Notes under the pieces: generated by a model
Database searches by the model: none
The model's input: only the letters and a program-made list of their open reading frames with translations
What the model was told of the DNA's origin: nothing
Program-made: the position numbers and the translations under genes
Assembly (NCBI GenBank): GCA_031213475.1
Contig: JARUPZ010000015.1
Span: 8,832,528-8,896,527, forward strand
Direction: 5' to 3'
Source of the DNA: Nereocystis luetkeana
Lineage: Eukaryota > Sar > Phaeophyceae > Laminariales > Laminariaceae
DNA length: 64,000 nucleotides
Shown here: piece after piece, positions 1-64,000 of the stretch
Position numbering within the stretch: position 1 is the first letter of the stretch
Layout: each line of letters begins with the position of its first letter

Positions 1-119
1 TTTCCAGCTCGTTCTTTTTCAAGTGTAGGCCACCTCGCCTGCGGGGGGGGGGGCACGACAGATTGTTTCTCTTAGATTTTGCTTTCATTTTTCTTCTTTT
101 TCTTTTTCGACTTGTCTAC

Positions 120-396
120 CTTGTTTTTGTTTTCTCTTTGATTGTTTCTTTTCGTTTCACTATTTCATAGATTGCGTATGTCGTGCCTGTCGTATCTAGT
201 ATGATGACATGGCTTTGCATTGCCCACTGCAGTTCACACTGCACACGTGGCAACGTAGTATCTCTGTGGCGTAGCTTTGTGACCACAGAACTTGTATCTC
301 TTCTAGGATGGAAGAATCGGCACGGACACTGGTTGTGCTGGATGTCGACGGGTAGAAAGAACGGTTTAATGTGAAGAACACACACACACACACACA
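120..396 (+). repeat. Family G repeat ending in CA microsatellite, copy 1
   Basis: CGGCACGGACACTGGTTGTG, CTGGATGTCGACGGGTAGAA and GGTTTAATGTGAAGAACACA then (CA)n. The upstream part (TTGTGACCACAGAACTTG) also matches the 17.3-kb copy. Confidence 0.7.
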
Positions 397-561
397 CTTA
401 TATCTAAAGTGAGCATGGTTGCCTATTTTGCAGCCCTCGCTTGGCCTCCCGTCCATTTTCCGCCGCAAAACTTATCCCATACTGTACTGGTACCATACCA
501 CCAGCCGCCTGGTGCCAGGTCTAGAACCAGTACATCAACAATCTGTTTCCAAGAGTCTATC

Positions 562-686
562 ACGGGGGACCATACGAATAGGACCAAACGTTGTTTGTAA
601 AAATAGGGAAATATATACCAGGTACCAGATAGGTTTTTGTGTGTGCCGTAGGTCCTATTTATTTACTACCAGGTATGGTCCCCCGT
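562..686. mobile_element. Family A MITE, copy 1
   Basis: Terminal inverted repeats CGGGGGACCATA and TATGGTCCCCCG are flanked by A/T. The internal AGGACC/GGTCCT pair is present. Compared with other copies, the right arm carries an extra CCAGGTA at 667-675, making TACCAGGTA. Confidence 0.8.
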
Positions 687-1060
687 TATAGTCCCCAAGC
701 AAAACTTGGGGTGTGGTATACCCACTGGTAGTGTAATCTACGAGAGCAAATATTAGACCTGCGAGTCGTCAGGCTTTCACGACCAACAACTTGTCGTCAG
801 GTGCCGTTACGCAACGAACTGACTTTAGTCGGCAAGTCGGCGGCGAAGCCAACTGATGGCCAAGCCGACTTGTCGACTTGAGTCAGTCAGCCCTCCCTGG
901 CCAAGGGGGCCCCGCCCAAAAAAAGAAAAAATCCGCAGTCAACAATTACTTCTTCCAATACTCGCATGAGAACCCACTAAGTCGGGCAGTCGGCACCTCC
1001 GCTGCACGGCTAACCAATAGTCCGACCATGTACGAACTACTGTATGAGGCAGTTGATTAC

Positions 1061-1172
1061 TTGAACCTTTTTAGGACTGCAGTCCCATTTTGGGGACAAA
1101 ATACAAAATACTACCATGGTAGGATTTTGGGTGGATTCGCCCTCGAAACGGGACTGCAGTACTATAAGAGTC
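1061..1172. mobile_element. Family B MITE, copy 1
   Basis: Left arm AGGACTGCAGTCCCATTTTG and GGGACAAA; right arm CTCGAAACGGGACTGCAGTA. The left AACCTTTTT corresponds to the AACCCTTTT terminus of better copies. Confidence 0.7.
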
Positions 1173-1215
1173 AAGTCGAGTCGTGGCATCTCACAGTTCT
1201 AAGAAACATGCTACT

Positions 1216-1574
1216 ATATACACTACGGTCGCCCCGGTGATTCAAGTGGTTAACCTCGAGTTCTACTTTTGTTTGAGTCCTGGGTTCGAGCCCCAGGTGG
1301 GTCGGACATTTGACTTTATCTGCAAAAATAAAATAAAGAGGATTCACATGTTGAGAGCGCCTTGCAGCGTGGGTAGGCACAATTCGATGCGAGTCGACGA
1401 GGGAAGAAAAGGCTGAAATCTTCTCGCGATAAAAATGAAGGCACGTACCGTAGCGGGAAGGGGGTAGAAGAACCTGCTATGTGACCCCGGATCTGAGTTA
1501 CGAGTTGGAAGGAGAGAGAGAAGATGTGCGAAGATAATAAATGGGATGAGCAAAAAAAAAAAAAAAAAAAAAAA
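1216..1574 (+). mobile_element. SINE family 1, copy 1 (tRNA-derived, poly-A tail)
   Basis: The head has tRNA-like pol III boxes: an A box (GATTCAAGTGGTTAACC) and about 45 bases later a B box (GGGTTCGAGCCCC). The body carries GAGCGCCTTGCAGCGTGGG and the core CGCGATAAAAATGAAGGCAC, then GTTACGAGTTGGAAGG, and ends in 23 A. The second copy at 46.18 kb has the same order and length and is highly similar along its length. No clear target duplication was found by eye. Confidence 0.9.
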
Positions 1575-1579
1575 GCGGT

Positions 1580-3430
1580 CCCCCTATACGAATGGTGCTG
1601 TTATGCGCCCGCCAACAATACCGGCACTATAGCAGCAACCGGCACTAGTAACAACACATTACCACACTGGTGAATCCCATCTGTCTGTGCCAAGCGATTC
1701 CGCAGCCACCGGCACTATAGAGGGACCACTACTGCTGTGTACCTGGTATCATACGTGAGAGAAGACCGCGGTTTGACTCCTTTGAATTACGGCACCCGTA
1801 CTAAAACTTGTACATATATTTAGGCAATGAAGGCCTTGACACGAAGATCTCTGTGTGGTCTAAACGCCAGGGGGGGGTCATCGTTTGCCTCTCGCGACCG
1901 TAAATATGTCGAACGTTTTCACCTCTCACATGTGAATATCAAACGGGATGATCTTTCCAGACAAAGTGACGATTTTCATTTCCCCCTGCCCCACGCGCCG
2001 TAAAGGGTGACACAAGCAAGTGTGTCGGTTGATGTTCTACAATGTACAGCCGTATTCATAGTTTTGAACTGACAAGGCCTCTTTAGACTAGAGGGCACGG
2101 TGGGTGTTATCCACCCCCTATCCCCGGGTTTCCGGGTGACGGCACGGACGCAGGCAGCATTATTCTACCCGTAATGCTGGGCGTTGACGCTGCTCGTAGA
2201 CGGTTGATATACACCCAACCTTATTTTTGGTCGCTATCTTCAACACCCAAGGAGGTTAATACATCGTTTCACGTACCAAGAACTACAGCAGTACCATGGC
2301 TGGCTATTGACTGCATCACCGATGAAAAACGGATCTCACCAAACGGCCACACGGGCTTGTTTACTCGCGGATAGTTCAAACTACCGGTATGCGGTATAGT
2401 TTCATACAGAGCGCATATGATACCAATATTTTTGGTAGTCGTACATAGTCGTACATACTGCTGGGTGCTCCATTACGTATGGCCGGTTGATCAGTACTGC
2501 ACGCGTCGGGCACATCAGATAGATCAGATAGACCAGATAGACCCTAGCCTGCCGTTCTGAGATGCTGTGCGTGCCCCGCAAGTACAGATCCAATGCAGGA
2601 ATTTTGCGCTTCCTCATGCAGATTATACGAGTCCCACGCGGCGACATGAGCTATAGATCACACAGATCAGGAATCCGTCTGTCCTGACATACACATCTAC
2701 CTGGTAGATCATAAAGCAGGGAATCGATTTCCTGTCCGATATGTGCAACACAGTGCTGCATCTGGCTTAACCAGCTTTAGTCGCGAAACCTTCGTCCAAA
2801 AATGGGCGGGTGCTCGCTAATCAGTACCTGTTGTGATCGTGTGACCTTAATTGAATTCACGATTTTTACGATTTTTCCACGCCGGGCCCAAGAGTTCAAA
2901 ACCCCAAATCCTCATCGAGTCTGACTGATGGTCATTCCTACTGTTTACGATTGCAGTGGATGCCCCGCAATGTGACAGTCTTTGATTGATGAGGCAAACG
3001 TGGAGATGAGGCAGGCTGAATCGGCCTATCCCGATTTTAAGCTCAACATTGTTGTGTCCTGGCGATTTCTCCCGCTTCAACCCCTTTGGGTGTTGAAGCT
3101 AGTGGACCAACACAATGGTTGGCGACTTTGGGGTTACTAGCCATTGAACGTCTACGAACAGCAGCGTGAGCGCCCAGCTTTACGTGTAAGATTATGATGC
3201 GCCTCTGTGCCGTACGCCTTTCGACTCCTCGAGTCGCAATTCAGGACACCAAGTTATTACTCTGTCCCTCAATATAAGGACAAATTTTATACTAATATTC
3301 AATCAAAACGATACTCATATTTAGGGACGTAGTTGTATACCGTTCCCTAATCACGCGGTGAAATGGATGGTTTCCCTTTTTCCCGCCAATTTTCGTCCCC
3401 TGAAGCCCCAAGAGGGTTGATAATCCTTCT
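1580..3430. other. No gene seen
   Basis: Between the SINE and the first A/B MITE pair I see only short frames. One at 2,174-2,374 (+) is faintly protein-like (TPKEVNTSFHVPRTTAVPWL) but has no supporting splice sites. A (-) frame at 2,847-3,080 is equally weak. A GATC-type repeat occupies 2,490-2,710. Confidence 0.5.
2490..2710. repeat. GATCAGATAGATC-type repeat, copy 1
   Basis: CATCAGATAGATCAGATAGA, GCCGTTCTGAGATGCTGTGC and ACACAGATCAGGAATCCGTC. The same blocks, reversed, occur at 42,940-43,160 (ATTCCTGATCTGTATGATCT, GCGCACCATCTCAGAACGGC). Confidence 0.55.
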
Positions 3431-3433
3431 ATT

Positions 3434-3534
3434 CCGGGGGACCATAGTAAATAGGACCTACGTTACACACAAAAACCTATATATTCCACTAATGTTCCTA
3501 ACAATATTGGGTCCTGTTTACCATGTTCCCCAGT
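3434..3534. mobile_element. Family A MITE, copy 2
   Basis: The left arm is CGGGGGACCATAGTAAATAG and the right arm GGTCCTGTTTACCATGTTCC. It is immediately followed by a family B element, with no spacer. Confidence 0.8.
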
Positions 3535-3535
3535 A

Positions 3536-3627
3536 AATAGTACTGCAGTCGTTTTTTTGGGGACAACCAGTCTAATTATCTCAAGTAGTTTGCCCCCAAA
3601 ACGGGACTGCGGTCCTAAAAGCGTTAA
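3536..3627. mobile_element. Family B MITE, copy 2
   Basis: AGTACTGCAGTCGTTTTTTT and GGGGACAA on the left pair with GCCCCCAAAACGGGACTGCG and GTCCTAAAAGCGTTAA on the right. It directly follows a family A copy. Confidence 0.75.
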
Positions 3628-4439
3628 GGCCGGTTTCGGCCTTATATCAAGTTGAGGTATACGTGGCCTTCAATCGGGATGTTTTTCTTCATCAATAAGG
3701 CAGGTTCAACTGCCAACTCCCTTATCTCATTCATACCTGTTTTATTATGGTGTACCTACTGTACCAGGTATAGTATCATGCCCATGGGGTACATATTTCG
3801 TCTCGCGGGTGTATAGTAGGGTATTCTGCTGCACTACTTTGGATGGAAATGTAAGGACCGTAAGTCCTCAAAAAGGGTCGAATATCACCCCGTCACAATA
3901 CGGTCTTACCTCTAGTATTGTACCTGGCAGGGTGTGATCGTTTACTGCTGAAAAAATAATTCCCTGCTAAATTCTGCGGAGTGTTTTTTTTTTCGTGACA
4001 AGCCGATTTGCCCGGTCTTGTCTCTGCAACCAGGTATGGCCTTCAACTGGATGGTCTTGAAATGGGTACACCTCTGTTTTGTTGTACGTTTATCTTCTCA
4101 GGCTAGGCTCCTTATGAATAACAACAGGTACACGAGCCAATCTCGTGAAACTATTGACTGTACTCTTACGTACGGAACGAAATGATACTCGTATGAAATA
4201 CCTGCACACCTGTTTAGACGTGCACCCACCCCCCACTAATGTGAAGAACACACAGCAGTACACACACACATTTTTGGGGGACAGACCACACTGTTTGTAC
4301 AGTACTACAAAAATAGGGTACCGGTTTGTGGGCATCGATGCTGAAAAGATGGCTCGCAGCGATCAATCCAATGCTTGCGGCGTAGACGTAAGTACACAAA
4401 GTTGCGTGAGATTGAGGTTGCGACATAAGACGTTTTGAC

Positions 4440-5255
4440 CGGTTGAGTGAAATACAGCACATACTACAGTATATGAAAGTACCGAGTACATTTCGTACTC
4501 TGAGTACTGAGAGTATTGGAGCTCTGGCGGCCAAAATATACTGCGAGTACTGAGGAGGCCCGAGTATTGAGAAGGCCCGAGTACTGAGAATGCACAACTA
4601 CTGAGAGTACGGAGAGTATGGGCAGCACAGAACCTCGAGAGTACAGGCAATTATACCCGCAGTACCGAACCCCGAAATTCTTGGAGTACAAGCAATATCC
4701 CCACGCAGTACAGAACCTCGAGGTACTGAGAGTATTCGCAGTACATATCCCCGGAATACCAGAGTACCCGAAGTACTCGATTTACCCCCCCATCGAGAGT
4801 AGTTTGCTCCAACTCCCGCTCGTGGGACCATTTTGTGAGCGTTTTCTGCCCAACAGTGGGTATGAGTTGTCGACTCGGTGGACAGATGGTCGACGTATAC
4901 TCCACACTTCAAGTATACTCGGCGTATCGAGAGTATTTTGGTGCTGCGAGTACTCGCACTACCGATGGACGAAGTTCTGCCAGTACTTGCATTACCCGCT
5001 GTACAGAACCCCGAGATACTTGAGGTGTAGAGAGTATCCACGGTAGCGAATCTCGATGTGCTGCGAGCCCGGGAGTATCCGCAGTTAGTAGTACAGAATG
5101 TCGAAATACTGCGGGTACTCGCAGTACCTGCAATTCAAGTCCGATATGCTGCGAGTGCACGAATTACGTACAAGTAAACGAATTACGTACAAGTATTTTT
5201 CTCGAAGATTCTCTGCTTTACTCTCGAGTATTGGGAGTATCTGTGAAATATTAAG
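4440..5255. repeat. Degenerate GAGTAC satellite
   Basis: About 0.8 kb is built of units of roughly 40-55 bases containing GAGTACTGAGAGTA, GCAGTACAGAACCTCGAG, CGAAGTACTCG and similar. Open frames cross it on both strands but are by-products. Variation is too high for a recent array. Confidence 0.75.
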
Positions 5256-5842
5256 GTTTGAACGCACGCCATACGTAAGCACGCCCAAACTCCGTGATTT
5301 TGCGTACAAACACACAGCATGTACGTATCATACGCGTAAATAGGCCAGAAAGAAAGGTGTACGTGCTGGTACGAAATAAATCAAAATTTGTAAAACAAAA
5401 AGAGGCGAGCAACGTGGGAATCGAACCTCGGAAATGAATATATTTCGCCTCCCCATGATAGCTGCTTGGGGCGGTATGTCTGTAATAAACAGAAATCAAA
5501 ATTCGTCCGCATGTCCCAAACGCCGAGGTCACTGCAGCAGGTGGTACAAACAGCAGCATATCACATTTAGCTGGAATTTGTACTGAATTTTCGTGATGGT
5601 ATGATACTCAAATGGACAACGTGGGACGTGATGACTGCAACTACTGCTGTACACCTCCCGCGGGGCGCTCGCTCTGTGCGTGCAGTGTACAGATCGCGAC
5701 ATCAGCGTTGTAGCGCAGTCAGCCGGTTACGCTCAAGTGCTCGTACAGCTGGCACACTGAGGTATTCTCACAGTGCGCCTGCAGCAACGGCGGGCAGTGT
5801 ACAATGCGCATGTGGCAGATCCGCGGTGTGCTCTCAGCACTA

Positions 5843-5944
5843 TTACGGAGGACCATAACAAATAGGGCAAAATGTTGTTGGTAAAATAGGGGAATATTCA
5901 GGTTTTTGTCTGTACCGTAGGCCCTATTTACTATGGTCCCCCGT
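5843..5944. mobile_element. Family A MITE, copy 3
   Basis: The arms are TACGGAGGACCATAACAAAT and ATTTACTATGGTCCCCCGTA, with TA at both ends. The middle has GTAAAATAGGGGAATATTCA and lacks the extra motif of copy 1. Confidence 0.85.
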
Positions 5945-6879
5945 AGTGGTGTTCGTTGTTGTTGGCATTGGCATCGGCCAATGCACGTACCTGCGGTAGT
6001 GTATGGCCGGCACTTTTTGTTTCGTGCCGATCATCCCCGAATCGATATGTACTAGTCGAGCGCTGAGTACAGTTGGGGCAGTGGCAACATTGGATCACAC
6101 ACAGAAATACGCAGAAGAAGCAGCAGTGAGGTGATTACTGGTGTGGTGGCGGCGTTTTCAAGTTATCGATCGCAGTCACCGATAAAGCAACTAGCCGCAA
6201 GACGATCAGCCATACGCGCAAGGTGCTGCCCGCTGCTGCTGCTACTGCTGCTGGGCGGCAGCGGCAGGGTTGTAGTGCCGTAGGCAGCTGGAGATAAGCA
6301 CGCTCTGTGCACTACTGCTATTGCTGTCTGGGCTGTGGGCCGTGCTCTGTTAAAAAAACGAAAACAAAATGTACCGGTACATACATACTTCAGCCTGAAA
6401 AAAGGCCTCTCGCACTGAAACCGGGGAGATCGTCTTTTCCACCCCCGCCGAGAAAAAATATTTGAGGGCTTGCCACGCACTCCAGAATGCACGGATCGCG
6501 CCCGGACCTTGACCAATGTGTCTCGCCGGGGTTCCTCTGTCGACTGCGTAGCGTTTTGCCAAAAAGAGGTTGTACGAAGCGATATGTTCGAAAAGTACCT
6601 ACCTGGTATATTTTCACAAACATGGCTATTAATATTGGATCACGCTTTTGAGACTTATTTGCAAGTCGTTCATTCCCTCGTCAACGACAACAGACAGTAC
6701 TGGTAGTTATTTCCGTGAATATCACGTATTGTATCTCACTTTTTCATCAATTTCTTACTCTTGTTCTCGACAGGTATACGAGTCAACCGCGTGAACCTAT
6801 TTGCCGCGATAGGAGGGGGGGGGGGGGGGGGAGAAGCACCAGCCTTCTTTTGGCTGTTGTAACCAGCGGAAGACTGCGC

Positions 6880-7070
6880 TGAGGGACAGCAACAACAGCG
6901 AGACCGGCAGCACCAACAGTAGCAGCACCAGCGGTTGCAGCAACAGCAGTAGCAGCAACAGCAGTAGCAGCAGAACATCAGCAGCATCATCAGTAGCAGC
7001 AGCAGAGCATCAGCAGTGGCCTTAGCGGCCTCAGGAGCAGGAGCAGCAACAGCAGCAGAACAGCATCGAC
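6880..7070. repeat. CAG/CAN-rich microsatellite upstream of ankyrin exon 1
   Basis: Runs of CAGCAGCAACAACAGC and AGTAGCAGCAGAACATCAGC. It may be 5' flanking or untranslated DNA of the ankyrin gene. A G-run (6,817-6,831) lies before it. Confidence 0.7.
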
Positions 7071-7124
7071 CGTGGTGGAACCAGAAAGCGGGGGTGGGGG
7101 TGGTAGCAGGGCTACCGGTGGTTC

Positions 7125-8241
7125 ATGGCGCGACCAGACAGCGCGGCCAACCCCGCCGGAACCTCGTCGACATGTAAAGAACGAGAGATCGACGCGCAGG
7201 GGGGGAGGAGGGGTGGGCACGGTGGTTACACCGTAAGGCTGTCGTCCGGTGTTGACTCGTTCGGCTACCGGGACAACGACCACATTGCAGGGGGCAACAA
7301 CAACGACGATGACGACAACGTATGTAACAACCATAACGAAGGTTACAAACAATGCGGCGGAAATGAAACCGTCGGCGGTGATAGCTGTGGTGGGAATGAA
7401 ACTGTCGATGGTGGGAATGAAAACGTCGGCGGGAACGGAGCCAACGACGAGTACGACAGGGGCGGCTACAAACGCGGCGGAAATGAAACCGTCGGTGTCG
7501 AGATTGAAACCGTGGGTGATGGGAATGATGAAACTGTCGGCAGAAATGAGACCGTCGGTGGTGGGAATGAAACCGTCGGCCAGGCAGGGAGCGGCTGTGG
7601 CCGCGGTGAAGAAGAAGGGTGGCGTTACACTTCCACGACTTTGATGAGTGCCGACGGCGCGGAGAATCGATCCGAAACGGCTGCCGGTTCGGAAAACGCT
7701 CCGCCCGAATCGGAACCAGCGCCCGTGGCGACCGCCAAGGGAAAAAGCGAGGCAGGAGTTCCTCATACAAAAATGGCGGCGTTTGTGCGGGAAGGCGAAC
7801 GCGAAGGCTTGAGTGGAGGCGGGAAGTTTTCGCTAGAAATGCGAAATAATTCGACGAGGTTTGCAGCAGCGAGAGGGGACGAGGAAGGGGGTACGGGGTT
7901 TCCAGTGTTGAGGGAAGAGGGGGAGGTGGGGTTTGCAGCGGTGGCGGGGGAAGGGCAAGGGAGCATCGGGTTTGCAACGACGAGGGAGGACGAAAGAGGG
8001 AGCACGAGGTTTCCGGCGTTCGTGGAAGAGGGGGAGGGGGCGCTGCAGGGGGAAGGGAGCAGTGGGAGCGGCAGGGCGCTTGGGGCGGGAGTGGTAGGGT
8101 TGGGGTTGGGACTGGGGCTAGGCGGAAGATCGAAGACATCGATTTTTCGGCAGAGTAGCGGCAACCTTGCATCGCTGGCTTCCGCCTCCTCCTCCTCCTC
8201 CGCTCAGGCGGAATTCAGGGAAGCGCTCAGACGGAGGCCCG
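7125..8241 (+). CDS. Ankyrin-gene exon 1: low-complexity N-terminal region
   Basis: About 372 codons are open from an ATG at 7125 to a strong donor (G then GTGAGTGG) at 8242. Residues about 79-152 are a degenerate minisatellite repeat built on GGNETVGG. Residues about 240-310 are a second repeat of roughly 15 residues containing GF or RF followed by acidic residues. A Gly/Leu-rich run and a Ser run come before the end (REALRRRP). The exon ends in phase 1 and joins in frame to exon 2. Long open frames also exist on the opposite strand here (Pro/Arg/His-rich), as expected of such DNA. The (+) frame is preferred because of the donor and the phase match. The true start could lie further downstream, or an upstream exon could be missing. 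Confidence 0.5.
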
Positions 8242-9091
8242 GTGAGTGGAAGGCGTTTTTCGTCGCCTTGAAACCGTGAGCACCTCGGACAGGTACTCGA
8301 TTTCCACTGGACCATCTAGATCTGTCAGAAAAGACATAATCCTGTATATACCTGTATTGTTGCCGGGTGGGAGCTGTGCGGTCGTTGTTTGATCTACTGT
8401 GGCACACGTTTCCTGGGTTGGATCTGTACTGTACTGACAGATCCTGAACAACCACTCACTACGGCGGGCGAGGAACTAGATGATCTGCAGTATATATATA
8501 TAATATACTTCAAGTATATAGATAAGATAGATAGATAGGTCTTGATGTATCATCTGGTCTGTCCGCAGGTGTGAAACCGCGGAAGCTTTTTTGGTCTCTT
8601 TTTGGGACCGTCGTCGTGGGCGCCTTAGCCGTGGGGTATCCTTTCCTTTCTCCTTCGTATCAGTATCATGTAAAAAAAATAAACGTAAAAATGGGGACGT
8701 GAATACAGAACCGCTTGGTCTCATTAATATCTGAACCATCGTTATAGTGACGTCCAGGGTGGTACCAGGCACCAAGGGCCTGTATCCTTGCAAACGGCAA
8801 GTTTCGACGAAATCCTCATCTTACAGCTGGGGACGATGCTAATGGGCACGTTATCTTGACCCATTTAGTACTGCACTGCTGTACGGAGACCTAAATCTGA
8901 CTCTATTTCCAAGTGTTTCGGCCCTCCACAACGGGAGAAACAGGTGAAAAACTGAATCGGGAATGCCATTTATGTTTCATCCAACAGATGCAGAAATAGA
9001 GGTCCTCAAACGAATGCTTTTGTCTATACGCAGGTGACATTATTTATTTATTTTTTATTTAAACGATATTTCGCGGAACATCCGTGGTTTT

Positions 9092-9334
9092 TCAAGTACT
9101 ACGTATTATACTCGTAAGTGGTTTTCGTGTGATCTTCCCCTTGACAACCTGGCACTTACTTGATGTTAGAGTGGCCGAAAAAGAAGCCTGCCAATACGTA
9201 TTTTTTCGCTCAGCCTTGGTGATCACGATTGTGGTGAGCGTGTCCTGCAATTCGTCGTACATCGAAAGTTGTGGGCCGACAACAGATTGGACAAAACTGC
9301 GCTGCACGGACCATACCATGAGGAACTTGAACAT
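9092..9334 (-). CDS. Doubtful (-) ORF fragment
   Basis: An 80-codon (-) frame reads SFVQSVVGPQLSMYDELQDT, then LTTIVITKAERKNTYWQ. It is protein-like and not repetitive, but a (+) frame of 101 codons overlaps it and neither has clear splice sites. No family is recognised. Confidence 0.15.
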   Translation of the reverse strand: MFKFLMVWSVQRSFVQSVVGPQLSMYDELQDTLTTIVITKAERKNTYWQASFSATLTSSKCQVVKGKITRKPLTSIIRST

Positions 9335-9373
9335 AGTTAATCAGCCCATGGGGAACTTGAACACATACTGTAA

Positions 9374-9430
9374 TATCGGGGGACCATAGTAAATAGGACC
9401 TACGGTACGCACAAAAAAATATATAAAACT
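9374..9430. mobile_element. Family A MITE, left half only
   Basis: ATCGGGGGACCATAGTAAAT and the AGGACCTACGGTACGCAC segment are present; the matching right arm is missing. It borders the 0.8-kb dispersed repeat that starts at about 9,445. Confidence 0.6.
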
Positions 9431-9444
9431 ACATACTTAGATCA

Positions 9445-10255
9445 CAACCCCTGAGCGTGTTCGGTTGGTGCATCCCTGGCCTCTCAGAGCTCCCACTTCC
9501 AAACCGCCTCCTTTCATTGCTTGCCGGGCCTTTCCAGCAGTTCTTTGTTTTCTCCATTTATCTTGGCACTCTCGGCCCTTTCTTCCTTTTTTCTTCTTTC
9601 GTTTCATGTGCGTGCGTGTACTCCAAGTACGGCACCGCGGGAAAGCCCGGCACCGTCGCGGATGTCAGTGGGTGCTGGCGGGTAGAAGGGGGGTTGCAAG
9701 GAGCGCGGTCGCCGCTTTCGTGCCCAGGCGTCGCGTGTGCCTCGAGACACGAGGGATGCATGAACGGGCTTTGTCTGGCTTCCGTTGGTGATTTTTGATA
9801 GAGTATGTACGTGTGATAAAGGTCGTTAGGGATGGCAAGATATTGTTCAGGCGGTGCTTATTTTTGCGACCACGCTGAAGTTGACAGAGGGAGCTGAGCA
9901 GTTTGAACACCAACGTTATCGAGCTGGCGAACGACGGCCACGGTGAGCACCGGGCTTCACGCGAGGCAGGCGACGGGGCTGATTGTGGCAGAGAGTGATA
10001 AAAGCTTTACCCGGACCGAATGGGTGGCGAGGTGGTCGCGAGAGGGGCGGGCGGCGTACGAGGCTGAGAGAGAAGCTCTTCTGTGCGATCTTTTTCTCTT
10101 CTTCTTTTCGACCGGGTGTAAGGTGTTCCAATCAGGCAGAACATTATTGCACGAGAGGGGATGGGGATGTTTTTTCTTTCCGAATTTTCGGTTTCATTTT
10201 CATTGTTTTTGCTGCTGTGCCGTGCTGTGCTTTCGCTTTCTTCGTACATACGAGT
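9445..10255 (+). repeat. 0.8-kb dispersed element, copy 1
   Basis: CGTGTTCGGTTGGTGCATCC, AGGAGCGCGGTCGCCGCTTT, TTTTTGCGACCACGCTGAAG, GGCCACGGTGAGCACCGGGC, AGGTGTTCCAATCAGGC and GCTGTGCCGTGCTGTGCTTT are all repeated, in the same order, on the opposite strand at 51.43-52.19 kb. Short shared peptide segments occur in one frame, but no protein family is recognised. Class unknown. Confidence 0.75.
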
Positions 10256-10467
10256 ACAGACATACCTGGTAGAGCATATCAAACTAAGAAAATAAGTACA
10301 GCAGTATTATGTGGCGTCCGAGCTGACGTCGGAGCTGTTTTTTCCTGAAGCATGGCGGCGGGACTCTTGGCATTATCAAGTCGCCGGTTTGCAATTACGA
10401 TCCTTCAAAAAACTAAATTCAATCGTGGACCTCTGTGCGCTTCGCTTAATTTGATGTACTTTTTTCC

Positions 10468-10518
10468 TTCCTGAGCGAGCGTAGCGGGCGGCGTAGGCCG
10501 CCCGCGGAGCGAAGCGCC
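10468..10518. other. GC-rich palindromic module
   Basis: GAGCGAGCGTAGCGGGCGGC followed by GTAGGCCGCCCGCGGAGCGA and AGCGCC can fold into a strong stem with a short loop. A related stretch occurs at 51,285-51,312 (CGTCCGCCCGCTACGCTCGC). It sits at the broken edge of a half MITE. Nothing links it to a gene. Confidence 0.5.
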
Positions 10519-10519
10519 T

Positions 10520-10577
10520 TGTATTTACTTATTTTTACTGACAGTATTTGGTCCTATTTACTGTGGTCCCCCGTAAT
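10520..10577. mobile_element. Family A MITE, right half only
   Basis: GTATTTGGTCCTATTTACTG and TGGTCCCCCGTAATA are the right arm. The left arm has been lost next to a GC-rich palindrome at 10,470-10,518. Confidence 0.65.
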
Positions 10578-10670
10578 AAGACCTATGCCAATGGAAACGT
10601 GAAGTTGAAAAGTTTTTTTTCAAATATATGGCTTTAAAAAAACAGCCGAAATTTTTCTCGTACCGCCGCT

Positions 10671-11225
10671 GTGGGAAAAAAAGAGAAAAATGTTTTATTT
10701 TTTATTTATTTTTCCCCAACGGCTGCAGGCGGCGCAATTTGTGTTTTTCTGGTCGCAAATTGTCAACACGGTGATCGAAACCAGCTCGTGCGACGATCGA
10801 CGCTCGATCTCGACATAGACTTAGCCCACGGCCAACCCACTCGGTATCTGGCAAGCCCAACGAGTATAGATGACGGACTCGAAGATATCAGGTGGATCCA
10901 TGGTCTAGGGGGCGAGAGCTTGCCGGCGGCGTCGTACGGTATCCTCCCAAACCTGAAAAAAATACTATATTTTGCCATTCGAGACGGATGGAGAAGTTTT
11001 GTCTTCTGTTTTGTGCAAGCCAGCGGCCAAATATTTTTTTATCACACGCCTGGTCAGCTCCCGCCACATGACACCGGCCATGGTGTGAAGACGGTGACCC
11101 TAGGGTGGGTCGGAGCCCCTAACGAGCGCACTCCGTTCAGAATTCGTGACGCAATCGTTGGTTTTGTTGATCGATGTCTGTCGAGGACTGGGAATCTCGC
11201 CGCTTCGAACCAAAGATCGGCCTGA
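10671..11225 (+). CDS. Doubtful 184-codon ORF
   Basis: This is the longest frame in intron 1 of the ankyrin gene. It includes RRSTLDLDIDLAHGQPTRYL and GWVGAPNERTPFRIRDAIVG. No domain is recognised. Its first 20 residues come from A/T-rich DNA following a half copy of the family A MITE, so the start is unlikely to be real. Opposite-strand frames are also open. It is reported because composition in the middle is not low complexity. Confidence 0.2.
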   Translation: MGKKEKNVLFFIYFSPTAAGGAICVFLVANCQHGDRNQLVRRSTLDLDIDLAHGQPTRYLASPTSIDDGLEDIRWIHGLGGESLPAASYGILPNLKKILYFAIRDGWRSFVFCFVQASGQIFFYHTPGQLPPHDTGHGVKTVTLGWVGAPNERTPFRIRDAIVGFVDRCLSRTGNLAASNQRSA

Positions 11226-11527
11226 GTTTTTCTCAAGCCGATGTTGGCCCAACATCGGCCCCAGATTTGCTTTTTTCGGGCTTTTTTAGTAAAGTTAGGA
11301 ACTTTTTTTTTTTTTTTAGGTGGCCCATAGGAAGCGTGTTCTGAATTTTTTTTGGCGGGTATCTTTGAAATTCAAACTTTTTATTGAAACTTCGCTGTAC
11401 CATTGGCATAGGTCTAAGTAGCTCTATATTCGAATCAGTTAGGCCTTCTACAGTGTAGAGACCCGCGATTAAGTAAATAATTTGATGCCTGGCAATAACT
11501 TATGGCTAACTCTTTGGGGTATGCCTG

Positions 11528-11640
11528 TACGGGGAGCATTGTAATCAGGACCCAATATGGTTGCTGAACGTTCTGGAGTATACCAGGTATAGTTTTTTGT
11601 GCCTATGATGGGGTCCTGATTACTGTGTACCCTCCCGTAG
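11528..11640. mobile_element. Family A-related MITE, AATCAGGACC subfamily
   Basis: The arms TACGGGGAGCATTGTAATCA and TGATTACTGTGTACCCTCCC are inverted relative to each other. They share the outer CGGGG and inner AGGACC of family A but have a different linker. It contains TACCAGGTA at about 11,581. The 25.49-kb element is a second member. Confidence 0.65.
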
Positions 11641-12069
11641 TAAGATGGTTGGATCAAGAAATCGTCCTCAGCGGCAAGCGCCACACTATATCCTTCCGGT
11701 ACACGATAGCTTATATTTCTCAAGGCCCTCCAAGGATGGTGTCACCATAAGGTTCTAAGGCGGGGCCAATACTCTTACACCTGCACCACCAAACAACTCC
11801 AATGCTACCACTCGTACGGTAAGGAGCTCATCCGCCTACTAACTCTACTCTCACTCGTGCGTAGTATCAGTTTCGAAAGCGGCTTGTCTGTTTAGACTCA
11901 CGGTCCGTCAGTGCTGGTAGTTTGTCGTGGTGCGAAGACACCCACGCCCGCGTCGAACTGACTTTTTAACACTCATTATTACTAGTCGAGACTGAATATT
12001 ATTCATGAGTCCTGAATATTAACATTTGACAGGCGTAGTTCCTTGAGTTGGTGGCCTAAATACACAAAA

Positions 12070-12160
12070 TTCGCCCCCTCTCGAAAGGGATGCGTGGTCG
12101 ATAGCCATATGACTAAGGCAAGCAACAATTGAGTATATGCCCCCCCCCTCCTCCCCCTCC
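12070..12160 (+). mobile_element. Family E repeat with C tail, copy 1
   Basis: CCTCTCGAAAGGGATGCGTG, GTCGATAGCCATATGACTAA and GGCAAGCAACAATTGAGTAT, then a C-run. The same block recurs at 26.66 kb and, reversed, at 37.53 kb. Like family D it ends in GAGTA plus C. Confidence 0.65.
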
Positions 12161-12204
12161 TCAAAACACGAATAGCTCCTTGCACTGGTGGCCAAAGCAA
12201 GCAA

Positions 12205-12268
12205 AATGACCCCCCCCCCTCTATATGATCGTACGACTACGGCCATGCATGATATCGAGTACACTCCG
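12205..12268 (+). mobile_element. Family D 3' fragment in intron 1
   Basis: TATATGATCGTACGACTACG, GCCATGCATGATATCGAGTA and CACTCC match the 3' end of family D. A run of eleven C stands just before it. Ankyrin exon 2 begins about 185 bases downstream. Confidence 0.6.
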
Positions 12269-12452
12269 TATTGGGAACTCCTAGCAGTGATGTCCGAAGC
12301 ACCAAACGTGACCTCTTTCCTCCCCCGCCCCCGCCCCCGCCCACTCCGCGTCCCCCCCCCCCCCAACCCCCGATTTAGCTTTTGCACTAGCGGCCAAACC
12401 AAGCTAAATGACTTTCTCCCCCCACCCCCCCCCAACCCAACCCCCGATTCAG

Positions 12453-13629
12453 TTGAAGGTGACAACACACTGCCCAAGGTTTCCATGGCGGAGGCCGAAA
12501 GTCCTGGGGCCGTTGCCGCCGCCGCCGCCGCCGCGCCGGAATTGGAAAGTTCCTTCCTCTGTGCCGCCGCAGACACCGACGCTGCGGATGCATCTTTGGC
12601 GGGGCTATCATCATCACTCGGAGTGTCAACGCCAAATTCCGCCGCCCCTTCCGGGCCCTTGGCGGGACTGTCATCATCTAATCCCGCCACCCCGTCCGGG
12701 TCCTTGGCGGAACTGTCATCAGCTAGTTCCGCCGCCCCGACCGGGCCTTTGGCGGGACCGCCATCGTCTAATCTCGCCGCCACCTCCGCGGGAGAAGGAG
12801 AGTGTAACTCGCCCTCACGGCTTCCAGAGAGCCATCGTATTGGGTCGAATATATCGATACCTATCGGAACTGTTGGCACTGTCGGGGCTGTTGTCCCTGT
12901 TAGGACAGAGGCGGTTGTATCGACCCCGGGGGCGGCTCCGAATCACCCCCCCCTCACTTCTCCGCCGGAGGGCGACCTCGTCGGTTGCGAGACAATTCCG
13001 ATTCCGACGCATTCGGTTTCGCCCGCGGTTCCGCAGGGCTCTCTGACAAGATCCCGTATCGGCTTGGAAAATGCGGAGGAATTATGTACCCCGGGGTCGG
13101 GGTTGGTATGTCCCCGTCCGGACGCCTCTCAAGAGGATGGTGAGGGGGGTAGTGGGAGACCCCTTTCTCGAGTTGGTGATGATGATGGCGGTGGTGGTGG
13201 GGGGGGGGGTGGCGGTGGGGGGGGCGGGGATGCGGTGAGGGAGGAAGAGCGGGGAAGGAGCGAGCCGGAGGTAGCGGCCGTAGTGGGGTTGATGTCTGCG
13301 CTTCCTGGGCTTGGCGAGGGCAGCAGCAGCCATCGTCGGGATGGGGACGGTGCGGCCGAGCCGGGGTTAGGGTCTCATGATAGCGGAGAAGGGGGAGAGG
13401 GGGGAGGAAAACAAGGAAGGGAAGGAGAAGGAGAGGAGGGAGGGCGGGGAGGTGACGGGGGGGAAGGAGGAGAGGAGGGGAAAGAAGGGGGAGACGGTTG
13501 GGCAAGAGGGATTGCAGCCGGGGCGAGCTTTCCGAAGAGCCGGATCGGCGCGCTGATGGAGACTGACGGTGCTGCTCGATCTCCGGAGAAGAAGCACCGC
13601 CCGCAGATTTCGTCCGGACCCTGGATGAT
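12453..13629 (+). CDS. Ankyrin-gene exon 2: Ala/Ser/Gly-rich and acidic region
   Basis: The exon starts after a C-rich tract ending in GATTCAG, takes phase 1 from exon 1, and stays open for about 391 codons to a donor (GTGAGTCGG) at 13630, leaving in phase 2. Early on there is a repeat of about 16 residues, four times, built on GPLAGLSSSNPA. Later come a long Gly run, then acidic Gly/Glu repeats, and finally a basic end (SPEKKHRPQISSGPWM). No domain is recognised. The two bases left at the donor complete an Ile codon with the first base of exon 3, joining straight into the first ankyrin repeat; this supports the reading frame. The purine-rich strand gives a Pro/Ser-rich shadow frame on (-), which was rejected. 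Confidence 0.65.
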
Positions 13630-13639
13630 GTGAGTCGGG

Positions 13640-13790
13640 CGCGCCCCCACTTCTGTTCCATGCCATGGTGTGCCAATCCATGCCATCCCCATGCCATGCC
13701 ATACCATACTATGCTATACCTTGCCATGCTGTACCATGCCATAGCATACCATATCATTTCATACCAACTGATTCCCTCCATTCCATGTTA
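13640..13790. repeat. CCATGCCATA degenerate repeat in intron 2
   Basis: Repeats of 5-10 bases such as CCATGCCATACCATACTATG fill most of the 309-base intron between exons 2 and 3. Trp/Met/His-rich frames on (-) are by-products. Confidence 0.7.
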
Positions 13791-13938
13791 TCATTTCTCT
13801 AGACACCAACCATAACAAGACTGTAGTGATAAACTCTGCATGTTGTCTGATGCCTCCCCTCTTCTCATCAATTCCGGGATCCCGTTTTTTTTTTCTTCCT
13901 TATTTTCCTGTTTTTTCCCACCGAAAATGCCTTGACAG

Positions 13939-14047
13939 TGATGACAACCGAGCTGTGGAAGCCGTCCAATCCGGAGACATCCGCGTGGTTCAAACCTTTT
14001 TGGATAGGGGAGGCGACGTGGAGACTCGGGACTCCCGAATAAGCATG
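13939..14047 (+). CDS. Ankyrin-gene exon 3: first ankyrin repeat
   Basis: The acceptor is CTTGACAG after a pyrimidine-rich stretch. Phase 2 input gives the peptide IDDNRAVEAVQSGDIRVV and then FLDRGGDVETRD, which fits the ankyrin helix-turn-helix (AVxxGDxxxVxxFLxxGxDVxxRD). The exon ends after ATG at a GTGAGA donor in phase 0, and exon 4 continues with TLLGWAARLGH, exactly where the next repeat's TPLHxAAxxGH should begin. The last about 12 coding bases and the donor coincide with the start of a dispersed repeat (family C), so the donor may have come from, or been copied into, that repeat. Confidence 0.85.
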
Positions 14048-14214
14048 GTGAGAAAAAACCTACCAGCTACCCGTCAAAGCTGCTACGAGACCGCGGCTTG
14101 GCCGCCTTTGACTGACCGCCCCCCTAGACTTCAATTAATATGTGTTCATAGTATAAAGCCGAAAGACGCCTTGACGCGCCCGAACTGACCGGTGTGCTTA
14201 CGTATCATTTGGGC

Positions 14215-14445
14215 TCTTCACGGGTCATGACCCGACCCGTGGGTCGAGTCGGGAAGGTTTTGAAATCTCACGGTTCGGGTCGGGTCGGGTCGGATCGGGT
14301 CGGAATCGGGTCGGATCGGGTGGGGTCTAGTTCAGGTCGGCCCGGGTCAGGAGATTTTCAAAGTCTCACGGATCAGGTCAGCTCACCATTACCCGACCCG
14401 ACCCGACCCACGAGGTTTGACCCGACCCGTGAACAGCTCTGCGTT
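14215..14445 (+). repeat. Family F element with degenerate GGGTC core
   Basis: GGTTTTGAAATCTCACGG is followed by about 15 imperfect GGGTC units, then TCAGGAGATTTTCAAAGTCT, CACGGATCAGGTCAG, ACCCGACCCGACCC and GAGGTTTGACCCGACCCGTG. The same flanks surround the expanded satellite at 40.57 kb. Confidence 0.75.
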
Positions 14446-14637
14446 TTTTGTATGGAAGGGGCAAGTATGCTTCGTGGGAGACCGCGGTTTGAGCCCTCGA
14501 TTGGCTGAGCGCCTCCACCAGTATGTTAAGGCCGAATAAGCATGGCGAGAGAGAGAGACCTACCTACCTTCCCATCAAATATGCTAGGAGACCGCGGTTT
14601 GGCCGCCTGACTGACCGCCCTCCCTTCATTTGAAAGT

Positions 14638-14800
14638 ACTGCAGCTTCTTCTTAAGGCAAATACTGCAGTCCCGTTCTGAAGACAAACTACTTCATATTT
14701 GACTGGTGTGTCCCCGAAACGTTTCGAGGACAAATTACTTAGAGTTTGAGTGTTGTTTTTACAAAACGGGAGTGCAGTTTTCCCTAGAAGGGTCAAGACC
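14638..14800. mobile_element. Family B MITE pair, rearranged
   Basis: It contains ACTGCAGTCCCGTTCTGAAG and GACAAACTAC, then TGTCCCCGAAACGTTTCGAG and ACAAATTACTT, and a right arm AAAACGGGAGTGCAGTTTTC with AGAAGGGT. Two overlapping copies or a partial duplication are likely. Confidence 0.55.
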
Positions 14801-15175
14801 GAATAAGCAATACCTACCTGTCAAGTAGGCTACTGCTGCAGGAGACCGCGGTGTGGCCGCTTGACTGACCGCCCCCGCCTGCAGTTGAGCCAGTACACTT
14901 GGAACCTGTATATTTTAGCCGAGTAAGCATGGTGAGACAGGGAGAGAACCCTATTAATAGCCGTCGAAGATGGTACGCAGGAAGGAGATCGCTTGGGTTT
15001 GACCGTTCGAGTGACCGTCACCCCCCCCCCCCCCCCCCCTACACTCGAGCCAGTATGTTAAGGTTGAATAAGCATGGCGAGACAGATACCCACCTTCCCG
15101 TCAAATATGCTAGGAGGCCGCGGTGTGACGCCTTGACTGACCGCCCCGCACACTTACAACTACTGAAGACACACG

Positions 15176-15275
15176 AACCCTTCAACAGTAGGACTGCAGT
15201 CCCGCTTGAAGGATAAGCCACACTAGTTCCAAGTGGTTTGTCCCCAAAACGGGACTGCAGTCCTGAAAGGGTTAA
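15176..15275. mobile_element. Family B MITE, well-preserved copy
   Basis: AACCCTTCAACAGTAGGACT and GCAGTCCCG on the left pair with TTTGTCCCCAAAACGGGACT, GCAGTCCTGAAAGGGTTAAA on the right. A loop of about 40 bases separates the arms. The right end shows the CCC/GGG terminus beside TTAA. Confidence 0.82.
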
Positions 15276-15277
15276 AT

Positions 15278-15408
15278 TAAACCTTTTACGGTAGGACTGC
15301 AGTCCCTTTCGAGTAATTTGTCCCCCGAAACGGGGCTGCAGTCCTAAAAGGATAGGGATTCGTGTGATTTGTCCACGAAACGGGACTGTAGTCCTGACAG
15401 GGTTTTGG
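15278..15408. mobile_element. Family B MITE copies in tandem
   Basis: One copy spans 15,278-15,356 (AAACCTTTTACGGTAGGACT ... GGGGCTGCAGTCCTAAAAGG), and a further right half spans about 15,363-15,408 (TTGTCCACGAAACGGGACTG ... CTGACAGGGTTTT). With the 15.18-kb copy this is a cluster of three. Confidence 0.7.
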
Positions 15409-15831
15409 GCCAAAGAGGCCTTGGCACCCCCAATCTGACCGGGACCTGTCTCCCACTGTGAGGGGGTTAAACTAATCAGAACCCACAATGGACATATGTG
15501 GCATATAGCCCCTGTATGCTTTAGTATGTTCACCCGTAATGTCTTAATTTTCACCAGGGGCTGCGATCACGCTTTTGAGACTTGCAGGCATGACATTCTC
15601 CGCTTTTAGTAACGAGCGTGAGATTTTGTCGTGAGCTCTACATGGTCTGTCACAATATGCGACGCCTGCTGCTCCTCCTGCTGCTACTTCTGCTGCTGCT
15701 GCTGCTTAGTTTTTTAGTTTTTGGATTGGTTCGGTTTGGTTTCGCTTTGTTGTGCGGTATGTTTTTTTTAGTGTTTGTTTTAATGCAAGACGCGCATCTT
15801 GCCTCAAAACTGGCGTTGGCATACCTCGTCG

Positions 15832-15924
15832 CCCTTTAGCACCGCAGTCCCATATGTGGGGACAATTCACTCTAACTATAAATAGTTTGTCCCCAAAACG
15901 GGACTGGGGTCCTAAAAGGGTTAG
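15832..15924. mobile_element. Family B MITE
   Basis: CCCTTTAGCACCGCAGTCCC and TGGGGACAA on the left; TTTGTCCCCAAAACGGGACT and GGGGTCCTAAAAGGGTTA on the right. The arms are close to perfect complements. Confidence 0.8.
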
Positions 15925-16550
15925 CATTAATTTGGTGTCTGTAATGTCATGGGCATTGAATAGCTTTGCCGGTAGTTTTAGGTTGAGAAGTGGATAAGCT
16001 GGTTTACTGGCACTTGGTCTCAGCATAAGCGTCATAGCCATGGCGTCATTTAGTTCAAGAACATTTGGTTGACCCCGTATTTGAGGCCATTGCTGTGGCT
16101 CCTGCTGAGACTAACTTTGCAAAACATTGTCGACTTCTTAACCGCAACTGTCAGTAAAGGAATAGTTAATGCCAATGCTGTTACCAAAACCAACCGCATG
16201 TTGATGGGAAGGCTGCGGCGTATACCGATGCCAGTGTTGAGGCCAATTTAACGCTACAAGAAGTTGGTGATGATGAGGCGCGACCTCAGTACCTGCAGTA
16301 ATCAAATATTCTACCAGTATGCGTCATGCTGGGCGAAAACGGATTTTTGTGCTGAACCAACACGAACGATCATCTGCGTACGCGGTCGTATGTATCCTTG
16401 AGGTTTGGGTCCATTCCTTTAAGAACAAAGAAGTCGGCAGCAGCAGCAGCCGCAGCAGCAGCAGCAGCAGGGCACGGAAGCCAGGGTCAGCGTCACCGTA
16501 CGGTCGGCCTGTCGGTCTAACCCTTAAACCCTTTGTAGACGTACTTGATT

Positions 16551-16551
16551 T

Positions 16552-16642
<91 letters not shown>
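16551..16642. repeat. (TTG)n microsatellite, about 30 units
   Basis: It is nearly perfect TTG (CAA on the other strand). It produces spurious poly-Cys, poly-Leu, poly-Gln and poly-Asn frames on both strands. It is followed by GTTTGTTTGTTTCC. Confidence 0.95.
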
Positions 16643-16644
<2 letters not shown>

Positions 16645-17184
16645 GTTTGTTTCCTTGTTCCCCAACTCGAAATTGGGCTTAATTTGATGTCGAAAAATCT
16701 GCACCTGACATGTGTCCAACAGAGAGAGCTTCTCGTAGCAGGTGTCACCATTGCTGCTGCTGTATGACATCTACTGCATGAGGCTCTCCGTCCCCTCATT
16801 TCAGTAGGATTAGTAGGAGGGTGGGCCTGACAATACCACCTGCAACATGTCTGAGGGATACGGCCCGAGCGTTGCTGTGGGCAGACACATTCTGCCTATT
16901 ACGAGTACTCGTAGAGTTGCGTTTCGTTCGGTAGAACTAAAAAAAAACACAAGAAAAATGTTATGATATCTTACGGTTCTGTTTTTTCTTTAAGCCACGG
17001 TTGGACGAGCTCTTACAGACTCTTGCCTGTATCTCGCTCTCCTTCGTGTTGCTTCGTCCGCGCAGCAAATATCTGTCCTTCCTGAGTACGTAGGCTTTCC
17101 CTCTGGCTGCCTTCCTGATTTCCTTGCGTCGTTTGCATTCTGTTTCACTTCAGATTTTTGGTTTTGGTTTTATTGTCTTTTTTG

Positions 17185-17410
17185 TTCTTATTTTTTTGGT
17201 CTTACTTGTGTTGTCGTGTTATCGTACCCGGTACGCTGGCATTTCACTCGCTTGACACTTGAAATTGCGATTATTTTTTTCATTTTTTGGTCTTCCTCTG
17301 TCTCGCAGTCTGTGACCACAAAATCAGTGTTTCTAGGATAAGGAATCAGGACGGACACTGGGTGTGCTGATGAAGCTGGATAGAAAGGACGATTTAATGT
17401 GAAGACAGCA
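17185..17410 (+). repeat. Family G repeat, copy 2
   Basis: CTGTGACCACAAAATCAGTG, AGGACGGACACTGGGTGTGC and CGATTTAATGTGAAGAC. It is diverged from copy 1 and lacks the CA tail. Confidence 0.65.
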
Positions 17411-17852
17411 ACAACAACATGGCCCAGGCATGTACCTACACACGTTGCCGCACCTACGAGTAGCTCGACCAACTCCGAACGACTTAAAACCACGCCAACA
17501 CGAGCAGGCTTCGTTTGTGTGTGTGTGCACAGAGCTCGCGGGGACTGGTATTTGTTGCCGTGTGCGTTGAGCGCGGTAGACAAACGTGACCGAAAAAAAT
17601 GCTGAATCACATACACGCACTCACACTTACAGAGAAACAAACAATAGGCACCCTACGCTCGTACGATCCGTTCTGAAGAGGGGGTTCTTCCCTTGGAGAA
17701 CAAACAAACACACAAAAGAAAAGAAGACTCGCGCTCCTCATTACCAGCAGTGATTACTGCATACGAGTGCAGTATTATATTACTATCGCAGATGCCACTT
17801 CTGATGCCAATGCTGACACTACTGTTACGCCTTGGCTGCAGAAATGCTGTAT

Positions 17853-17952
17853 ACCTATTACGGGGGACCATAGTTAACCCCTTTAGAACTAGACGACCGT
17901 TTGGGGACAATTTTTGTCCCCATATTTTTTTTTTACACTTGGAGTTTGTGAG
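17853..17952. mobile_element. Family B MITE inserted at TTAA of a family A left end
   Basis: The sequence TATTACGGGGGACCATAG is a family A left terminus. It is cut exactly at its internal TTAA by AACCCCTTTAGAACTAG, a family B left end, followed by TTTGGGGACAA and TTTTTGTCCCCA. The B right end is eroded. This is direct evidence that family B targets TTAA. Confidence 0.7.
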
Positions 17953-18186
17953 GGAAGATAACATGTATCCAATTCGAATGCGATTAGGGATCCAGGAATC
18001 GCTCGGAGAATAGCTATCCTCAACATAATCTGACAGTCTCGGAGTGCGTTGACCAATGACGATGAGCCACGACGCGTGGTGTGCTGCCTTGATGGAGTGC
18101 GGCTCGATCCACCTCCTTGCCAAGGCACAGCAAGCAAGGACTGAGTCCGCAAGCGCAAAGCGTCAAGGAGGCGCCAGGGAGACACG

Positions 18187-18304
18187 ATGGACGGCGCGAA
18201 GGACCCAGGGACCGTCACCGCAAACACCTGCCCGTGGGAACACGAAGCTGTCGTTCGGCGCAGGAAGCTGCTACTTTACAAGAGATGGGGTCTGGCTGCG
18301 ATTG
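18187..18304 (+). CDS. Isolated candidate first exon
   Basis: An ATG opens 39 codons ending at a consensus donor (ATTG then GTGAGG) in phase 1: MDGAKDPGTVTANTCPWEHE, then AVVRRRKLLLYKRWGLAAI. The N-terminal part is polar and the rest basic. The sequence from 18.35 kb onward is a tandem repeat, and no second exon was found. It lies inside intron 3 of the ankyrin gene in the same orientation, so it would be a nested gene or an alternative exon. Two other frames are open over the same DNA. Confidence 0.3.
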
Positions 18305-18354
18305 GTGAGGCCGCGTTGTTGCAAGGTGGCTTTGACACCAGACATGCCCCCCCG

Positions 18355-19430
18355 ACGGGTACTGCGCTCTCCATTGATTCGGTGGTGCGTGCTGTTGTAC
18401 GTACTACTGGTGTTGTTGTACGCATACATGCGTTGCCGCTGCTTTCATCGGCACGTTCTTCTACTGTTGTGTGATTATGCTATAGTAGGAACGTGTATGG
18501 TTCTTGCAGACAGATACCCTCGTAGTGCGGTACTGCAGGGGACGGAAATAAAAGGGGCATTGATATATTTCAATGCATACTAAACGCTCCTTGTATTTCC
18601 GTCCAGTTCTGTATGTCTTGCAGGTTCTTCTGCTGTGATTGCAGACAAACCTGTGTGGTGCGTACTGCTGTACATATTATGGTGCAGTTGTACGCGTACC
18701 TGGTACAAGCGATGACGCTGCTGTCAGCAGCACGTACTTCAGCTGTTATACGATTATGCTATAATAGAATGTACGCTGCTGTCAGCAGCACGTACTTCAG
18801 CTGTGATGCGATTATGCTATAGTAGAAACGTGTGAAGGTCTTTCCGACGGACACCCTCGTAGTGCGGCACTGCCGGGAACGGAAATATATGGAGCACTTG
18901 TATATTTGAATACAAACTAAACTGGTTCTGTATGTCTTGCAGCAGTGTTTGTAGGCATAGCGTGGTGCGTACTGCTGTATGCACTACTGGGGTGATTGTG
19001 CGCGTACATGCGATGACGCCGCTGTCGGCGGCACGTACTCTTGCAGCTGTGCGAGTTATGTTGATGTAGAAACGTGTACGAGGCACCTGGTACCGTTCTT
19101 TCAGATGGATACCCCCGTAGTGCGGTACTGCTGGGGACGGAAATATAAGGAGCATTGGTATATTTGAATGATCACTAAACGAAGATTTGAATTCCGTCCA
19201 GTCCTGTGTGTCTTACAGCTGTGTTTGAAGGCAAAACCTTGTGTGGAGCTTGTATCTACTACTGGTATGGTTGTACGCGTAGATTTGATGACGGTGCTGT
19301 CAAGCGCCACATACGCGTGCTGCTGTAAAGGCTGTTGTTGCCGAAGGAATGTGGATTGTGATGTAAGGTGTATACACTCCTGCTGTTTTAGTACGCGTAC
19401 GAGTAGGCAGTACTTCATCAACCCGATGGA
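18355..19430 (+). repeat. Tandem repeat, about 270 bp, four units
   Basis: Each unit contains GCGTACTGCTGTA, GTACGCGTACATGCGATGAC, GCTGTCAGCAGCACGTACTT, a CGATTATGCTATAGTAG segment, AGACAGATACCCTCGTAGTG, CGGTACTGCAGGGGACGGAA with TATAAGGAGCATTGGTATAT. A shorter internal duplication is present near 18,720-18,830 (GCTGTCAGCAGCACG twice). It lies in intron 3 just after the candidate exon at 18.19 kb. Confidence 0.8.
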
Positions 19431-19439
19431 CTGAAATTA

Positions 19440-22300
19440 CTTCACCGCTTGCAGCACTGAGTCGAAAAAAAGCAATGACCAGGTTTCAACGCGAAAACAT
19501 ACCGCAACAATCATGAGTATTCGCCTGCCTCGTGACACGCACACACAGGAATTTCATTTACTGCGCGGAAAGAGGGACGTAGTTTAGACCTTCACGGAGC
19601 GCAGACCAGTCCTCCTGTCGCGTTGATCAAGAGGTTGCCTTTAGTCGCTACGCAGTTTTTTTGCTCTACACAGACATCGAGAATATGTTAACAATTTTAT
19701 CTCCCGCCCCTCACCGCGTTGCGATATGAACCACAGATGAAATCCGAGGCAAGGAAAGAGACTGACCAGGTGGTTGCGGAGAGAGCGGAGGGGGTGCACA
19801 GGGGGGGAGACAACATGGGAAACAAGAAGGGGGACTAGGGGGGCGACAGTATTGGGGGCAAAAACGGGGGCGAGGGCAGAGGCACTAAAGGAGACGAGAA
19901 GGGGTGGTGGAAGGGGCTGGATGTCGGCTTCCTTTCAGTCGCGGGATCAGTACACAGGGAGCGTCACTTTTGTTTTGTCCCTCGCGTATCGGCCGTCTCC
20001 TTTCTCGCGAGGCTGGCTGTCTGTTATCTATAAACGCCGAACAACCCTATACATGTAAAGCGGTTGAAGGATCAAACGAGATGAGTTTTCGTGTGGGAGG
20101 CCTTTAGGACGGCGGGGTCAATTTTTTTTCTTTTTTATGCCTCCCGGAGAGCGAGAGGAAACCCCTGTCCACACTTATTTATCAAGTTTTCGTTTACCGG
20201 TTCGAACCCGGTTCGTTTCTTAGTCGGGCCTGTCTCTGACCGTCATCAAAGTGTGGTTCACTCCGAGGATGTAGGCACCTGAGTCTAGTTATTATCAACT
20301 TCAATTCTAGCGAGCACGGTTCCCGCTTTTTTTAATGGCAATGCGCGCATGATACCAAAACCCACAATATCCATGATGTTCTGTTTTCAAGGTGTTACAC
20401 AGACGCCTGCGTGACAAATGTTTTATTTCTAGTGTAGCACCAAAGGCCTAGGGCGACATCCCAGGTTGAAGATCCCCTGGTTTGTTTTGGGGGATAATGT
20501 GATGAAAAGTCCCCTACTATCCCCCAAACATTCGCGGGTTGATTTACTCATGGTACCGGTAATAAGGCCAAACAAGATAAAACAAAACAAATATATTGTA
20601 GGGTTCCAACGAGTTCTTACCGGCTGCAAAGGAAAAAATAAGATAACGCCCAGAACCGCCGGGTTTGCAAAGTGCCTCAATGGCGCTGAACGTCACAGGG
20701 CATACTATTTGGGGGGCGGGCATCATTAATTCGTCGCTGGATAGTCATCAACCTCGAGTAACAATCCAAAAAAAGAGCAGTTCAGCAAGAGAGCATGGAA
20801 CTGGAGATGCCGGTGAAAAAATACTCGGTGGCACTGAATTTCCAGAGCTAAACGAATCCGGGGGCGGGGACAATTAATCCATTGTCGGGTTGCCGACTTT
20901 ACATATCAATCTATTAGACAGTCCAGCAAGAGATGGGAAACATCAATTTGATAAGTCACTTGGCATTCTGTGGATTTTATTGAAAACGCCCGTGCGCGCA
21001 AAATTTTGCTTCGCTCGCCAATCTGAACCGGGCTACAACCCCTAACACGGCCAAGCCGCGTGGATTGAAGCTTCCCTCGGATTATTCGACCTTGTTCTTC
21101 TCTAAAACGTGTGTGGCTTTTCAGGTGGGGAAGTTTTTTTTCTCTCCGAGAGGGGTTTTTCAATGGTTTCGAAACGGCCGCTTCGGATCAAACAGTTCAT
21201 TTTCCTTTATTTGAAGAACTGAGCGCGCAGGAGGATAAATACCTCCAATATCGGATGGCGCCCTAGTTACACGTCAAGAAAGTTGGCAACTTTGTGTTAC
21301 TTGATTGAAGGGTACGGGAGTTAATATCCTCTACTTGATCTGTGCCGTGATGGAGAGGATGTTCCTACTACTATAGGGGCGCGGCTCCCGGATATATACA
21401 CGTCCCACGTTCCGAGAAAAAATATGTCGAACCCAACGAAACTTGACGATTGGTCGGTCCAAGAGGAACACCACCAGGGTTTCCATACCGGTATCGTGTG
21501 GTTACCTCATGGAGGGTATGTATAGCGGTCACATGACATCCCAAATTCACAGTCACGAAGAGACGCGACGTCAGGGTTGTGACAGATGACCTCCCTGCGG
21601 CATGTATCATACGGACAAAAAAATACCAGGTAGATGTCGAAAGTATAGAGATCAGCAACGACGAACAAAACAGCCTGGAAGATTCGGCATGCGTGTGCAT
21701 GACCGGCACAGGGCGAAAGCACAAAAAACTCACGCAGACAATCTGTTTATTATCTTGCTTCACCGAATGATCGTGGAAGGGACACCCCACCCCCCCCTTC
21801 CCCCCCTCCCGAGTCACTATTATAGGGAAACAGCACAGTTCGCCTTGCGGCTCTCTCGGCAATATTACATTATTATATTACAGGAAGCACCGCTGCCACT
21901 TGGGTAAACCACCTCGTATCCTGCAGATAGCGACCAAGTACAAATCAACATTCGCCGAATTCGAATATACAGGTTGGAAGATAATTCGCCGCCCCCTCCA
22001 CGGCGTTGCTCATTATCAACAAACAGCGCGCGCCATATAACGTCCCAACACTACTGGCGGGACGCCCACAGTAGATGATTTCCAGCAGTAATAACAAAAA
22101 TTATTCATGCCGCGCAAAAGCACACGAAGAGGAAGCCAACGCTAACCCTAACATCCCTGAAGTGAAAACAAATCTCTCGTCAGCACACCACACGTGTCAA
22201 CTATCAAAACCTGCTTGCCTCACTATTTTTACGTGCGGCCGGCGAAAATTCAAGTCTGCGAATACACACAGAACCCACTCCGTAGCAGACGTCGTCTGTG
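19440..22300. other. Intron 3 sequence without a clear gene
   Basis: A purine-rich stretch at 19,770-19,910 and weak (+) frames at 20,665-20,877 (QKKSSSAREHGTGDAGEKIL) and 21,579-21,770 (YQVDVESIEISNDEQNSLED) were noted. The last is protein-like but has no good acceptor. The region near 22,070-22,310 may be the 3' untranslated part of the nested antisense gene. Confidence 0.35.
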
Positions 22301-22317
22301 GTGGGTCAGCTAAGAAG

Positions 22318-22554
22318 TCACGAGTTGAAGGAAGTCCCCGCCCATTCCTCCACTACCCCATTTCCCGGAAAAAGAGCTCGGCAAGCTTGCGCGAAGCACT
22401 CTTTGCGCTTGAGTTGAACGCCAGCTCCAAAGGCGTTTAGCTCCTTAGACGCATCGAAGCACGCCTGGGCACCAAGCAAGAAAGAGAGTGGTACAGCAGC
22501 ATTGTCAGCTGCCACTTTGACATGTCTTCGGAGTGACGTGCCGGCGTGTTGTTG
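22318..22554 (-). CDS. Nested antisense gene, exon 2 (terminal)
   Basis: This (-) exon follows a TTATGTTGTAAG acceptor and reads in phase 0, giving QQHAGTSLRRHVKVAADNAA, VPLSFLLGAQACFDASKEL, and an end EEWAGTSFNS before TGA. Joined to exon 1 it gives a complete protein of about 196 residues. The reading frame is open further upstream, so another acceptor (GTACAG or GTACAGCAG, about 30-45 bases earlier) could add residues. Composition (Ala, Lys, Cys, Phe) agrees with exon 1. The intron is about 1.36 kb. No homologue is recognised. The GC-rich, repeat-free character of 22.0-24.4 kb contrasts with the rest of the window and supports a selected gene. Confidence 0.65.
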   Translation of the reverse strand, partial: QQHAGTSLRRHVKVAADNAAVPLSFLLGAQACFDASKELNAFGAGVQLKRKECFAQACRALFPGNGVVEEWAGTSFNS

Positions 22555-23916
22555 CTTACAACATAAAGCTGCACGCCTATAGCTCTGCTGTACTAATGAT
22601 CTACCAGTATCTACCTTGTAGGTGACAACCTTGATCAATTAATGTAACCCGTAACACACGTGCTAGACTACGCGTAATACCGTTACACTCCCTAGGATAC
22701 ACAACGAGTGCTATGAACATGAAATCCAGGCACCAGTATGTACTATAGGGTGTAGTGGTAACTTCGAGCTGTGAACTACGCCAGCACACCATGTTCCAGG
22801 ACCTGGCTAAACTTTGATCGACTACGTAAGGTCAGGCGGCTGTACCACGAGTACTGTTGAACGAATCATAGCATGCACCTATTTTGTAAAACTGTAAGCG
22901 AGAATATAAGGACCGTCGGAGTATGAATATGAACACTAAAAGGTCGTTACTTTTCCGGCGATAGAGGTTCTCGGCAGTACAAGTACCCAGGTTTGCCCGC
23001 ACCAAATATACTGGTTCGCAGCACTGGTGCATAATAATACTCATACACCGGTACTATATGCCTGCGGCCTTCCGTCGTGTCGAAGCTACGACAACCACAG
23101 GCAGCAGCAGCTCCACTTGGCCAGCCCGCTCTGTTTACGCCGTGAATACCGCATTTAGACAATACGTTGTGACACACAACAAAAGGCCCGACGGCAACAT
23201 CCCAACCCGTGTCGTACAGGTACTATTTTTGTAGTGGTTTCAGGTACAACCGCCAGGTGCATCACGCAAGGACGACGACAGTTGATCATATCAGGTATAA
23301 AGTCATGTTGTGAGTACTATGATGTGAGTCAACTACTGCTGTACAAGGTAGTCTACTATACGTACGAGTAGTCCTTGACATATTCACGGATGGAAAAATA
23401 TAAACTACGAGTACTGCTGCTGTTGCTGCACTACGAGTACTGCTGCTGTTGCTGCTGTAGAACACGACATACGAGCTACCAACCTATCGCGCAAGAGGGT
23501 CCCCGTTTTACTAAATGTCCCCTTTCTCGAGCATCCATACTCAAACTGGTACGTACTCGTACCGGTCTCGTATAATACCTGGTGAACTGCACGATCGTAT
23601 ATCAAGACAAAACTACTTGGAATTAGAGTTTAGATACATACCGAGATATAAGTACCAGCTGTATTTAGTGATGGTTCGATTGACTGTTCAAGATTGGAGG
23701 TGTGATTCTCGCGCGGGCGGAGCCTTCACCTGGCCTTCGTACCACACTCCACCAGCACAAGGAGCAGGATGAGAACACATCGCACTGCCGCTACCTCCAC
23801 CGGCAGCGCTCGTTTCTCGCACACGGTTCTAACATGGTGCATTGAAGTCTCCTAGCAAGCACGTGGCAGCAACGCAGGGTACAACAAAAAGGCCAGGAGA
23901 ACAAACACAAACACAC

Positions 23917-24270
23917 CTGATTCCGAAACGCACGATAGGTGGCAGGAACCCCTCTGCGTTCGGCGGTCGCCGCTACGTCGCCAAAGGCGACGCCCGCGAT
24001 TACCGCAGCCAGGCTAACCCCGCACAGACCAGGATGCGCACTGGCAGCCGCCTTCCGCTCCTTCGAAGACAACCCACTGGGCAATGCAAGAGGGTGGTCC
24101 TCATGCTCACAGAAAGTCAGGGCGACTGCGGTGGCCGCGTCGAATGCGAACTCCCGCGTCCTGGGAGAATAGTGCTCCGCAACCAGCTCCAGCTGGTGGT
24201 AAATGGCAAGTTCCTCGCCGTTCTTGAAGGCTTCGAGGGCCACGACGTCCGGGTATGCCGGCTGCGCCAT
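23917..24270 (-). CDS. Nested antisense gene, exon 1
   Basis: On (-), an ATG at 24270 in a good context (ACCACCATGG) opens 118 codons to a donor (CAG then GTGTGT) at 23916, phase 0. The peptide begins MAQPAYPDVVALEAFKNG and is rich in Ala and helix-forming residues (ELVAEHYSPRTREFAFDAA, AAVIAGVAFGDVAATAERRG). Amino-acid use is balanced, unlike the low-complexity shadows around it. The opposite frame is open but Arg-rich and unstructured. The gene lies wholly inside intron 3 of the ankyrin gene, on the other strand. An in-frame ATG at 24351 is possible but has a poorer context. I do not recognise the family; a helical-bundle or cyclin-like fold is only a thought. Confidence 0.7.
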
Positions 24271-24609
24271 GGTGGTTTCTGGTGTGTGCTGGTGGTGTCT
24301 GCTACGTGATGCCACAGGGAAAGACTTGCCGTCGTTTGCTTGTGTCACCAAAACCGAGGTATCGAGGTATTGGACCCCCCCTTACCACCCAACCTCCTCC
24401 TCCTTTTCATAACCCACATGCTCCCGTCGCACAAATGTGGGACCGAGTTACGTGAGGTCAGGCTTGGGCGGGCTTTTTTGTTTGTTTCATCGCGTGTGTC
24501 CTCCACGGTCCTTTGGTTGCACGCGGCCTAAATTCTATCCAATGAGGTTCGTTCGTTTTTTCGTTTATTTTCAGTTTGATATTTTTTCAGTGATTATTTC
24601 GTGGGTTCT

Positions 24610-24706
24610 ATAAGGGTTAACAGGACCTATGGTACGCATAAAAACCTATATGTTTAACCATTTTTACTAACAATATTTGGTCCTGTTAACTATGGCCCCC
24701 CGTACT
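24610..24706. mobile_element. Family A MITE whose left end is replaced at TTAA
   Basis: The element is intact from TTAACAGGACCTATGG to GTTAACTATGGCCCCCCGTA, but left of the TTAA the sequence is ATAAGGG, the right terminus of family B (AAAAGGGTTAA). This is a second case of a B element at the same TTAA inside A. Confidence 0.65.
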
Positions 24707-24744
24707 AGTATTAGTTATGATAGTGCATATAATGCCGATCATGT

Positions 24745-24826
24745 AGGACCCCAGTCCCGTTTTGGGGCCAAACTACCTATAATTTGAGTGAATCGTCCCC
24801 ACTTATGGGAGTGCGGTGCTAAGAGT
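24745..24826. mobile_element. Family B MITE, eroded termini
   Basis: AGGACCCCAGTCCCGTTTTG and GGGCCAAACTA on the left pair with CGTCCCCACTTATGGGAGTG and CGGTGCTAAGAG on the right. Confidence 0.65.
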
Positions 24827-25488
24827 GGTGGTGCCAAATGTTGATGCCAGTGATAATCTCTTTATGCCGATTCTGATGCCAATGCTATCGCTGCAGCAAG
24901 TGCTCGCGTAGATCTGCCACGTCTGGCGAGCTTCCTTAGATGTGGCCGAACAGCAAGTAGAGTCTTTCCGAGCACAACGAACGACAAGCCGGCAGGCACG
25001 CCAACGGAGTAGGCTTCTGGTTAGGGTTAGGGTCAGAGTTCCGGGTCGGGGTGGTGGCCGCCGTGAGCGGAAGCCGGAAACAAGCCCACTATCGAGACAA
25101 AATCCCCGACGTACAGTTTCGTGCGTGACAAGACCCCCCCCTCATTAGAAAACAACATATTTGTATTCGGGCACTTCTGAAGAACCTTGCCAGACAGTGG
25201 CGGGTGTACGGCGGAAATAGTGCTGCGCTGGGTACACTGCAAATCATGCGGGTAATATGATATGTCGATGGCGATGCCGATGGTGATTGATGCCGAATGC
25301 TATATGCCGTCGTGTTACGGCTACAGAATGGTAGAGATACCTGCCATATACTCGTCTTGATAATCTGTCAAAGCTGTTGCGGGAGAACGTTGAGATCGAC
25401 ACCACTCTGGCCGTAAATGCAAGGACCGCTTGGTCTCCGTGTTCATGTCTAAACAATCCTTATATTTCCGACCAGATTGGTAGTAATC

Positions 25489-25577
25489 AGGACCAAGTTT
25501 GCTTCGTAAAAATACTGAAATAGGTGTATAGGTTAGTGTGTGTATGACGGGTCCTGATGACTGTTGTCCCCCACAGT
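25489..25577. mobile_element. Family A-related MITE, AATCAGGACC subfamily, copy 2
   Basis: GTAATCAGGACCAAG pairs with GGGTCCTGATGACTGTTGTC and CCCCCAC. It shares the internal design of the 11.5-kb copy; the left terminus is incomplete. Confidence 0.55.
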
Positions 25578-25838
25578 AGTGCTCGATCGGGTGCCAACGC
25601 TGACGCCAGGTGCTCCAGTGCCGATTCCAAGTGGCAGTGCTGATGTCAATGGCCAATCCCAAGTGCTCACTGCTTTTTGCTGTACAACATTTGTTTTATT
25701 CACGATCTGAGGGTAACAAGTATGTATCTCTCGCCACTTTTGCTCGAGATAAAATGGTTTGGGGGGGCACCGTACGAGACGAAAAGAACTACTCCTTGAG
25801 CCTGACCCATAAGCCAATCAGACCCATTTAAACCTTGT

Positions 25839-25936
25839 TTAAACCCCTTTACAACCGCAGTCCCGTTTTTCGGACAAACTACTTGAAATTTGAGTGGTTT
25901 GTCCCCAAGACGGGACTGCGGTTCGAAAAGGGTTAA
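25839..25936. mobile_element. Family B MITE with TTAA at both ends
   Basis: TTTAAACCCCTTTACAACCG and CAGTCCCGTTTTTCGGACAA lie on the left; GTTTGTCCCCAAGACGGGAC and TGCGGTTCGAAAAGGGTTAA on the right. TTTAA borders CCC on both sides, the arrangement expected of a piggyBac-type element. Confidence 0.85.
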
Positions 25937-25970
25937 ATCAATGCCTGGTATTCAAGTGCCTTTGTCTATT

Positions 25971-26080
25971 GCGGGGGACCATATTAAATAGGACCTACGG
26001 TACACTCAAAAACCTACCTATTTTGCGATTTTTACTACTGCTGTAGCAATATTTGGTCCTATTTACTACGGTCCCCCGTA
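25971..26080. mobile_element. Family A MITE with TACTGCTGTA insertion
   Basis: The arms are GCGGGGGACCATATTAAATA and ATTTACTACGGTCCCCCGTA. Where most copies read TTTTTACTAACAATATTTGG, this one reads TACTGCTGTA at 26,036-26,045: an extra CTGCTGTA next to a TA. Confidence 0.85.
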
Positions 26081-26534
26081 ATAGCACAAACTTTGGGCCG
26101 ACCGCTTTCCCGAAGGAGTGGCGGTACACTCGACTGGAAGATCGAGCTTGATGGACTGAGGTTTTCGTTTGCGCTGCTGCTGCTGCTGCTGCTGCTGTGC
26201 ATACTATTGTATCAAGGTCTCGTACAAGATTCATCTGAGGTTTACCAGTTTCCGAGTAGGAAGGGTGCGCGGGTGCGGTTTCCTCCCGCCGCCACTCTTC
26301 GCCGTTCTTTTTGTAAGGGTCGCTACTCGTCCTCCCCGGTCGCCACTCCGATTGTAAGTACAGTAGTCTGTCCCCCGGACGTGGATGGGGTGCTTTTTGT
26401 TTTTTACTGCGAAACATTCCCTGCTCTGGTCATTGAGTGTTTTTGTCCCAAACATGTTGGTGGAGCGCTTCAATCCCTCCACTGCAAAGCAGCCCCTCCC
26501 TACCTCTGTGAAAATGCCTCCGTAGCCCCTATGC

Positions 26535-26609
26535 CACTGGAATTTCGTTTTGGGGACGAAACACTTGGAATTGATATAGAACATTTGTTTTGGTTGCAAA
26601 AGGGTTAAC
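26535..26609. mobile_element. Family B MITE, partial
   Basis: TTTCGTTTTGGGGACGAAAC and a degraded right end GGTTGCAAAAGGGTTAA. The ACTGCAGTCC part is lost on both arms. Confidence 0.55.
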
Positions 26610-26654
26610 ACCTTAAACGCCACTGTGAAATAACGCCCCCCCCCCCCCCCTCGG

Positions 26655-26740
26655 TGCTCCGTCTCGAAAGGGATGCGTGGTCAATGGTTAAATGACTAAG
26701 GCAAGCAACAAATGAGTACGCCCCCCCCCCCCCCCTCCCT
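26655..26740 (+). mobile_element. Family E repeat with C tail, copy 2
   Basis: CGTCTCGAAAGGGATGCGTG, GTCAATGGTTAAATGACTAA and GCAAGCAACAAATGAGTACG, then a C-run. C runs also precede it. It lies about 500 bases before ankyrin exon 4. Confidence 0.65.
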
Positions 26741-27244
26741 TCCCCCCCTATGTGAACATGCCTCCTTGCCGCCCCTCTTCCCAGCGGCCATAGTTGCCCG
26801 CCCCCCGCCCGCCCCTTCCCTCCTCCCCCCCCCCCTCCTTAACGCCTCCCCAACAATCATTGTAAGGGCTGGGAGTTGGCTGACTATAAGTCGCCGACTA
26901 TGAGACTATGATAGCCATTAGTTGGCTCGTAGGTACTACAGTATACCGGTAATAGTCATTACAGTAGTTGGCTAGGTTGTACAGTTAGTTGGTTGCGTGC
27001 GATATTCGCAGAGTTCTGCGTTTTCGTATCTGGCTGGAGCATTTTGTGACTCGAAGTGACATGTATCCCCCTATATGTTCTACACCACTTTTGGTTCTGA
27101 TGCCTATTAATAATATATGTTCACCCTAATCATATTACTAGTGTTAATAGTAACTTGTCGTCACGTCCGGCCTACTCACAACCATAGCTATTGTGGATAC
27201 CCCCCCCCCCCCCCTCTAAAATACGCCTCTCCAACGAACGACAG

Positions 27245-27391
27245 ACTCTCCTGGGATGGGCGGCACGTCTGGGCCATGTAGACCTGGCCCGAATATTGCT
27301 GTCGTGCGGGGCCTCGGTTCAAGCAGGGGATGGTAAGATGAGAACCCCGCTTCACCGTGCCTGCACAGGCTGCAACTCCGGCGTGGTGAAG
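27245..27391 (+). CDS. Ankyrin-gene exon 4: second and third ankyrin repeats
   Basis: There are 49 codons between an ACGACAG acceptor (C-run at 27201-27215 upstream) and a GTGAGG donor, phase 0 on both sides. The peptide has TLLGWAARLGHVDLARILL, SCGASVQAGD, then RTPLHRACTGCNSGVVK, which is repeat 2 and the first half of repeat 3. The break falls between VVK and VLLEHGAD of exon 5, inside the second helix of the repeat. The preceding intron of 13.2 kb is the largest in the gene and holds the nested antisense gene. Confidence 0.87.
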
Positions 27392-27474
27392 GTGAGGGGA
27401 GGGGAGAGGGTTTGGGCGAGAGGGGTTGGGGGGGGGAGTACTCGAGAGAGGTGGAGAGTGTGTGCGTTGGGGGG

Positions 27475-27695
27475 GTGTACTCATGTCAGGTATGACCGTA
27501 GTTGTATGAACATAGACCCTCGAATCCCTGCAGTGCCGGCTTGGGGCACATCGGTTTTTCACCGACCAGGCAGGCGTTACTTGCACCAAGCGGCAAGCGC
27601 CGTGAGGTTTTCAGCGAGTCGCGTGAAGGGTGAGCTGCATCCCAATAAGAACCGCTTTTGAGGCGGATTTTTTTGCATATGGATGACAGCGGCGA
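27475..27695 (-). mobile_element. Family D fragment, reverse orientation
   Basis: The reverse complement contains TGTCATCCATATGCAAAAAA, CTCACCCTTCACGCGACTCG, the GCAAGTAACGCCTGCC segment and ACAACTACGGTCATACCTGA, ending at a G-run (C-run on this strand). It lies in intron 4, after exon 4. Confidence 0.65.
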
Positions 27696-27834
27696 ATTAA
27701 TCGGGAGGGGGGGGGGGGGGGGGTTACTCACGTAATGCATGGCCGTAGTCGAATGAGGGGGGGGGTTTGGGGACGGGGAGGTGGGGGGGGTGGTGGGAGA
27801 GGGGGTGCGATTGAGTGGTCGCCCTAGGAGTGGG

Positions 27835-28085
27835 GGTGCTGGTTTGGTTGTTGTTGCTGTTTTTGGTTGGTCGTGGTGGTGTTTGTTGTTGTCAGTTGTT
27901 GGTGTTCGTGCTGGCGTTGTTGTTGGTGTTGATGGTGTTCTTGTTTTTTGTTGCTGCTACAGCTGCTATTGCTACTGCTGCTGCTGCTGCTGTCGTCGTT
28001 ATTGCTTGTTGCTATTCGCTCGTAGGTTTATACGCCATCGCCGTTGTCGCTGTTGATTGTTTCTGCTTGCGCCTTTTGCTTCTGT
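27835..28085. repeat. GTTGTT/GCTGCT-rich stretch in intron 4
   Basis: Imperfect GTTGTTGTTGGTG and TGCTACTGCTGCTGCTGC. A long Val/Leu/Cys frame is an artefact of this composition. Confidence 0.7.
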
Positions 28086-28228
28086 TGATGTCGGGCAGGT
28101 GTCGATATTTGTTGGCGTTAGTCGTGTGATGATTCCCGTGTTCGTTGCCTCTGCTGCTGCTTCTGGTTCTGCCTCTATACCGACCTTGTCCGTGTTCGCT
28201 TTCTTCCTTCTCATTTGTTGTCGTGCAG

Positions 28229-28357
28229 GTGCTGCTGGAGCACGGAGCCGACCCGAACGCCATCGATTCCACTAGCAGAACCCCCCTTCATCGGGCGGCT
28301 CGGTGGGGGTCCCCGGCGTGCAGCGTGCTTCTTCTTGATGCCGGAGCTGACATTGAG
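28229..28357 (+). CDS. Ankyrin-gene exon 5: third and fourth ankyrin repeats
   Basis: There are 43 codons in phase 0 from a GTCGTGCAG acceptor. The peptide VLLEHGADPNAID completes repeat 3 and STSRTPLHRAARWGS, VLLLDAGADIE form repeat 4. The frame runs on past the repeat into non-ankyrin sequence, and no GT donor exists at the right place. A GC donor (GAG then GCGAGA) at 28358 joins ADIE to ARDEELARTPLHYA of exon 6, restoring normal ankyrin spacing. The intron is therefore probably of the GC-AG class. Confidence 0.85.
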
Positions 28358-28844
28358 GCGAGAGACCGACCCTCCCATACTCATAATCACCCCTCAAAAC
28401 GAAATGTGCGCACGCCATTCCGCGAAATGTTTTCGTGAAAATCAATTATTGAAAATCAATTTGTCAAAATCAGTTTCTGGAAATCAATTTTTGGAAATCA
28501 GTCTGTGAAAGTCGGTTCGTGAAAAAGTTAGTCTGTTAAAACCAATGATGTGGAAGTCGATGTGTGACAGTGTCATAGTCTCCGATATCCAACCTCCAGC
28601 AGGCGAAGGGAAAACAACACGTGAAAAATTAACTATGTAGGTGACTGCCAACCTGTGAAAGATAAACATGCGAAAGTCTATTGTGCGCGCCAACCTGAGA
28701 AAAAAGCGAATATGAATAGGGCCAGTGTGTGAAAGTCACCTGTAAAAGCCAGTACTGCTGTATTGGACGTGTGTGGAAGTCAATACATTTGTGAAAACTT
28801 GTGTCGTATGTTTGTGGAAGCTACTATGTGAGAGTATGGAAGAA

Positions 28845-29062
28845 ATTGATTAGCGGAAAGCGCGAGAGCGTGAGTTAGCTACATTCGATGAAAATCGACG
28901 AGCAGTGGGAATGCTGAACCCTATGCGCGACAAAAAATAAAGGCACGTACCGGGGGGGAGAAGGGTAGACACCTGTGACCACGGCTTGTCCAGAAGGTCG
29001 TCGAGGGTAAAACCTCCTACGAGTTAGGCTAGAAAGGGGAAGTGATGATAAAAAAAATGGTG
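28845..29062 (+). mobile_element. SINE family 2, 5'-truncated copy
   Basis: The copy starts at GAAGAAATTGATTAGCGG and lacks the tRNA head. It contains the CGATGAAAATCGACGAGCAG hairpin, GCGACAAAAAATAAAGGCAC core and CCTACGAGTTAGGCTAG end, followed by GATGATAAAAAAAATGG. It interrupts a degenerate GTGAAAGTCA satellite, so it is younger than that array. 5' truncation fits LINE-driven retrotransposition. Confidence 0.75.
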
Positions 29063-29363
29063 AACATGCAGTATGTACTCGTACTGTATGTGAACACCAA
29101 TCTGTGGAACTCTGTTTTGCAAAAGTCAATGTGTGAAATTCAATTTTTGAACGCCATTCTAAGATGTGGAAAGTCAAATATTTATTGTAAAGAAAGTACG
29201 GTAGTAATAGTAGCATTTGCTTGCATGCATTCTCGGTGAAGAGTAAGTACAATGGGATCGCTTGTATGGGCAAAAGCCAACTTGAGAAATTCTTTATTGT
29301 GGTACTCATGCGACAGTCAACCTCTGAAAGTCAACTGGAGTGAAGATCGATCTGTGAAAGCTG

Positions 29364-29466
29364 TTACGAGGGACCATAGTTAATAGGACCTATGGTATAC
29401 ATAAAAACCTATATATTTAACCATTTTTACCTACATATTTGGTCCTATTAACTATGGTCCCCCGTA
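29364..29466. mobile_element. Family A MITE in the GTGAAAGTCA satellite
   Basis: The arms are TACGAGGGACCATAGTTAAT and ATTAACTATGGTCCCCCGTA. The middle CCTATATATTTAACC has no extra motif and serves as the reference for copies carrying one. It lies inside the degenerate satellite and is younger than it. Confidence 0.88.
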
Positions 29467-29568
29467 ATAGTACTACAGTAGTGTTATTTGTGAAAGTCAA
29501 ATATTTTGAGTGAATTTAGTTATTCAAGTGAAAGTCATTTAACGAGATTCAGTTCGTGCGAATAGTAA

Positions 29569-29671
29569 TACGGGGGGCCATAGTAAATAGGACCTAATGT
29601 TATTAGTAAAAAAAGCGAAATATGTATGTTTTTGTGTGTACCGTAGGTCCTACTTAATATGGTCCCCCGTA
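29569..29671. mobile_element. Family A MITE, inverted middle
   Basis: The arms are TACGGGGGGCCATAGTAAAT and CTTAATATGGTCCCCCGTA. The internal order is reversed relative to the 29.36-kb copy (GTTTTTGTGTGTACCGTAGG on the right), so the two lie in opposite orientation 100 bp apart. Confidence 0.85.
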
Positions 29672-30059
29672 ATAGTCATACTTGTACCAGTTAAGGAAAA
29701 GTCAGTTTTGGGAAGTCCATCTGTGAGTGTCATTATGTGAAAGCTGGCCATACCATGTTCGTGAAAACGTAACCTTTCTCAAATTGACAATGTGCAGTAT
29801 TCAAGGTCAGCTTGTAATTCAATTTGTGGAAGTCAAGCTGTGGAAGCCCAATTGTTCACTTGCGCTACTATTTTGCCTTGAATAGATTTTCGAACAGAAT
29901 GGATAAGCCCTCCCCCACCCCTCCTACCCCCCCTATCTGTTCTGCATTAGTAGGGTTGGTTTCGGTTGACAATGAAACTGTGAAACATGCCGCTCACGAC
30001 TTGAGCTAGAGCGGACAACCATGGTACGTTTAAAAATATATATATTTTCGGCGGTCGGT

Positions 30060-30475
30060 CACAGCTGGTGACCAAGTTATAGATCATTTGTGCGGGGTGG
30101 AGAGCCTTTACTCCGCTGGGGGACTTTCCGCATCCCGTAGTTCATGGGTAGGAGCCCAAAAGGCAGTTAGTTGCATGGTGCTCCCATTGCTGTCTCTGGA
30201 AGTGGCCACACCGCAAATTAGGTTAACTCGTTGACGCTGTCATCCATAGGCGAGTCCGCCTCACCAGCGGTTCTTGGTAGGATGCAGCCCACTCAACTCA
30301 ACCTTCATGCGACTCGCCGGACACCTCACCGCGCTTCGCAAGGCTTGGTGCAAGCAATGTCTGCCTGGTCTGTGAAAGCCCGACATGCTCCGTCCCGGCA
30401 TTGTAGGGATGCGAGGGTCTATGGTCATACGACTACGGCCATGCGTGATATCGAGTACACCCCCCCACCCCCTCC
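30060..30475 (+). mobile_element. Family D element, full copy upstream of exon 6
   Basis: It begins CAGCTGGTGACCAAGTTA and includes GTGCTCCCATTGCTGTCTCT, GCTGTCATCCATAGGCGAGT, CTTCATGCGACTCGCCGGAC, TGTCTGCCTGGTCTGTGAAA, CATTGTAGGGATGCGAGGGT and ACGACTACGGCCATGCGTGA. It ends GAGTACACCCCCCCACCCCC. The C-rich tail leads straight into the 3' splice site of ankyrin exon 6 (acceptor at 30,496). No coding capacity was recognised. Two other full copies and several fragments occur. Confidence 0.8.
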
Positions 30476-30496
30476 TCCCGTCTCATACTACCTCAG

Positions 30497-30608
30497 GCTC
30501 GGGACGAGGAGTTGGCCAGGACGCCCCTGCATTACGCTAGCAGATCGGGCGGCTTGGACACTACCCTTCTGCTCCTGCAGAACGGTGCTGACTTCGACGC
30601 TAAGACCG
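30497..30608 (+). CDS. Ankyrin-gene exon 6: fifth ankyrin repeat
   Basis: The acceptor is CTACCTCAG after the C-rich tail of a family D element. The peptide ARDEELARTPLHYASRSGG, then LLLLQNGADFDAKT is a complete repeat. The exon leaves in phase 1 at GTAAGC, and exon 7 supplies the two bases that continue as VAGNTPLHLAC. A family A MITE begins about 34 bases after the donor. Confidence 0.87.
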
Positions 30609-30641
30609 GTAAGCGGTGCACGAGTAGTGGTAGTGGTAGTA

Positions 30642-30743
30642 GTACGGGGGACCATAGTTAATAGGACCTACCGTACACACAAAATCCTGTATATTTAGCT
30701 ATTTTTACTAACAATGTTTGGTCCTTTGTACTTTGGTCCCCCG
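30642..30743. mobile_element. Family A MITE next to the exon 6 donor
   Basis: The arms are TACGGGGGACCATAGTTAAT and TGTACTTTGGTCCCCCG. It starts about 34 bases into intron 6 of the ankyrin gene. Flanking DNA is a TAG/AGT microsatellite on both sides. Confidence 0.85.
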
Positions 30744-30754
30744 AAAAAAAATAC

Positions 30755-30870
30755 CAGTGGTTGTAGTAATAGTAGTAGTAGTAGTAGTGGTAGTGATAGT
30801 TGTAGTAGTATTAATAACAATTCCCTCCGTAATAGTAGTAGCAGTAGCAGTATTAATAGTGGTCGTGGCT
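30755..30870. repeat. (TAG)n-rich stretch beside a MITE
   Basis: AGTAATAGTAGTAGTAGTAG and related, continuing the TAGTGGTAGTGG sequence on the other side of the MITE at 30,642; the MITE therefore inserted into a microsatellite. Confidence 0.75.
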
Positions 30871-31148
30871 GTAGTAGTCGTCGAAATATGAACATAAAGT
30901 ATTGATAAGCACAGCAGGTGATAGCATGTTGAAGTGGCTGTCGGCAACCCGGCAACCAATCAACGCGGTGCGCACCAATGGCTCTTGTAAACTGTACTGA
31001 TAGATCTACGAAAACACGATTTTCCGATTGCTTGACACAGTTTCATTTTCCCGATGCTTGAACCCCCTTCCCTCCCTGCCCTCTTCCCCCCCCCCCCCCC
31101 GGTCCCCACTTTTCCCCTCTCGTCATCACGTAACTTCCCGTCCTGTAG

Positions 31149-31270
31149 TGGCTGGGAACACTCCGTTACATCTGGCCTGTGACCGAGGCCTGGTGGGGAA
31201 TGTGCAGCTCCTTCTAGAGTGGGGAGCGGATGTGAACTGCTTGAACGAAGCCGGGGCTGTTCCCGCCGAG
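31149..31270 (+). CDS. Ankyrin-gene exon 7: sixth ankyrin repeat
   Basis: The acceptor is TCCTGTAG, preceded by a C-run at about 31087-31100. Phase 1 input gives VAGNTPLHLACDRGLVGN, then VQLLLEWGADVNCLNEAG, the best match to the ankyrin consensus in the gene. The exon ends in phase 0 at a GTAATG donor after VPAE. The intron that follows begins with degenerate TGTAACTG repeats. Confidence 0.88.
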
Positions 31271-31274
31271 GTAA

Positions 31275-31450
31275 TGAGCTGCCGTAGCTGTTGTATAACT
31301 GCAATGTAGCTGTAGCGTAACTACTGTGTGGTAAACTATTGTAACTGTATGAACTGTATTTGTAGCTGCCAACGTAACTATAGCTGTAGTTGTAACTGTC
31401 ACTGCACACGTAACTGTAACTACTGTTGCCACTGTAGCTGTAAATGCAAC
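31275..31450. repeat. Degenerate TGTAACTG repeat at the start of intron 7
   Basis: Repeated ACTGTAACTGTATGAACTGT, GTAGCTGTAGTTGTAACTGT and similar blocks. No coding potential. Confidence 0.65.
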
Positions 31451-31564
31451 TGAAAAATACTGCTTTAGCTACTACTTCGAATTATTCATATTTAGCACAC
31501 GGTCAATGTGTTTCAGATCAACAGTCAGATCACACGTCTTGCCAACTACCCCCCGCCCCCCTCC

Positions 31565-31730
31565 CCCCCAACCTCGGTGCAAGCAATGCGCTCCTGGTCG
31601 GTGAAAACCAGGCATGCTCCGTCCCGGCATTGTACGCGGTGCGAGGGTCCACGGCCGTACGATTACGGCCATGCATAACGATAAGTACACCCGCCCACCC
31701 GCCCACAGCCCCCCCCCCCCATTATCCCCC
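31565..31730 (+). mobile_element. Family D 3' fragment
   Basis: GGTGCAAGCAATGCGCTCCT, CTCCGTCCCGGCATTGTACG and CGTACGATTACGGCCATGCA, ending AAGTACACCCGCCCACCCGC and a C tract. It lies 60 bases before the full copy at 31.79 kb, in the same orientation. Confidence 0.7.
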
Positions 31731-31787
31731 CCGCGCCCCCCCCAAATCCCCCATCCCCTTCGCCCCCCTCCCCCCCCGCCCACAGCT

Positions 31788-32225
31788 GGTTGTCAAGTTA
31801 GATAATTTGTGCGAGTAAAGAACCTTTTCTCTGCACAAGGGAATTGAATGTATCGCGTAGTGTTCAAGGTGAGGCACCCAAGAGGAAGTTGCATAGTACT
31901 CCCATTGCTGTTTCTGGAAGTGCCTACACCGGAAATTATATTAACTCATTGAAGCTGTCATCCATATGCAAGTCCGCCTCGCAAGCGGTTCTTAGTAGGA
32001 TGCAGCTCACCCTTCATGCGACTCGCCGGACGCCTCACGGCGCTTCGCGCTTGGCGCAAGCAATGTCTGCCTGGTCGGTGAAAACCCGACATGCTCCGTG
32101 CCAGCATTGTAGGGATGCGAGGGTCTATGGTCATACGACTACGGCCATGCATGACACATTTCTCCTATCGAGTACCCCCCCCCACCCCCCTCCCCCCCTC
32201 CCCCCCCCCCCCGCCCACCGGCGCC
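31788..32225 (+). mobile_element. Family D element, full copy upstream of exon 8
   Basis: It has the same order as the 30.06-kb copy: CAGCTGGTTGTCAAGTTAGA, GTACTCCCATTGCTGTTTCT, GAAGCTGTCATCCATATGCA, GCGCTTGGCGCAAGCAATGT, ATACGACTACGGCCATGCAT, then GAGTACCCCCCCCCACCCCC and a C-rich tail of about 45 bases. The acceptor of exon 8 is 32 bases after the tail. Confidence 0.82.
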
Positions 32226-32257
32226 CTCCTTGTCTGTTGACGCCTCGCCGACAACAG

Positions 32258-32365
32258 GTGGCAGCACCGTGGGTAGACGATGCGGTGAAGGCTAACTTGA
32301 AGCAGTTGTTGTCCATCCAGGATCAGCAGCGAGCCGACAGAATGTCGAGCAGGCCACTACCGATT
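32258..32365 (+). CDS. Ankyrin-gene exon 8: decayed last ankyrin repeat
   Basis: There are 36 codons in phase 0 between a GACAACAG acceptor and a GTGAGC donor. The peptide VAAPWVDDAVKANLKQLLS continues the VPAE of exon 7 as a degenerate seventh repeat (PAEVA in place of PLHLA), then SIQDQQRADRMSSRPLPI leaves the ankyrin fold. A family D element with a long C-rich tail lies immediately upstream. The exon end plus donor region resembles a three-unit minisatellite 0.8 kb downstream (33147-33263). Confidence 0.75.
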
Positions 32366-32389
32366 GTGAGCAAATATGCTGTTACGCGA

Positions 32390-32440
32390 TGGTGATGATG
32401 ATGATGATGATAACGATGATGATGATGATGATGATGATCG
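32390..32440. repeat. (GAT)n microsatellite
   Basis: GATGATGATGATGATGATAA then GATGATGATGATGATGATGA, just after the donor of exon 8. Confidence 0.85.
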
Positions 32441-32599
32441 CGCGTTACGTAGCCCATTTTCCCTGAATGAAGTCTAGCCGGCGGTCACAAAAACAGGTAA
32501 AAACAAAAATAACAATTGAAAAAGAGAAGCGTTTTCGATGGAAGAAGACAGGCAAGCACGACGCGAGATAGCAGGTGGTACCGCACGTGTATAGTATAC

Positions 32600-32715
32600 C
32601 CCCCCCCCTCCATTCGACGCTGTCATCAGTATGCAAAACAAGTCCGCCTCACACAGGCGGTTCTCATTAGGGTGCAGCTCACCCTTCATGCCACTCACCG
32701 AATATCTCGCGCCCC
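32600..32715 (+). mobile_element. Family D internal fragment
   Basis: GACGCTGTCATCAGTATGCA, AGTCCGCCTCACACAGGCGG, and GGTGCAGCTCACCCTTCATG match the middle of the element. A C-run precedes it. Confidence 0.6.
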
Positions 32716-32937
32716 CCGGTACGCGAGGGAACGGTACGTATTCACGAGCTGTGGTATACGGAGTAGGTTTAGCAGTCTGGGAGAAGGGACCTTTAGGGAT
32801 GTTTTTCACTTGAAAAATGCGTAGCGTGGTCTGCACTTCGGAATCGTCGCCCGCATCTGAGAAATTTCCTGGTTCGATGCAAACTCGGCGTAGCCTCGTT
32901 TATGGCGAGTTTTGGCCCGTTTCGGCTGCAGTTTGGG

Positions 32938-32970
32938 GTCAGGGTTAGGGTTAGGGTTAGGGTTAGAGTC
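32938..32970 (+). repeat. Interstitial telomere-like (TTAGGG)n
   Basis: GGGTCAGGGTTAGGGTTAGG continuing to four or five TTAGGG units, with a degenerate AGAGTCAGGGG edge. It lies in intron 8 of the ankyrin gene. Single TTAGGG or CCCTAA motifs also occur near 22,145 and 25,020. Confidence 0.85.
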
Positions 32971-33146
32971 AGGGGTTGGGTTGGGTCTCCGCCCATGCCT
33001 TGATTCCAACAGGAACCAAAACATCCGAACAGCCTACCAACCTAAAGATCCCTTCTCCCAGATTGTTAAAGGTCCTCGGTATACGCGCGTAGGAGGTCGG
33101 TTTTTCCGGCGCGCGTCAAGGCTTTGTTGCACTGTGATAGTTCTTG

Positions 33147-33263
33147 TGCAGACCGCTAGTACCGCTTGTGAGCAAGCATACTTTCGAGCAGACCGCCACG
33201 TACTGATTGCGAGCAAGCATACTCCCGAGCAGACCGCGACCGACTGTGAACGAACATGCTGTT
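33147..33263 (+). repeat. Three-unit minisatellite resembling the exon 8 donor region
   Basis: Units of about 38-40 bases read GAGCAGACCGCGACCGACTG with TGAACGAACATGCTG, or TACTGATTGCGAGCAAGCAT. They resemble 32,348-32,390, which spans the end of exon 8 and its donor (GAGCAGGCCACTACCGATTG and TGAGCAAATATGCTG). Confidence 0.6.
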
Positions 33264-33581
33264 CATGGTAGACAACGGGTACACTACAAAGAGAGAAAAA
33301 AACGACAACCACACTCTTCTCCTGGAAGGGTAAACGTGTAGTCCATGGAAAAAAATGAAAACAGAAAATATAATGGACTGGGTTTTTCTGTACGAATTAA
33401 GAGAAATCGCAGTGTTCCATTTTTCAAAACTGGGTTTATAGTATACCGTCCACCTAACCCCCCCCCGGTCTGGGTCTAAAAAAAAAGACAAGTGGGTCTT
33501 CGTTTTTTTTTTTTTTTTTTCTTGTGCGTTACCCATGGGGAGACCGATGTTGTTTTCGGCGCGTCAAGCGTTCTTCTGACC

Positions 33582-33678
33582 TTAACCCAATTTGGACCGC
33601 AGTCCCGTTTTGAGAACAAATTACTCAGGATTTGAGTGCTTCGTCCCCACAACGGGACTGCCGTTCTAAAAGGGTTGA
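33582..33678. mobile_element. Family B MITE
   Basis: TTAACCCAATTTGGACCGCA and GTCCCGTTTTGAGAACAAA on the left pair with CGTCCCCACAACGGGACTGC and CGTTCTAAAAGGGTT on the right. It lies in intron 8 of the ankyrin gene. Confidence 0.82.
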
Positions 33679-33847
33679 TACATGTTGCCACTTTTGCCGG
33701 AATTTTATCCCCGTTCGCAGTCTGATATACAAATGTGTACCTGAATTTTCGTGCAGACTACCACCGATTGGGCGCTAAATCTGCTGCTATGAATAATACG
33801 GGGCCGGTCCTGTGCGGCGCTTCGGGGCCTGTTTTGGCCTTTACCAT

Positions 33848-33973
33848 TACGGGGGACCATAGTTAATAGGACCTATGGTATACATACAAACCTATTTGGT
33901 ACCAGGTATATGTTTAACCATTTTTACTACGTACAGCAACTACATTTGATCCTATAAACTATGGTCCCCCATA
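33848..33973. mobile_element. Family A MITE with two internal short insertions
   Basis: The arms are TACGGGGGACCATAGTTAAT and AAACTATGGTCCCCCATAAT. Relative to the reference it has TTTGGTACCAGGTAT in the middle (TACCAGGTA at 33,900-33,908) and an extra CGTACAGCAACTA after TTTTTACTA. Confidence 0.85.
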
Positions 33974-33988
33974 ATAGTACAAGATTTA

Positions 33989-34095
33989 GTACGGGGGACC
34001 ATAATAGGACCAGTGGTACACATAAAAACCTACCAGGTATATATTTAACCATTTTTACTAACAATATTTGGTCCTATTAACTATGGTCCCCCGTA
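33989..34095. mobile_element. Family A MITE with TACCAGGTA insertion
   Basis: The arms are TACGGGGGACCATAATAGGA and TTAACTATGGTCCCCCGTA. It reads CCTACCAGGTATATATTT where the reference reads CCTATATATTT, a clean gain of CCAGGTA after TA (34,031-34,039). It lies 16 bases from the previous copy. Confidence 0.88.
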
Positions 34096-34351
34096 AAAAT
34101 AGGGTAGGGGCGGTGAGTCGAGGGGTAAGAAAGGCCCCGTTTGACCGCAGTATGCTACTTTTAGTGTTGGGGGCGGTCGGGGACGGCCAGTCCAGAGGTC
34201 AAGCCGCGGTCTCCTCTCTCAGCGCCTTTTAATTGTGAGCAGCGGGCAGAGCCGCGCGATGTTTTTGGAAACCCCTATTTCTGCCGTCGCTGCCGCCACC
34301 GCAGCCCTTCTTGGAATCGCAGTCACCTTCAGTGTTGTTAGTATCACAGTA

Positions 34352-34462
34352 TTACGGGGGACCATAGTTAACAGGACCTACGGTACACACAAAAACCTAC
34401 CAGGTATCTATTTACTTATTTTCACGAGCAATATTTGGTCCTATTTACTATGGTCCCCCGTG
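34352..34462. mobile_element. Family A MITE with TACCAGGTA insertion
   Basis: The arms are TACGGGGGACCATAGTTAAC and TTTACTATGGTCCCCCGTG. TACCAGGTA occurs at 34,398-34,406, at the same TA as in the 33.99-kb copy. Confidence 0.88.
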
Positions 34463-34484
34463 ATAGTATGGCTACTTTTTGTGG

Positions 34485-34945
34485 CACCCGTTGCTGCTGC
34501 TGCAGATGATGAGGATGATGATGATGATGAGTCATGCCGATGCTGCTCTTGCTGCTGCTGTTGCTGCTGCTGCTGCTGATGATGGTGATATCGATGCAGC
34601 TTATGCTGCTGCTGCTGCTGCAGGTTGTTACTGCTGCTGCAGCTTCTTCTGGTGTGCAGCTTCTTCTGGTGTTGGCTGTTGCTGCTGTTGCCGTTTCCGC
34701 GGCTATTCTTCCCGTTGCTGCTGTTACTGCTGTGTGTGATCTTTGCTGTCGATGTTATGGCTGCTGTTGTTCGTTGGTGCAGGTAAACTGCTACTGCTAG
34801 CACTGTTTTTGGCACTGCTACTGCTGCTCCTGCTGCTCCTGCTGCTCTGCTGCTATTCCTGCTGTTTCTGATGTTTCTGATGTTATTTCTGCTGATGTTC
34901 CTGCTGTCATCGCTGCTACTGATACTGATGTTCCCGATCGTCGCT
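34485..34945. repeat. CTG/GCT and GAT trinucleotide-rich stretch in intron 8
   Basis: Imperfect GCTGCTGCTGCT with GATGATGATGA. It extends to 15 bases before the acceptor of exon 9. Poly-Ser, poly-Leu and poly-Ala frames on both strands are by-products. Confidence 0.8.
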
Positions 34946-34959
34946 GTTGCCATTTTCAG

Positions 34960-35040
34960 GTGGTTCGACCACGCCCCAGTGGAGCAGCGGAGTCGGAGGT
35001 TGGGTTGATGGAATCGATTCGATCGCAGCGCACTTTGATG
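34960..35040 (+). CDS. Ankyrin-gene exon 9: short linker exon
   Basis: There are 27 codons in phase 0, with acceptor CATTTTCAG and donor GTGAGAG. The peptide is VVRPRPSGAAESEVGLMES, then IRSQRTLM. No domain is recognised. The call rests on good splice sites, symmetric phase and the match with exons 8 and 10. CTG-rich sequence lies just upstream and a degenerate CAGTAG satellite just downstream. Confidence 0.6.
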
Positions 35041-35089
35041 GTGAGAGGCTTGGGGCTTACAGTAGGGTCTGCAGTAGACGTCTTGAAGT

Positions 35090-35305
35090 TGTTTTTCAGT
35101 GGATTTTACAGTAGGTTTTGCAATAGTGTCTACTGCAGTAGGTTTTTGCAGTAGTTTTTAAAGCAGGTTTTGCAGTAGCGCTTACAGTAGGTTTTGCGGT
35201 AGCGTTCGCTGTGGGTTTTGCAGTAGCGTTTACAGTAGGCTTTAGAGCAAGACTTACAGCAGGTATTGTAGAAGGGACTACAGTAGGTTGCAGCAGGACT
35301 TAGGG
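35090..35305. repeat. Degenerate CAGTAG satellite
   Basis: Units of 15-18 bases such as TTTTGCAGTAGCGTTTACAG. It begins just after the donor of exon 9. A Cys/Lys/Tyr-rich frame on (-) is a by-product. Confidence 0.75.
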
Positions 35306-35314
35306 TTTTCATCG

Positions 35315-35925
35315 TTATTTTTTCTCCCCGACATGCGTCTCCCTTTCTACAAGAACATTGTTACTTGGGTCCCAAACGGATTGAATGGTCTTTTTTGCGC
35401 GACGATCTCGCCCCTCAATACTGTAATCAAGTTAATGCAGTCCCACAGTAGGTACGTGAGTCGTGCCTATTTTCGGTCATTTTTTCCCTCTATATACTAC
35501 GAGGTACGATATAATCAAGTTATTCAAGTCTAGAGGGCTTACATCGTCTTTTTTCATTACATGTGTTTCTTTCTACACTATACTTAAGTATAGACTCAAG
35601 TTGGACAAGTGCCACAGGGATTAAATCGTCTTTTTTAGGCCGATATTTTTTGTCCACCCATACTATAATCAAGTGGATAAGAGTCCCAAAGGGATACGTA
35701 TATCGTCCTCCTTTTCTGTCGTTTTTTCCCTCTATACTACAGTATGTCGTACCGGTACGAGGTCAGTATGTCGTACCGGTACGAGGTATCATATAATATA
35801 ATCACGTCAATCAAGTCCCACATGTGTTACATGGTCTTTTTTACCCTACCAATTTTTTTTTCAGTCGTTACTATAGTCAAGTCGATCAAGCCCCAAAGGG
35901 ATCATCTACTAACAAGCTTAACTCC
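35315..35925. repeat. Degenerate tandem repeat, about 110-130 bp units
   Basis: Repeated blocks contain ATCGTCTTTTTT, a tract of T and C, ACTATAATCAAGT and AAGTCCCAAAGGGAT. About five units lie in intron 9, ending at family D. A 20-base segment (ACCGGTACGAGGTCAGTATG) is duplicated near 35,750. Confidence 0.65.
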
Positions 35926-36295
35926 GCACAAGTGAGAATTATCGTATCAAGTAGTGTTTATGGTGAGGCACCCAAGAGGCAGTTACATAGTGCTCCCATT
36001 GCTGTCTCTGGAAATGCCTAAACCGGAAATTAAATAACTCAATTGAAGCTGTCATCCACATGCAAGTCCGCCTCAAAGCGGTTCTTAGTAGGATGCAGCT
36101 CACCCTTCATGCGACTCGCCAGACACCTCACGGCGCTTCGCGCTTGGTGCAAGCAATGTCTGCCTGGTCGGTGAAAACCGGAAATGCTCCGTCCCGGCAT
36201 TGTAGGGATGCGAGGGTCTATGGTCTATGGTCATACGACTACGGCCATGCATGAGATCGAGTACATATCTCCTATCGAGTACACCCCCCCCCCCC
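35925..36295 (+). mobile_element. Family D element, full copy upstream of exon 10
   Basis: It contains GGTGAGGCACCCAAGAGGCA, GTGCTCCCATTGCTGTCTCT, GAAGCTGTCATCCACATGCA, ACCTCACGGCGCTTCGCGCT, CCGTCCCGGCATTGTAGGGA, TACGACTACGGCCATGCATG and GAGTACACCCCCCCCCCCCC. A duplicated 3' end (GAGGGTCTATGGTCATACAA ... GATTACCCCC) follows at 36,300-36,385, with a C-rich tract to the acceptor of exon 10. Confidence 0.82.
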
Positions 36296-36632
36296 TCAGA
36301 ATCGAGGGTCTATGGTCATACAACTACGGCCATGCATGAGAGCGAGTGTATCTCTCCTATCGATTACCCCCTCCCCCCCCCCCCGCCATCACCCTGCATC
36401 GTTCCCCTGTCACCCCTTCCCCACCCCACCCCTCCATTGTCCCGCCTCCGCCCCCCCAACCTACCGCAATCTACCCCACGCCACCCCATCCCACCCGACC
36501 CCACCCGACCCCACCCGACCCCACCCCACCTCACCCCGCCACACCACCCTACCCTACCTCACCCCTCCCTTCTCCCGCCCCGGCCCAATCTATCCCCACA
36601 TTACCCCCCCCACCTCACCCCCTCCCCTGCAG

Positions 36633-37078
36633 GCCGATTGCTCCGAGTGCCAAACGGACCTCCGACCGACTCACACCTTGAACGGGGACCCCACCGGGGT
36701 TTCCACTACCCACCGCAGCATGTCGCTTGCGAGAGCTGGCAAGCCTCGCGTTTGCGAGGCGCACCGCTCCCGAAGCCGGACTACAGAAGGGGGGGTACGC
36801 CGCGTTGGTGGTGGTGGTGGCGGTGGTGGGGCTTCCGCTGGGTCTAAAACCGCGAAGAGGACTTGGGGCCTTGGCAGCAGCGGCAGTAGCAGTAGTGGTG
36901 GTGGTGGTGGTAGGGGGGAGAGGGGAGCGAGAGGGGGAGGGGGCGTGGGAGGGGGGAAGGGGGAGAGGCCGAGCAGGAGAGGGATGGGGAGTGAACGGAA
37001 GCAGCTGTCCGCGAAAATCGCTCGGTCTCAGAAGAGCAGGCGGCAGGTGGAAAGCAGGCAGCGCTGCTGCAGTGTACA
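36633..37078 (+). CDS. Ankyrin-gene exon 10: basic Gly/Ser-rich region
   Basis: The exon starts after CCCCTGCAG, at the end of a C-rich tract of more than 250 bases that follows a family D element. Phase 0 reading gives ADCSECQTDLRPTHTL, an Arg/Ser-rich stretch, Gly and Ser runs (purine microsatellites), and a basic end SERKQLSAKIARSQKSRRQ. A GTGAGA donor at 37079 leaves phase 2. No domain is recognised; the CxxC in the first residues is isolated. Two other frames are open across part of the exon and are rejected for poor composition. Confidence 0.6.
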
Positions 37079-37291
37079 GTGAGAGACAGTGCAGAGAGGG
37101 CACGCTTTTTGGGCTATAGTTACAATAGGGCTGGGTACTGGGCCAGGAAGTGCTTACAGCTCATAGCTCCTGGCGGAACATATCTCCTGTTTGAGGGAGC
37201 TGCCAGGATTGCCGGTAGATTCGACGACTTTTTGTACGGCGTACGAAAACGTGTCGACGGTCTGCGGAAACGCATCGAAACGAGCCTACAG

Positions 37292-37420
37292 GCCGGTGAC
37301 AGACCTCGGACGCACGCAACCAATCGCAGTCGTACACGCGCAAAATCTCGAAGGCGGCGTGAACAGGTACAGAGGCACCTCGGGCGCTTCGACGGCGACG
37401 GGCTTGTGTACATGGTCGCC
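37292..37420 (+). CDS. Ankyrin-gene exon 11
   Basis: The acceptor is GAGCCTACAG; one base completes a Gln codon from exon 10. The peptide is QPVTDLGRTQPIAVVHAQNL, followed by a Gly/Thr/Ser-rich end. The donor GTAAGA at 37421 follows in phase 2. A competing frame is open over 37,079-37,558 and would treat the region differently; phase continuity and both splice sites favour this reading. A reversed family E fragment with a G-rich tract lies about 100 bases downstream. Confidence 0.5.
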
Positions 37421-37514
37421 GTAAGAACCGCGGTTTGCGTGGCAGAGGCGTGTATGGCGGGGGTGGGAGGGGTGGGGGCGGGGCGGGGGGCGCTAGGGAA
37501 AGAGGGGCGGAAGG

Positions 37515-37592
37515 GGGCGTACTCATTCGCCGCTTGGTTTTTGTCATTTAGCCATTAATGACGCATCCCTTTCGAGACGGAGCGGGGGGGGG
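37515..37592 (-). mobile_element. Family E repeat, reverse orientation
   Basis: GGGGGCGTACTCATTCGCCG, GTCATTTAGCCATTAATGAC and GCATCCCTTTCGAGACGGAG are the reverse of family E, bounded by G-runs. It lies about 100 bases after exon 11. Confidence 0.65.
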
Positions 37593-38091
37593 AAGGTGAA
37601 AAAGGAGACGGGAAGAGGGGGGTTAGGGTGGGGAGGAGACGGGTGGGGCGGGGGGGGCAGGCGTGGGGGAGAAGGGGATAGACAGGCGCCGCCGGCGGGG
37701 GGCACCTGAAGTCCCTGCCTCTGGAGTCGAGTCGAGTTGTGTTTTGCTTCAATAAACTTTGAAGGGGCTCGCGACAGACTTGTAGCATAGCGGATTTGAG
37801 TTCCAGCGAAGAGAAAGAGCGAGGAATTTCCGAAGAAATAAGAAATACATTTTCCGTTGTTTTCAAGAAATTTCGAATTTTCCAGATTTTTTCGAGGATT
37901 TTTTTAATGGATATTTGTTTTTACGGGGGCGAGGGGTATAGAGGAGGCGTGCGGGGGGACAGGGGAGGGACGTTAGCAATGGTTCTCGTCAGAAGCCTCC
38001 TCCCCCCCCGCTCTCTCTGTTTTTTATGTGGCGGCGATGGTGGTGGCGGCGGCGATGTCATGAGGAACGTTTGGTCTCTGCCTTGTACTAT

Positions 38092-38214
38092 TACGGGAGA
38101 GCATAGTAATACATAGTGACACATGGTATTTAGAACCCACGGTGGGCCCATAAACCATTGTATCCCTCTATGATCACACACTGTATTTGGCTCTTATTAC
38201 ATATGCCCACCCGT
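38092..38214. mobile_element. Diverged family A-like element
   Basis: The arms are TACGGGAGAGCATAGTAATA and TATTACATATGCCCACCCGTA. The middle (TACATAGTGACACATGG) differs from family A. It may be a related subfamily. Confidence 0.55.
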
Positions 38215-39319
38215 AACAAGAAATTGTGCTATCGAGGGAGACGGCCCTCTATTGTTTGGTGCGCTAAGGCCGCTTCTGGTCTTATTATACTAGGTTTAGT
38301 GTAGGAGGGTGGTCAGCCAAGGGCCCTAAAACCGCGGTCTCCGCCCGCTAACATTGCTGCACGAGAGTAGGCTCGGTGTGTTGTTTTCGACGGTTTCGGT
38401 TTAGTCTACCGACGGTTTCGGCTTTAATGTACCGGCTCTGTTCTCGGTACCCGGGGGGGGGCATGCGCCGGTGGCAGAAGGTTGGGGGGGGGGTTGGTGA
38501 GGAATGGGAGGGGGAGAGGGGGAACGGGGTGAGGGAGGGGGGGAAGGAGGGATGGAGGCAGCGAGGGGGGGGACGGAGGAGACAAACGGAAGGAAGAGAG
38601 CGTGGGGGAAGAGGTTTGGCGATGGGCGCTGCTGCTCCGCTCTGTTTTGCTCTGCCCTGCTTTATGGGTGGGGAGAGGTGGCGGGGGAGGGGGGGGGGGG
38701 GGTTGAAGGGAGGAAAGGAGGGAGGTTTGACGATTGTCGCTGCCGCTGTGCGTTGTTTTATTGTTTGTTCCTGTACAGCGGTGGGGGAGGGGGGTGTAGA
38801 GGGAGGGATGGAGGGAGATTAGGCGATTGTCGCTACTGCTCTGTTCTGTTCTGTTCTGTTCTCCCCTTCTCTGTCTGAGGTGGTAGAAAGTGCGCTGGTG
38901 ATAGCGGCCCGAAGATAAGAGGATAGGGCTGCGTGACGGCCGCGGCAGCAAAGCAAACGTCGCGGCAACTCCCCTTTCTTCGTGCGCCCTGCCTCGCCCT
39001 GCCTGTTGCAGCTTTTTAATTTCTCTGTCAGCGCTGTTTTTACCGTCTCTGTGGGTGCATGTGTACGCCAAGGTTTCGTCTGACTTTTTTTCTTTCTCCA
39101 TTATTTTTTTTCTCGTGTTTCGCGTCTTTTTTTTTTTCTCTGGCCTTTTCTCGCTCTGTTTTTTTTTCTTGTTTTTTTTCTTTCGTTTTTTGGTTCTGTC
39201 CGTTTTATTTTTGTGTTTTTTTTCTCCGTTCTTCCTGTTTTTTTCTTCCTGTATTCAGTAAAAAACCTGGGGCTCTCAGCTATAGAGAGGGGCGGCCGAG
39301 AGGACGGGGAGAGGGAGGG

Positions 39320-39430
39320 GGGGGGGGGGTGTACTCGATATCAAGCATGGCCGTAGTTGTATGACCGTGGACCCTCGCATCCCTACAATGCCGGGACGCA
39401 GCACGTCGGGTTTTCACCGACCAGGCAGGG
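39320..39430 (-). mobile_element. Family D 3' fragment, reverse orientation
   Basis: GGGGTGTACTCGATATCAAG, CATGGCCGTAGTTGTATGAC and CGCATCCCTACAATGCCGGG are the reverse of the element's 3' part. It starts at a long G-run, the expected C tail. Confidence 0.7.
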
Positions 39431-40129
39431 GGAGGGGGCGGGCGAGGGGGAGGGGGGGGTAGAGCCAATTGGGCGTGTGCTTGCAGAATAGCGGGCGAGG
39501 AAGGGTCTGTGTTAAGTGAAAATGTTCATGTCTAGCGTAGTTCTGTTTTTTGTTTTCCTTCGACATCGTGACTGGCCGGTTGTTGCCGGATTATTTTTCC
39601 GGCTTGCTAAGGCATGCCGTAGCCCTTGAAGGGAAAGAAGGTGTCGCACTCGACCGTTCCCCTCCCGCTCCCCTCCTCTCTTCTCCCCACTCCACTTCGC
39701 CCCCTTGGTTGGATGTATATCGAGTCTCCGTTCATTCATTTAACGAGGTTGGTTCGCTACATGTATATGCTTCTTGCTGTTGGATCTGTTTTTTTTCTTC
39801 TTGCGTTCTTGCTCCGTTGCTGTCGATGCCTATACATTCGAGAGGGAGGGATTGAGTTAATTTGCAGTACACAGCGGTATGCATGTAGTCCCATCTCTTT
39901 TTTCTTCGATGTTTTCGTTTTTATCGCTTTTTTTGTCGTGATGACATCATATTTCGCTCCGCCTTTTTTTGTGGTGGTTTTGGATTTTTAGTGCTTTGTT
40001 TTTGTGGTTTTAGATTTTTGGTGTTTTTTTTCGTGGTGTCCCCCCCCCCCCCCTCCCTTTTTGTGTTTTTTCTTGTGTGTGTGTTTTTTATTCGTCCTTT
40101 TTTTTCGTGGTGTATGTGCTGTATGCTCA

Positions 40130-41760
40130 CTCCACCTCCTTGCGCCGCGTGTACCAACTCCTCTAGGCGGCTGATAGACAAATGGTTGATGGGGGTGGAC
40201 TTACAAACGGTTGCTGCTATACGATTGGGCGGTGTGATGTCGCACGCAACAGCGTGAACGAACACCTCAGATGGTTGAAAAGATAATGGTTGATGGGGGG
40301 GGGGGTGGTTGATGGATGAATGGAAAGATCGGATCAGATCAGATGCCCCGTTTCATGATCTAGATCGTTGAGGGGATGGTTGGTGGATGGCTGGACAGAT
40401 CGGGCCCCCTTTCGTGATCTAGATCTTTGGGGACAGACGGATACAAACAGACAACTGATTTACATGGTTTTGCAAGATCTGTAGACTATGTTTTCCGGGT
40501 GGCATCTGTGCGACACAGCTCTTGCACAACATCTCATAACGGCGAATATAGCAGGGCCCTTATCGGGTCCGGAAGGTTTTGAAATATCACGGATCGGATC
40601 GGGTCGGGTCGGGTCGGGTCGGGTCGGGTCGGGTCGGGTCGGGTCGGGTCGGGTCGGGTCGGGTCGGGTCGGGTCGGGTCGGGTCGGGTCGGGTCGGGTC
40701 GGGTCGGGTCGGGTCGGGTCGGGTCGGGTCGGGTCGGGTCGGGTCGGGTCGGGTCGGGTCGGGTCGGGTCGGGTCGGGTCGGGTCGGGTCGGGTCGGGTC
40801 GGGTCGGGTCGGGTCGGGTCGGGTCGGGTCGGGTTGGGTCGGGTCGGGCCGGGCCGGGCCGGGTCAGGAGGTTTCCAGATATCGCGGGTCGCTTGGGGTC
40901 ACCGTTGCTCTTCCCGATCTGACCTGGCCCTCAAGGTTTGAACCCGCCCGTGAACGGCCGGTGAGTTTAGGATTTAGATGGTCTAGACCGTGGCCTGCCC
41001 GATGTTTGGAATGATGGTTGATTGATATAGGAATGGTTGATTATGTTGTACGATCGGACGGTGTGATGCAGCATGCCACAGCGTGAGTGAACACCCCAGA
41101 TGTTTTGATGGATGACTGATTGACTGATGATGGAATGGTTTATTGGTTCATGGGGAAATGGTTGATAAGTGATCGGGCGGTACTGTTGATGCAACAGCGT
41201 TAACAGACGGATGGCGGCGGCCTGACGTATAATTTGTGGGTAGGAGCATGAAACCGTGTGATGCGATGAAAATAGGCGTGAGCACCCCAGACGGTTGAAA
41301 TGTGACTTGAAAATGGAGTATTAATATTAGTGTTGGCTGAATGGTGAAAGACTGCTTCAACTGCGCGAACATCACATACGTACGTGTAGTTGATGGAAGG
41401 CGGACGCTGGCTGACGGATAGAGAAAGGCTTGTCGATTTGTTGGACGGATGCAAAATTTGCAACAGCGATGGTTACTGGATGGGCTAACGATGGAAATAC
41501 TGCTTGATTAATGGAAACTGCTCGACAGATGATTGGGCGGTATATATGATTGACGCGGCGTGAAATATCACGTGTAGTTGAAGGGTGACGGCTAGAATAG
41601 TTGATTTTTGTATGGGACGGTGTGTGATGCGCCAACAGCACGCGTATAGACTGCTGCGTGAGCCACCGCGTGGAAACCCCAGATGACGGATGAGGTATCG
41701 TGGTTAATGGTGTTGATGGTGTATTGCAAGAGGCAGAAAGAGAGAGCAGGGGCCCCACCC
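40130..41760. repeat. Degenerate GGGCGGTGTGATG satellite region
   Basis: Repeated TGGTTGATGGATGAATGG blocks alternate with CGATTGGGCGGTGTGATG, CAACAGCGTGAACGAACACC and CCCAGACGGTTGAA. At least six partial units occur. The (GGGTC)n element interrupts it, so the satellite is older. Confidence 0.65.
40568..40955 (+). repeat. Family F element with expanded (GGGTC)n satellite
   Basis: GGTTTTGAAATATCACGGAT precedes about 50 nearly perfect GGGTC units (about 40,590-40,850), then GGGCCGGGCC variants, TCAGGAGGTTTCCAGATATC and TTTGAACCCGCCCGTGAACG. Repeated Gly-Arg-Val-Gly-Ser and Arg-Val-Gly frames are products of the pentamer, not genes. The flanks show that it is an expansion inside a dispersed element. 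Confidence 0.9.
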
Positions 41761-42092
41761 CTCATTGACAGGGGAAGTTGTGGGGGCTTGTTGAGCAACG
41801 CCTCTTCGCTCGTCTTCCACTTGCTTACGTACGTGCACAGTCAGTTGCTTTTCGTGTTCGATTTCACGCCAATTTGTTTTTGACGACGTACCATAGGGAG
41901 ACGCACTCACTATGTTTTTGTTTCTCACACGTAGACGGTTCTATTAATAGTAGCAGTTTGGCCTACAGCAGTAGTAGCAGTAGTAGCATGAATAGTATGA
42001 GACCCCCGGAAGGCGTTCTTGTTTTCCCTCCTCGTCGTATACCGCTGTACCCCCCCCCCCCCCCCCCCTGCCGCCCCCCCCGGCTGCCAGAG

Positions 42093-42205
42093 ATTGGGTT
42101 GGGTTGAGTTGAGCATCGTCGACGAGGCGCTTGATTGTGGCAACGAGATCCGTTCGGTGTCGTGCACGGAGAACGGGGAGAGGGAGGGAGATAGCGAGAG
42201 AGGGC
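42093..42205 (+). CDS. Ankyrin-gene exon 12 (tentative)
   Basis: A C-rich tract ending in GGCTGCCAGAG precedes an open segment reading LGWVELSIVDEALDCGNEIR, then SVSCTENGEREGDSERGR, up to a GTGAGT donor at 42206. Using the second of two overlapping AG acceptors gives the phase 2 input required by exon 11. The segment is protein-like but matches no known domain. Its distance of 4.7 kb from exon 11 and the overlapping acceptors make it the weakest exon of the model. A further mini-exon (43299-43345, SQLLYLHALISCVFK) would fit in phase but has a poor acceptor. Confidence 0.35.
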
Positions 42206-42894
42206 GTGAGTAATATCTATCGTGGTTGTGGTCTTGGTTGTTTTTGTCCTAGCTGATGCTGTTGCCGCTGTTATCCGCTGTTGGTTTGCTCCGGGAATAT
42301 CGATTGCCATATATATACCGGTATACCCATGGGTACCATAGTGGTGGTCGCCGGGTGTGTTGGTCTAAGGTTTGAGGTCGGCGGCCCAACGGTATGTACA
42401 CTCGTACACGGCAGTGCCGTGGGCGACAGCTGCAAGCACCTTAGGTACTCGTACACAGCAGCCCTACGTAGTGCCAGGAAATACGAGCTGGTGGTTTTCA
42501 TGCGCTTGTTCATGAATTGATACGATGGGCTGGAATCGGGCGAAAAGGCACACCATAAACCAGACACCATAATATGATATATATACGAATTTCCCCCATA
42601 TTTTCATTTTTTGTTTTTTCAGCGTGGTGCTGAAGGCCCGAAACACGTCGTGTCTAAATAGTCGGCCGCGAGCCCCAAGGGAGGCGATTCGGGGCAGGGG
42701 GTGGGAGGTAGGGGATGGGCGGTCGGGGATGATAGAAGGTCGAGGGGGGTAGTTGTTGTCAACCATTCTTCAAGCTGAGTTGAAGTCTGATGGTTCGTCG
42801 GTCGCCCGTCTGCGACAAAAGCAAAAGAGACATGTTGTCTGGTGGATGACAGTGATTGTCGACGACTTTTGTCGGTATTTCCTTTGCGGATGAT

Positions 42895-43165
42895 GATATC
42901 GACATATCGATACTCCGATACTTGGATGCTCCCACGCCTGGGACATATCAGACAGATCATTCTCAGTGGATGATCTAGATCTTTCAGAGTAGACGTATTC
43001 CTGATCTGTATGATCTGTATGATCTATTAGCTCATGCTTCAGGGTGGGAGCCGTATGTTCGCGTGATTCGGGACATGTTTGTTTCCTCGGTGGGTTGGAT
43101 TCGAACTACTGTTGTACACAGGTCCTGCGCACCATCTCAGAACGGCAGATTATAGCAGTGTCAAG
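42895..43165. repeat. GATCAGATAGATC-type repeat, copy 2 (reverse)
   Basis: It contains CATATCAGACAGATCATTCT, GATCTAGATCTTTCAGAGTA, ATTCCTGATCTGTATGATCT and CACCATCTCAGAACGGCAGA. Short related stretches occur at 8,310 and 55,430. Confidence 0.55.
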
Positions 43166-43434
43166 ATGATCGGCCACCGCTGTATATGGTGGTCTGTGCG
43201 ACTTGTGGATACTCCGATACTGGAATATTTGATATTTCGATGTGTTGATATGGTTGGCCGTGGCTTCTCAATAATGGTTGGCGATGAAGGCTCGCCAGCA
43301 AGTCAGTTGTTGTATTTGCACGCTTTGATTTCCTGTGTGTTTAAGGTACGTACCAAGTACACACTACTGTAGATAGAGCTTCAACCGCTTGTAATAGAAG
43401 GTCAGGGTTTCAGAGTAGAATAACATCAATCACT

Positions 43435-43745
43435 TTTTCTTTTCTGCGGGTTCATTTCCAGCGTGTGGCGTTCATCTCGGCAGATGTGAGTGCGTAAATA
43501 TATATACCTTGGTACATGTATTCGTGAGTAATGCTACAATAGAGGCGGCAATATTAAGACGGCTGTACCTTTCTTTCGTCCATGTACCATTCATCGGAGG
43601 TAGATGTGCATCGTACGTACGTATGATATATTACCCTGGTACGTAAATTACGTGAGTCATACTACGATAGACGGGGTACACTATCATTAGTAGTACCCTT
43701 TTTCTTTTCGTCTACCATCCATCGGAGATGTGCGTAAGTATAATA
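43435..43745. repeat. Two-unit tandem repeat
   Basis: Each unit has TACCATTCATCGGAGGTAGA or ACCATCCATCGGAGATGTGC, ATATATACCTTGGTAC or ATTACCCTGGTACG, CGTGAGT, and CTACAATAGA or CTACGATAGACGGGG. Confidence 0.6.
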
Positions 43746-43749
43746 CTGC

Positions 43750-43960
43750 TGTTGTAACATTGCGTCGCAGGTTATTTCGTACACCGTTCGGGATCGATGA
43801 GGCCTCCTGCTGCGACCAGCCGGAGACTCTCACCCGTTACTTCTCCCGCGTTAATTTTCCGACAATCAACGTGGCACCTCGTCGCAGAGAGTAGGTACCC
43901 CGGTAAAATAACACTACCTAAACTGATGTCGTTGTCGACGGTACCCCTCGCTACCAACGA
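43750..43960 (-). pseudogene. Partial decayed copy of the 44.0-44.5 kb exon
   Basis: The (-) reading contains GESLRLVAAGGLIDPERC, and the DNA at 43,750-43,810 aligns closely to the GFIDPKTTYELTYDAMLQQ segment of the exon at 44,050-44,514 (shared features: the ATCGATCC/ATTGATCC core, TACGA, ACC..CGACGC.ATGTTACAACA). The frame is not maintained through the shared part, so this looks like a broken tandem duplicate about 380 bases away. Confidence 0.35.
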
Positions 43961-44049
43961 TGGGCGGGCGGGATGGTCTGTTTTTACCTAGCCTCTTTCT
44001 GCTTTGTCGTGCGTTGTAGAGCTGCGACATCGCTCACGGAGGGATACAT

Positions 44050-44514
44050 TTAATAACTTTCTCCCAGTACAACAATGAGGCTTTCTCGAAAAGGGATCCA
44101 CCCTGCGGGCGTCCCCTCTTTTCTGTTGCAGATTACCGTTTGTTGTAACATCGCGTCGTAGGTTAACTCGTACGTAGTCTTGGGATCAATGAAGCCTCTC
44201 TGCTGCGGCATGAGATCACACCCTGTACTTGTTGACCCTTCTCTTATCTCAAAGTCGTCGCTCGTTTCATTCGTAAATCCTTTCTGCGGGTCCCATCTTT
44301 TCCTTACTGCCCCCAAACCTGTAGCCTGATTGATCAGGGGTTCTGCTACCATTGGTTGTCCCGCGGGAAGGTCGTGTGCGATTTTCCAGACCCCCCCGAC
44401 GGTCATACGACGCTGAAGCATGCGATTGCGGTGTGAGGCGCCCGGAACGCGTTTACGTGGTAGTAGGTACTCAGTATCATTCCGTGGCGTGTCCCCAATG
44501 CGGTTCTTCCGGAA
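44050..44514 (-). CDS. Unrecognised (-) terminal exon with repeated DP motifs
   Basis: On (-), after a possible acceptor GTAGGTTAG, an open frame of about 154 codons runs to a stop at 44050. Its composition is strikingly protein-like: it has GDTPRNDTEYLLPRKRVPGA, AGQPMVAEPLINQATGLGA, RWDPQKGFTNETSDDFEI and RGFIDPKTTYELTYDAMLQQ. The spaced DP motifs with a preceding aromatic or GFI recall plectin-type repeats (G.IDP.TG..L....A), but this is a weak resemblance. Candidate upstream exons on (-) lie near 44,640-44,690 (PTDVADVVRDSLGESV) and 44,970-45,175 (MATAIDTAPWSLPAPPRVE), but their phases could not be joined. A partial second copy lies at 43,750-43,960. Confidence 0.45.
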   Translation of the reverse strand, partial: FRKNRIGDTPRNDTEYLLPRKRVPGASHRNRMLQRRMTVGGVWKIAHDLPAGQPMVAEPLINQATGLGAVRKRWDPQKGFTNETSDDFEIREGSTSTGCDLMPQQRGFIDPKTTYELTYDAMLQQTVICNRKEGTPAGWIPFRESLIVVLGESY

Positions 44515-45187
44515 CTAACCTACATACGGTCACGTCGTGCTAGAGGGGCGACGAAGGCGGAGCTTTTATGTGGGTGGTCTCCGAACACTACTTTTTCCCA
44601 GATACCGCGGCCCGCCACCCACCGTAGTTACCGTACGCTTTCGCCTAATGAATCACGCACAACGTCTGCCACATCAGTCGGCACGTTTTCTACGTTTCGC
44701 TTGGTCCTCGCCCCCCCATCCCATTTGTTCCTCGACGTTCAGATTTGGGAAGGACGGGAACCAACACAAGAAAAAAAGGGCAAATGCCAAAATCAGGTAT
44801 GCCTGATCCGTTTGTGCCAAAATCAGTTACATACTAAAACCAGGTAAAAACGCCCGCTTCGAGCGGTGTTTTGTCCATGAAAAAGTCGGGTAAAAAAGAA
44901 TGCGTAAAGCATAAAGCGTGCCACATGGCCTCCAAAACCTGCATTGTTTTGTTCGGTTTAGGGTGTACACTATATCAATAGGCTTCGTTCGTTTCGCCAC
45001 GGCGGGGGCGCCAAGAGTATCTGGCGCCCCCCCCCCGTTGACAGCTTTAAATCTTCTAGACCGTCCTCGCGGAACCGCCTGCTCGGCACGGAATTATCTT
45101 GTCCTACCAAACCTGAGACCACCTCGACGCGGGGCGGTGCAGGCAAAGACCATGGTGCTGTATCGATTGCTGTGGCCATAGACAAGA

Positions 45188-45285
45188 ACACACACAGTAG
45201 TGTGTGTGTTCTTCACATTACACCGTTCTTTCTACCCGTCGACATCCAGCACAACCAGTGTCCGTGCCGATTCCACATCACAACA
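45188..45285 (-). repeat. Family G repeat, copy 3 (reverse)
   Basis: GTGTGTGTGTTCTTCACATT, CCGTTCTTTCTACCCGTCGA and CATCCAGCACAACCAGTGTC are the reverse of copy 1. Confidence 0.7.
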
Positions 45286-46183
45286 ACTATTAAATAATTG
45301 AAACGCACACCCCAAAGAAGAAAAAGTGAAACCAGCGTACACATGCATGTACGAGTACAGAGTTTATACGTTAATACTGAAGAATTTCAACCGAGGGAGG
45401 GCAGACGCATATACGCAGAGAAAAAAACAGTGAACGTATATGGCCTCTCTGATTGGTTCAAAGTTGGCAAAATCAGTTGAAAGGCAGACAGAGTAGAAAA
45501 AACAGGTACAACTTGGGCATTTTCGAGCCAAAATTAGTTACAATGCCAGCTTGGCCAATAGCAAGGCTCCTGGCGTGTGTTTCGTACTCGTTTTTAGACT
45601 GTAACTGATTTTTCCCGAAAAGCGGCCAGGTGTACCTGATTTTGGCAAAACCCCCCGAAAAAATTGTTCGCCAAAACCCCGCCGAGAACGAATGAGAGCC
45701 ACAATTACTGTAGTTGCCAGGTACCTGGTACCAGGTATGTACGTAAGGCAATCACCAAACGCAAAAAATTGACACGACAACAGGTGCTACACTTTGTGGG
45801 ATGACGCAGGGAACTCATCATCCTGTCTCTGTTTCTAGCCACGAAAGGGGCGCAAAAGCAAGTCTTGGAGATATTTCCACGCTCTCTGATGTTATTATTT
45901 CTCTTGCCATCCGACAATGTGCAGCATGATCTTCAAGAAGGATCACTCATAACTTTCCCGGAAGAACAAAACTCTGTGTTGTTATTGTTATGTTTAAAGG
46001 GCAGTATGGGTCTAAACACCAAACTCTACTATAAATAGCAGGTGTGCCCCTGGCTCTGCTCTGGTCACTCACGTAAGGTGCTTGACGATGCTTGGAAGTT
46101 TTTAGAATACCGAGGTGTTTTACTTAATACTTGATGTATTATTATTTTTGTGATCGGCACACAACTAAATCGCTCCGTATAGC

Positions 46184-46505
46184 CGGTCGCCCCGGTGGTT
46201 CAAGTGGTTAACCTCGAATTCTACTTGTTTGAGTCCTGGGTTCGAGCCCTAGGAGGGTCGGACTTTGACTTCATTTGCAAAAATAAAAAAAAAGGGATTC
46301 AATTGTTGAGAGCGCCTTGCAGCGTGGGTAGGCACAATTCGATGCGAGTCGACGAGGGAAGAAAAGGCTGAAATCTTCTCGCGATAAAAAATGAAGGCAC
46401 GTACCGTAGCGGGAAGGGGGGAGAAGAGCCTACTATGTGACCCCGGATCTGAGTTACGAGTTGGAAGGAGAGAGAGAAGATGTGCGAAGATAATGAATGG
46501 GATGG

Positions 46506-46541
<36 letters not shown>
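46184..46541 (+). mobile_element. SINE family 1, copy 2 (long poly-A tail)
   Basis: This copy is nearly identical to the element at 1.2 kb. It has an A box (GGTTCAAGTGGTTAACC), a B box (GGGTTCGAGCCCT), the AGCGCCTTGCAGCGTGGG body, the CGCGATAAAAAATGAAGGCA core, and a homopolymer tail of about 36 A. The long uninterrupted tail and high similarity between copies indicate recent insertion. SINEs need the reverse transcriptase of a partner LINE; none is recognisable in the window. Confidence 0.9.
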
Positions 46542-46542
<1 letters not shown>

Positions 46543-48429
46543 TCGTCTTCCTACACAGTGTTTTTAACTCGTTTGTGTTGAGGCAAGGTAAAGGTGGTCG
46601 TCTGTTGGGCTACTAGTAAAATGATTATGTGCATACTAAACCCATCTCCGCCCCTTCAGAACAGCGGGGTTCTAAGTCTTCGTAGTATGGGGCCCTACGA
46701 GCTCAGTTCCTAGCTATCCCTGGGTTCCAAGAAATTGTAACCGCGTTTCGGTGGCACGTCGACCCGTATATCCGGTTCGTTCTCCAGGGAGGGAGGGTGC
46801 TGCAAGGCGTATAGGGTGTGCAGCTGGTCGGTTAACCTTCTACCTGTACGCAGCCCGACAGACTATAGCAATAATATCTTTTACCTGACCTTTGGGCGGC
46901 TGTCTTGTATATTTTGACGTTTTCCGAGTGTTCGGGTCGTTTTTTTTTCTGCTCGGTATGTTCCTGTTTTTTTTTCTTGGGCCGGTTCGGGGAGATGGTT
47001 GTTGCGGATTTTGTCCTGCCGACCCTCCCGCCCAGTGTCGGGGCTGGTCCGGGTATTCGGGCCACTCATTTGTGGCACAGGACACGTTTGCGGAGTTTTG
47101 ACCTGGGTTTGGGTGGTTTCAGGTTTAATTCCGCGCTTTTTTCCTTCTCCTCCTGCCGACCCCGCCCCGCTCGGGAGCTGAGGGCGATCTGGATAAAATT
47201 GGCAACGCATACTGAGGCACAGAACCGCCTCGCTTTTTTATGTTAACCATTCGCTTTCCTGTGGACACTTCCTCGCCCCACCCCCCTTGCGGGTTGTATA
47301 TCGATGGCTTTCGTTTGACGATTTATTCCGCCCGTTTCATCTAGGCCTTCCTTTGCTTCTTTTTTTTTGGAGTACGTTGCCGGCTTCAGAATGTTGCCGT
47401 CCAGAGGTGTGGGAGTGGGTTTTGAGGAGCCGCATCTTCGACTCAAGTTCTAGCTCGTGGAATCGGGGTTTCCACGAATTTCCCATAGTCCTGCATAATA
47501 TACGGCTCATCAGAGTGGGTTATTATGGTGTTATGGTACTGATTTGGACGAGGCTGAAATACCGGTATTTACCTGGGTTCAAGTATTATTGCGATCGTAT
47601 TTGTATTGCTTGGGAGGCGTATCTTTGATGGAAAACCAGAGGGGCTCTCCCAGCGAGGCACGGGCCTTGCTCTCAGTCTCTCATCGCGCAAGGGAAAACT
47701 AAAGTTGCCCTTCCTCTATCTCTCGGCAAACAAAACACGTGAGTCCCAACGAGTATATATGCCTGCTTATTAGGCAAGAGCCCAACAAGGGGTACAAAGT
47801 GTCCCGACTTTTGAACTTGACATTGATTGGTTACTCTTTTGAATATATGTATGTGGATGGTATCATCGAAAGAGGCGCCGCACATTGCCAGATGACAACT
47901 GTTTAAGGTATAACACTATTAAAAGTACAGGACAACAACAGTGGGCGCCCGCAGTTATTGTGTGAATAGCAATAGGCTCAGATTGACGAAAATAATAAGA
48001 AGATTGAGTCAAGAAAGACAGCTATAAACAAACAGTGGAATCCACTCTAAACCCTATCACACACAGTCTAGTGCAATAGAGTTACAGTATAGATCAACGC
48101 CGGAAATTAAGTAAGACACTTACTTGTTGAGCTTGGACGCCAAATTTACTACATACAGTATAATGTTTCTCAACACCACCAACCACCAGGCACCCGCTGC
48201 TTAGGCGTACGAACAAGAAGAAGTACCTGCCACGCTATGATAAGAACATGGATGGGGCTCATTTTTGGGAAGACTCTATGAAATTTGTCTTGAGAAATAT
48301 TGCTCACAGCGGCGAGACGAGAGCGCTATATACTGCACCTGGTCCAGTAAAAAATCCTGCCAGGTATATAAGAATACTTCGAAGTACATATATATTTTTA
48401 TTTATTATATTGTGCATGCAATGAATGCC

Positions 48430-48785
48430 GGCGTCCCCCCGGTGGCTTGGTATCATAGAGGTGGTCCGCGTGCCTATCAAGATCAATTTCGCGGGTTCAA
48501 GTCTCACCGAGTGCACATACATGCTCGCAGGGACTTTTTCTTGCATGAAGAAACTGATTGGCGGAAAGCACGAGCGTGAGTTATATAGCTATACATTCAT
48601 TCGATGAAAATCGACGAGCAGTCGGAATGCTGAACCCTATGCGCGATAAAAAATGAAGGCACGTACCGGGGGGGAGAAGGGTAAACACCTGTGACCACAC
48701 GGCTTGTCCAGAAGATCGTTGAGGGTGAAACCTCCTACGAGTTAGGCTGGAAAGTAAAAGTGATGAAAAAATAAAAATAAAAATA
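48430..48785 (+). mobile_element. SINE family 2, full-length copy
   Basis: It begins with a second tRNA-like head: CCCCCGGTGGCTTGG with an A-box-like segment, and a B box CGGGTTCAAGTCTCACCG. It continues with TTGGCGGAAAGCACGAGCGT, a hairpin-prone CATTCGATGAAAATCGACG, the core CGCGATAAAAAATGAAGGCA, and CCTACGAGTTAGGCTGG. The tail is A-rich with T and G interruptions (GATGAAAAAATAAAAATAAA). The core is shared with SINE family 1 although the head is different. Confidence 0.8.
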
Positions 48786-49393
48786 CATGTACATACCTGG
48801 GTATAGTATAGCCTATATGTTCAAGGTTCTTCAAAGATGTCGTCACATACATTGTATAAGTAAGGATATAGACTTGGTCAGATGAATTTCCTCTTGTTGT
48901 CGGCCCCATACTGCAATCACGTTTATGTGTATTCCGTCTCCTCCGCTCTCCTTCACATGCAGCTTCTCTGTTACATACACAGTGTGGACAGTGATGACAA
49001 ATAAATATTTGAATTCGATTCCTACGAAGGACCCGGTACGTACACAGCAGTAAGTAGTACTGTAGTATTAGTCGTACCTACGCATCAATGTCATGATGTT
49101 TCGAAGATCAATAATAATTTGAACTATGAGTATACTCCTTCCTCGCGCGGTGACATGCCACCAACCAAGTAAGTGTATCCTGGCCTACATCGCCCAGCGA
49201 AGTCTTATTACGAGCACTTACTTGGGTGCGTTCGATCGTAGAACATTATTTACCGTATGAACCTGTGGTATGATATTGTGATATTGTACCTACCTGCTGA
49301 CGGAGTCGTCGGTTTCAAAGCACGTCGAAATAAATTCGACCCCGGGCGCCTCACGCAGGGACAAAAATGCCTTGCAATTCTTGGGACTCCCAG

Positions 49394-49958
49394 AAAAAAA
49401 AACCGACGCGTTCCCCACATCCACATCACATCGAGGAGAGGAGGCAGAAAGAAAACAACAAGAAGGCAAAACAAGCACGACTGCTGGCAGCGTTCCGTGC
49501 GGCGCTGCATGGGGCTTGGCCCAGTCCGAAACAAGATAGGAAGCACGAAGAAGGTGAGATGTCAGAGAGGCTCGATGCGAGCTCAAGGCACCCACGTTTG
49601 CGGTCCGGCGGCAAAGCGGCTACGTATCATCCGTACACACGGCATCCAACAATAGTGAATAGTGATGCTACGAGACGAAGCAACAACACACAGCAGCAAA
49701 CAGCGGTCTCGCGAGGCACGACGCGAAACGGTCTTCTTCCTGTTCCAACCACAGAGAGAGGGGGGGCTCTTTTTTGTTCAGCGTGCATCGCTCCACGCGC
49801 CGGAGAAACTCAACATCAGAGTATACTGCCAATGTCACTCTGCGGCGAACACTACGAACGAACCTGCCAGATATCATCTGCTTGCGGTCAGGGAGCATCG
49901 TTCTTGCCAAATTTGGATTATTGCAAAATATATCGTACCAGAGAGTATGGTGTACCAA
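49394..49958 (+). CDS. Unrecognised exon with Cys/His pairs
   Basis: After GACTCCCAG an open frame of about 188 codons runs to a GTGAGT donor at 49959. It begins with a basic, Lys/Gln-rich helix (EERRQKENNKKAKQARLLAA), continues FRAALHGAWPSPKQDRKHEE, and later has a Cys/His cluster: LFCSACIAPRAGE, then LCGEHYERTCQ and SACGQ. The C..C ... C..H....C spacing suggests a small zinc-binding module, but no family is assigned. Another good donor (GAAGAAG then GTGAGA, near 49,555) would shorten the exon. The frame also starts with ATG at 49367. Other frames are open here, so the call is moderate. Confidence 0.4.
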
Positions 49959-50257
49959 GTGAGTGCTGCTTGCTACAGCTACGCAACTCTGGGGAGTCGC
50001 ACAGCTGAAAACATCTAACATACCCCCCCTCCCAGACCAACAGGCGGGGGAAGACGTCAAGCGATGGGAGGATCCTGCGTGCCTTGTGCTCGTCGGGCTT
50101 TTACTATTTGTGTGTGCCCTGTTCTGTGGCTTCGCAACCCCACCATGACCCGCAAATCCAAAAGCTAGATCCAGCCGACACCGGGGCGCACGTTTGGTTT
50201 TTTATTTTTTTTTTCGGCTCCATTTTTCGAGGCAACCCCGGATGGGGTGGGCCTCGG

Positions 50258-50423
50258 CTAGGTGGTTTAAACCCCTCTCTACGTACGATGCGAAGAAATC
50301 TCGCCGCGCGCGTACCTCCCTCGTAGCCCTGCTTTTGAACTTCTGCAAGACCCGAGCCGGACACAACAAGGACTGCGTTGAGAAGGCATTAGAGGGTCAT
50401 GTTATGATGACCCATGGTGTAGC
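50258..50423 (+). CDS. Unrecognised open segment
   Basis: A (+) segment after GGCTAG reads WFKPLSTYDAKKSRRARTS, then LVALLLNFCKTRAGHNKDC and VEKALEGHV. It is protein-like and helical, with no recognised family. A different (+) frame takes over at about 50,424. The two are listed separately because nothing here shows how, or whether, they belong together. Confidence 0.25.
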
Positions 50424-50795
50424 ATGCCGATGATGTTGCGCTACTGCGCGAACGAGCTGAAGCTCGACTGGTGGACCGGTCGTGTCATGAAGCACTTTTT
50501 CTTCGAACAGCAAGAGCATGAGGTAGACCGCGCGTTCGCGTATATGTACCAGGTATCGACGAGTGGTTCGGCAGTAGCACGCAAGATAGCAACACGCTGT
50601 CAGACGAATTTCCAACGTGGTTTTCTCGACCGCAAGGACAATGCAAACGCCGAGGGATGGCTCCTATGGAACGATCTTGACGAGACCTTTCCAAAGCCAG
50701 CCTGTTCGTTGTGTGTGCCCCCCCGCAATTTTGGAGAAAATCGGCTCGGAAATGCAGCCCAGGGTGTGTCTTCGGTGTGTTTTATTTTCTCTTGA
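50424..50795 (+). CDS. Unrecognised ORF, 123 codons
   Basis: The frame starts MPMMLRYCANELKLDWWTGR, then VMKHFFFEQQEHEVDRAFAY, and continues with NAEGWLLWNDLDETFPKPA and a Cys pair (ACSLCVPP). Composition is balanced with aromatic residues, unlike the surrounding low-complexity frames. A donor (CAG then GTATCG) occurs after FAYMYQ, so only the first 44 codons might be exon. It lies just upstream of the RNA polymerase candidate start and could be part of that gene or an unrelated one. Confidence 0.35.
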   Translation: MPMMLRYCANELKLDWWTGRVMKHFFFEQQEHEVDRAFAYMYQVSTSGSAVARKIATRCQTNFQRGFLDRKDNANAEGWLLWNDLDETFPKPACSLCVPPRNFGENRLGNAAQGVSSVCFIFS

Positions 50796-50961
50796 ATCTT
50801 GTTCGTATAAAATTACAAGTTGCATGAACACATGAAACCACCACATGAATGAACGCCAATAGATACTGCTGCTGTACAGCAGCAGTACGTAGAGTAGAGC
50901 AAGTAAAGCCTGGCGCGCAGCTCTACGTACTCGCACTTTAAACTGCCAGCACAACCCTGCC

Positions 50962-51153
50962 ATGGATGGCAACTCGCGCAGGACAATGCGTCCTGGATGG
51001 AAGACCGTTGCGGAGGAGGAGATCGGGACGGTCAGCTCGCCCGAAGCTGGCGCAGAAGACGGCGTTGGTACTGCTGTGCTTCAGCAGCAGCACCAGCAGC
51101 ACCAGCTGCAGCTGTATGCCCCGCTGGTGCGACACCACGAGGCTGACCATCAG
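50962..51153 (+). CDS. Candidate first exon of the organellar RNA polymerase gene
   Basis: An ATG in a good context (CTGCCATGG) opens 64 codons to a CAG-GTGTGA donor, phase 0. The peptide starts MDGNSRRTMRPGWKTVAEEE and ends with a Gln/His-rich run (QQQHQQHQLQLYAPLV). This is low complexity and not diagnostic. It is placed with the RNA polymerase only because it is the nearest upstream exon with matching phase. It could instead belong to a separate gene. Organellar RNA polymerases usually start with a poorly conserved targeting and extension region; no clear mitochondrial presequence was seen here. Confidence 0.35.
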
Positions 51154-51424
51154 GTGTGAAACGTTTTTATGACATGCCAGGTATAAAAAGTACCAAATCA
51201 GCAGCTGGTATACCAGGTACCTGGCATACGAATACAAGGTACCTGGTACTGCTGCTGTCAGTGGACAGCAGTATGTATTACAAGGCGTCCGCCCGCTACG
51301 CTCGCCCGCGAGGAAGAATGGAACGGGACAGACGGTCCGACCAATTACAGTAGGTGCAAACAGGCGACTTGCAAATGCCAACAGCTCCATGTTCCATCAA
51401 GGAAAACGCACGAACGTACATGCT

Positions 51425-52190
51425 TTTTTTAAGCTTCTTCTAATAATACGTATTTACGAAGAAGAAAGCACCGCACGGCACAGCACCGCAAAAACAATGA
51501 AAATTGATGCAAAAAATTGAAGAATTGAAAAACAAAAAAAACAAATCCCGTCCCCTCTGATGTAATTATTTCCCGCCTGATTGGAACACCTTGCGCCGGC
51601 CGAAAAAAATATATCGAACAGCAGAACCTCTCAGCCATGTACGCTGCCCCCCCCTCTCGCGTCCACGACGTCACCGATTTGGTCCGGGTCAAGCTTTCCT
51701 CCCTCTATGCCCCAATGAACCCCGTCGCGTGCCTCGCGTGTAAGCCCGGTGCTCACCGTGGCCCTCGTTCGCCAGCTCGGTGCTCAGACTGCGATGCTCT
51801 CTCTGTCTCTGAAATTCAGCTTCGTCGCAAAAATAGGCACCGCTTGAATATTATTGTGCAACCCCAAACGACCCTCATAGACTCGTACATATTGTCTTCA
51901 ACGCCGACATCAGGGGGCCAGACAGAGTCCATTCATGCTTCCCTCATCTCTCGATGAACATGCGAAGCCTAGCCACGAAAACGGCGACCGCGCTCCTTCC
52001 AACCCCCCCTCCACCCACCAGCTCCCGCTGATACCCGAGACGGCGCCGCGCTCGCCCACGGTGCCGTGCTCTGGGTGCACGCACGCACACAAACAAAAGA
52101 AAAAAACAAGAAAAGGCTCTAATCGTCAAGTAATAGAACGAGGGAGCCCTGAGATGCCAGGGATGTACCAACCGAGCACGCTCAGGAAAC
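51425..52190 (-). repeat. 0.8-kb dispersed element, copy 2 (opposite strand)
   Basis: The reverse complement carries GCTCGGTTGGTACATCCCTG, AAGGAGCGCGGTCGCCGTTT, GGCCACGGTGAGCACCGGGC, AAGGTGTTCCAATCAGGCGG and GCTGTGCCGTGCGGTGCTTT. It is clearly diverged from copy 1. It lies between the candidate first exon of the RNA polymerase gene and the next exon. Confidence 0.75.
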
Positions 52191-52209
52191 AGATACTCGT
52201 ACCTACAAG

Positions 52210-52312
52210 CAAGTATATATATGTGTGTTATTCTTAGAACGTTCTTTCTATCCATCGACATCCAGCACACCCAGTGTCCGGCCGTGGTGATTCTTCATCC
52301 TAGAGTATCGGT
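52210..52312 (-). repeat. Family G repeat, copy 4 (reverse)
   Basis: GAACGTTCTTTCTATCCATC, GACATCCAGCACACCCAGTG and TCCGGCCGTGGTGATTC are the reverse of copy 1. It directly follows the 0.8-kb dispersed element. Confidence 0.65.
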
Positions 52313-53021
52313 TTGTACCAAACGATCTACTGCAATAACACAGGTACAGGGTATAGGGTTGTGTACTGGTATACTAGTTCTACTCGTAGCCAGGAAAATG
52401 ATCCCAGACTACAGTACGCCAGCCAGCAGGAACCTGGGTCCGACCAGGATATTTGTCGCGGCTTGGCCATCACCCTCCCTTCCCCGACTGGTGAGGGGAC
52501 CCCGACGGAGGCGCCCCCGGAAGGCCCCAATGGAGGCGCCCTGCCGGAAGCACATTTCCACTCGATTTGACTTCACGTTAGAGAGGTAGAGAATGCGGTG
52601 ATCTTAGGCCGCACCTGGTGCGTATCTCAAAGGCATTCATCTTTGGGCCGGGATTGGGTGGTATATATGTAGGTTGACTCAGGGAAAAGTCGAAAATGCC
52701 AAGAAAAATGTTCGGTGATGCAGGCGTGTACGGAATGCTGCTGTACTTTTCGGCTTTCGCTCTCTTCTTATGCTCACGTTTAACGGAATGCCTCGGCTTG
52801 AAAATGACGGCACTCTTCCCGCTACCGATACGGGTTCCCTTATTGATGTCATTGCCAAACAAATGGCCATTCAGTTGCATTTTCCGCTGCCTGTTCCGTT
52901 ACCAATGCCTTCACCAAGTGACGCTACCAACACCGTTGTCTTTTCCGTTGATTTTACCGTTGTCCTTCACCGTTTCCAACACCGTAACATTTATGCCGCT
53001 ACCAATAGTACCGTTTTACTG

Positions 53022-53075
53022 ATGATGATGATGATGATGATGATGATGACGATGATGATGATGATGATACTGATG
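53022..53075. repeat. (GAT)n microsatellite
   Basis: GATGATGATGATGATGATGA with one GAC interruption. Upstream (52,850-53,020) is a degenerate TTACCGTTGTC repeat. Confidence 0.85.
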
Positions 53076-53242
53076 GTGATGCCTAAACGGATCTTACCGA
53101 CTGTGCCTATTTCAGCATGCCACGCGGAAGACTGGCTCCACCGATCGATATTTATTTGTGGTATTTGTTTGTAAATACACGGTGTGTATGACGTTGTTTA
53201 CTACACACACCCCTTCCCCCCGCCCGCCTGCCACCGATGCAG

Positions 53243-53509
53243 ATTCCCTGGCACATCAGCGATACGGTGTTGGACACGGTGCTTGTCTGCCTGATCGGTA
53301 AGGTAGCTGGGGGTGGTATCTTCGTCCGCAAGGGCTTGCCGCTGTCGCTGCCGCTGCCGCCCGAGGAGGTGGGGGTGGAGGCGGAGGCGGACGAGAAGGG
53401 CAAGCTCGTGCCGCTGCCGAGGAAGGTTCGGGACGAGAGTAAGGGGGAGGAGAGGGCAGACAAGGGAAGGCGACAGGCGCACTATGGCTATAAGCGAATC
53501 GTCCATGAG
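53243..53509 (+). CDS. Exon upstream of the RNA-polymerase block
   Basis: The acceptor is CCGATGCAG; 89 codons in phase 0 follow to a GAG-GTGACT donor. The peptide starts IPWHISDTVLDTVLVCLIGK, passes through an acidic linker (PPEEVGVEAEADEKGK), and ends RRQAHYGYKRIVHE. It joins in phase to the next exon, which has the WP...KLGA pattern of phage-type RNA polymerases. The exon itself is not diagnostic. The opposite strand carries Ser/Pro-rich shadow frames. Confidence 0.5.
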
Positions 53510-54079
53510 GTGACTGCTTTTAATGTCTGGGGTGGGGTAAGGAGGAGAGGGGAGCGGGGAGCGGGAGAGGGTTGTTTGTTGTGTGGTGCTCGGATTTCAC
53601 GCAAGCTTTTTGTCGTCGCCGGTAGTGATGCTTCATGTTTTACAGTATCGCGGCCAACCGATGCCAACCCAACCTATATGAAATAGGGGGAGAGGGCTTT
53701 GTATATGCATCCAATTGGTGCTGCAAAGGTTATCAAAATCTAGGCTCATGTAGAAGCAAGGGTGCAGTGTGTTCTTCAATGTGGCCTTCAGTTTATTTTT
53801 TTTCGGTTCGTCGCTATGCTCAACCTAGCGGTTGCATCCTCGGTGTTGTCGGTGATTAGGGGAAGAAGAGGGAGGGAAAGCCAGGAGATACATACTCGTT
53901 CTTTTCTTTTTATTGTTTAGGTCTATCATATTTTTTTATGTCATTTCTTTGATGATCAATATCAATCAATACTATGGGTGGGTTGATTCTGTTTTAGATT
54001 GACGGGGGTTGGCTCCCTGCCTCATGGGCGAGCTCATTCCGTCCTTGGCTGACTGGCCGTGATCGTTCGGTGGGCAATG

Positions 54080-54235
54080 TTGATTGGTTGATGGACAAAT
54101 TTTGGACAATCTGGATTGGTTGATGGACAGATTTTGGACAAGGTTGATTGGTTGATGGACAGAGTTTGGACAAGATTGCTTGTTTGATGAACAGAGTTTG
54201 GACAAGACTGATTGGTTGATGGATACATTTATAAG
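54080..54235. repeat. 28-bp minisatellite (GATTGGTTGATGGACA), array 1
   Basis: About five units of GATTGGTTGATGGACAGATT plus TTGGACAA. The flank TGGCTCCCTGCCTCATGGGC with ATTCCGTCCTTGGCTGACTG matches the flank of array 2 at 56.2 kb, so this is a dispersed element with an internal minisatellite. Confidence 0.8.
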
Positions 54236-54369
54236 TCGATCGCCCTGAGCTGGTGATGTTGTATTGGCTGGCTGGTACTGGTGTACAGTCGTACGTGATA
54301 CTTCTTTTGCACACTGCACGCCTTTTTTGCTATTTCACTATGATACGCAGTTGGGTCTCAAAATGGTTC

Positions 54370-54615
54370 AGCACTGTAGTAGCGATACTTGGTATTTATT
54401 ATTTATAGAATCCTGGTGGTGCTTTTGCTGTGGTACGATACGAGTATTGGGGGTCCTAAAGTGGTTGACACGTATCAGGACTCCTATTTAATATAATCCT
54501 GGTGCTGCTTTCGCTGTAGTGCGCTTCGCGTATTAGGTTTCCAAATGATTTGGTGCTATTATATCAACACTTGATGTTGATATATTCCTGGTGGTGTTTG
54601 TGTCCTATTTGTTGT
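54370..54615. repeat. Degenerate tandem repeat, about 90-115 bp, three units
   Basis: Units contain AATCCTGGTGGTGCTTTTGC, TGTGGTACGATACGAGTATT and TCCTAAAGTGGTT. It lies just before the RNA polymerase exon at 54,700. Confidence 0.65.
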
Positions 54616-54699
54616 TGGGCCCCTAGAGGGTGATTGATATCCTGTCGATGCTTTCAAAATATTGGACTTTAATTTTGGGTCTTCCACAAATTACGCCAG

Positions 54700-54996
54700 G
54701 TGAACAGCATAGCGCAGGATGCCCTTGGCATGCTCGAGCACACCGCCTGGCCCATCGGGACCCAAGTCAAGCTCGGAGCTGAGTGGGTAAAGCTTATCAT
54801 ACAGACGGCAACCTGGGCGCACGACGAGACCCTCGGGGGCGTGTTCGGACTAGAGCCAGGGGAAGGAGTAGGGGGAAGGGCTTTGGCGGGGATGCCGCGA
54901 GCGGCTTTCGTTCTCCTAGTCGTCATGCGCATGTGCAATCACAAGCAGCAGCAGCAGCAGGGGGCCCTTTCGCTGCCCCTCATGGTATACGCCAAG
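54700..54996 (+). CDS. RPOT: RNA polymerase exon: N-terminal domain with WP..KLGA pattern
   Basis: The acceptor is TACGCCAG; 99 codons follow in phase 0. The segment HTAWPIGTQVKLGAEWVKLI followed by IQTA resembles the conserved stretch of mitochondrial phage-type RNA polymerases in which Trp-Pro precedes a Leu-Gly helix. The end, PLMVYAK, is followed either by a GC donor (AAG then GCGAGT) at 54997, phase 0, or by a GT donor at 55023, phase 2. A CAG microsatellite encodes five Gln within the exon. The conserved regions expected next in this family (the PP..PW and DYRGR/DFRGR motifs) were not found downstream. Confidence 0.5.
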
Positions 54997-55984
54997 GCGA
55001 GTGTGAAGGGGTGGGCGTGGGGGTGAGGATTGGGGGTGGGTGCGGGGGTGGGTGTAGCACGTGCAAAGTGTGATTAAGGCAGTGCGTGCCTGCTAATAGT
55101 TGATTTCGTCTAGAAAAATGAAAAATGGGATATATTTTGTCTGCGGCAGTCTGATGCCACAGGGTGGATGGACCCATGGAACCCCGTGGCAATATCTCTG
55201 TGTAGTCCCTGTGCTCATGTTTTTGTTGTGCTTGTGCTTGTACTTGTACAATTCGGAAGGTCGCGGCATATCTATCTACTGGAGGTCATATATCTATACT
55301 ATATTAATAAATCCTAACCTGTCGTCCTGAGGTACTACCTGTGCAGGATATGTACAGTACATATCTATTGCAGGAAGCCCGTCCTATATGATGCTGGTTA
55401 TGCGGCTCCCAGGTGGCAACACGAGCTGGACCATACAGATCAGGAATATATCGGTCTCTTTTTAAGTGGAGATGAAGAAGTGGGAATGATCTGCAGACGA
55501 CCTGTTCGATGCATGAACTACTATTGCAGTAGTAGCACATGGATCGGTCTTCGGAACCTTCCTGCCGCCCCCTTCAGCCTCAACCCTCACGGTAGCACAC
55601 CAGCAGTATGGTTGCTGCTCGTCAGATACCCACCAGGTTCCAATACTCTGCCGTGTATGCTTTGCTCGTCTGGAATAAGCCGCCGTGTCCCTGTCTCTCT
55701 CCGGAGTGGGATTTCAACCTCAACCCGATCCGTTCTCTCCCTCGTACTCGTATGCATCCCCTTACCAGACATGCCTTCGTATATGCCTATATTCAACCCC
55801 GCCGCACAAAGCCCAGATTTCCTACAATATACGTTCAATCTCACACATTATTTGTGACAATGTCATATCATTTTTGCAGAAAAACATTGGTTGGAAGGTC
55901 GGTTGTAATTTCTTGCGTTCGCAATTGAGGGACCCCATACAGTAAAGGGGGGTTTGGTGGAGATCACGTATTGAAATAAAAAAA

Positions 55985-56212
55985 AGGTTTGGTGGGTTCG
56001 AGTCTCACCGAGTGCATACTCGTACGAAGGGACCTTTTCTTGTTCCAAAAGTGATTAGCAGAAAGCGCTAGAGCGTGAGTTCGCAACATTCGATGAAAAT
56101 CGACGGGCAGTGGGGCTGCTGAACCTACGCGCGATAAAAACGAAGGCACGTATCGGGGGGGAGAAGGGACGATACCTGTGACCACGGCTTGTCCTGACGA
56201 TCGCTGAGGGTT
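55985..56212 (+). mobile_element. SINE family 2, third copy
   Basis: It starts within the B box region (GGTGGGTTCGAGTCTCACCG) and continues with AGCAGAAAGCGCTAGAGCG, the CGATGAAAATCGACGGGCAG hairpin, GCGCGATAAAAACGAAGGCA, and GGGAGAAGGGACGATACCTG. The end passes directly into a 28-bp-repeat element at 56.21 kb without a clear A tail. It is more diverged than the 48.4-kb copy. Confidence 0.7.
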
Positions 56213-56495
56213 GACGGGAAGGTTTACGGGGTTAGCTCACTACCTCATGGGTGAGTTGATTCCGTCCTTGGCTAACGGACCGTGTTCGATCAGTGGGTAT
56301 TTTCCTTGATGGGTTTAATTTGGACATGATTGGCTGGTTGATGGACAGATTTTGGACAGTACTGATGGGTTGAAGGACAGATTTTGGTCAAAATTGATTG
56401 GTTTGATAAATAGATTTGGACTATTATGATCGGTTGATCGACAAATTTGGACAATGTTGATTGGTTGATGGACAGATTTGGACAATATTGATAGG
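56213..56495. repeat. 28-bp minisatellite element, array 2
   Basis: The flank TAGCTCACTACCTCATGGGT with ATTCCGTCCTTGGCTAACGG is followed by about six units of TTGATGGACAGATTTTGGAC. It is the second copy of the element at 54.0 kb and follows a SINE. Confidence 0.8.
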
Positions 56496-56540
56496 TTTGT
56501 ATATTTACCTACTATTTATCGTCGTTCACTCTGTCCTTGC

Positions 56541-56656
56541 AGCTTTTACCCGCGCTGCACCGGCCCACGATCGCCTCCCTGGTACCGCTGCTACATATTG
56601 TTTTCTTCACCATGCTGCAACGCTGCCTGCTCTCTCTCCGCCCTTGCCATATCGTG
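56541..56656 (+). CDS. Small Leu-rich exon candidate in the RNA polymerase gene
   Basis: After CCTTGCAG, a phase 0 reading gives LLPALHRPTIASLVPLLH, then IVFFTMLQRCLL and a stop shortly after. This phase suits the GC donor of the previous exon and the phase 0 acceptor of the next one. Other phases are open too (one runs to a GT at about 56,680). No RNA polymerase motif is present. If it is real, the gene lacks about 350 residues that normally lie here. The end given is approximate. Confidence 0.25.
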
Positions 56657-57613
56657 TAATATGCCTCCTTTGCGCTCCCCTGTAAACTCTCCCACCCTCC
56701 CCCACCGCCTCCCTCCCTCCTTCCTTCCCTCCCTCCCTCGCTCCCTCCCTCCCTCCCTCCCTCCCCCTACCCTCACCCTGTCCGTTTGTTTGCGTGGTAT
56801 CTGCCTTACTTAAATCAAGGTCAACGGTATGCAGATACAGGTAAGAGGTGTAAGTGGTACGTGCTATTTTGTGCTGCTTCGTTACGCTCAATGTGATGCG
56901 TGCGCGTTTCGGGTAAACTTTCGGTAGAGTACGGTTGGGTAGGGTCGCATAGACTGTGACAAACTCGTTGGGCCTTAAACCTGACCGTCAACCCTCCCTA
57001 AAACTGTCTCTAACCCTAGCGCTATTCCCGAGCGCTCCTGGGAACTTTCTCGGAATGAAAGTGCAATGAGAGTTGTGTCCATGCGCATCACGGGCTTAAA
57101 CGTACGCTTGGACTTTGTTGTTGTGGACGAGCCAAGTCGTACATAAGTACACTGCTGAGTCCAGCTGTGGATTATTTCCATGGTTGGTTGACGCCGTTTG
57201 TCGCCATGGCCTCTTTTTTTCTTGCTTGACCACCCGCCCAAAGGTGGGCCTCTTGTCCAACGGGGGGGGGGGGGGGGGGGGGTGGAGGGAGAGTGACAGG
57301 GACGGAAGAGAAGGGAGCGGGGGGGGTAGGCACTACTTCGGGCGGGCAGGGGGGGGGCGAGCAATTTGTTGTGGATATTTAGACAAAAAGTGACATGTAC
57401 AAAGCCGTGAGCGGTTGCGATTTTTCCACATTTTTGCGCTGGGTCGAGACTGGGTACGTAGTTGAATCCAAACGAAAGTAGGCGCGTTCGTCATATCTTG
57501 AAAAAGACGGCAATTTTCGGTCCCTCGGTTTTCTGCAGTCGATATAAATAATGAAGCAATGATATCTACAATGCCGTAGCTACCGCTCCGCCCTAACCCT
57601 GGAAAAACGACTA

Positions 57614-57718
57614 TTACGGGAGACCATAGTTAATAGGACCTATGGTATACACAAAAACCTATATATTTACAATTTTTCACTAAAAATATTTGGTCCTTTT
57701 CACTATGGTCTCCCGTAA
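57614..57718. mobile_element. Family A MITE in the RNA polymerase gene
   Basis: The arms are TACGGGAGACCATAGTTAAT and TCACTATGGTCTCCCGTA. The GGG-A-GACC and GGTC-T-CCC variants match each other on the two arms. It lies 190 bases before the exon at 57,910. Confidence 0.85.
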
Positions 57719-57774
57719 TATTAAATTTATGATTCACACCACTGGAACGGCAAATTTCAGCAAACACTGGCCCT

Positions 57775-57850
57775 AGCTCTAACTCTACCCTACCCCACCC
57801 TACCCTATCCTGTCCCACCCTGTCCCACCCTATGCTACCCTACCTCACCG
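57775..57850. repeat. Degenerate CCCTA/CCCAC repeat
   Basis: ACCCTACCCCACCCTACCCT and variants, followed by GTATCGTATTGTATCG. It lies just upstream of the RNA polymerase exon at 57,910 and could serve as its pyrimidine tract. Confidence 0.65.
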
Positions 57851-57909
57851 TATCGTATTGTATCGTATCGTATCTTGCCCTTATACCTTTAACCCTTCGT
57901 TATCGATAG

Positions 57910-58066
57910 ATTCGAGACAGTGCCTTTCGACCGCTGGATGGCGACCGGTGGTGGATCGGAGCGGGCCGCCCTTGGCAGTGCCTGGCCGTATGCGAGGACC
58001 TCACGGTGGCCCTCGTTTTCCACGACCCTTCTGAGTATCTCTTGCCTCTTACGGTGCAGCAGGACG
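57910..58066 (+). CDS. RPOT: RNA polymerase exon immediately before motif A
   Basis: The acceptor is ATCGATAG. The phase 0 peptide reads IRDSAFRPLDGDRWWIGAG, RPWQCLAVCEDLTVAL, then DPSEYLLPLTVQQD. This aligns without gaps to the block in human POLRMT and yeast Rpo41 that runs from the WW(M/L).AE.PWQ.LA.C motif to the LPVHQDG motif. The donor GTGAGG at 58067 leaves phase 1, and the next exon completes a Gly codon so that QQD becomes QQDGSCNG. The match over this junction is the strongest functional evidence in the window. The product would act in transcription of organellar DNA. Confidence 0.85.
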
Positions 58067-58917
58067 GTGAGGGCCATTCCTACACGAGCAAACAAATGGC
58101 TACGATGTTTTCGTGATGGAGGAAAAATAGTTGATATTTTTTGCGATATTATGCTGCCACGAATCATGATGTTTGTCGTATATTAGTGACAGAATCGTGA
58201 CAAGGGATTGTTTTCGAGTTTGAACAAAATCAAGAAACTAAGTGTACCCTAAAGTAGTTGGTAGCATGTCTTCGTGACAATATAGCCGTGTTTTTTGTTT
58301 TGTTCAAACACGTGACTTAACACCATTTTTTTGCAAATGTCACGAACGTGTTTCATATTTGCGCTTGTTACGTAGCTGGTAGGAAGTTTTACCCTATCAT
58401 GACGCGACGGAGGATGAGAAGGCTACCACGAAAGCGTGTGGGAAGGTCGCTCTAAGAATGCTGAACGCGTCGGGCATTATACAGAGTGTTGTTGTTGTTG
58501 TTGTTGTTGTTGCTGTTGTTAGGTGGTGGTGTTGGTGTTATTATTGCTGCTGCTGTTGTTGCTGTTGTCATTGTTGTTTAGGGTGTTGTTGTTATGCTCA
58601 CATTAACTCACCACACATTTTCTGAGTCACCACACTCGTTTAGTTGTTTTTAACTGTATGATGGCCGCAAGAACAGGGTTAGAACGCTCTTGGAAGTAAA
58701 AACAAAAGGGGAAGACTGAACGGACAACAACAACAACCCGAAGAACCAACAATGAAAAAAACTCTTGCTCGGAGAACAGCGCACGGCTGCTGTACAAAAC
58801 ACTTAGTATCGTGTTACGGCTACACTACTATAGGGTCAACGACCACGAATCGCTCTGAGCATCGGTACCCCCCCCTCCCTCCCCCCCTGTCTCCCTGCCT
58901 GTTGTCTCGCGCGGCAG

Positions 58918-59048
58918 GCTCGTGCAATGGCTTTCGGCACTACGCGGCTCTCCAGATTGACGCTAAAGGGTGGGCTCGGGTGGAACTCGTCCCCTCCCCC
59001 AAGCCTCGGGGCGTGTACAAGGGGCTGTACGATATGACCAAGAAAGAC
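58918..59048 (+). CDS. RPOT: RNA polymerase exon with the catalytic motif A aspartate
   Basis: The acceptor is GCGCGGCAG, preceded by a C-run. With one base from the previous exon the peptide reads GSCNGFRHYAALQIDAKGWA, then VELVPSPKPRGVYKGLYDM. Family consensus is QDGSCNGLQHYAALGRD followed by a VNL.PS..P.DVY pattern, so the catalytic Asp (T7 Asp537) is kept. Several usually conserved positions differ: LQ to FR after CNG, GRD to QID, VNL to VEL, DVY to GVY. The donor is GTGAGC at 59049, phase 0. Neither motif B (RK.VKQ.VMT..YG) nor motif C (HDSF/HDCY) is visible in the remaining 5 kb. The copy may be decaying or unusually diverged, or it may continue beyond the window. Confidence 0.85.
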
Positions 59049-59652
59049 GTGAGCGAATAACTGAAGCTGTAGACTCCGGTTTTAGTACGGGCGAGTGCGA
59101 GCTTTCTTTGTAGTTTTTCCAAGGCGCTAAAGCAATGGGGACCCCCCCCCCCCCTTTTCGATATAGCTGAAGCCGGATGAATCTACGTACGATCGTCGAC
59201 ATGTAGATTAATATATGGAAATACAAGCTACGTCCTGCCACTGGTATGAAGATCAAACGGCCCTAAAGACTGACGCCGAATGCAACACCCCGAGAGCATG
59301 GCATGTGAAGAGCTTTTTTACTTGCCTTCATGTTCGCGCTGCTGATGATGACTGCTGTATGACCGATATAGACACGAACGACGTGGCGGACCACTATTCA
59401 TATGGAATAGACTTCAGAGTAGCAGTTCTGGACTCAACCGATGGAGGTGCAATCACTATTTGTAGAGATGGGAGAGCGGCGCGGTAGCCACAATCGGGAA
59501 AAGGGGTCATATGGTGTATTCTCTCCCTGCAGGGGGCCGAGCGCAATGAAACGAACCGAGGGCACCGTGGAATCAGATAGATAGGCAACGCGGGCGTTTG
59601 CGTTATTAATAGTTGTCGTGAAACACTCTTGGAAGTTATACTGCATAGTATC

Positions 59653-59860
59653 ATGGCCCCTACGTACTTATACATGATGGCGAGACCTACTGGCGGCCTT
59701 CTTTTCATCAATCCACGTGTCGTCTATATACCGACGCCAGTGTCAGACGCCCTCTGCTGTTGTCCCCCTGCCTCCGCGCTCATGCACCGCCGATCGTACC
59801 TCACCACAAAGGGCCTCCAGTACGTCCGGAAACGGCATGCTCCCACGGCGCTGCATGAAG
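59653..59860 (+). CDS. Three-exon gene of unknown function, exon 1
   Basis: An open frame with ATGs at 59653, 59674 and 59677 runs to a donor (GAAG then GTGTGA) at 59861, leaving phase 1. The peptide includes MMARPTGGLLFINPRVVYIP, a Cys/Pro segment, and a basic end LTTKGLQYVRKRHAPTALHE. Phase 1 is what the acceptor of exon 2 needs. No family is recognised. The frame also runs on to a stop about 40 bases later, so it could be a stand-alone ORF. Start and membership in this gene are uncertain. Confidence 0.3.
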
Positions 59861-60553
59861 GTGTGATATTCTTGGAGAGAGACGCGATCATCGTATTGTA
59901 TTGACTCGCTAGAAAAAAAAGTAGAGGCCCAGATGAAGCGTTGCAGATATATATATATATGTATACACCTGACCCGGACATGTCCTCTACGTGATATACG
60001 TTATGCTGGTGTGATTTACGGTGTATGTGCCGTCGGATGTTAGGCGCTTTCTGTTCATTCTTGCGCCACTCCCCTAGGCAAATCCTGGAGGGGAAACGTA
60101 AGCCTGTAAATAATATATTTCCAGTTGATGAACACCAAGACGCTTGGTACTCCATCTCGAAGAGACGCATTTGCGAACAGAGCCTCTTATTGTAGTAGCG
60201 CTGCAGTCGCCTTATACAACAATTCGTGTAGTCACGTTCTACTACAGTCGGTGCGCGTATCTCTGCCTCGTCAAGGTAGGAATAGTAGAAGTATCAGCAG
60301 CAGTAGCGGTAGCAGTAGGAGTGTTGAAAGTAGTAGCAGTAGTTTTAGCAGGAGTCTTCATAGTTATCAATAGTAACAGCAGTAGTAGTAGTAGCAGAGC
60401 GAAGCACGCAGCAGGATGCAGGACACGGAACGATCGAAAATCATAAATCGAGCGAACGAAAATGTAACGACCGTAAATACACCATCACACCTTTTTCACG
60501 CAACGCCTCCACAAGGTGTATGAGATTTTCTGTCTACATGCATTTTTCCCCAG

Positions 60554-60843
60554 GGTTTGCAAGGACCCGAGACGCTCGGCGGTGGAAAATTCGGTGGCTG
60601 CTGCTTCCAGTAGTCTGTGCGGCACCGCTGATCGGCGTTGTCGGTGGGCAGCACGTTGATTCCGCCAGTGGCCTCAGCGGCAACGGCGCACGGCCTGTTA
60701 ACGACTCAGGTTTCAGCGAAGATTACTTCGACGGGCTCATTCGTGACCTGCAGAACGCAATTTCCCGCGAAGACGAGCTTTTGCGGGAAGACCTCGAGTT
60801 CTCTCTTTTGCAGAAGGAGGAAGACCGCCGCGACGCGGAAGCG
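60554..60843 (+). CDS. Three-exon gene of unknown function, exon 2 (hydrophobic segment plus charged helix)
   Basis: The acceptor CATTTTTCCCCAG is excellent. Phase 1 input gives FARTRDARRWKIRWLLLPVV, then CAAPLIGVVGG: a basic stretch followed by a hydrophobic segment typical of a signal anchor or transmembrane helix with positives on one side. After a Ser/Gly linker comes an acidic amphipathic helix (EDYFDGLIRDLQNAISRED, ELLREDLEFSLLQKEED) that could form a coiled coil. A GTGAGC donor at 60844 ends the exon in phase 0; the frame stays open beyond it. No homologue is recognised. The composition is convincingly protein-like. Confidence 0.55.
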
Positions 60844-61542
60844 GTGAGCCAACGAGAAATGAAGGCGAACGTTTTGCCGTCTGAAGATGTTTTCGTTGTG
60901 CGTATGATACTCAGTCGTACTGTTTGTTACCTGGTGCCTGGTACACAGCTACAGTACCAAGCAAAAACGTAACTTGTGTGTGATGACGCCTGTTAGTTTT
61001 TGTGTCATCATCGCGTTTCGTATCGAGCTTAACTCGTGTTTACCCTTACACAGCGGCCTTTCTGGGCAAGCCGTGATCACAGGTAGTGCCTACCAGCATG
61101 TGGGGTTGTTGCCATCTCTTTCTCCCCCCTCCGGTACTTGCCTTCATTTATATCGTAAATATTGTATCATACCTCCAGTAGGGTTCATCAGCTTTTCTCC
61201 AATCACTGCTCGTCGATTTTCACGGAATTTTGTTACGCTTCAGGGTAGTTAGCCCTTGGTGTTTTTTGCCGGCGTCATAGACCCGACCGGTTAGTGGTCT
61301 CGAGATTGGGCACAGTAGGATACCATACTACTGCCTGTACAGCAGTACGGTGACCCCTGCAAAACCTAGAAATGCGTGACTAAGTCAATGGGTTATGACG
61401 TCATGATATTGGCAACCCTATATACCTACTATTACTATATATTTCCTTGAAAATAATGCAGCGATAGATACCAGGTACGCCTTAAAAATGCGGTCGACTG
61501 ATTCGCGTTGAACCGCCGCCGACTGATGATCGAACGATCCAG

Positions 61543-61752
61543 CTTGAACGTCTTCTTGGGGCAGCATGGGTGCCCACGACGACTGGTGACATGGCAGGGC
61601 CGCCACAATCGGCGGAAAGCTGGGCGTCGACCGTGTTTTTTATTCTAGGTGTTGGTGTGACTCTGTTGACCTTGGTGTCCGGCCTGGGCAGGGCAGCCTC
61701 AGCCAAGCTCAGGGCCCTCGCGACTAGGACCTCCACCACCACCGACATCCAG
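61543..61752 (+). CDS. Three-exon gene of unknown function, exon 3 (transmembrane helix)
   Basis: After GATCCAG, phase 0 reading gives LERLLGAAWVPTTTGDMAG, then a 20-residue hydrophobic stretch TVFFILGVGVTLLTLVSGLG followed by basic residues (KLRALATRTS). This looks like a single transmembrane helix. The donor is CAG-GTGAGC at 61753, phase 0. The phase matches exon 2, and the Leu/Glu helix of exon 2 continues naturally into LERLL. The upstream pyrimidine tract is weak, and the frame is open from 61486. No terminal exon was identified. Confidence 0.5.
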
Positions 61753-62664
61753 GTGAGCAATTCCTCTACTGATTACCAGGTTTGATGATGGAAAGGGAGG
61801 GGTGAGAGACAGGGAAGAGCTGGCAGCGTTGGAGATTCCGCCAGACACGGAGCAGGAGATACCCGCAATGTAGACACTGTAGACGTAACCATATACCTGG
61901 TATGAACTCGTGGTTTCAATAGCGGATCGGTGTAACTTGTCCGGTTACTTGCCGGATGGCTGCTCTTTTTCTTTTCCTTTTCGATGGCTCTCAAGGGCTT
62001 GTTTTAGGAATCACGTTTTTTTTAGGAAAAAACTCATGAAGCAGGACGGCCAAACCCACCTTTTTCTGGGCCAATATTCGTACCAACGTACCTGGTACGT
62101 ACATACGAGGGCCGATATCGTTTCCCTCGCCTTTTCGCGTGCAGTTGCTTCTGGGTTTGTTTCCACGAGAAATTAGTTGTTTTGGAAAAATGCTGATGAA
62201 GGCAGGACCCCACTGTTCACCTTTTTTTAGTCACTTCTCTTCTTGGACCCTAGCAAAGGTTGGAACGGATGATATGCATACGTGTCCCCCGGATAGGTGC
62301 TCCAGCAATATACTCGAATGCCTGGGGACGGCAGAGCATAGGGTGCGGTGAGGGCAGGGCTGCGGGGACGGGATATATATCGGCAAACAGGAAATGACCA
62401 TGTGTGTATAGAATACAGCAGGTCGACGTATTGTAGTGAAAAACAGAACAGGGGGTGATTTCGGTACGAAACGTGAAATACGGCCCGTCCTCTTGTTTTT
62501 TCGCAGCTTTTTTTAAGAGGATTTGTTTTACTTCCGGTTTAGACTGCTCTCTCCCGGTCGGATGGCGAAAAAGACTCTCTTGGGGGGACAAATTGTCTTG
62601 GGGTGTCGCTAATGGCGTTCAATCTTCGTTTTCGTGCACTCGTCTGGCTGGTTGGTCATGTAGC

Positions 62665-62686
62665 TGCTGCAGTTGTTGTTGTTGTT

Positions 62687-62730
<44 letters not shown>

Positions 62731-62732
62731 CG
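62665..62732. repeat. (GTT)n microsatellite
   Basis: GTTGTTGTTGTTATTGTTGT and onward, about 20 units; spurious poly-Val and poly-Cys frames. Confidence 0.85.
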
Positions 62733-63687
62733 CTGCTGCTGGTTCCGCTGAGGTGGTAATCACGGGGGGCGCATTCCCTGATATATCACGTCACCCCCCC
62801 CCCCTGTGGGCTAGCATATTTCGTACAATTTTGACCGTAAATTTGTTGGACCGTTTCGGGATTAATATTTATACACGAGCGTTCCTTTTAGGTACGACGG
62901 ATAAGGTGGTAAAAATCTGATATCTACGCACTATTGGTACTATTTACCTACTATCCGAATCGATTTGTTGTTCTCTCTGTACCTCCGGAGGGAATCTCAA
63001 TACTGTGTAAATGCCATTAATAGTATAGAATTCACATATACATCAATATGTGCTGCTAATACGTGAAACGAAACAGCAGCAACTCGTAGTAAGGCAGTGC
63101 AAAAAATAGTACAAAGGGTAAACCAGCAAAGGAAATGCAAATGTATGCGTGCTAATACTAGAGTCTGCAGTACTACGAAGTATTGCACTGTTGTAATATT
63201 GTATCATACATAGCTATTCCTCACGAAGCCGACCGCTTGTCATGTCGCGCTTCGACTGACTTCTCGAATACCCGAGAGTACCCGAGAGTACTCGGGAGTA
63301 CCCAAAAATATTGTGGGTACTCGGTACGTCGGGTAAGGTTGTACCTATTCAAGTAGCGCGAAGGACACTACTCTGTTCGTTCGACAGCGGAACGACAAGT
63401 GCAAGCGGTTTCGATTTTGTATCCGATACCTATAAAAGAGTCGACTGAACTTGCAAATTACGATGGCGCACGAACCTCCCGCTCGTACGTACGGAATCAG
63501 GGATCTGAGCACGGGATGGGCGACTCCACCCCCCCCACCCCCCGTGGATGACTGCAGTGCAACTTGTCAAACGCGATAATATCGGACATCGAAATATCGA
63601 TATGTCAAGCTTTGTTGGTAGATTTGGTTCATAGTATCTTGTGTGTGTATTGTACGGCAGCTGTGGGTATCATAACGCGGAAGAACA

Positions 63688-63705
63688 TCAACAACAATGA
63701 CAACG

Positions 63706-63742
<37 letters not shown>
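63688..63742. repeat. (CAA)n microsatellite
   Basis: AACAACAACAACAACAACAA with a GACAACGACAAC edge; spurious poly-Asn and poly-Val/Cys frames. Confidence 0.85.
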
Positions 63743-64000
63743 GAGAGAGGTTGCCTAGGGTTATCAGTCCACCTGTCGGGTAGCCGGGTACCCAGGTCAA
63801 GGCCCAATTTTAGTTGCGCTCGTGACTTGAAGTGACCGCAGTAGCAGCAGTAGAGTATATCACGAGTTTTATCTCGAAACTGCAAGGGCGGAGTAACATT
63901 TCCATATTCGATTCGATGCTGACAGTAACGTGTCAAAAGTCGAAACAGCGGATCCGCCTGGACGTGAAATGAAGACCAGGCGAATGATACCGGTAGCATT

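What the first reader, a model, noticed from the sequence alone, without database searches (positions are those of the whole stretch)
562..62095. Palindromic TACC(A/T)GGTA is scattered across the window and appears as clean insertions in MITE copies
TACCAGGTA or TACCTGGTA recurs many times from end to end. Family A copies act as a control. At 34,031-34,039 and 34,398-34,406 the sequence CCTACCAGGTAT stands where other copies read CCTAT, and at 667-675 ACTACCAGGTATGG stands where others read ACTATGG. Each is a gain of CCAGGTA beside a TA. A TA-bounded palindrome with an A/T ambiguity at the centre is what Tc1/mariner elements leave after excision (Sleeping Beauty leaves TAC(A/T)GTA). I infer footprints of a TA-targeting element with CC...GG ends, extremely active in this genome. 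Alternatives are a transposing micro-sequence or a selected iterated palindrome such as HIP1 of cyanobacteria.
Basis: partly seen in the sequence, partly recalled or inferred. Interest (0 to 1): 0.88.

Follow-up and report, generated by a model that had tools for sequence, protein, structure and literature searches.

The report
Jumping-gene scars across a kelp genome
A nine-letter palindrome is sprinkled about 182,000 times through what is almost certainly the bull kelp genome, and it behaves like the small scar left when a jumping gene is cut out of a TA site, although the jumping gene itself was not found.

Summary
TACCWGGTA occurs 21 times in the window against 0.47 expected, and 182,395 times in the 465-Mb genome against 1,744 for a control word. 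The genome is inferred to be bull kelp. Copies of a ~110-bp MITE are natural controls: the palindrome appears as a clean gain of CCWGGTA at about six different TAs. At one oriented MITE site, 63 of 100 listed copies are empty and 19 carry exactly CCWGGTA. An insertion gap placed at a TA catches it in 25 of 100 listed matches; off TA, in 0 of 100. Flanks show a palindromic target, TANNATA-TA-TATNNTA, whose core is the ATATATAT reported for ZB, Sleeping Beauty and Bari. Two near-identical orthologues differ by two other TA-bounded 6-bp segments. Best reading: excision footprints of a TA-targeting, Tc1/mariner-like transposon with CC..GG ends, many of them independent events. Weak points: no full-length donor was found, 5 nt is longer than the 2-4 bp usually reported, and the three exact CCWGG sites in the one orthologous pair are shared. 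Other TA-bounded words suggest further families.

The parts
557..692 (-). Family A MITE copy with two separate gains: a double CCWGG gain around 609-630 and a single gain at 667-675
   Evidence: alignment
616..624 (.). TACCAGGTA, part of a double gain (TATCTGGTACCTGGTA on the minus strand)
667..675 (.). TACCAGGTA gained at ACTA|TGG of family A, beside 4 further extra bases
1740..1748 (.). TACCTGGTA
2698..2706 (.). TACCTGGTA
3762..3770 (.). TACCAGGTA
6600..6608 (.). TACCTGGTA
10263..10271 (.). TACCTGGTA
11529..11642 (-). Diverged family A copy carrying a gain at 11581-11589
11581..11589 (.). TACCAGGTA, 7-bp gain against one aligned place
16312..16319 (.). TACCAGTA, 6-bp TA-bounded gain against one aligned place (by region probably L001)
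17455..17462 (.). TACGAGTA, 6-bp TA-bounded gain against one aligned place (by region probably L001); a different footprint word
18697..18705 (.). TACCTGGTA, 7-bp gain relative to tandem paralogues (ends share GTAC, so the placement is less clean)
21624..21632 (.). TACCAGGTA
26036..26045 (.). TACTGCTGTA, 8-bp TA-bounded gain in a family A copy (a different footprint word)
33843..33978 (+). Family A copy with a 14-bp double gain (TATTTGGTACCAGG) at the hot TA
33900..33908 (.). TACCAGGTA within the double gain
33987..34096 (+). Family A copy with a single gain
34031..34039 (.). TACCAGGTA, clean 7-bp gain against 9 aligned places
34350..34467 (+). Family A copy with a single gain
34398..34406 (.). 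TACCAGGTA, clean 7-bp gain against 6 aligned places
45722..45737 (.). Two overlapping sites, TACCTGGTACCAGGTA (read as re-use of the same place)
50547..50555 (.). TACCAGGTA
51211..51219 (.). TACCAGGTA
51240..51248 (.). TACCTGGTA
61469..61477 (.). TACCAGGTA
61894..61902 (.). TACCTGGTA
62089..62097 (.). TACCTGGTA

Best explanation
TACCWGGTA is an excision footprint. A cut-and-paste transposon with CC..GG termini inserts at TA (preferably inside TANNATATATATNNTA) and duplicates the TA. On excision by staggered cuts a few terminal bases stay on each flank as 3' overhangs. These overhangs pair (CC with GG) around an A:A or T:T centre, and repair fixes A or T, leaving TA-CCWGG-TA, a net gain of 7 bp. 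About 1.8e5 of these have accumulated over a long time, mostly outside the one MITE family used as control. Shown: the excess, the clean gains at about six TAs, the palindromic target, the W centre and both centre orientations at one site, overlapping sites, and TA-bounded 6-bp differences (of other words) between near-identical orthologues. Inferred: that excision made them, the overhang pairing, the Tc1/mariner identity of the enzyme, and that full-length elements are rare because they excise often.
For: Excess. Gains at model positions 18, 25, 49-51, 71, 86-87 and 94 of the MITE; 10 of 53 copies in loci not chosen for inserts carry the exact word. TA-gap 25/100 listed against non-TA gap 0/100 listed. 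Hot site: 63 empty, 19 exact, 21 containing, of 100 listed out of 1,345 matches. Palindromic flank consensus, chi2 31.1, 55.3, 27.7 and 35.1 at -7, -6, -3 and -1 and 12.8 at -2, at most 8.8 further out; none of five other TA-bounded words shows TA at -7/-6 as strongly. Core ATATATAT as reported for ZB, SB and Bari (PMC7913693 passage). Co-occurring TA-bounded gains with other words: CGTA 6, CATA 5, CWGTA 3, CTCGTA 2 of 100 listed. Overlapping sites 7 bp apart: 6 pairs against 0.03 expected. Orthologue differences. TA-flanked elements with transposase domain DDE_1 exist in the genome.
Against: No full-length element with CCWGG ends found: half-sites 79 against 61.7 expected, no shared flanks outside family A and tandem clusters among the closest pairs listed, and 7 of 8 half-site matches fetched (of 135) at the hot TA were variant or decayed footprints, the eighth unrelated. 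DDE_3 gave no match (30 candidates scored) and Transposase_1 none (it rang in no control genome either). The footprint is 5 nt; 2-4 bp (ZB paper) and 0-4 bp (Passer paper) are reported. In the one orthologous pair all three exact CCWGG sites are shared, and the length differences are CTGGTA and TTAATA, not CCWGGTA. A 5-bp unit inserted directly in either orientation would give the same letters.
Confidence: 0.72

Rival explanations
1. Direct micro-insertion: an enzyme deposits a 5-bp CCWGG unit plus a TA duplication at TA sites, without any full-length element ever having been there.
For: Sequence anatomy is identical; no donor was found; exact CCWGG dominates over other lengths at the hot site, 19 of 37 non-empty among 100 listed.
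Against: No such enzyme is known to me. Variant products exist (CCGG 17 against 3.0, CCATGG 3 against 0.4, CCAGGG/CCCTGG 6 against 0.6 and CCCAGG/CCTGGG 2 against 0.3), as expected of end joining. Other Tc1-type words (TACATA, TACWGTA) occur in the same test.
Confidence: 0.13
2. The 7-bp segment is ancestral in MITE subfamilies and was lost from others, or was carried to new places by MITE amplification.
For: Several copies share the gain at the same TA.
Against: Gains lie at about six different TAs in different copies; at one oriented site both CCAGG (12) and CCTGG (7) occur, at another 8 and 11; most sites lie outside this MITE: 83 of 94 in the sample.
Confidence: 0.05
3. A selected or iterated palindrome (protein-binding site or HIP1-like word).
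For: Genome-wide abundance and presence in 19 of 20 sampled stretches, though counts per 10 kb are clumped (mean 3.4, variance 6.3).
Against: It arises by 7-bp gains at TA, not by substitution; flanks show a target consensus; one-mismatch versions are in excess (103 against 52.1), consistent with decay. HIP1 features are recalled, not tested.
Confidence: 0.05
4. Programmed elimination: germline elements at these sites are cut out in the sequenced tissue, so the assembly shows only scars.
For: Many scars with few or no full elements in the sample.
Against: No germline/soma comparison is available; nothing in the calls points to a developmental process; tandem and decayed scars look like an old mutational record.
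Confidence: 0.04

Closest known systems
Sleeping Beauty / ZB / Bari (Tc1-like) excision footprints
   Different: Five bases between the TAs instead of the 2-4 bp reported; no donor identified; extra TA preference 7 bp to each side of the target
Stowaway MITE / Osmar5 footprints in grasses (PMC1925063, passages read)
   Same: Short TIR fragments between duplicated TAs, and re-insertion at the same TA beside an older footprint
   Different: There one intron locus across several species, with variable 1-4 bp TIR fragments; here one dominant word at about 1.8e5 places in one genome
Ectocarpus Mariner-Tc1 elements (PMC12477816, passages read)
   Same: Brown alga with 17 Mariner-Tc1 families, most copies non-autonomous
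   Different: The word 'excision' was not found in its main text; I did not search it for 'footprint'
Passer (pogo group, PMC9976928, passages read)
   Same: TA target within a palindromic consensus, short footprints
   Different: Footprints 0-4 bp; target AAGTACTT

Membership tests
Tc1/mariner excision footprint | Gain lies at a TA and duplicates it | tested here: met
Tc1/mariner excision footprint | Palindromic residue of both ends with a mismatch-resolved centre | tested here: met
   CCWGG; centre W 94 against S 5; A 20 and T 18 at oriented sites. That the centre comes from mismatch repair is inferred
Tc1/mariner excision footprint | Palindromic AT-rich target preference around the TA | tested here: met
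   core as reported for ZB/SB/Bari
Tc1/mariner excision footprint | Usual length 2-4 bp between TAs | tested here: not met
   5 nt; range. A usual value, not a strict definition, but a reason to claim 'works like' rather than membership
Tc1/mariner excision footprint | Donor element with matching termini | tested here: inconclusive
   None found; genome could not be scanned for unknown TIRs
Tc1/mariner excision footprint | Related transposase in the genome | tested here: inconclusive
   DDE_1: 28 matches; two loci with TA-flanked TIRs, but these start CAGTACCGGCC and GCRCCGGGG; DDE_3 and Transposase_1: 0
HIP1-like iterated palindrome | Word arises and is kept by point change or selection rather than by insertion (definition recalled) | tested here: not met
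   7-bp gains relative to empty copies
MITE or other TIR element | Conserved sequence beyond the 9-mer | tested here: not met
   The closest flank pairs listed lie within family A or tandem clusters

The most novel reading that the evidence does not exclude
A single TA-targeting transposase lineage has written about 182,000 near-identical 5-bp scars into one algal genome while keeping so few full-length copies that none shows in the sample: a hit-and-run element, or an enzyme that deposits the 5-bp unit without an element. Either way it would be a major source of small insertions in this genome and a readable record of past transposition.
Probability: 0.4. Interest if true: 0.82.

Novelty: new variant of a known kind. 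Interest (0 to 1): 0.68.

Why it matters
Excision scars are usually studied one locus at a time or in cell assays. Here one oriented, short, recognisable scar can be counted at the scale of 1e5 with many natural empty controls (MITE copies), so repair outcomes, target choice and age of a cut-and-paste process can be measured directly in a wild genome. It also suggests that many small insertions in this kelp come from transposases rather than from replication error, and it points to a donor worth finding.

Tried and rejected
Full-length donor: half-site counts, pairwise similarity of half-site and full-site flanks, de novo TIR search with TA ends in the loci held, TIR search around DDE_1 matches (the bounding used the wrong strand for minus-strand matches and was redone), half-sites at the hot MITE TA. 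A 2.9-kb pair of sites in L011 looked like a TIR pair, but six ORFs from it had no Pfam match and the match lies mostly in the word itself and AT-rich target letters, so it was dropped.

Genes in the window: 20 chosen long frames (of 360 stop-to-stop segments of 75 aa or more; several longer low-complexity ones were left out) had no Pfam match at E 0.01; Rfam gathering search and ARAGORN found nothing.

Near-identical contigs C2/C809/C872: 100% identical over 7.0-7.5 kb, so uninformative on recent events.

Viral contigs: no match to the MITE TIR. Literature: TACCAGGTA as a word gives 119 papers, and the 20 listed looked unrelated by title; searches on footprints, kelp transposons and Nereocystis assemblies showed no description of this in their listings, which are capped; the library holds only open papers.

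Full report
What was checked. The pattern TACCWGGTA has 21 matches in the 64-kb window against a mean of 0.47 and a maximum of 3 in 100 dinucleotide-preserving shuffles. Among all 256 four-base arms, TACC has the strongest excess of inverted repeats at a spacing of one base (22 against 1.1). In the window 20 chosen long frames had no Pfam match, and there was no Rfam gathering match and no tRNA.

Where it comes from. A MITE TIR from the window hit one record in the prokaryote collection, a contig of a 'Flavimaricola' MAG named g3_MAG_00016. PMC9238374 (passages read) explains that MAGs with the prefix g1 to g4 come from its metagenome assemblies of Nereocystis luetkeana (bull kelp) blades. Bases 15-3702 of the held 8 kb match the window's own genome at 99%. 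I therefore infer that the genome (465,085,209 bases, 1,987 contigs) is bull kelp or a very close relative. This is inference; the genome itself is unnamed.

Genome-wide count. TACCWGGTA occurs 182,395 times; the reversed, uncomplemented control word 1,744 times. In 20 sampled 10-kb stretches there are 70 sites against 1.73 expected under an order-3 Markov model, and 19 of the 20 have at least one. The centre is A/T in 94 sites and C/G in 5 (272 kb).

Gains in MITE copies. Family A is a ~110-bp MITE with TIRs TTACGGGGGACCATAGT and TA flanks, at about 18 places in the window, some partial. An unbiased self-alignment listed gaps without regard to sequence: TACCWGGTA appears as a 7-bp gain with exactly TA shared at its ends at 34,031 (9 aligned places without it), 34,398 (6), 11,581 (1) and L001 2762 (12), and as double gains at 615 and 33,893 (a place may be counted on both strands). 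Across 57 copies, gains containing CCWGG lie at about six different TAs of the model (positions 18, 25, 49-51, 71, 86-87, 94). This set includes L029, L002-L008 and L030-L041, which were fetched for other reasons, the first two for such sites. In the window, L001 and L009-L028, which were not picked for inserts, 10 of 53 copies carry the exact word: 11 sites in 5.5 kb against 83 in the other 266 kb; family A is also richer in TA, 140 against 53 per kb.

Spectrum tests. A pattern with a free gap of 1-20 bases at one TA of the TIR gave 169 matches; of the first 100 listed, 19 inserts are exactly CCWGGTA and 25 contain it, followed by TA (12), CGTA (6), a second copy of the TIR (6), CATA (5), GTA (5), CWGTA (3) and CTCGTA (2). 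The same gap moved off the TA gave 136 matches, with no CCWGG insert in the 100 listed; these are mostly 1-4 base changes and second TIR copies, and include the same five CATA cases, which can be placed either way. At the hottest TA a pattern with a 0-20 gap gave 1,345 matches; of the first 100 listed 63 are empty, 19 carry exactly CCWGGTA (12 A, 7 T) and 21 contain it, with CCGG twice, a TATATTTCCC segment three times and single cases of CCAGGGG, CGGG, CCCGG, CTGG and others. The listings are the first by contig order, not a random draw. Both centre bases at one oriented site (pooled 20 A, 18 T) argue for more than one inherited insertion.

Target. Of 182 flank orientations in the window and the 20 stretches, 46 were dropped (tandem sites, sites in or near family A, ends). 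The remaining 136 show T at -7, A at -6, A at -3, T at -2 and A at -1, chi2 31.1, 55.3, 27.7, 12.8 and 35.1, and at most 8.8 further out: a palindromic target TANNATA-TA-TATNNTA. None of five other TA-bounded words shows TA at -7/-6 as strongly (highest T at -7 0.32, highest A at -6 0.38, against 0.49 and 0.55 here). The core ATATATAT is what PMC7913693 reports for ZB and, citing others, for SB and Bari (passage). Sites also pair 7 bp apart (6 against 0.03 expected), and at 14 bp followed by T 612 times (reversed control 0) against roughly 32 expected if independent (assuming T follows in 45%).

Length differences between orthologues. L001 and its orthologue L045 (3.7 kb, 31 substitutions) differ by three length changes over one base: a CAG microsatellite; CTGGTA added beside a TACCTGGTA in one; and a 6-bp TTAATA-type gain at a TA in the other. 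Both non-microsatellite changes are TA-bounded. Neither is the exact CCWGGTA, all three exact CCWGG sites are present in both, direction is not known, and the sample is one locus.

Donor. Half-sites TACCWGG not followed by TA number 79 against 61.7 expected for all TACCWGG, and one-mismatch versions are in excess, 103 against 52.1. So at most a few full elements lie in 272 kb. The closest flank pairs of full sites lie within family A or tandem clusters. At the hot TA, 135 half-site matches exist (reversed control 2); of eight fetched, seven continue straight into the MITE (variant or decayed footprints) and one is unrelated. DDE_1 has 28 matches; two loci have TA-flanked TIRs, CAGTACCGGCC (L040, 2.19 kb, frame with one stop) and GCRCCGGGGTGCGATAAAAA (L038, 1.9 kb, open frame). 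By analogy with Sleeping Beauty the first would leave TACWGTA, which is in excess (75 against 33). DDE_3 gave nothing, with 30 candidates scored; Transposase_1 gave nothing, but rang in no control either.

Interpretation. The simplest account is excision footprints of a TA-targeting cut-and-paste element whose ends read CC..GG, with pairing of overhangs around an A:A or T:T centre. Minor products (CCGG 17 against 3.0; CCATGG 3 against 0.4; six-base CCWGGG-type 8 against about 1) fit end joining. The ratio of decayed to exact sites fits steady accumulation over about 0.16 substitutions per site (rough, order-3 background, indels ignored). A small number of frequently excising elements over such a time would suffice; an explosive present rate is not shown.

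Limits. The donor is missing; five bases is longer than the 2-4 and 0-4 bp in the papers read (passages); direct micro-insertion leaves the same letters; little of a 465-Mb genome was read (272 kb for most counts, 8 kb of it L001); genome counts of the other words could not be obtained.

Noticed in passing
sample L009-L028; window 26036, 17455: Other TA-bounded words are in excess: TATTAATA (34 against 5), TACAGCAGTA (24 against 1.3), TACGAGTA (31 against 9), TACAGTA (75 against 33), TACATA (145 against 77). Several also appear as TA-bounded gains, suggesting footprints of more families.
   Followed up: partly
L001 1-8000 (JALZWD010000061.1): A GTDB representative MAG contig carries about 3.7 kb of kelp DNA at 99% identity; the rest of the held 8 kb had no listed match to the kelp genome, so the contig may be chimeric.
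   Followed up: partly
window, about 18 places between 557 and 57720: Family A MITE: TIR TTACGGGGGACCATAGT, TA-flanked, ~110 bp; 1,345 genome matches to one internal 20-mer with an optional gap of up to 20.
   Followed up: yes
L040 235-2422; L027 6004-8057; L038 1036-2951: TA-flanked elements with TIRs; L040 and L038 carry DDE_1 matches, and L038's frame is open (325 aa). L027 has the same TIR as L040 but two tested ORFs had no Pfam match.
   Followed up: partly
window 40520-40938: Long (GGGTC)n-type array found as copies 10 bp apart, with a shorter relative at 14244-14334.
   Followed up: no
window 27484-27670, 30361-30475, 31970-32156, 36075-36380, 39314-39428: A dispersed repeat containing ACGGCCATGCATGA on both strands; listed inverted pairs are 83-92% alike.
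   Followed up: no
window 1220-1310: A stretch with GGGTTCGAGCCCC, resembling a tRNA B box; possibly a tRNA-derived SINE (recalled motif; ARAGORN found no tRNA).
   Followed up: no
L042, L043, L044: C2, C809 and C872 are 100% identical over 7.0-7.5 kb: haplotigs or very recent duplicates in the assembly.
   Followed up: partly
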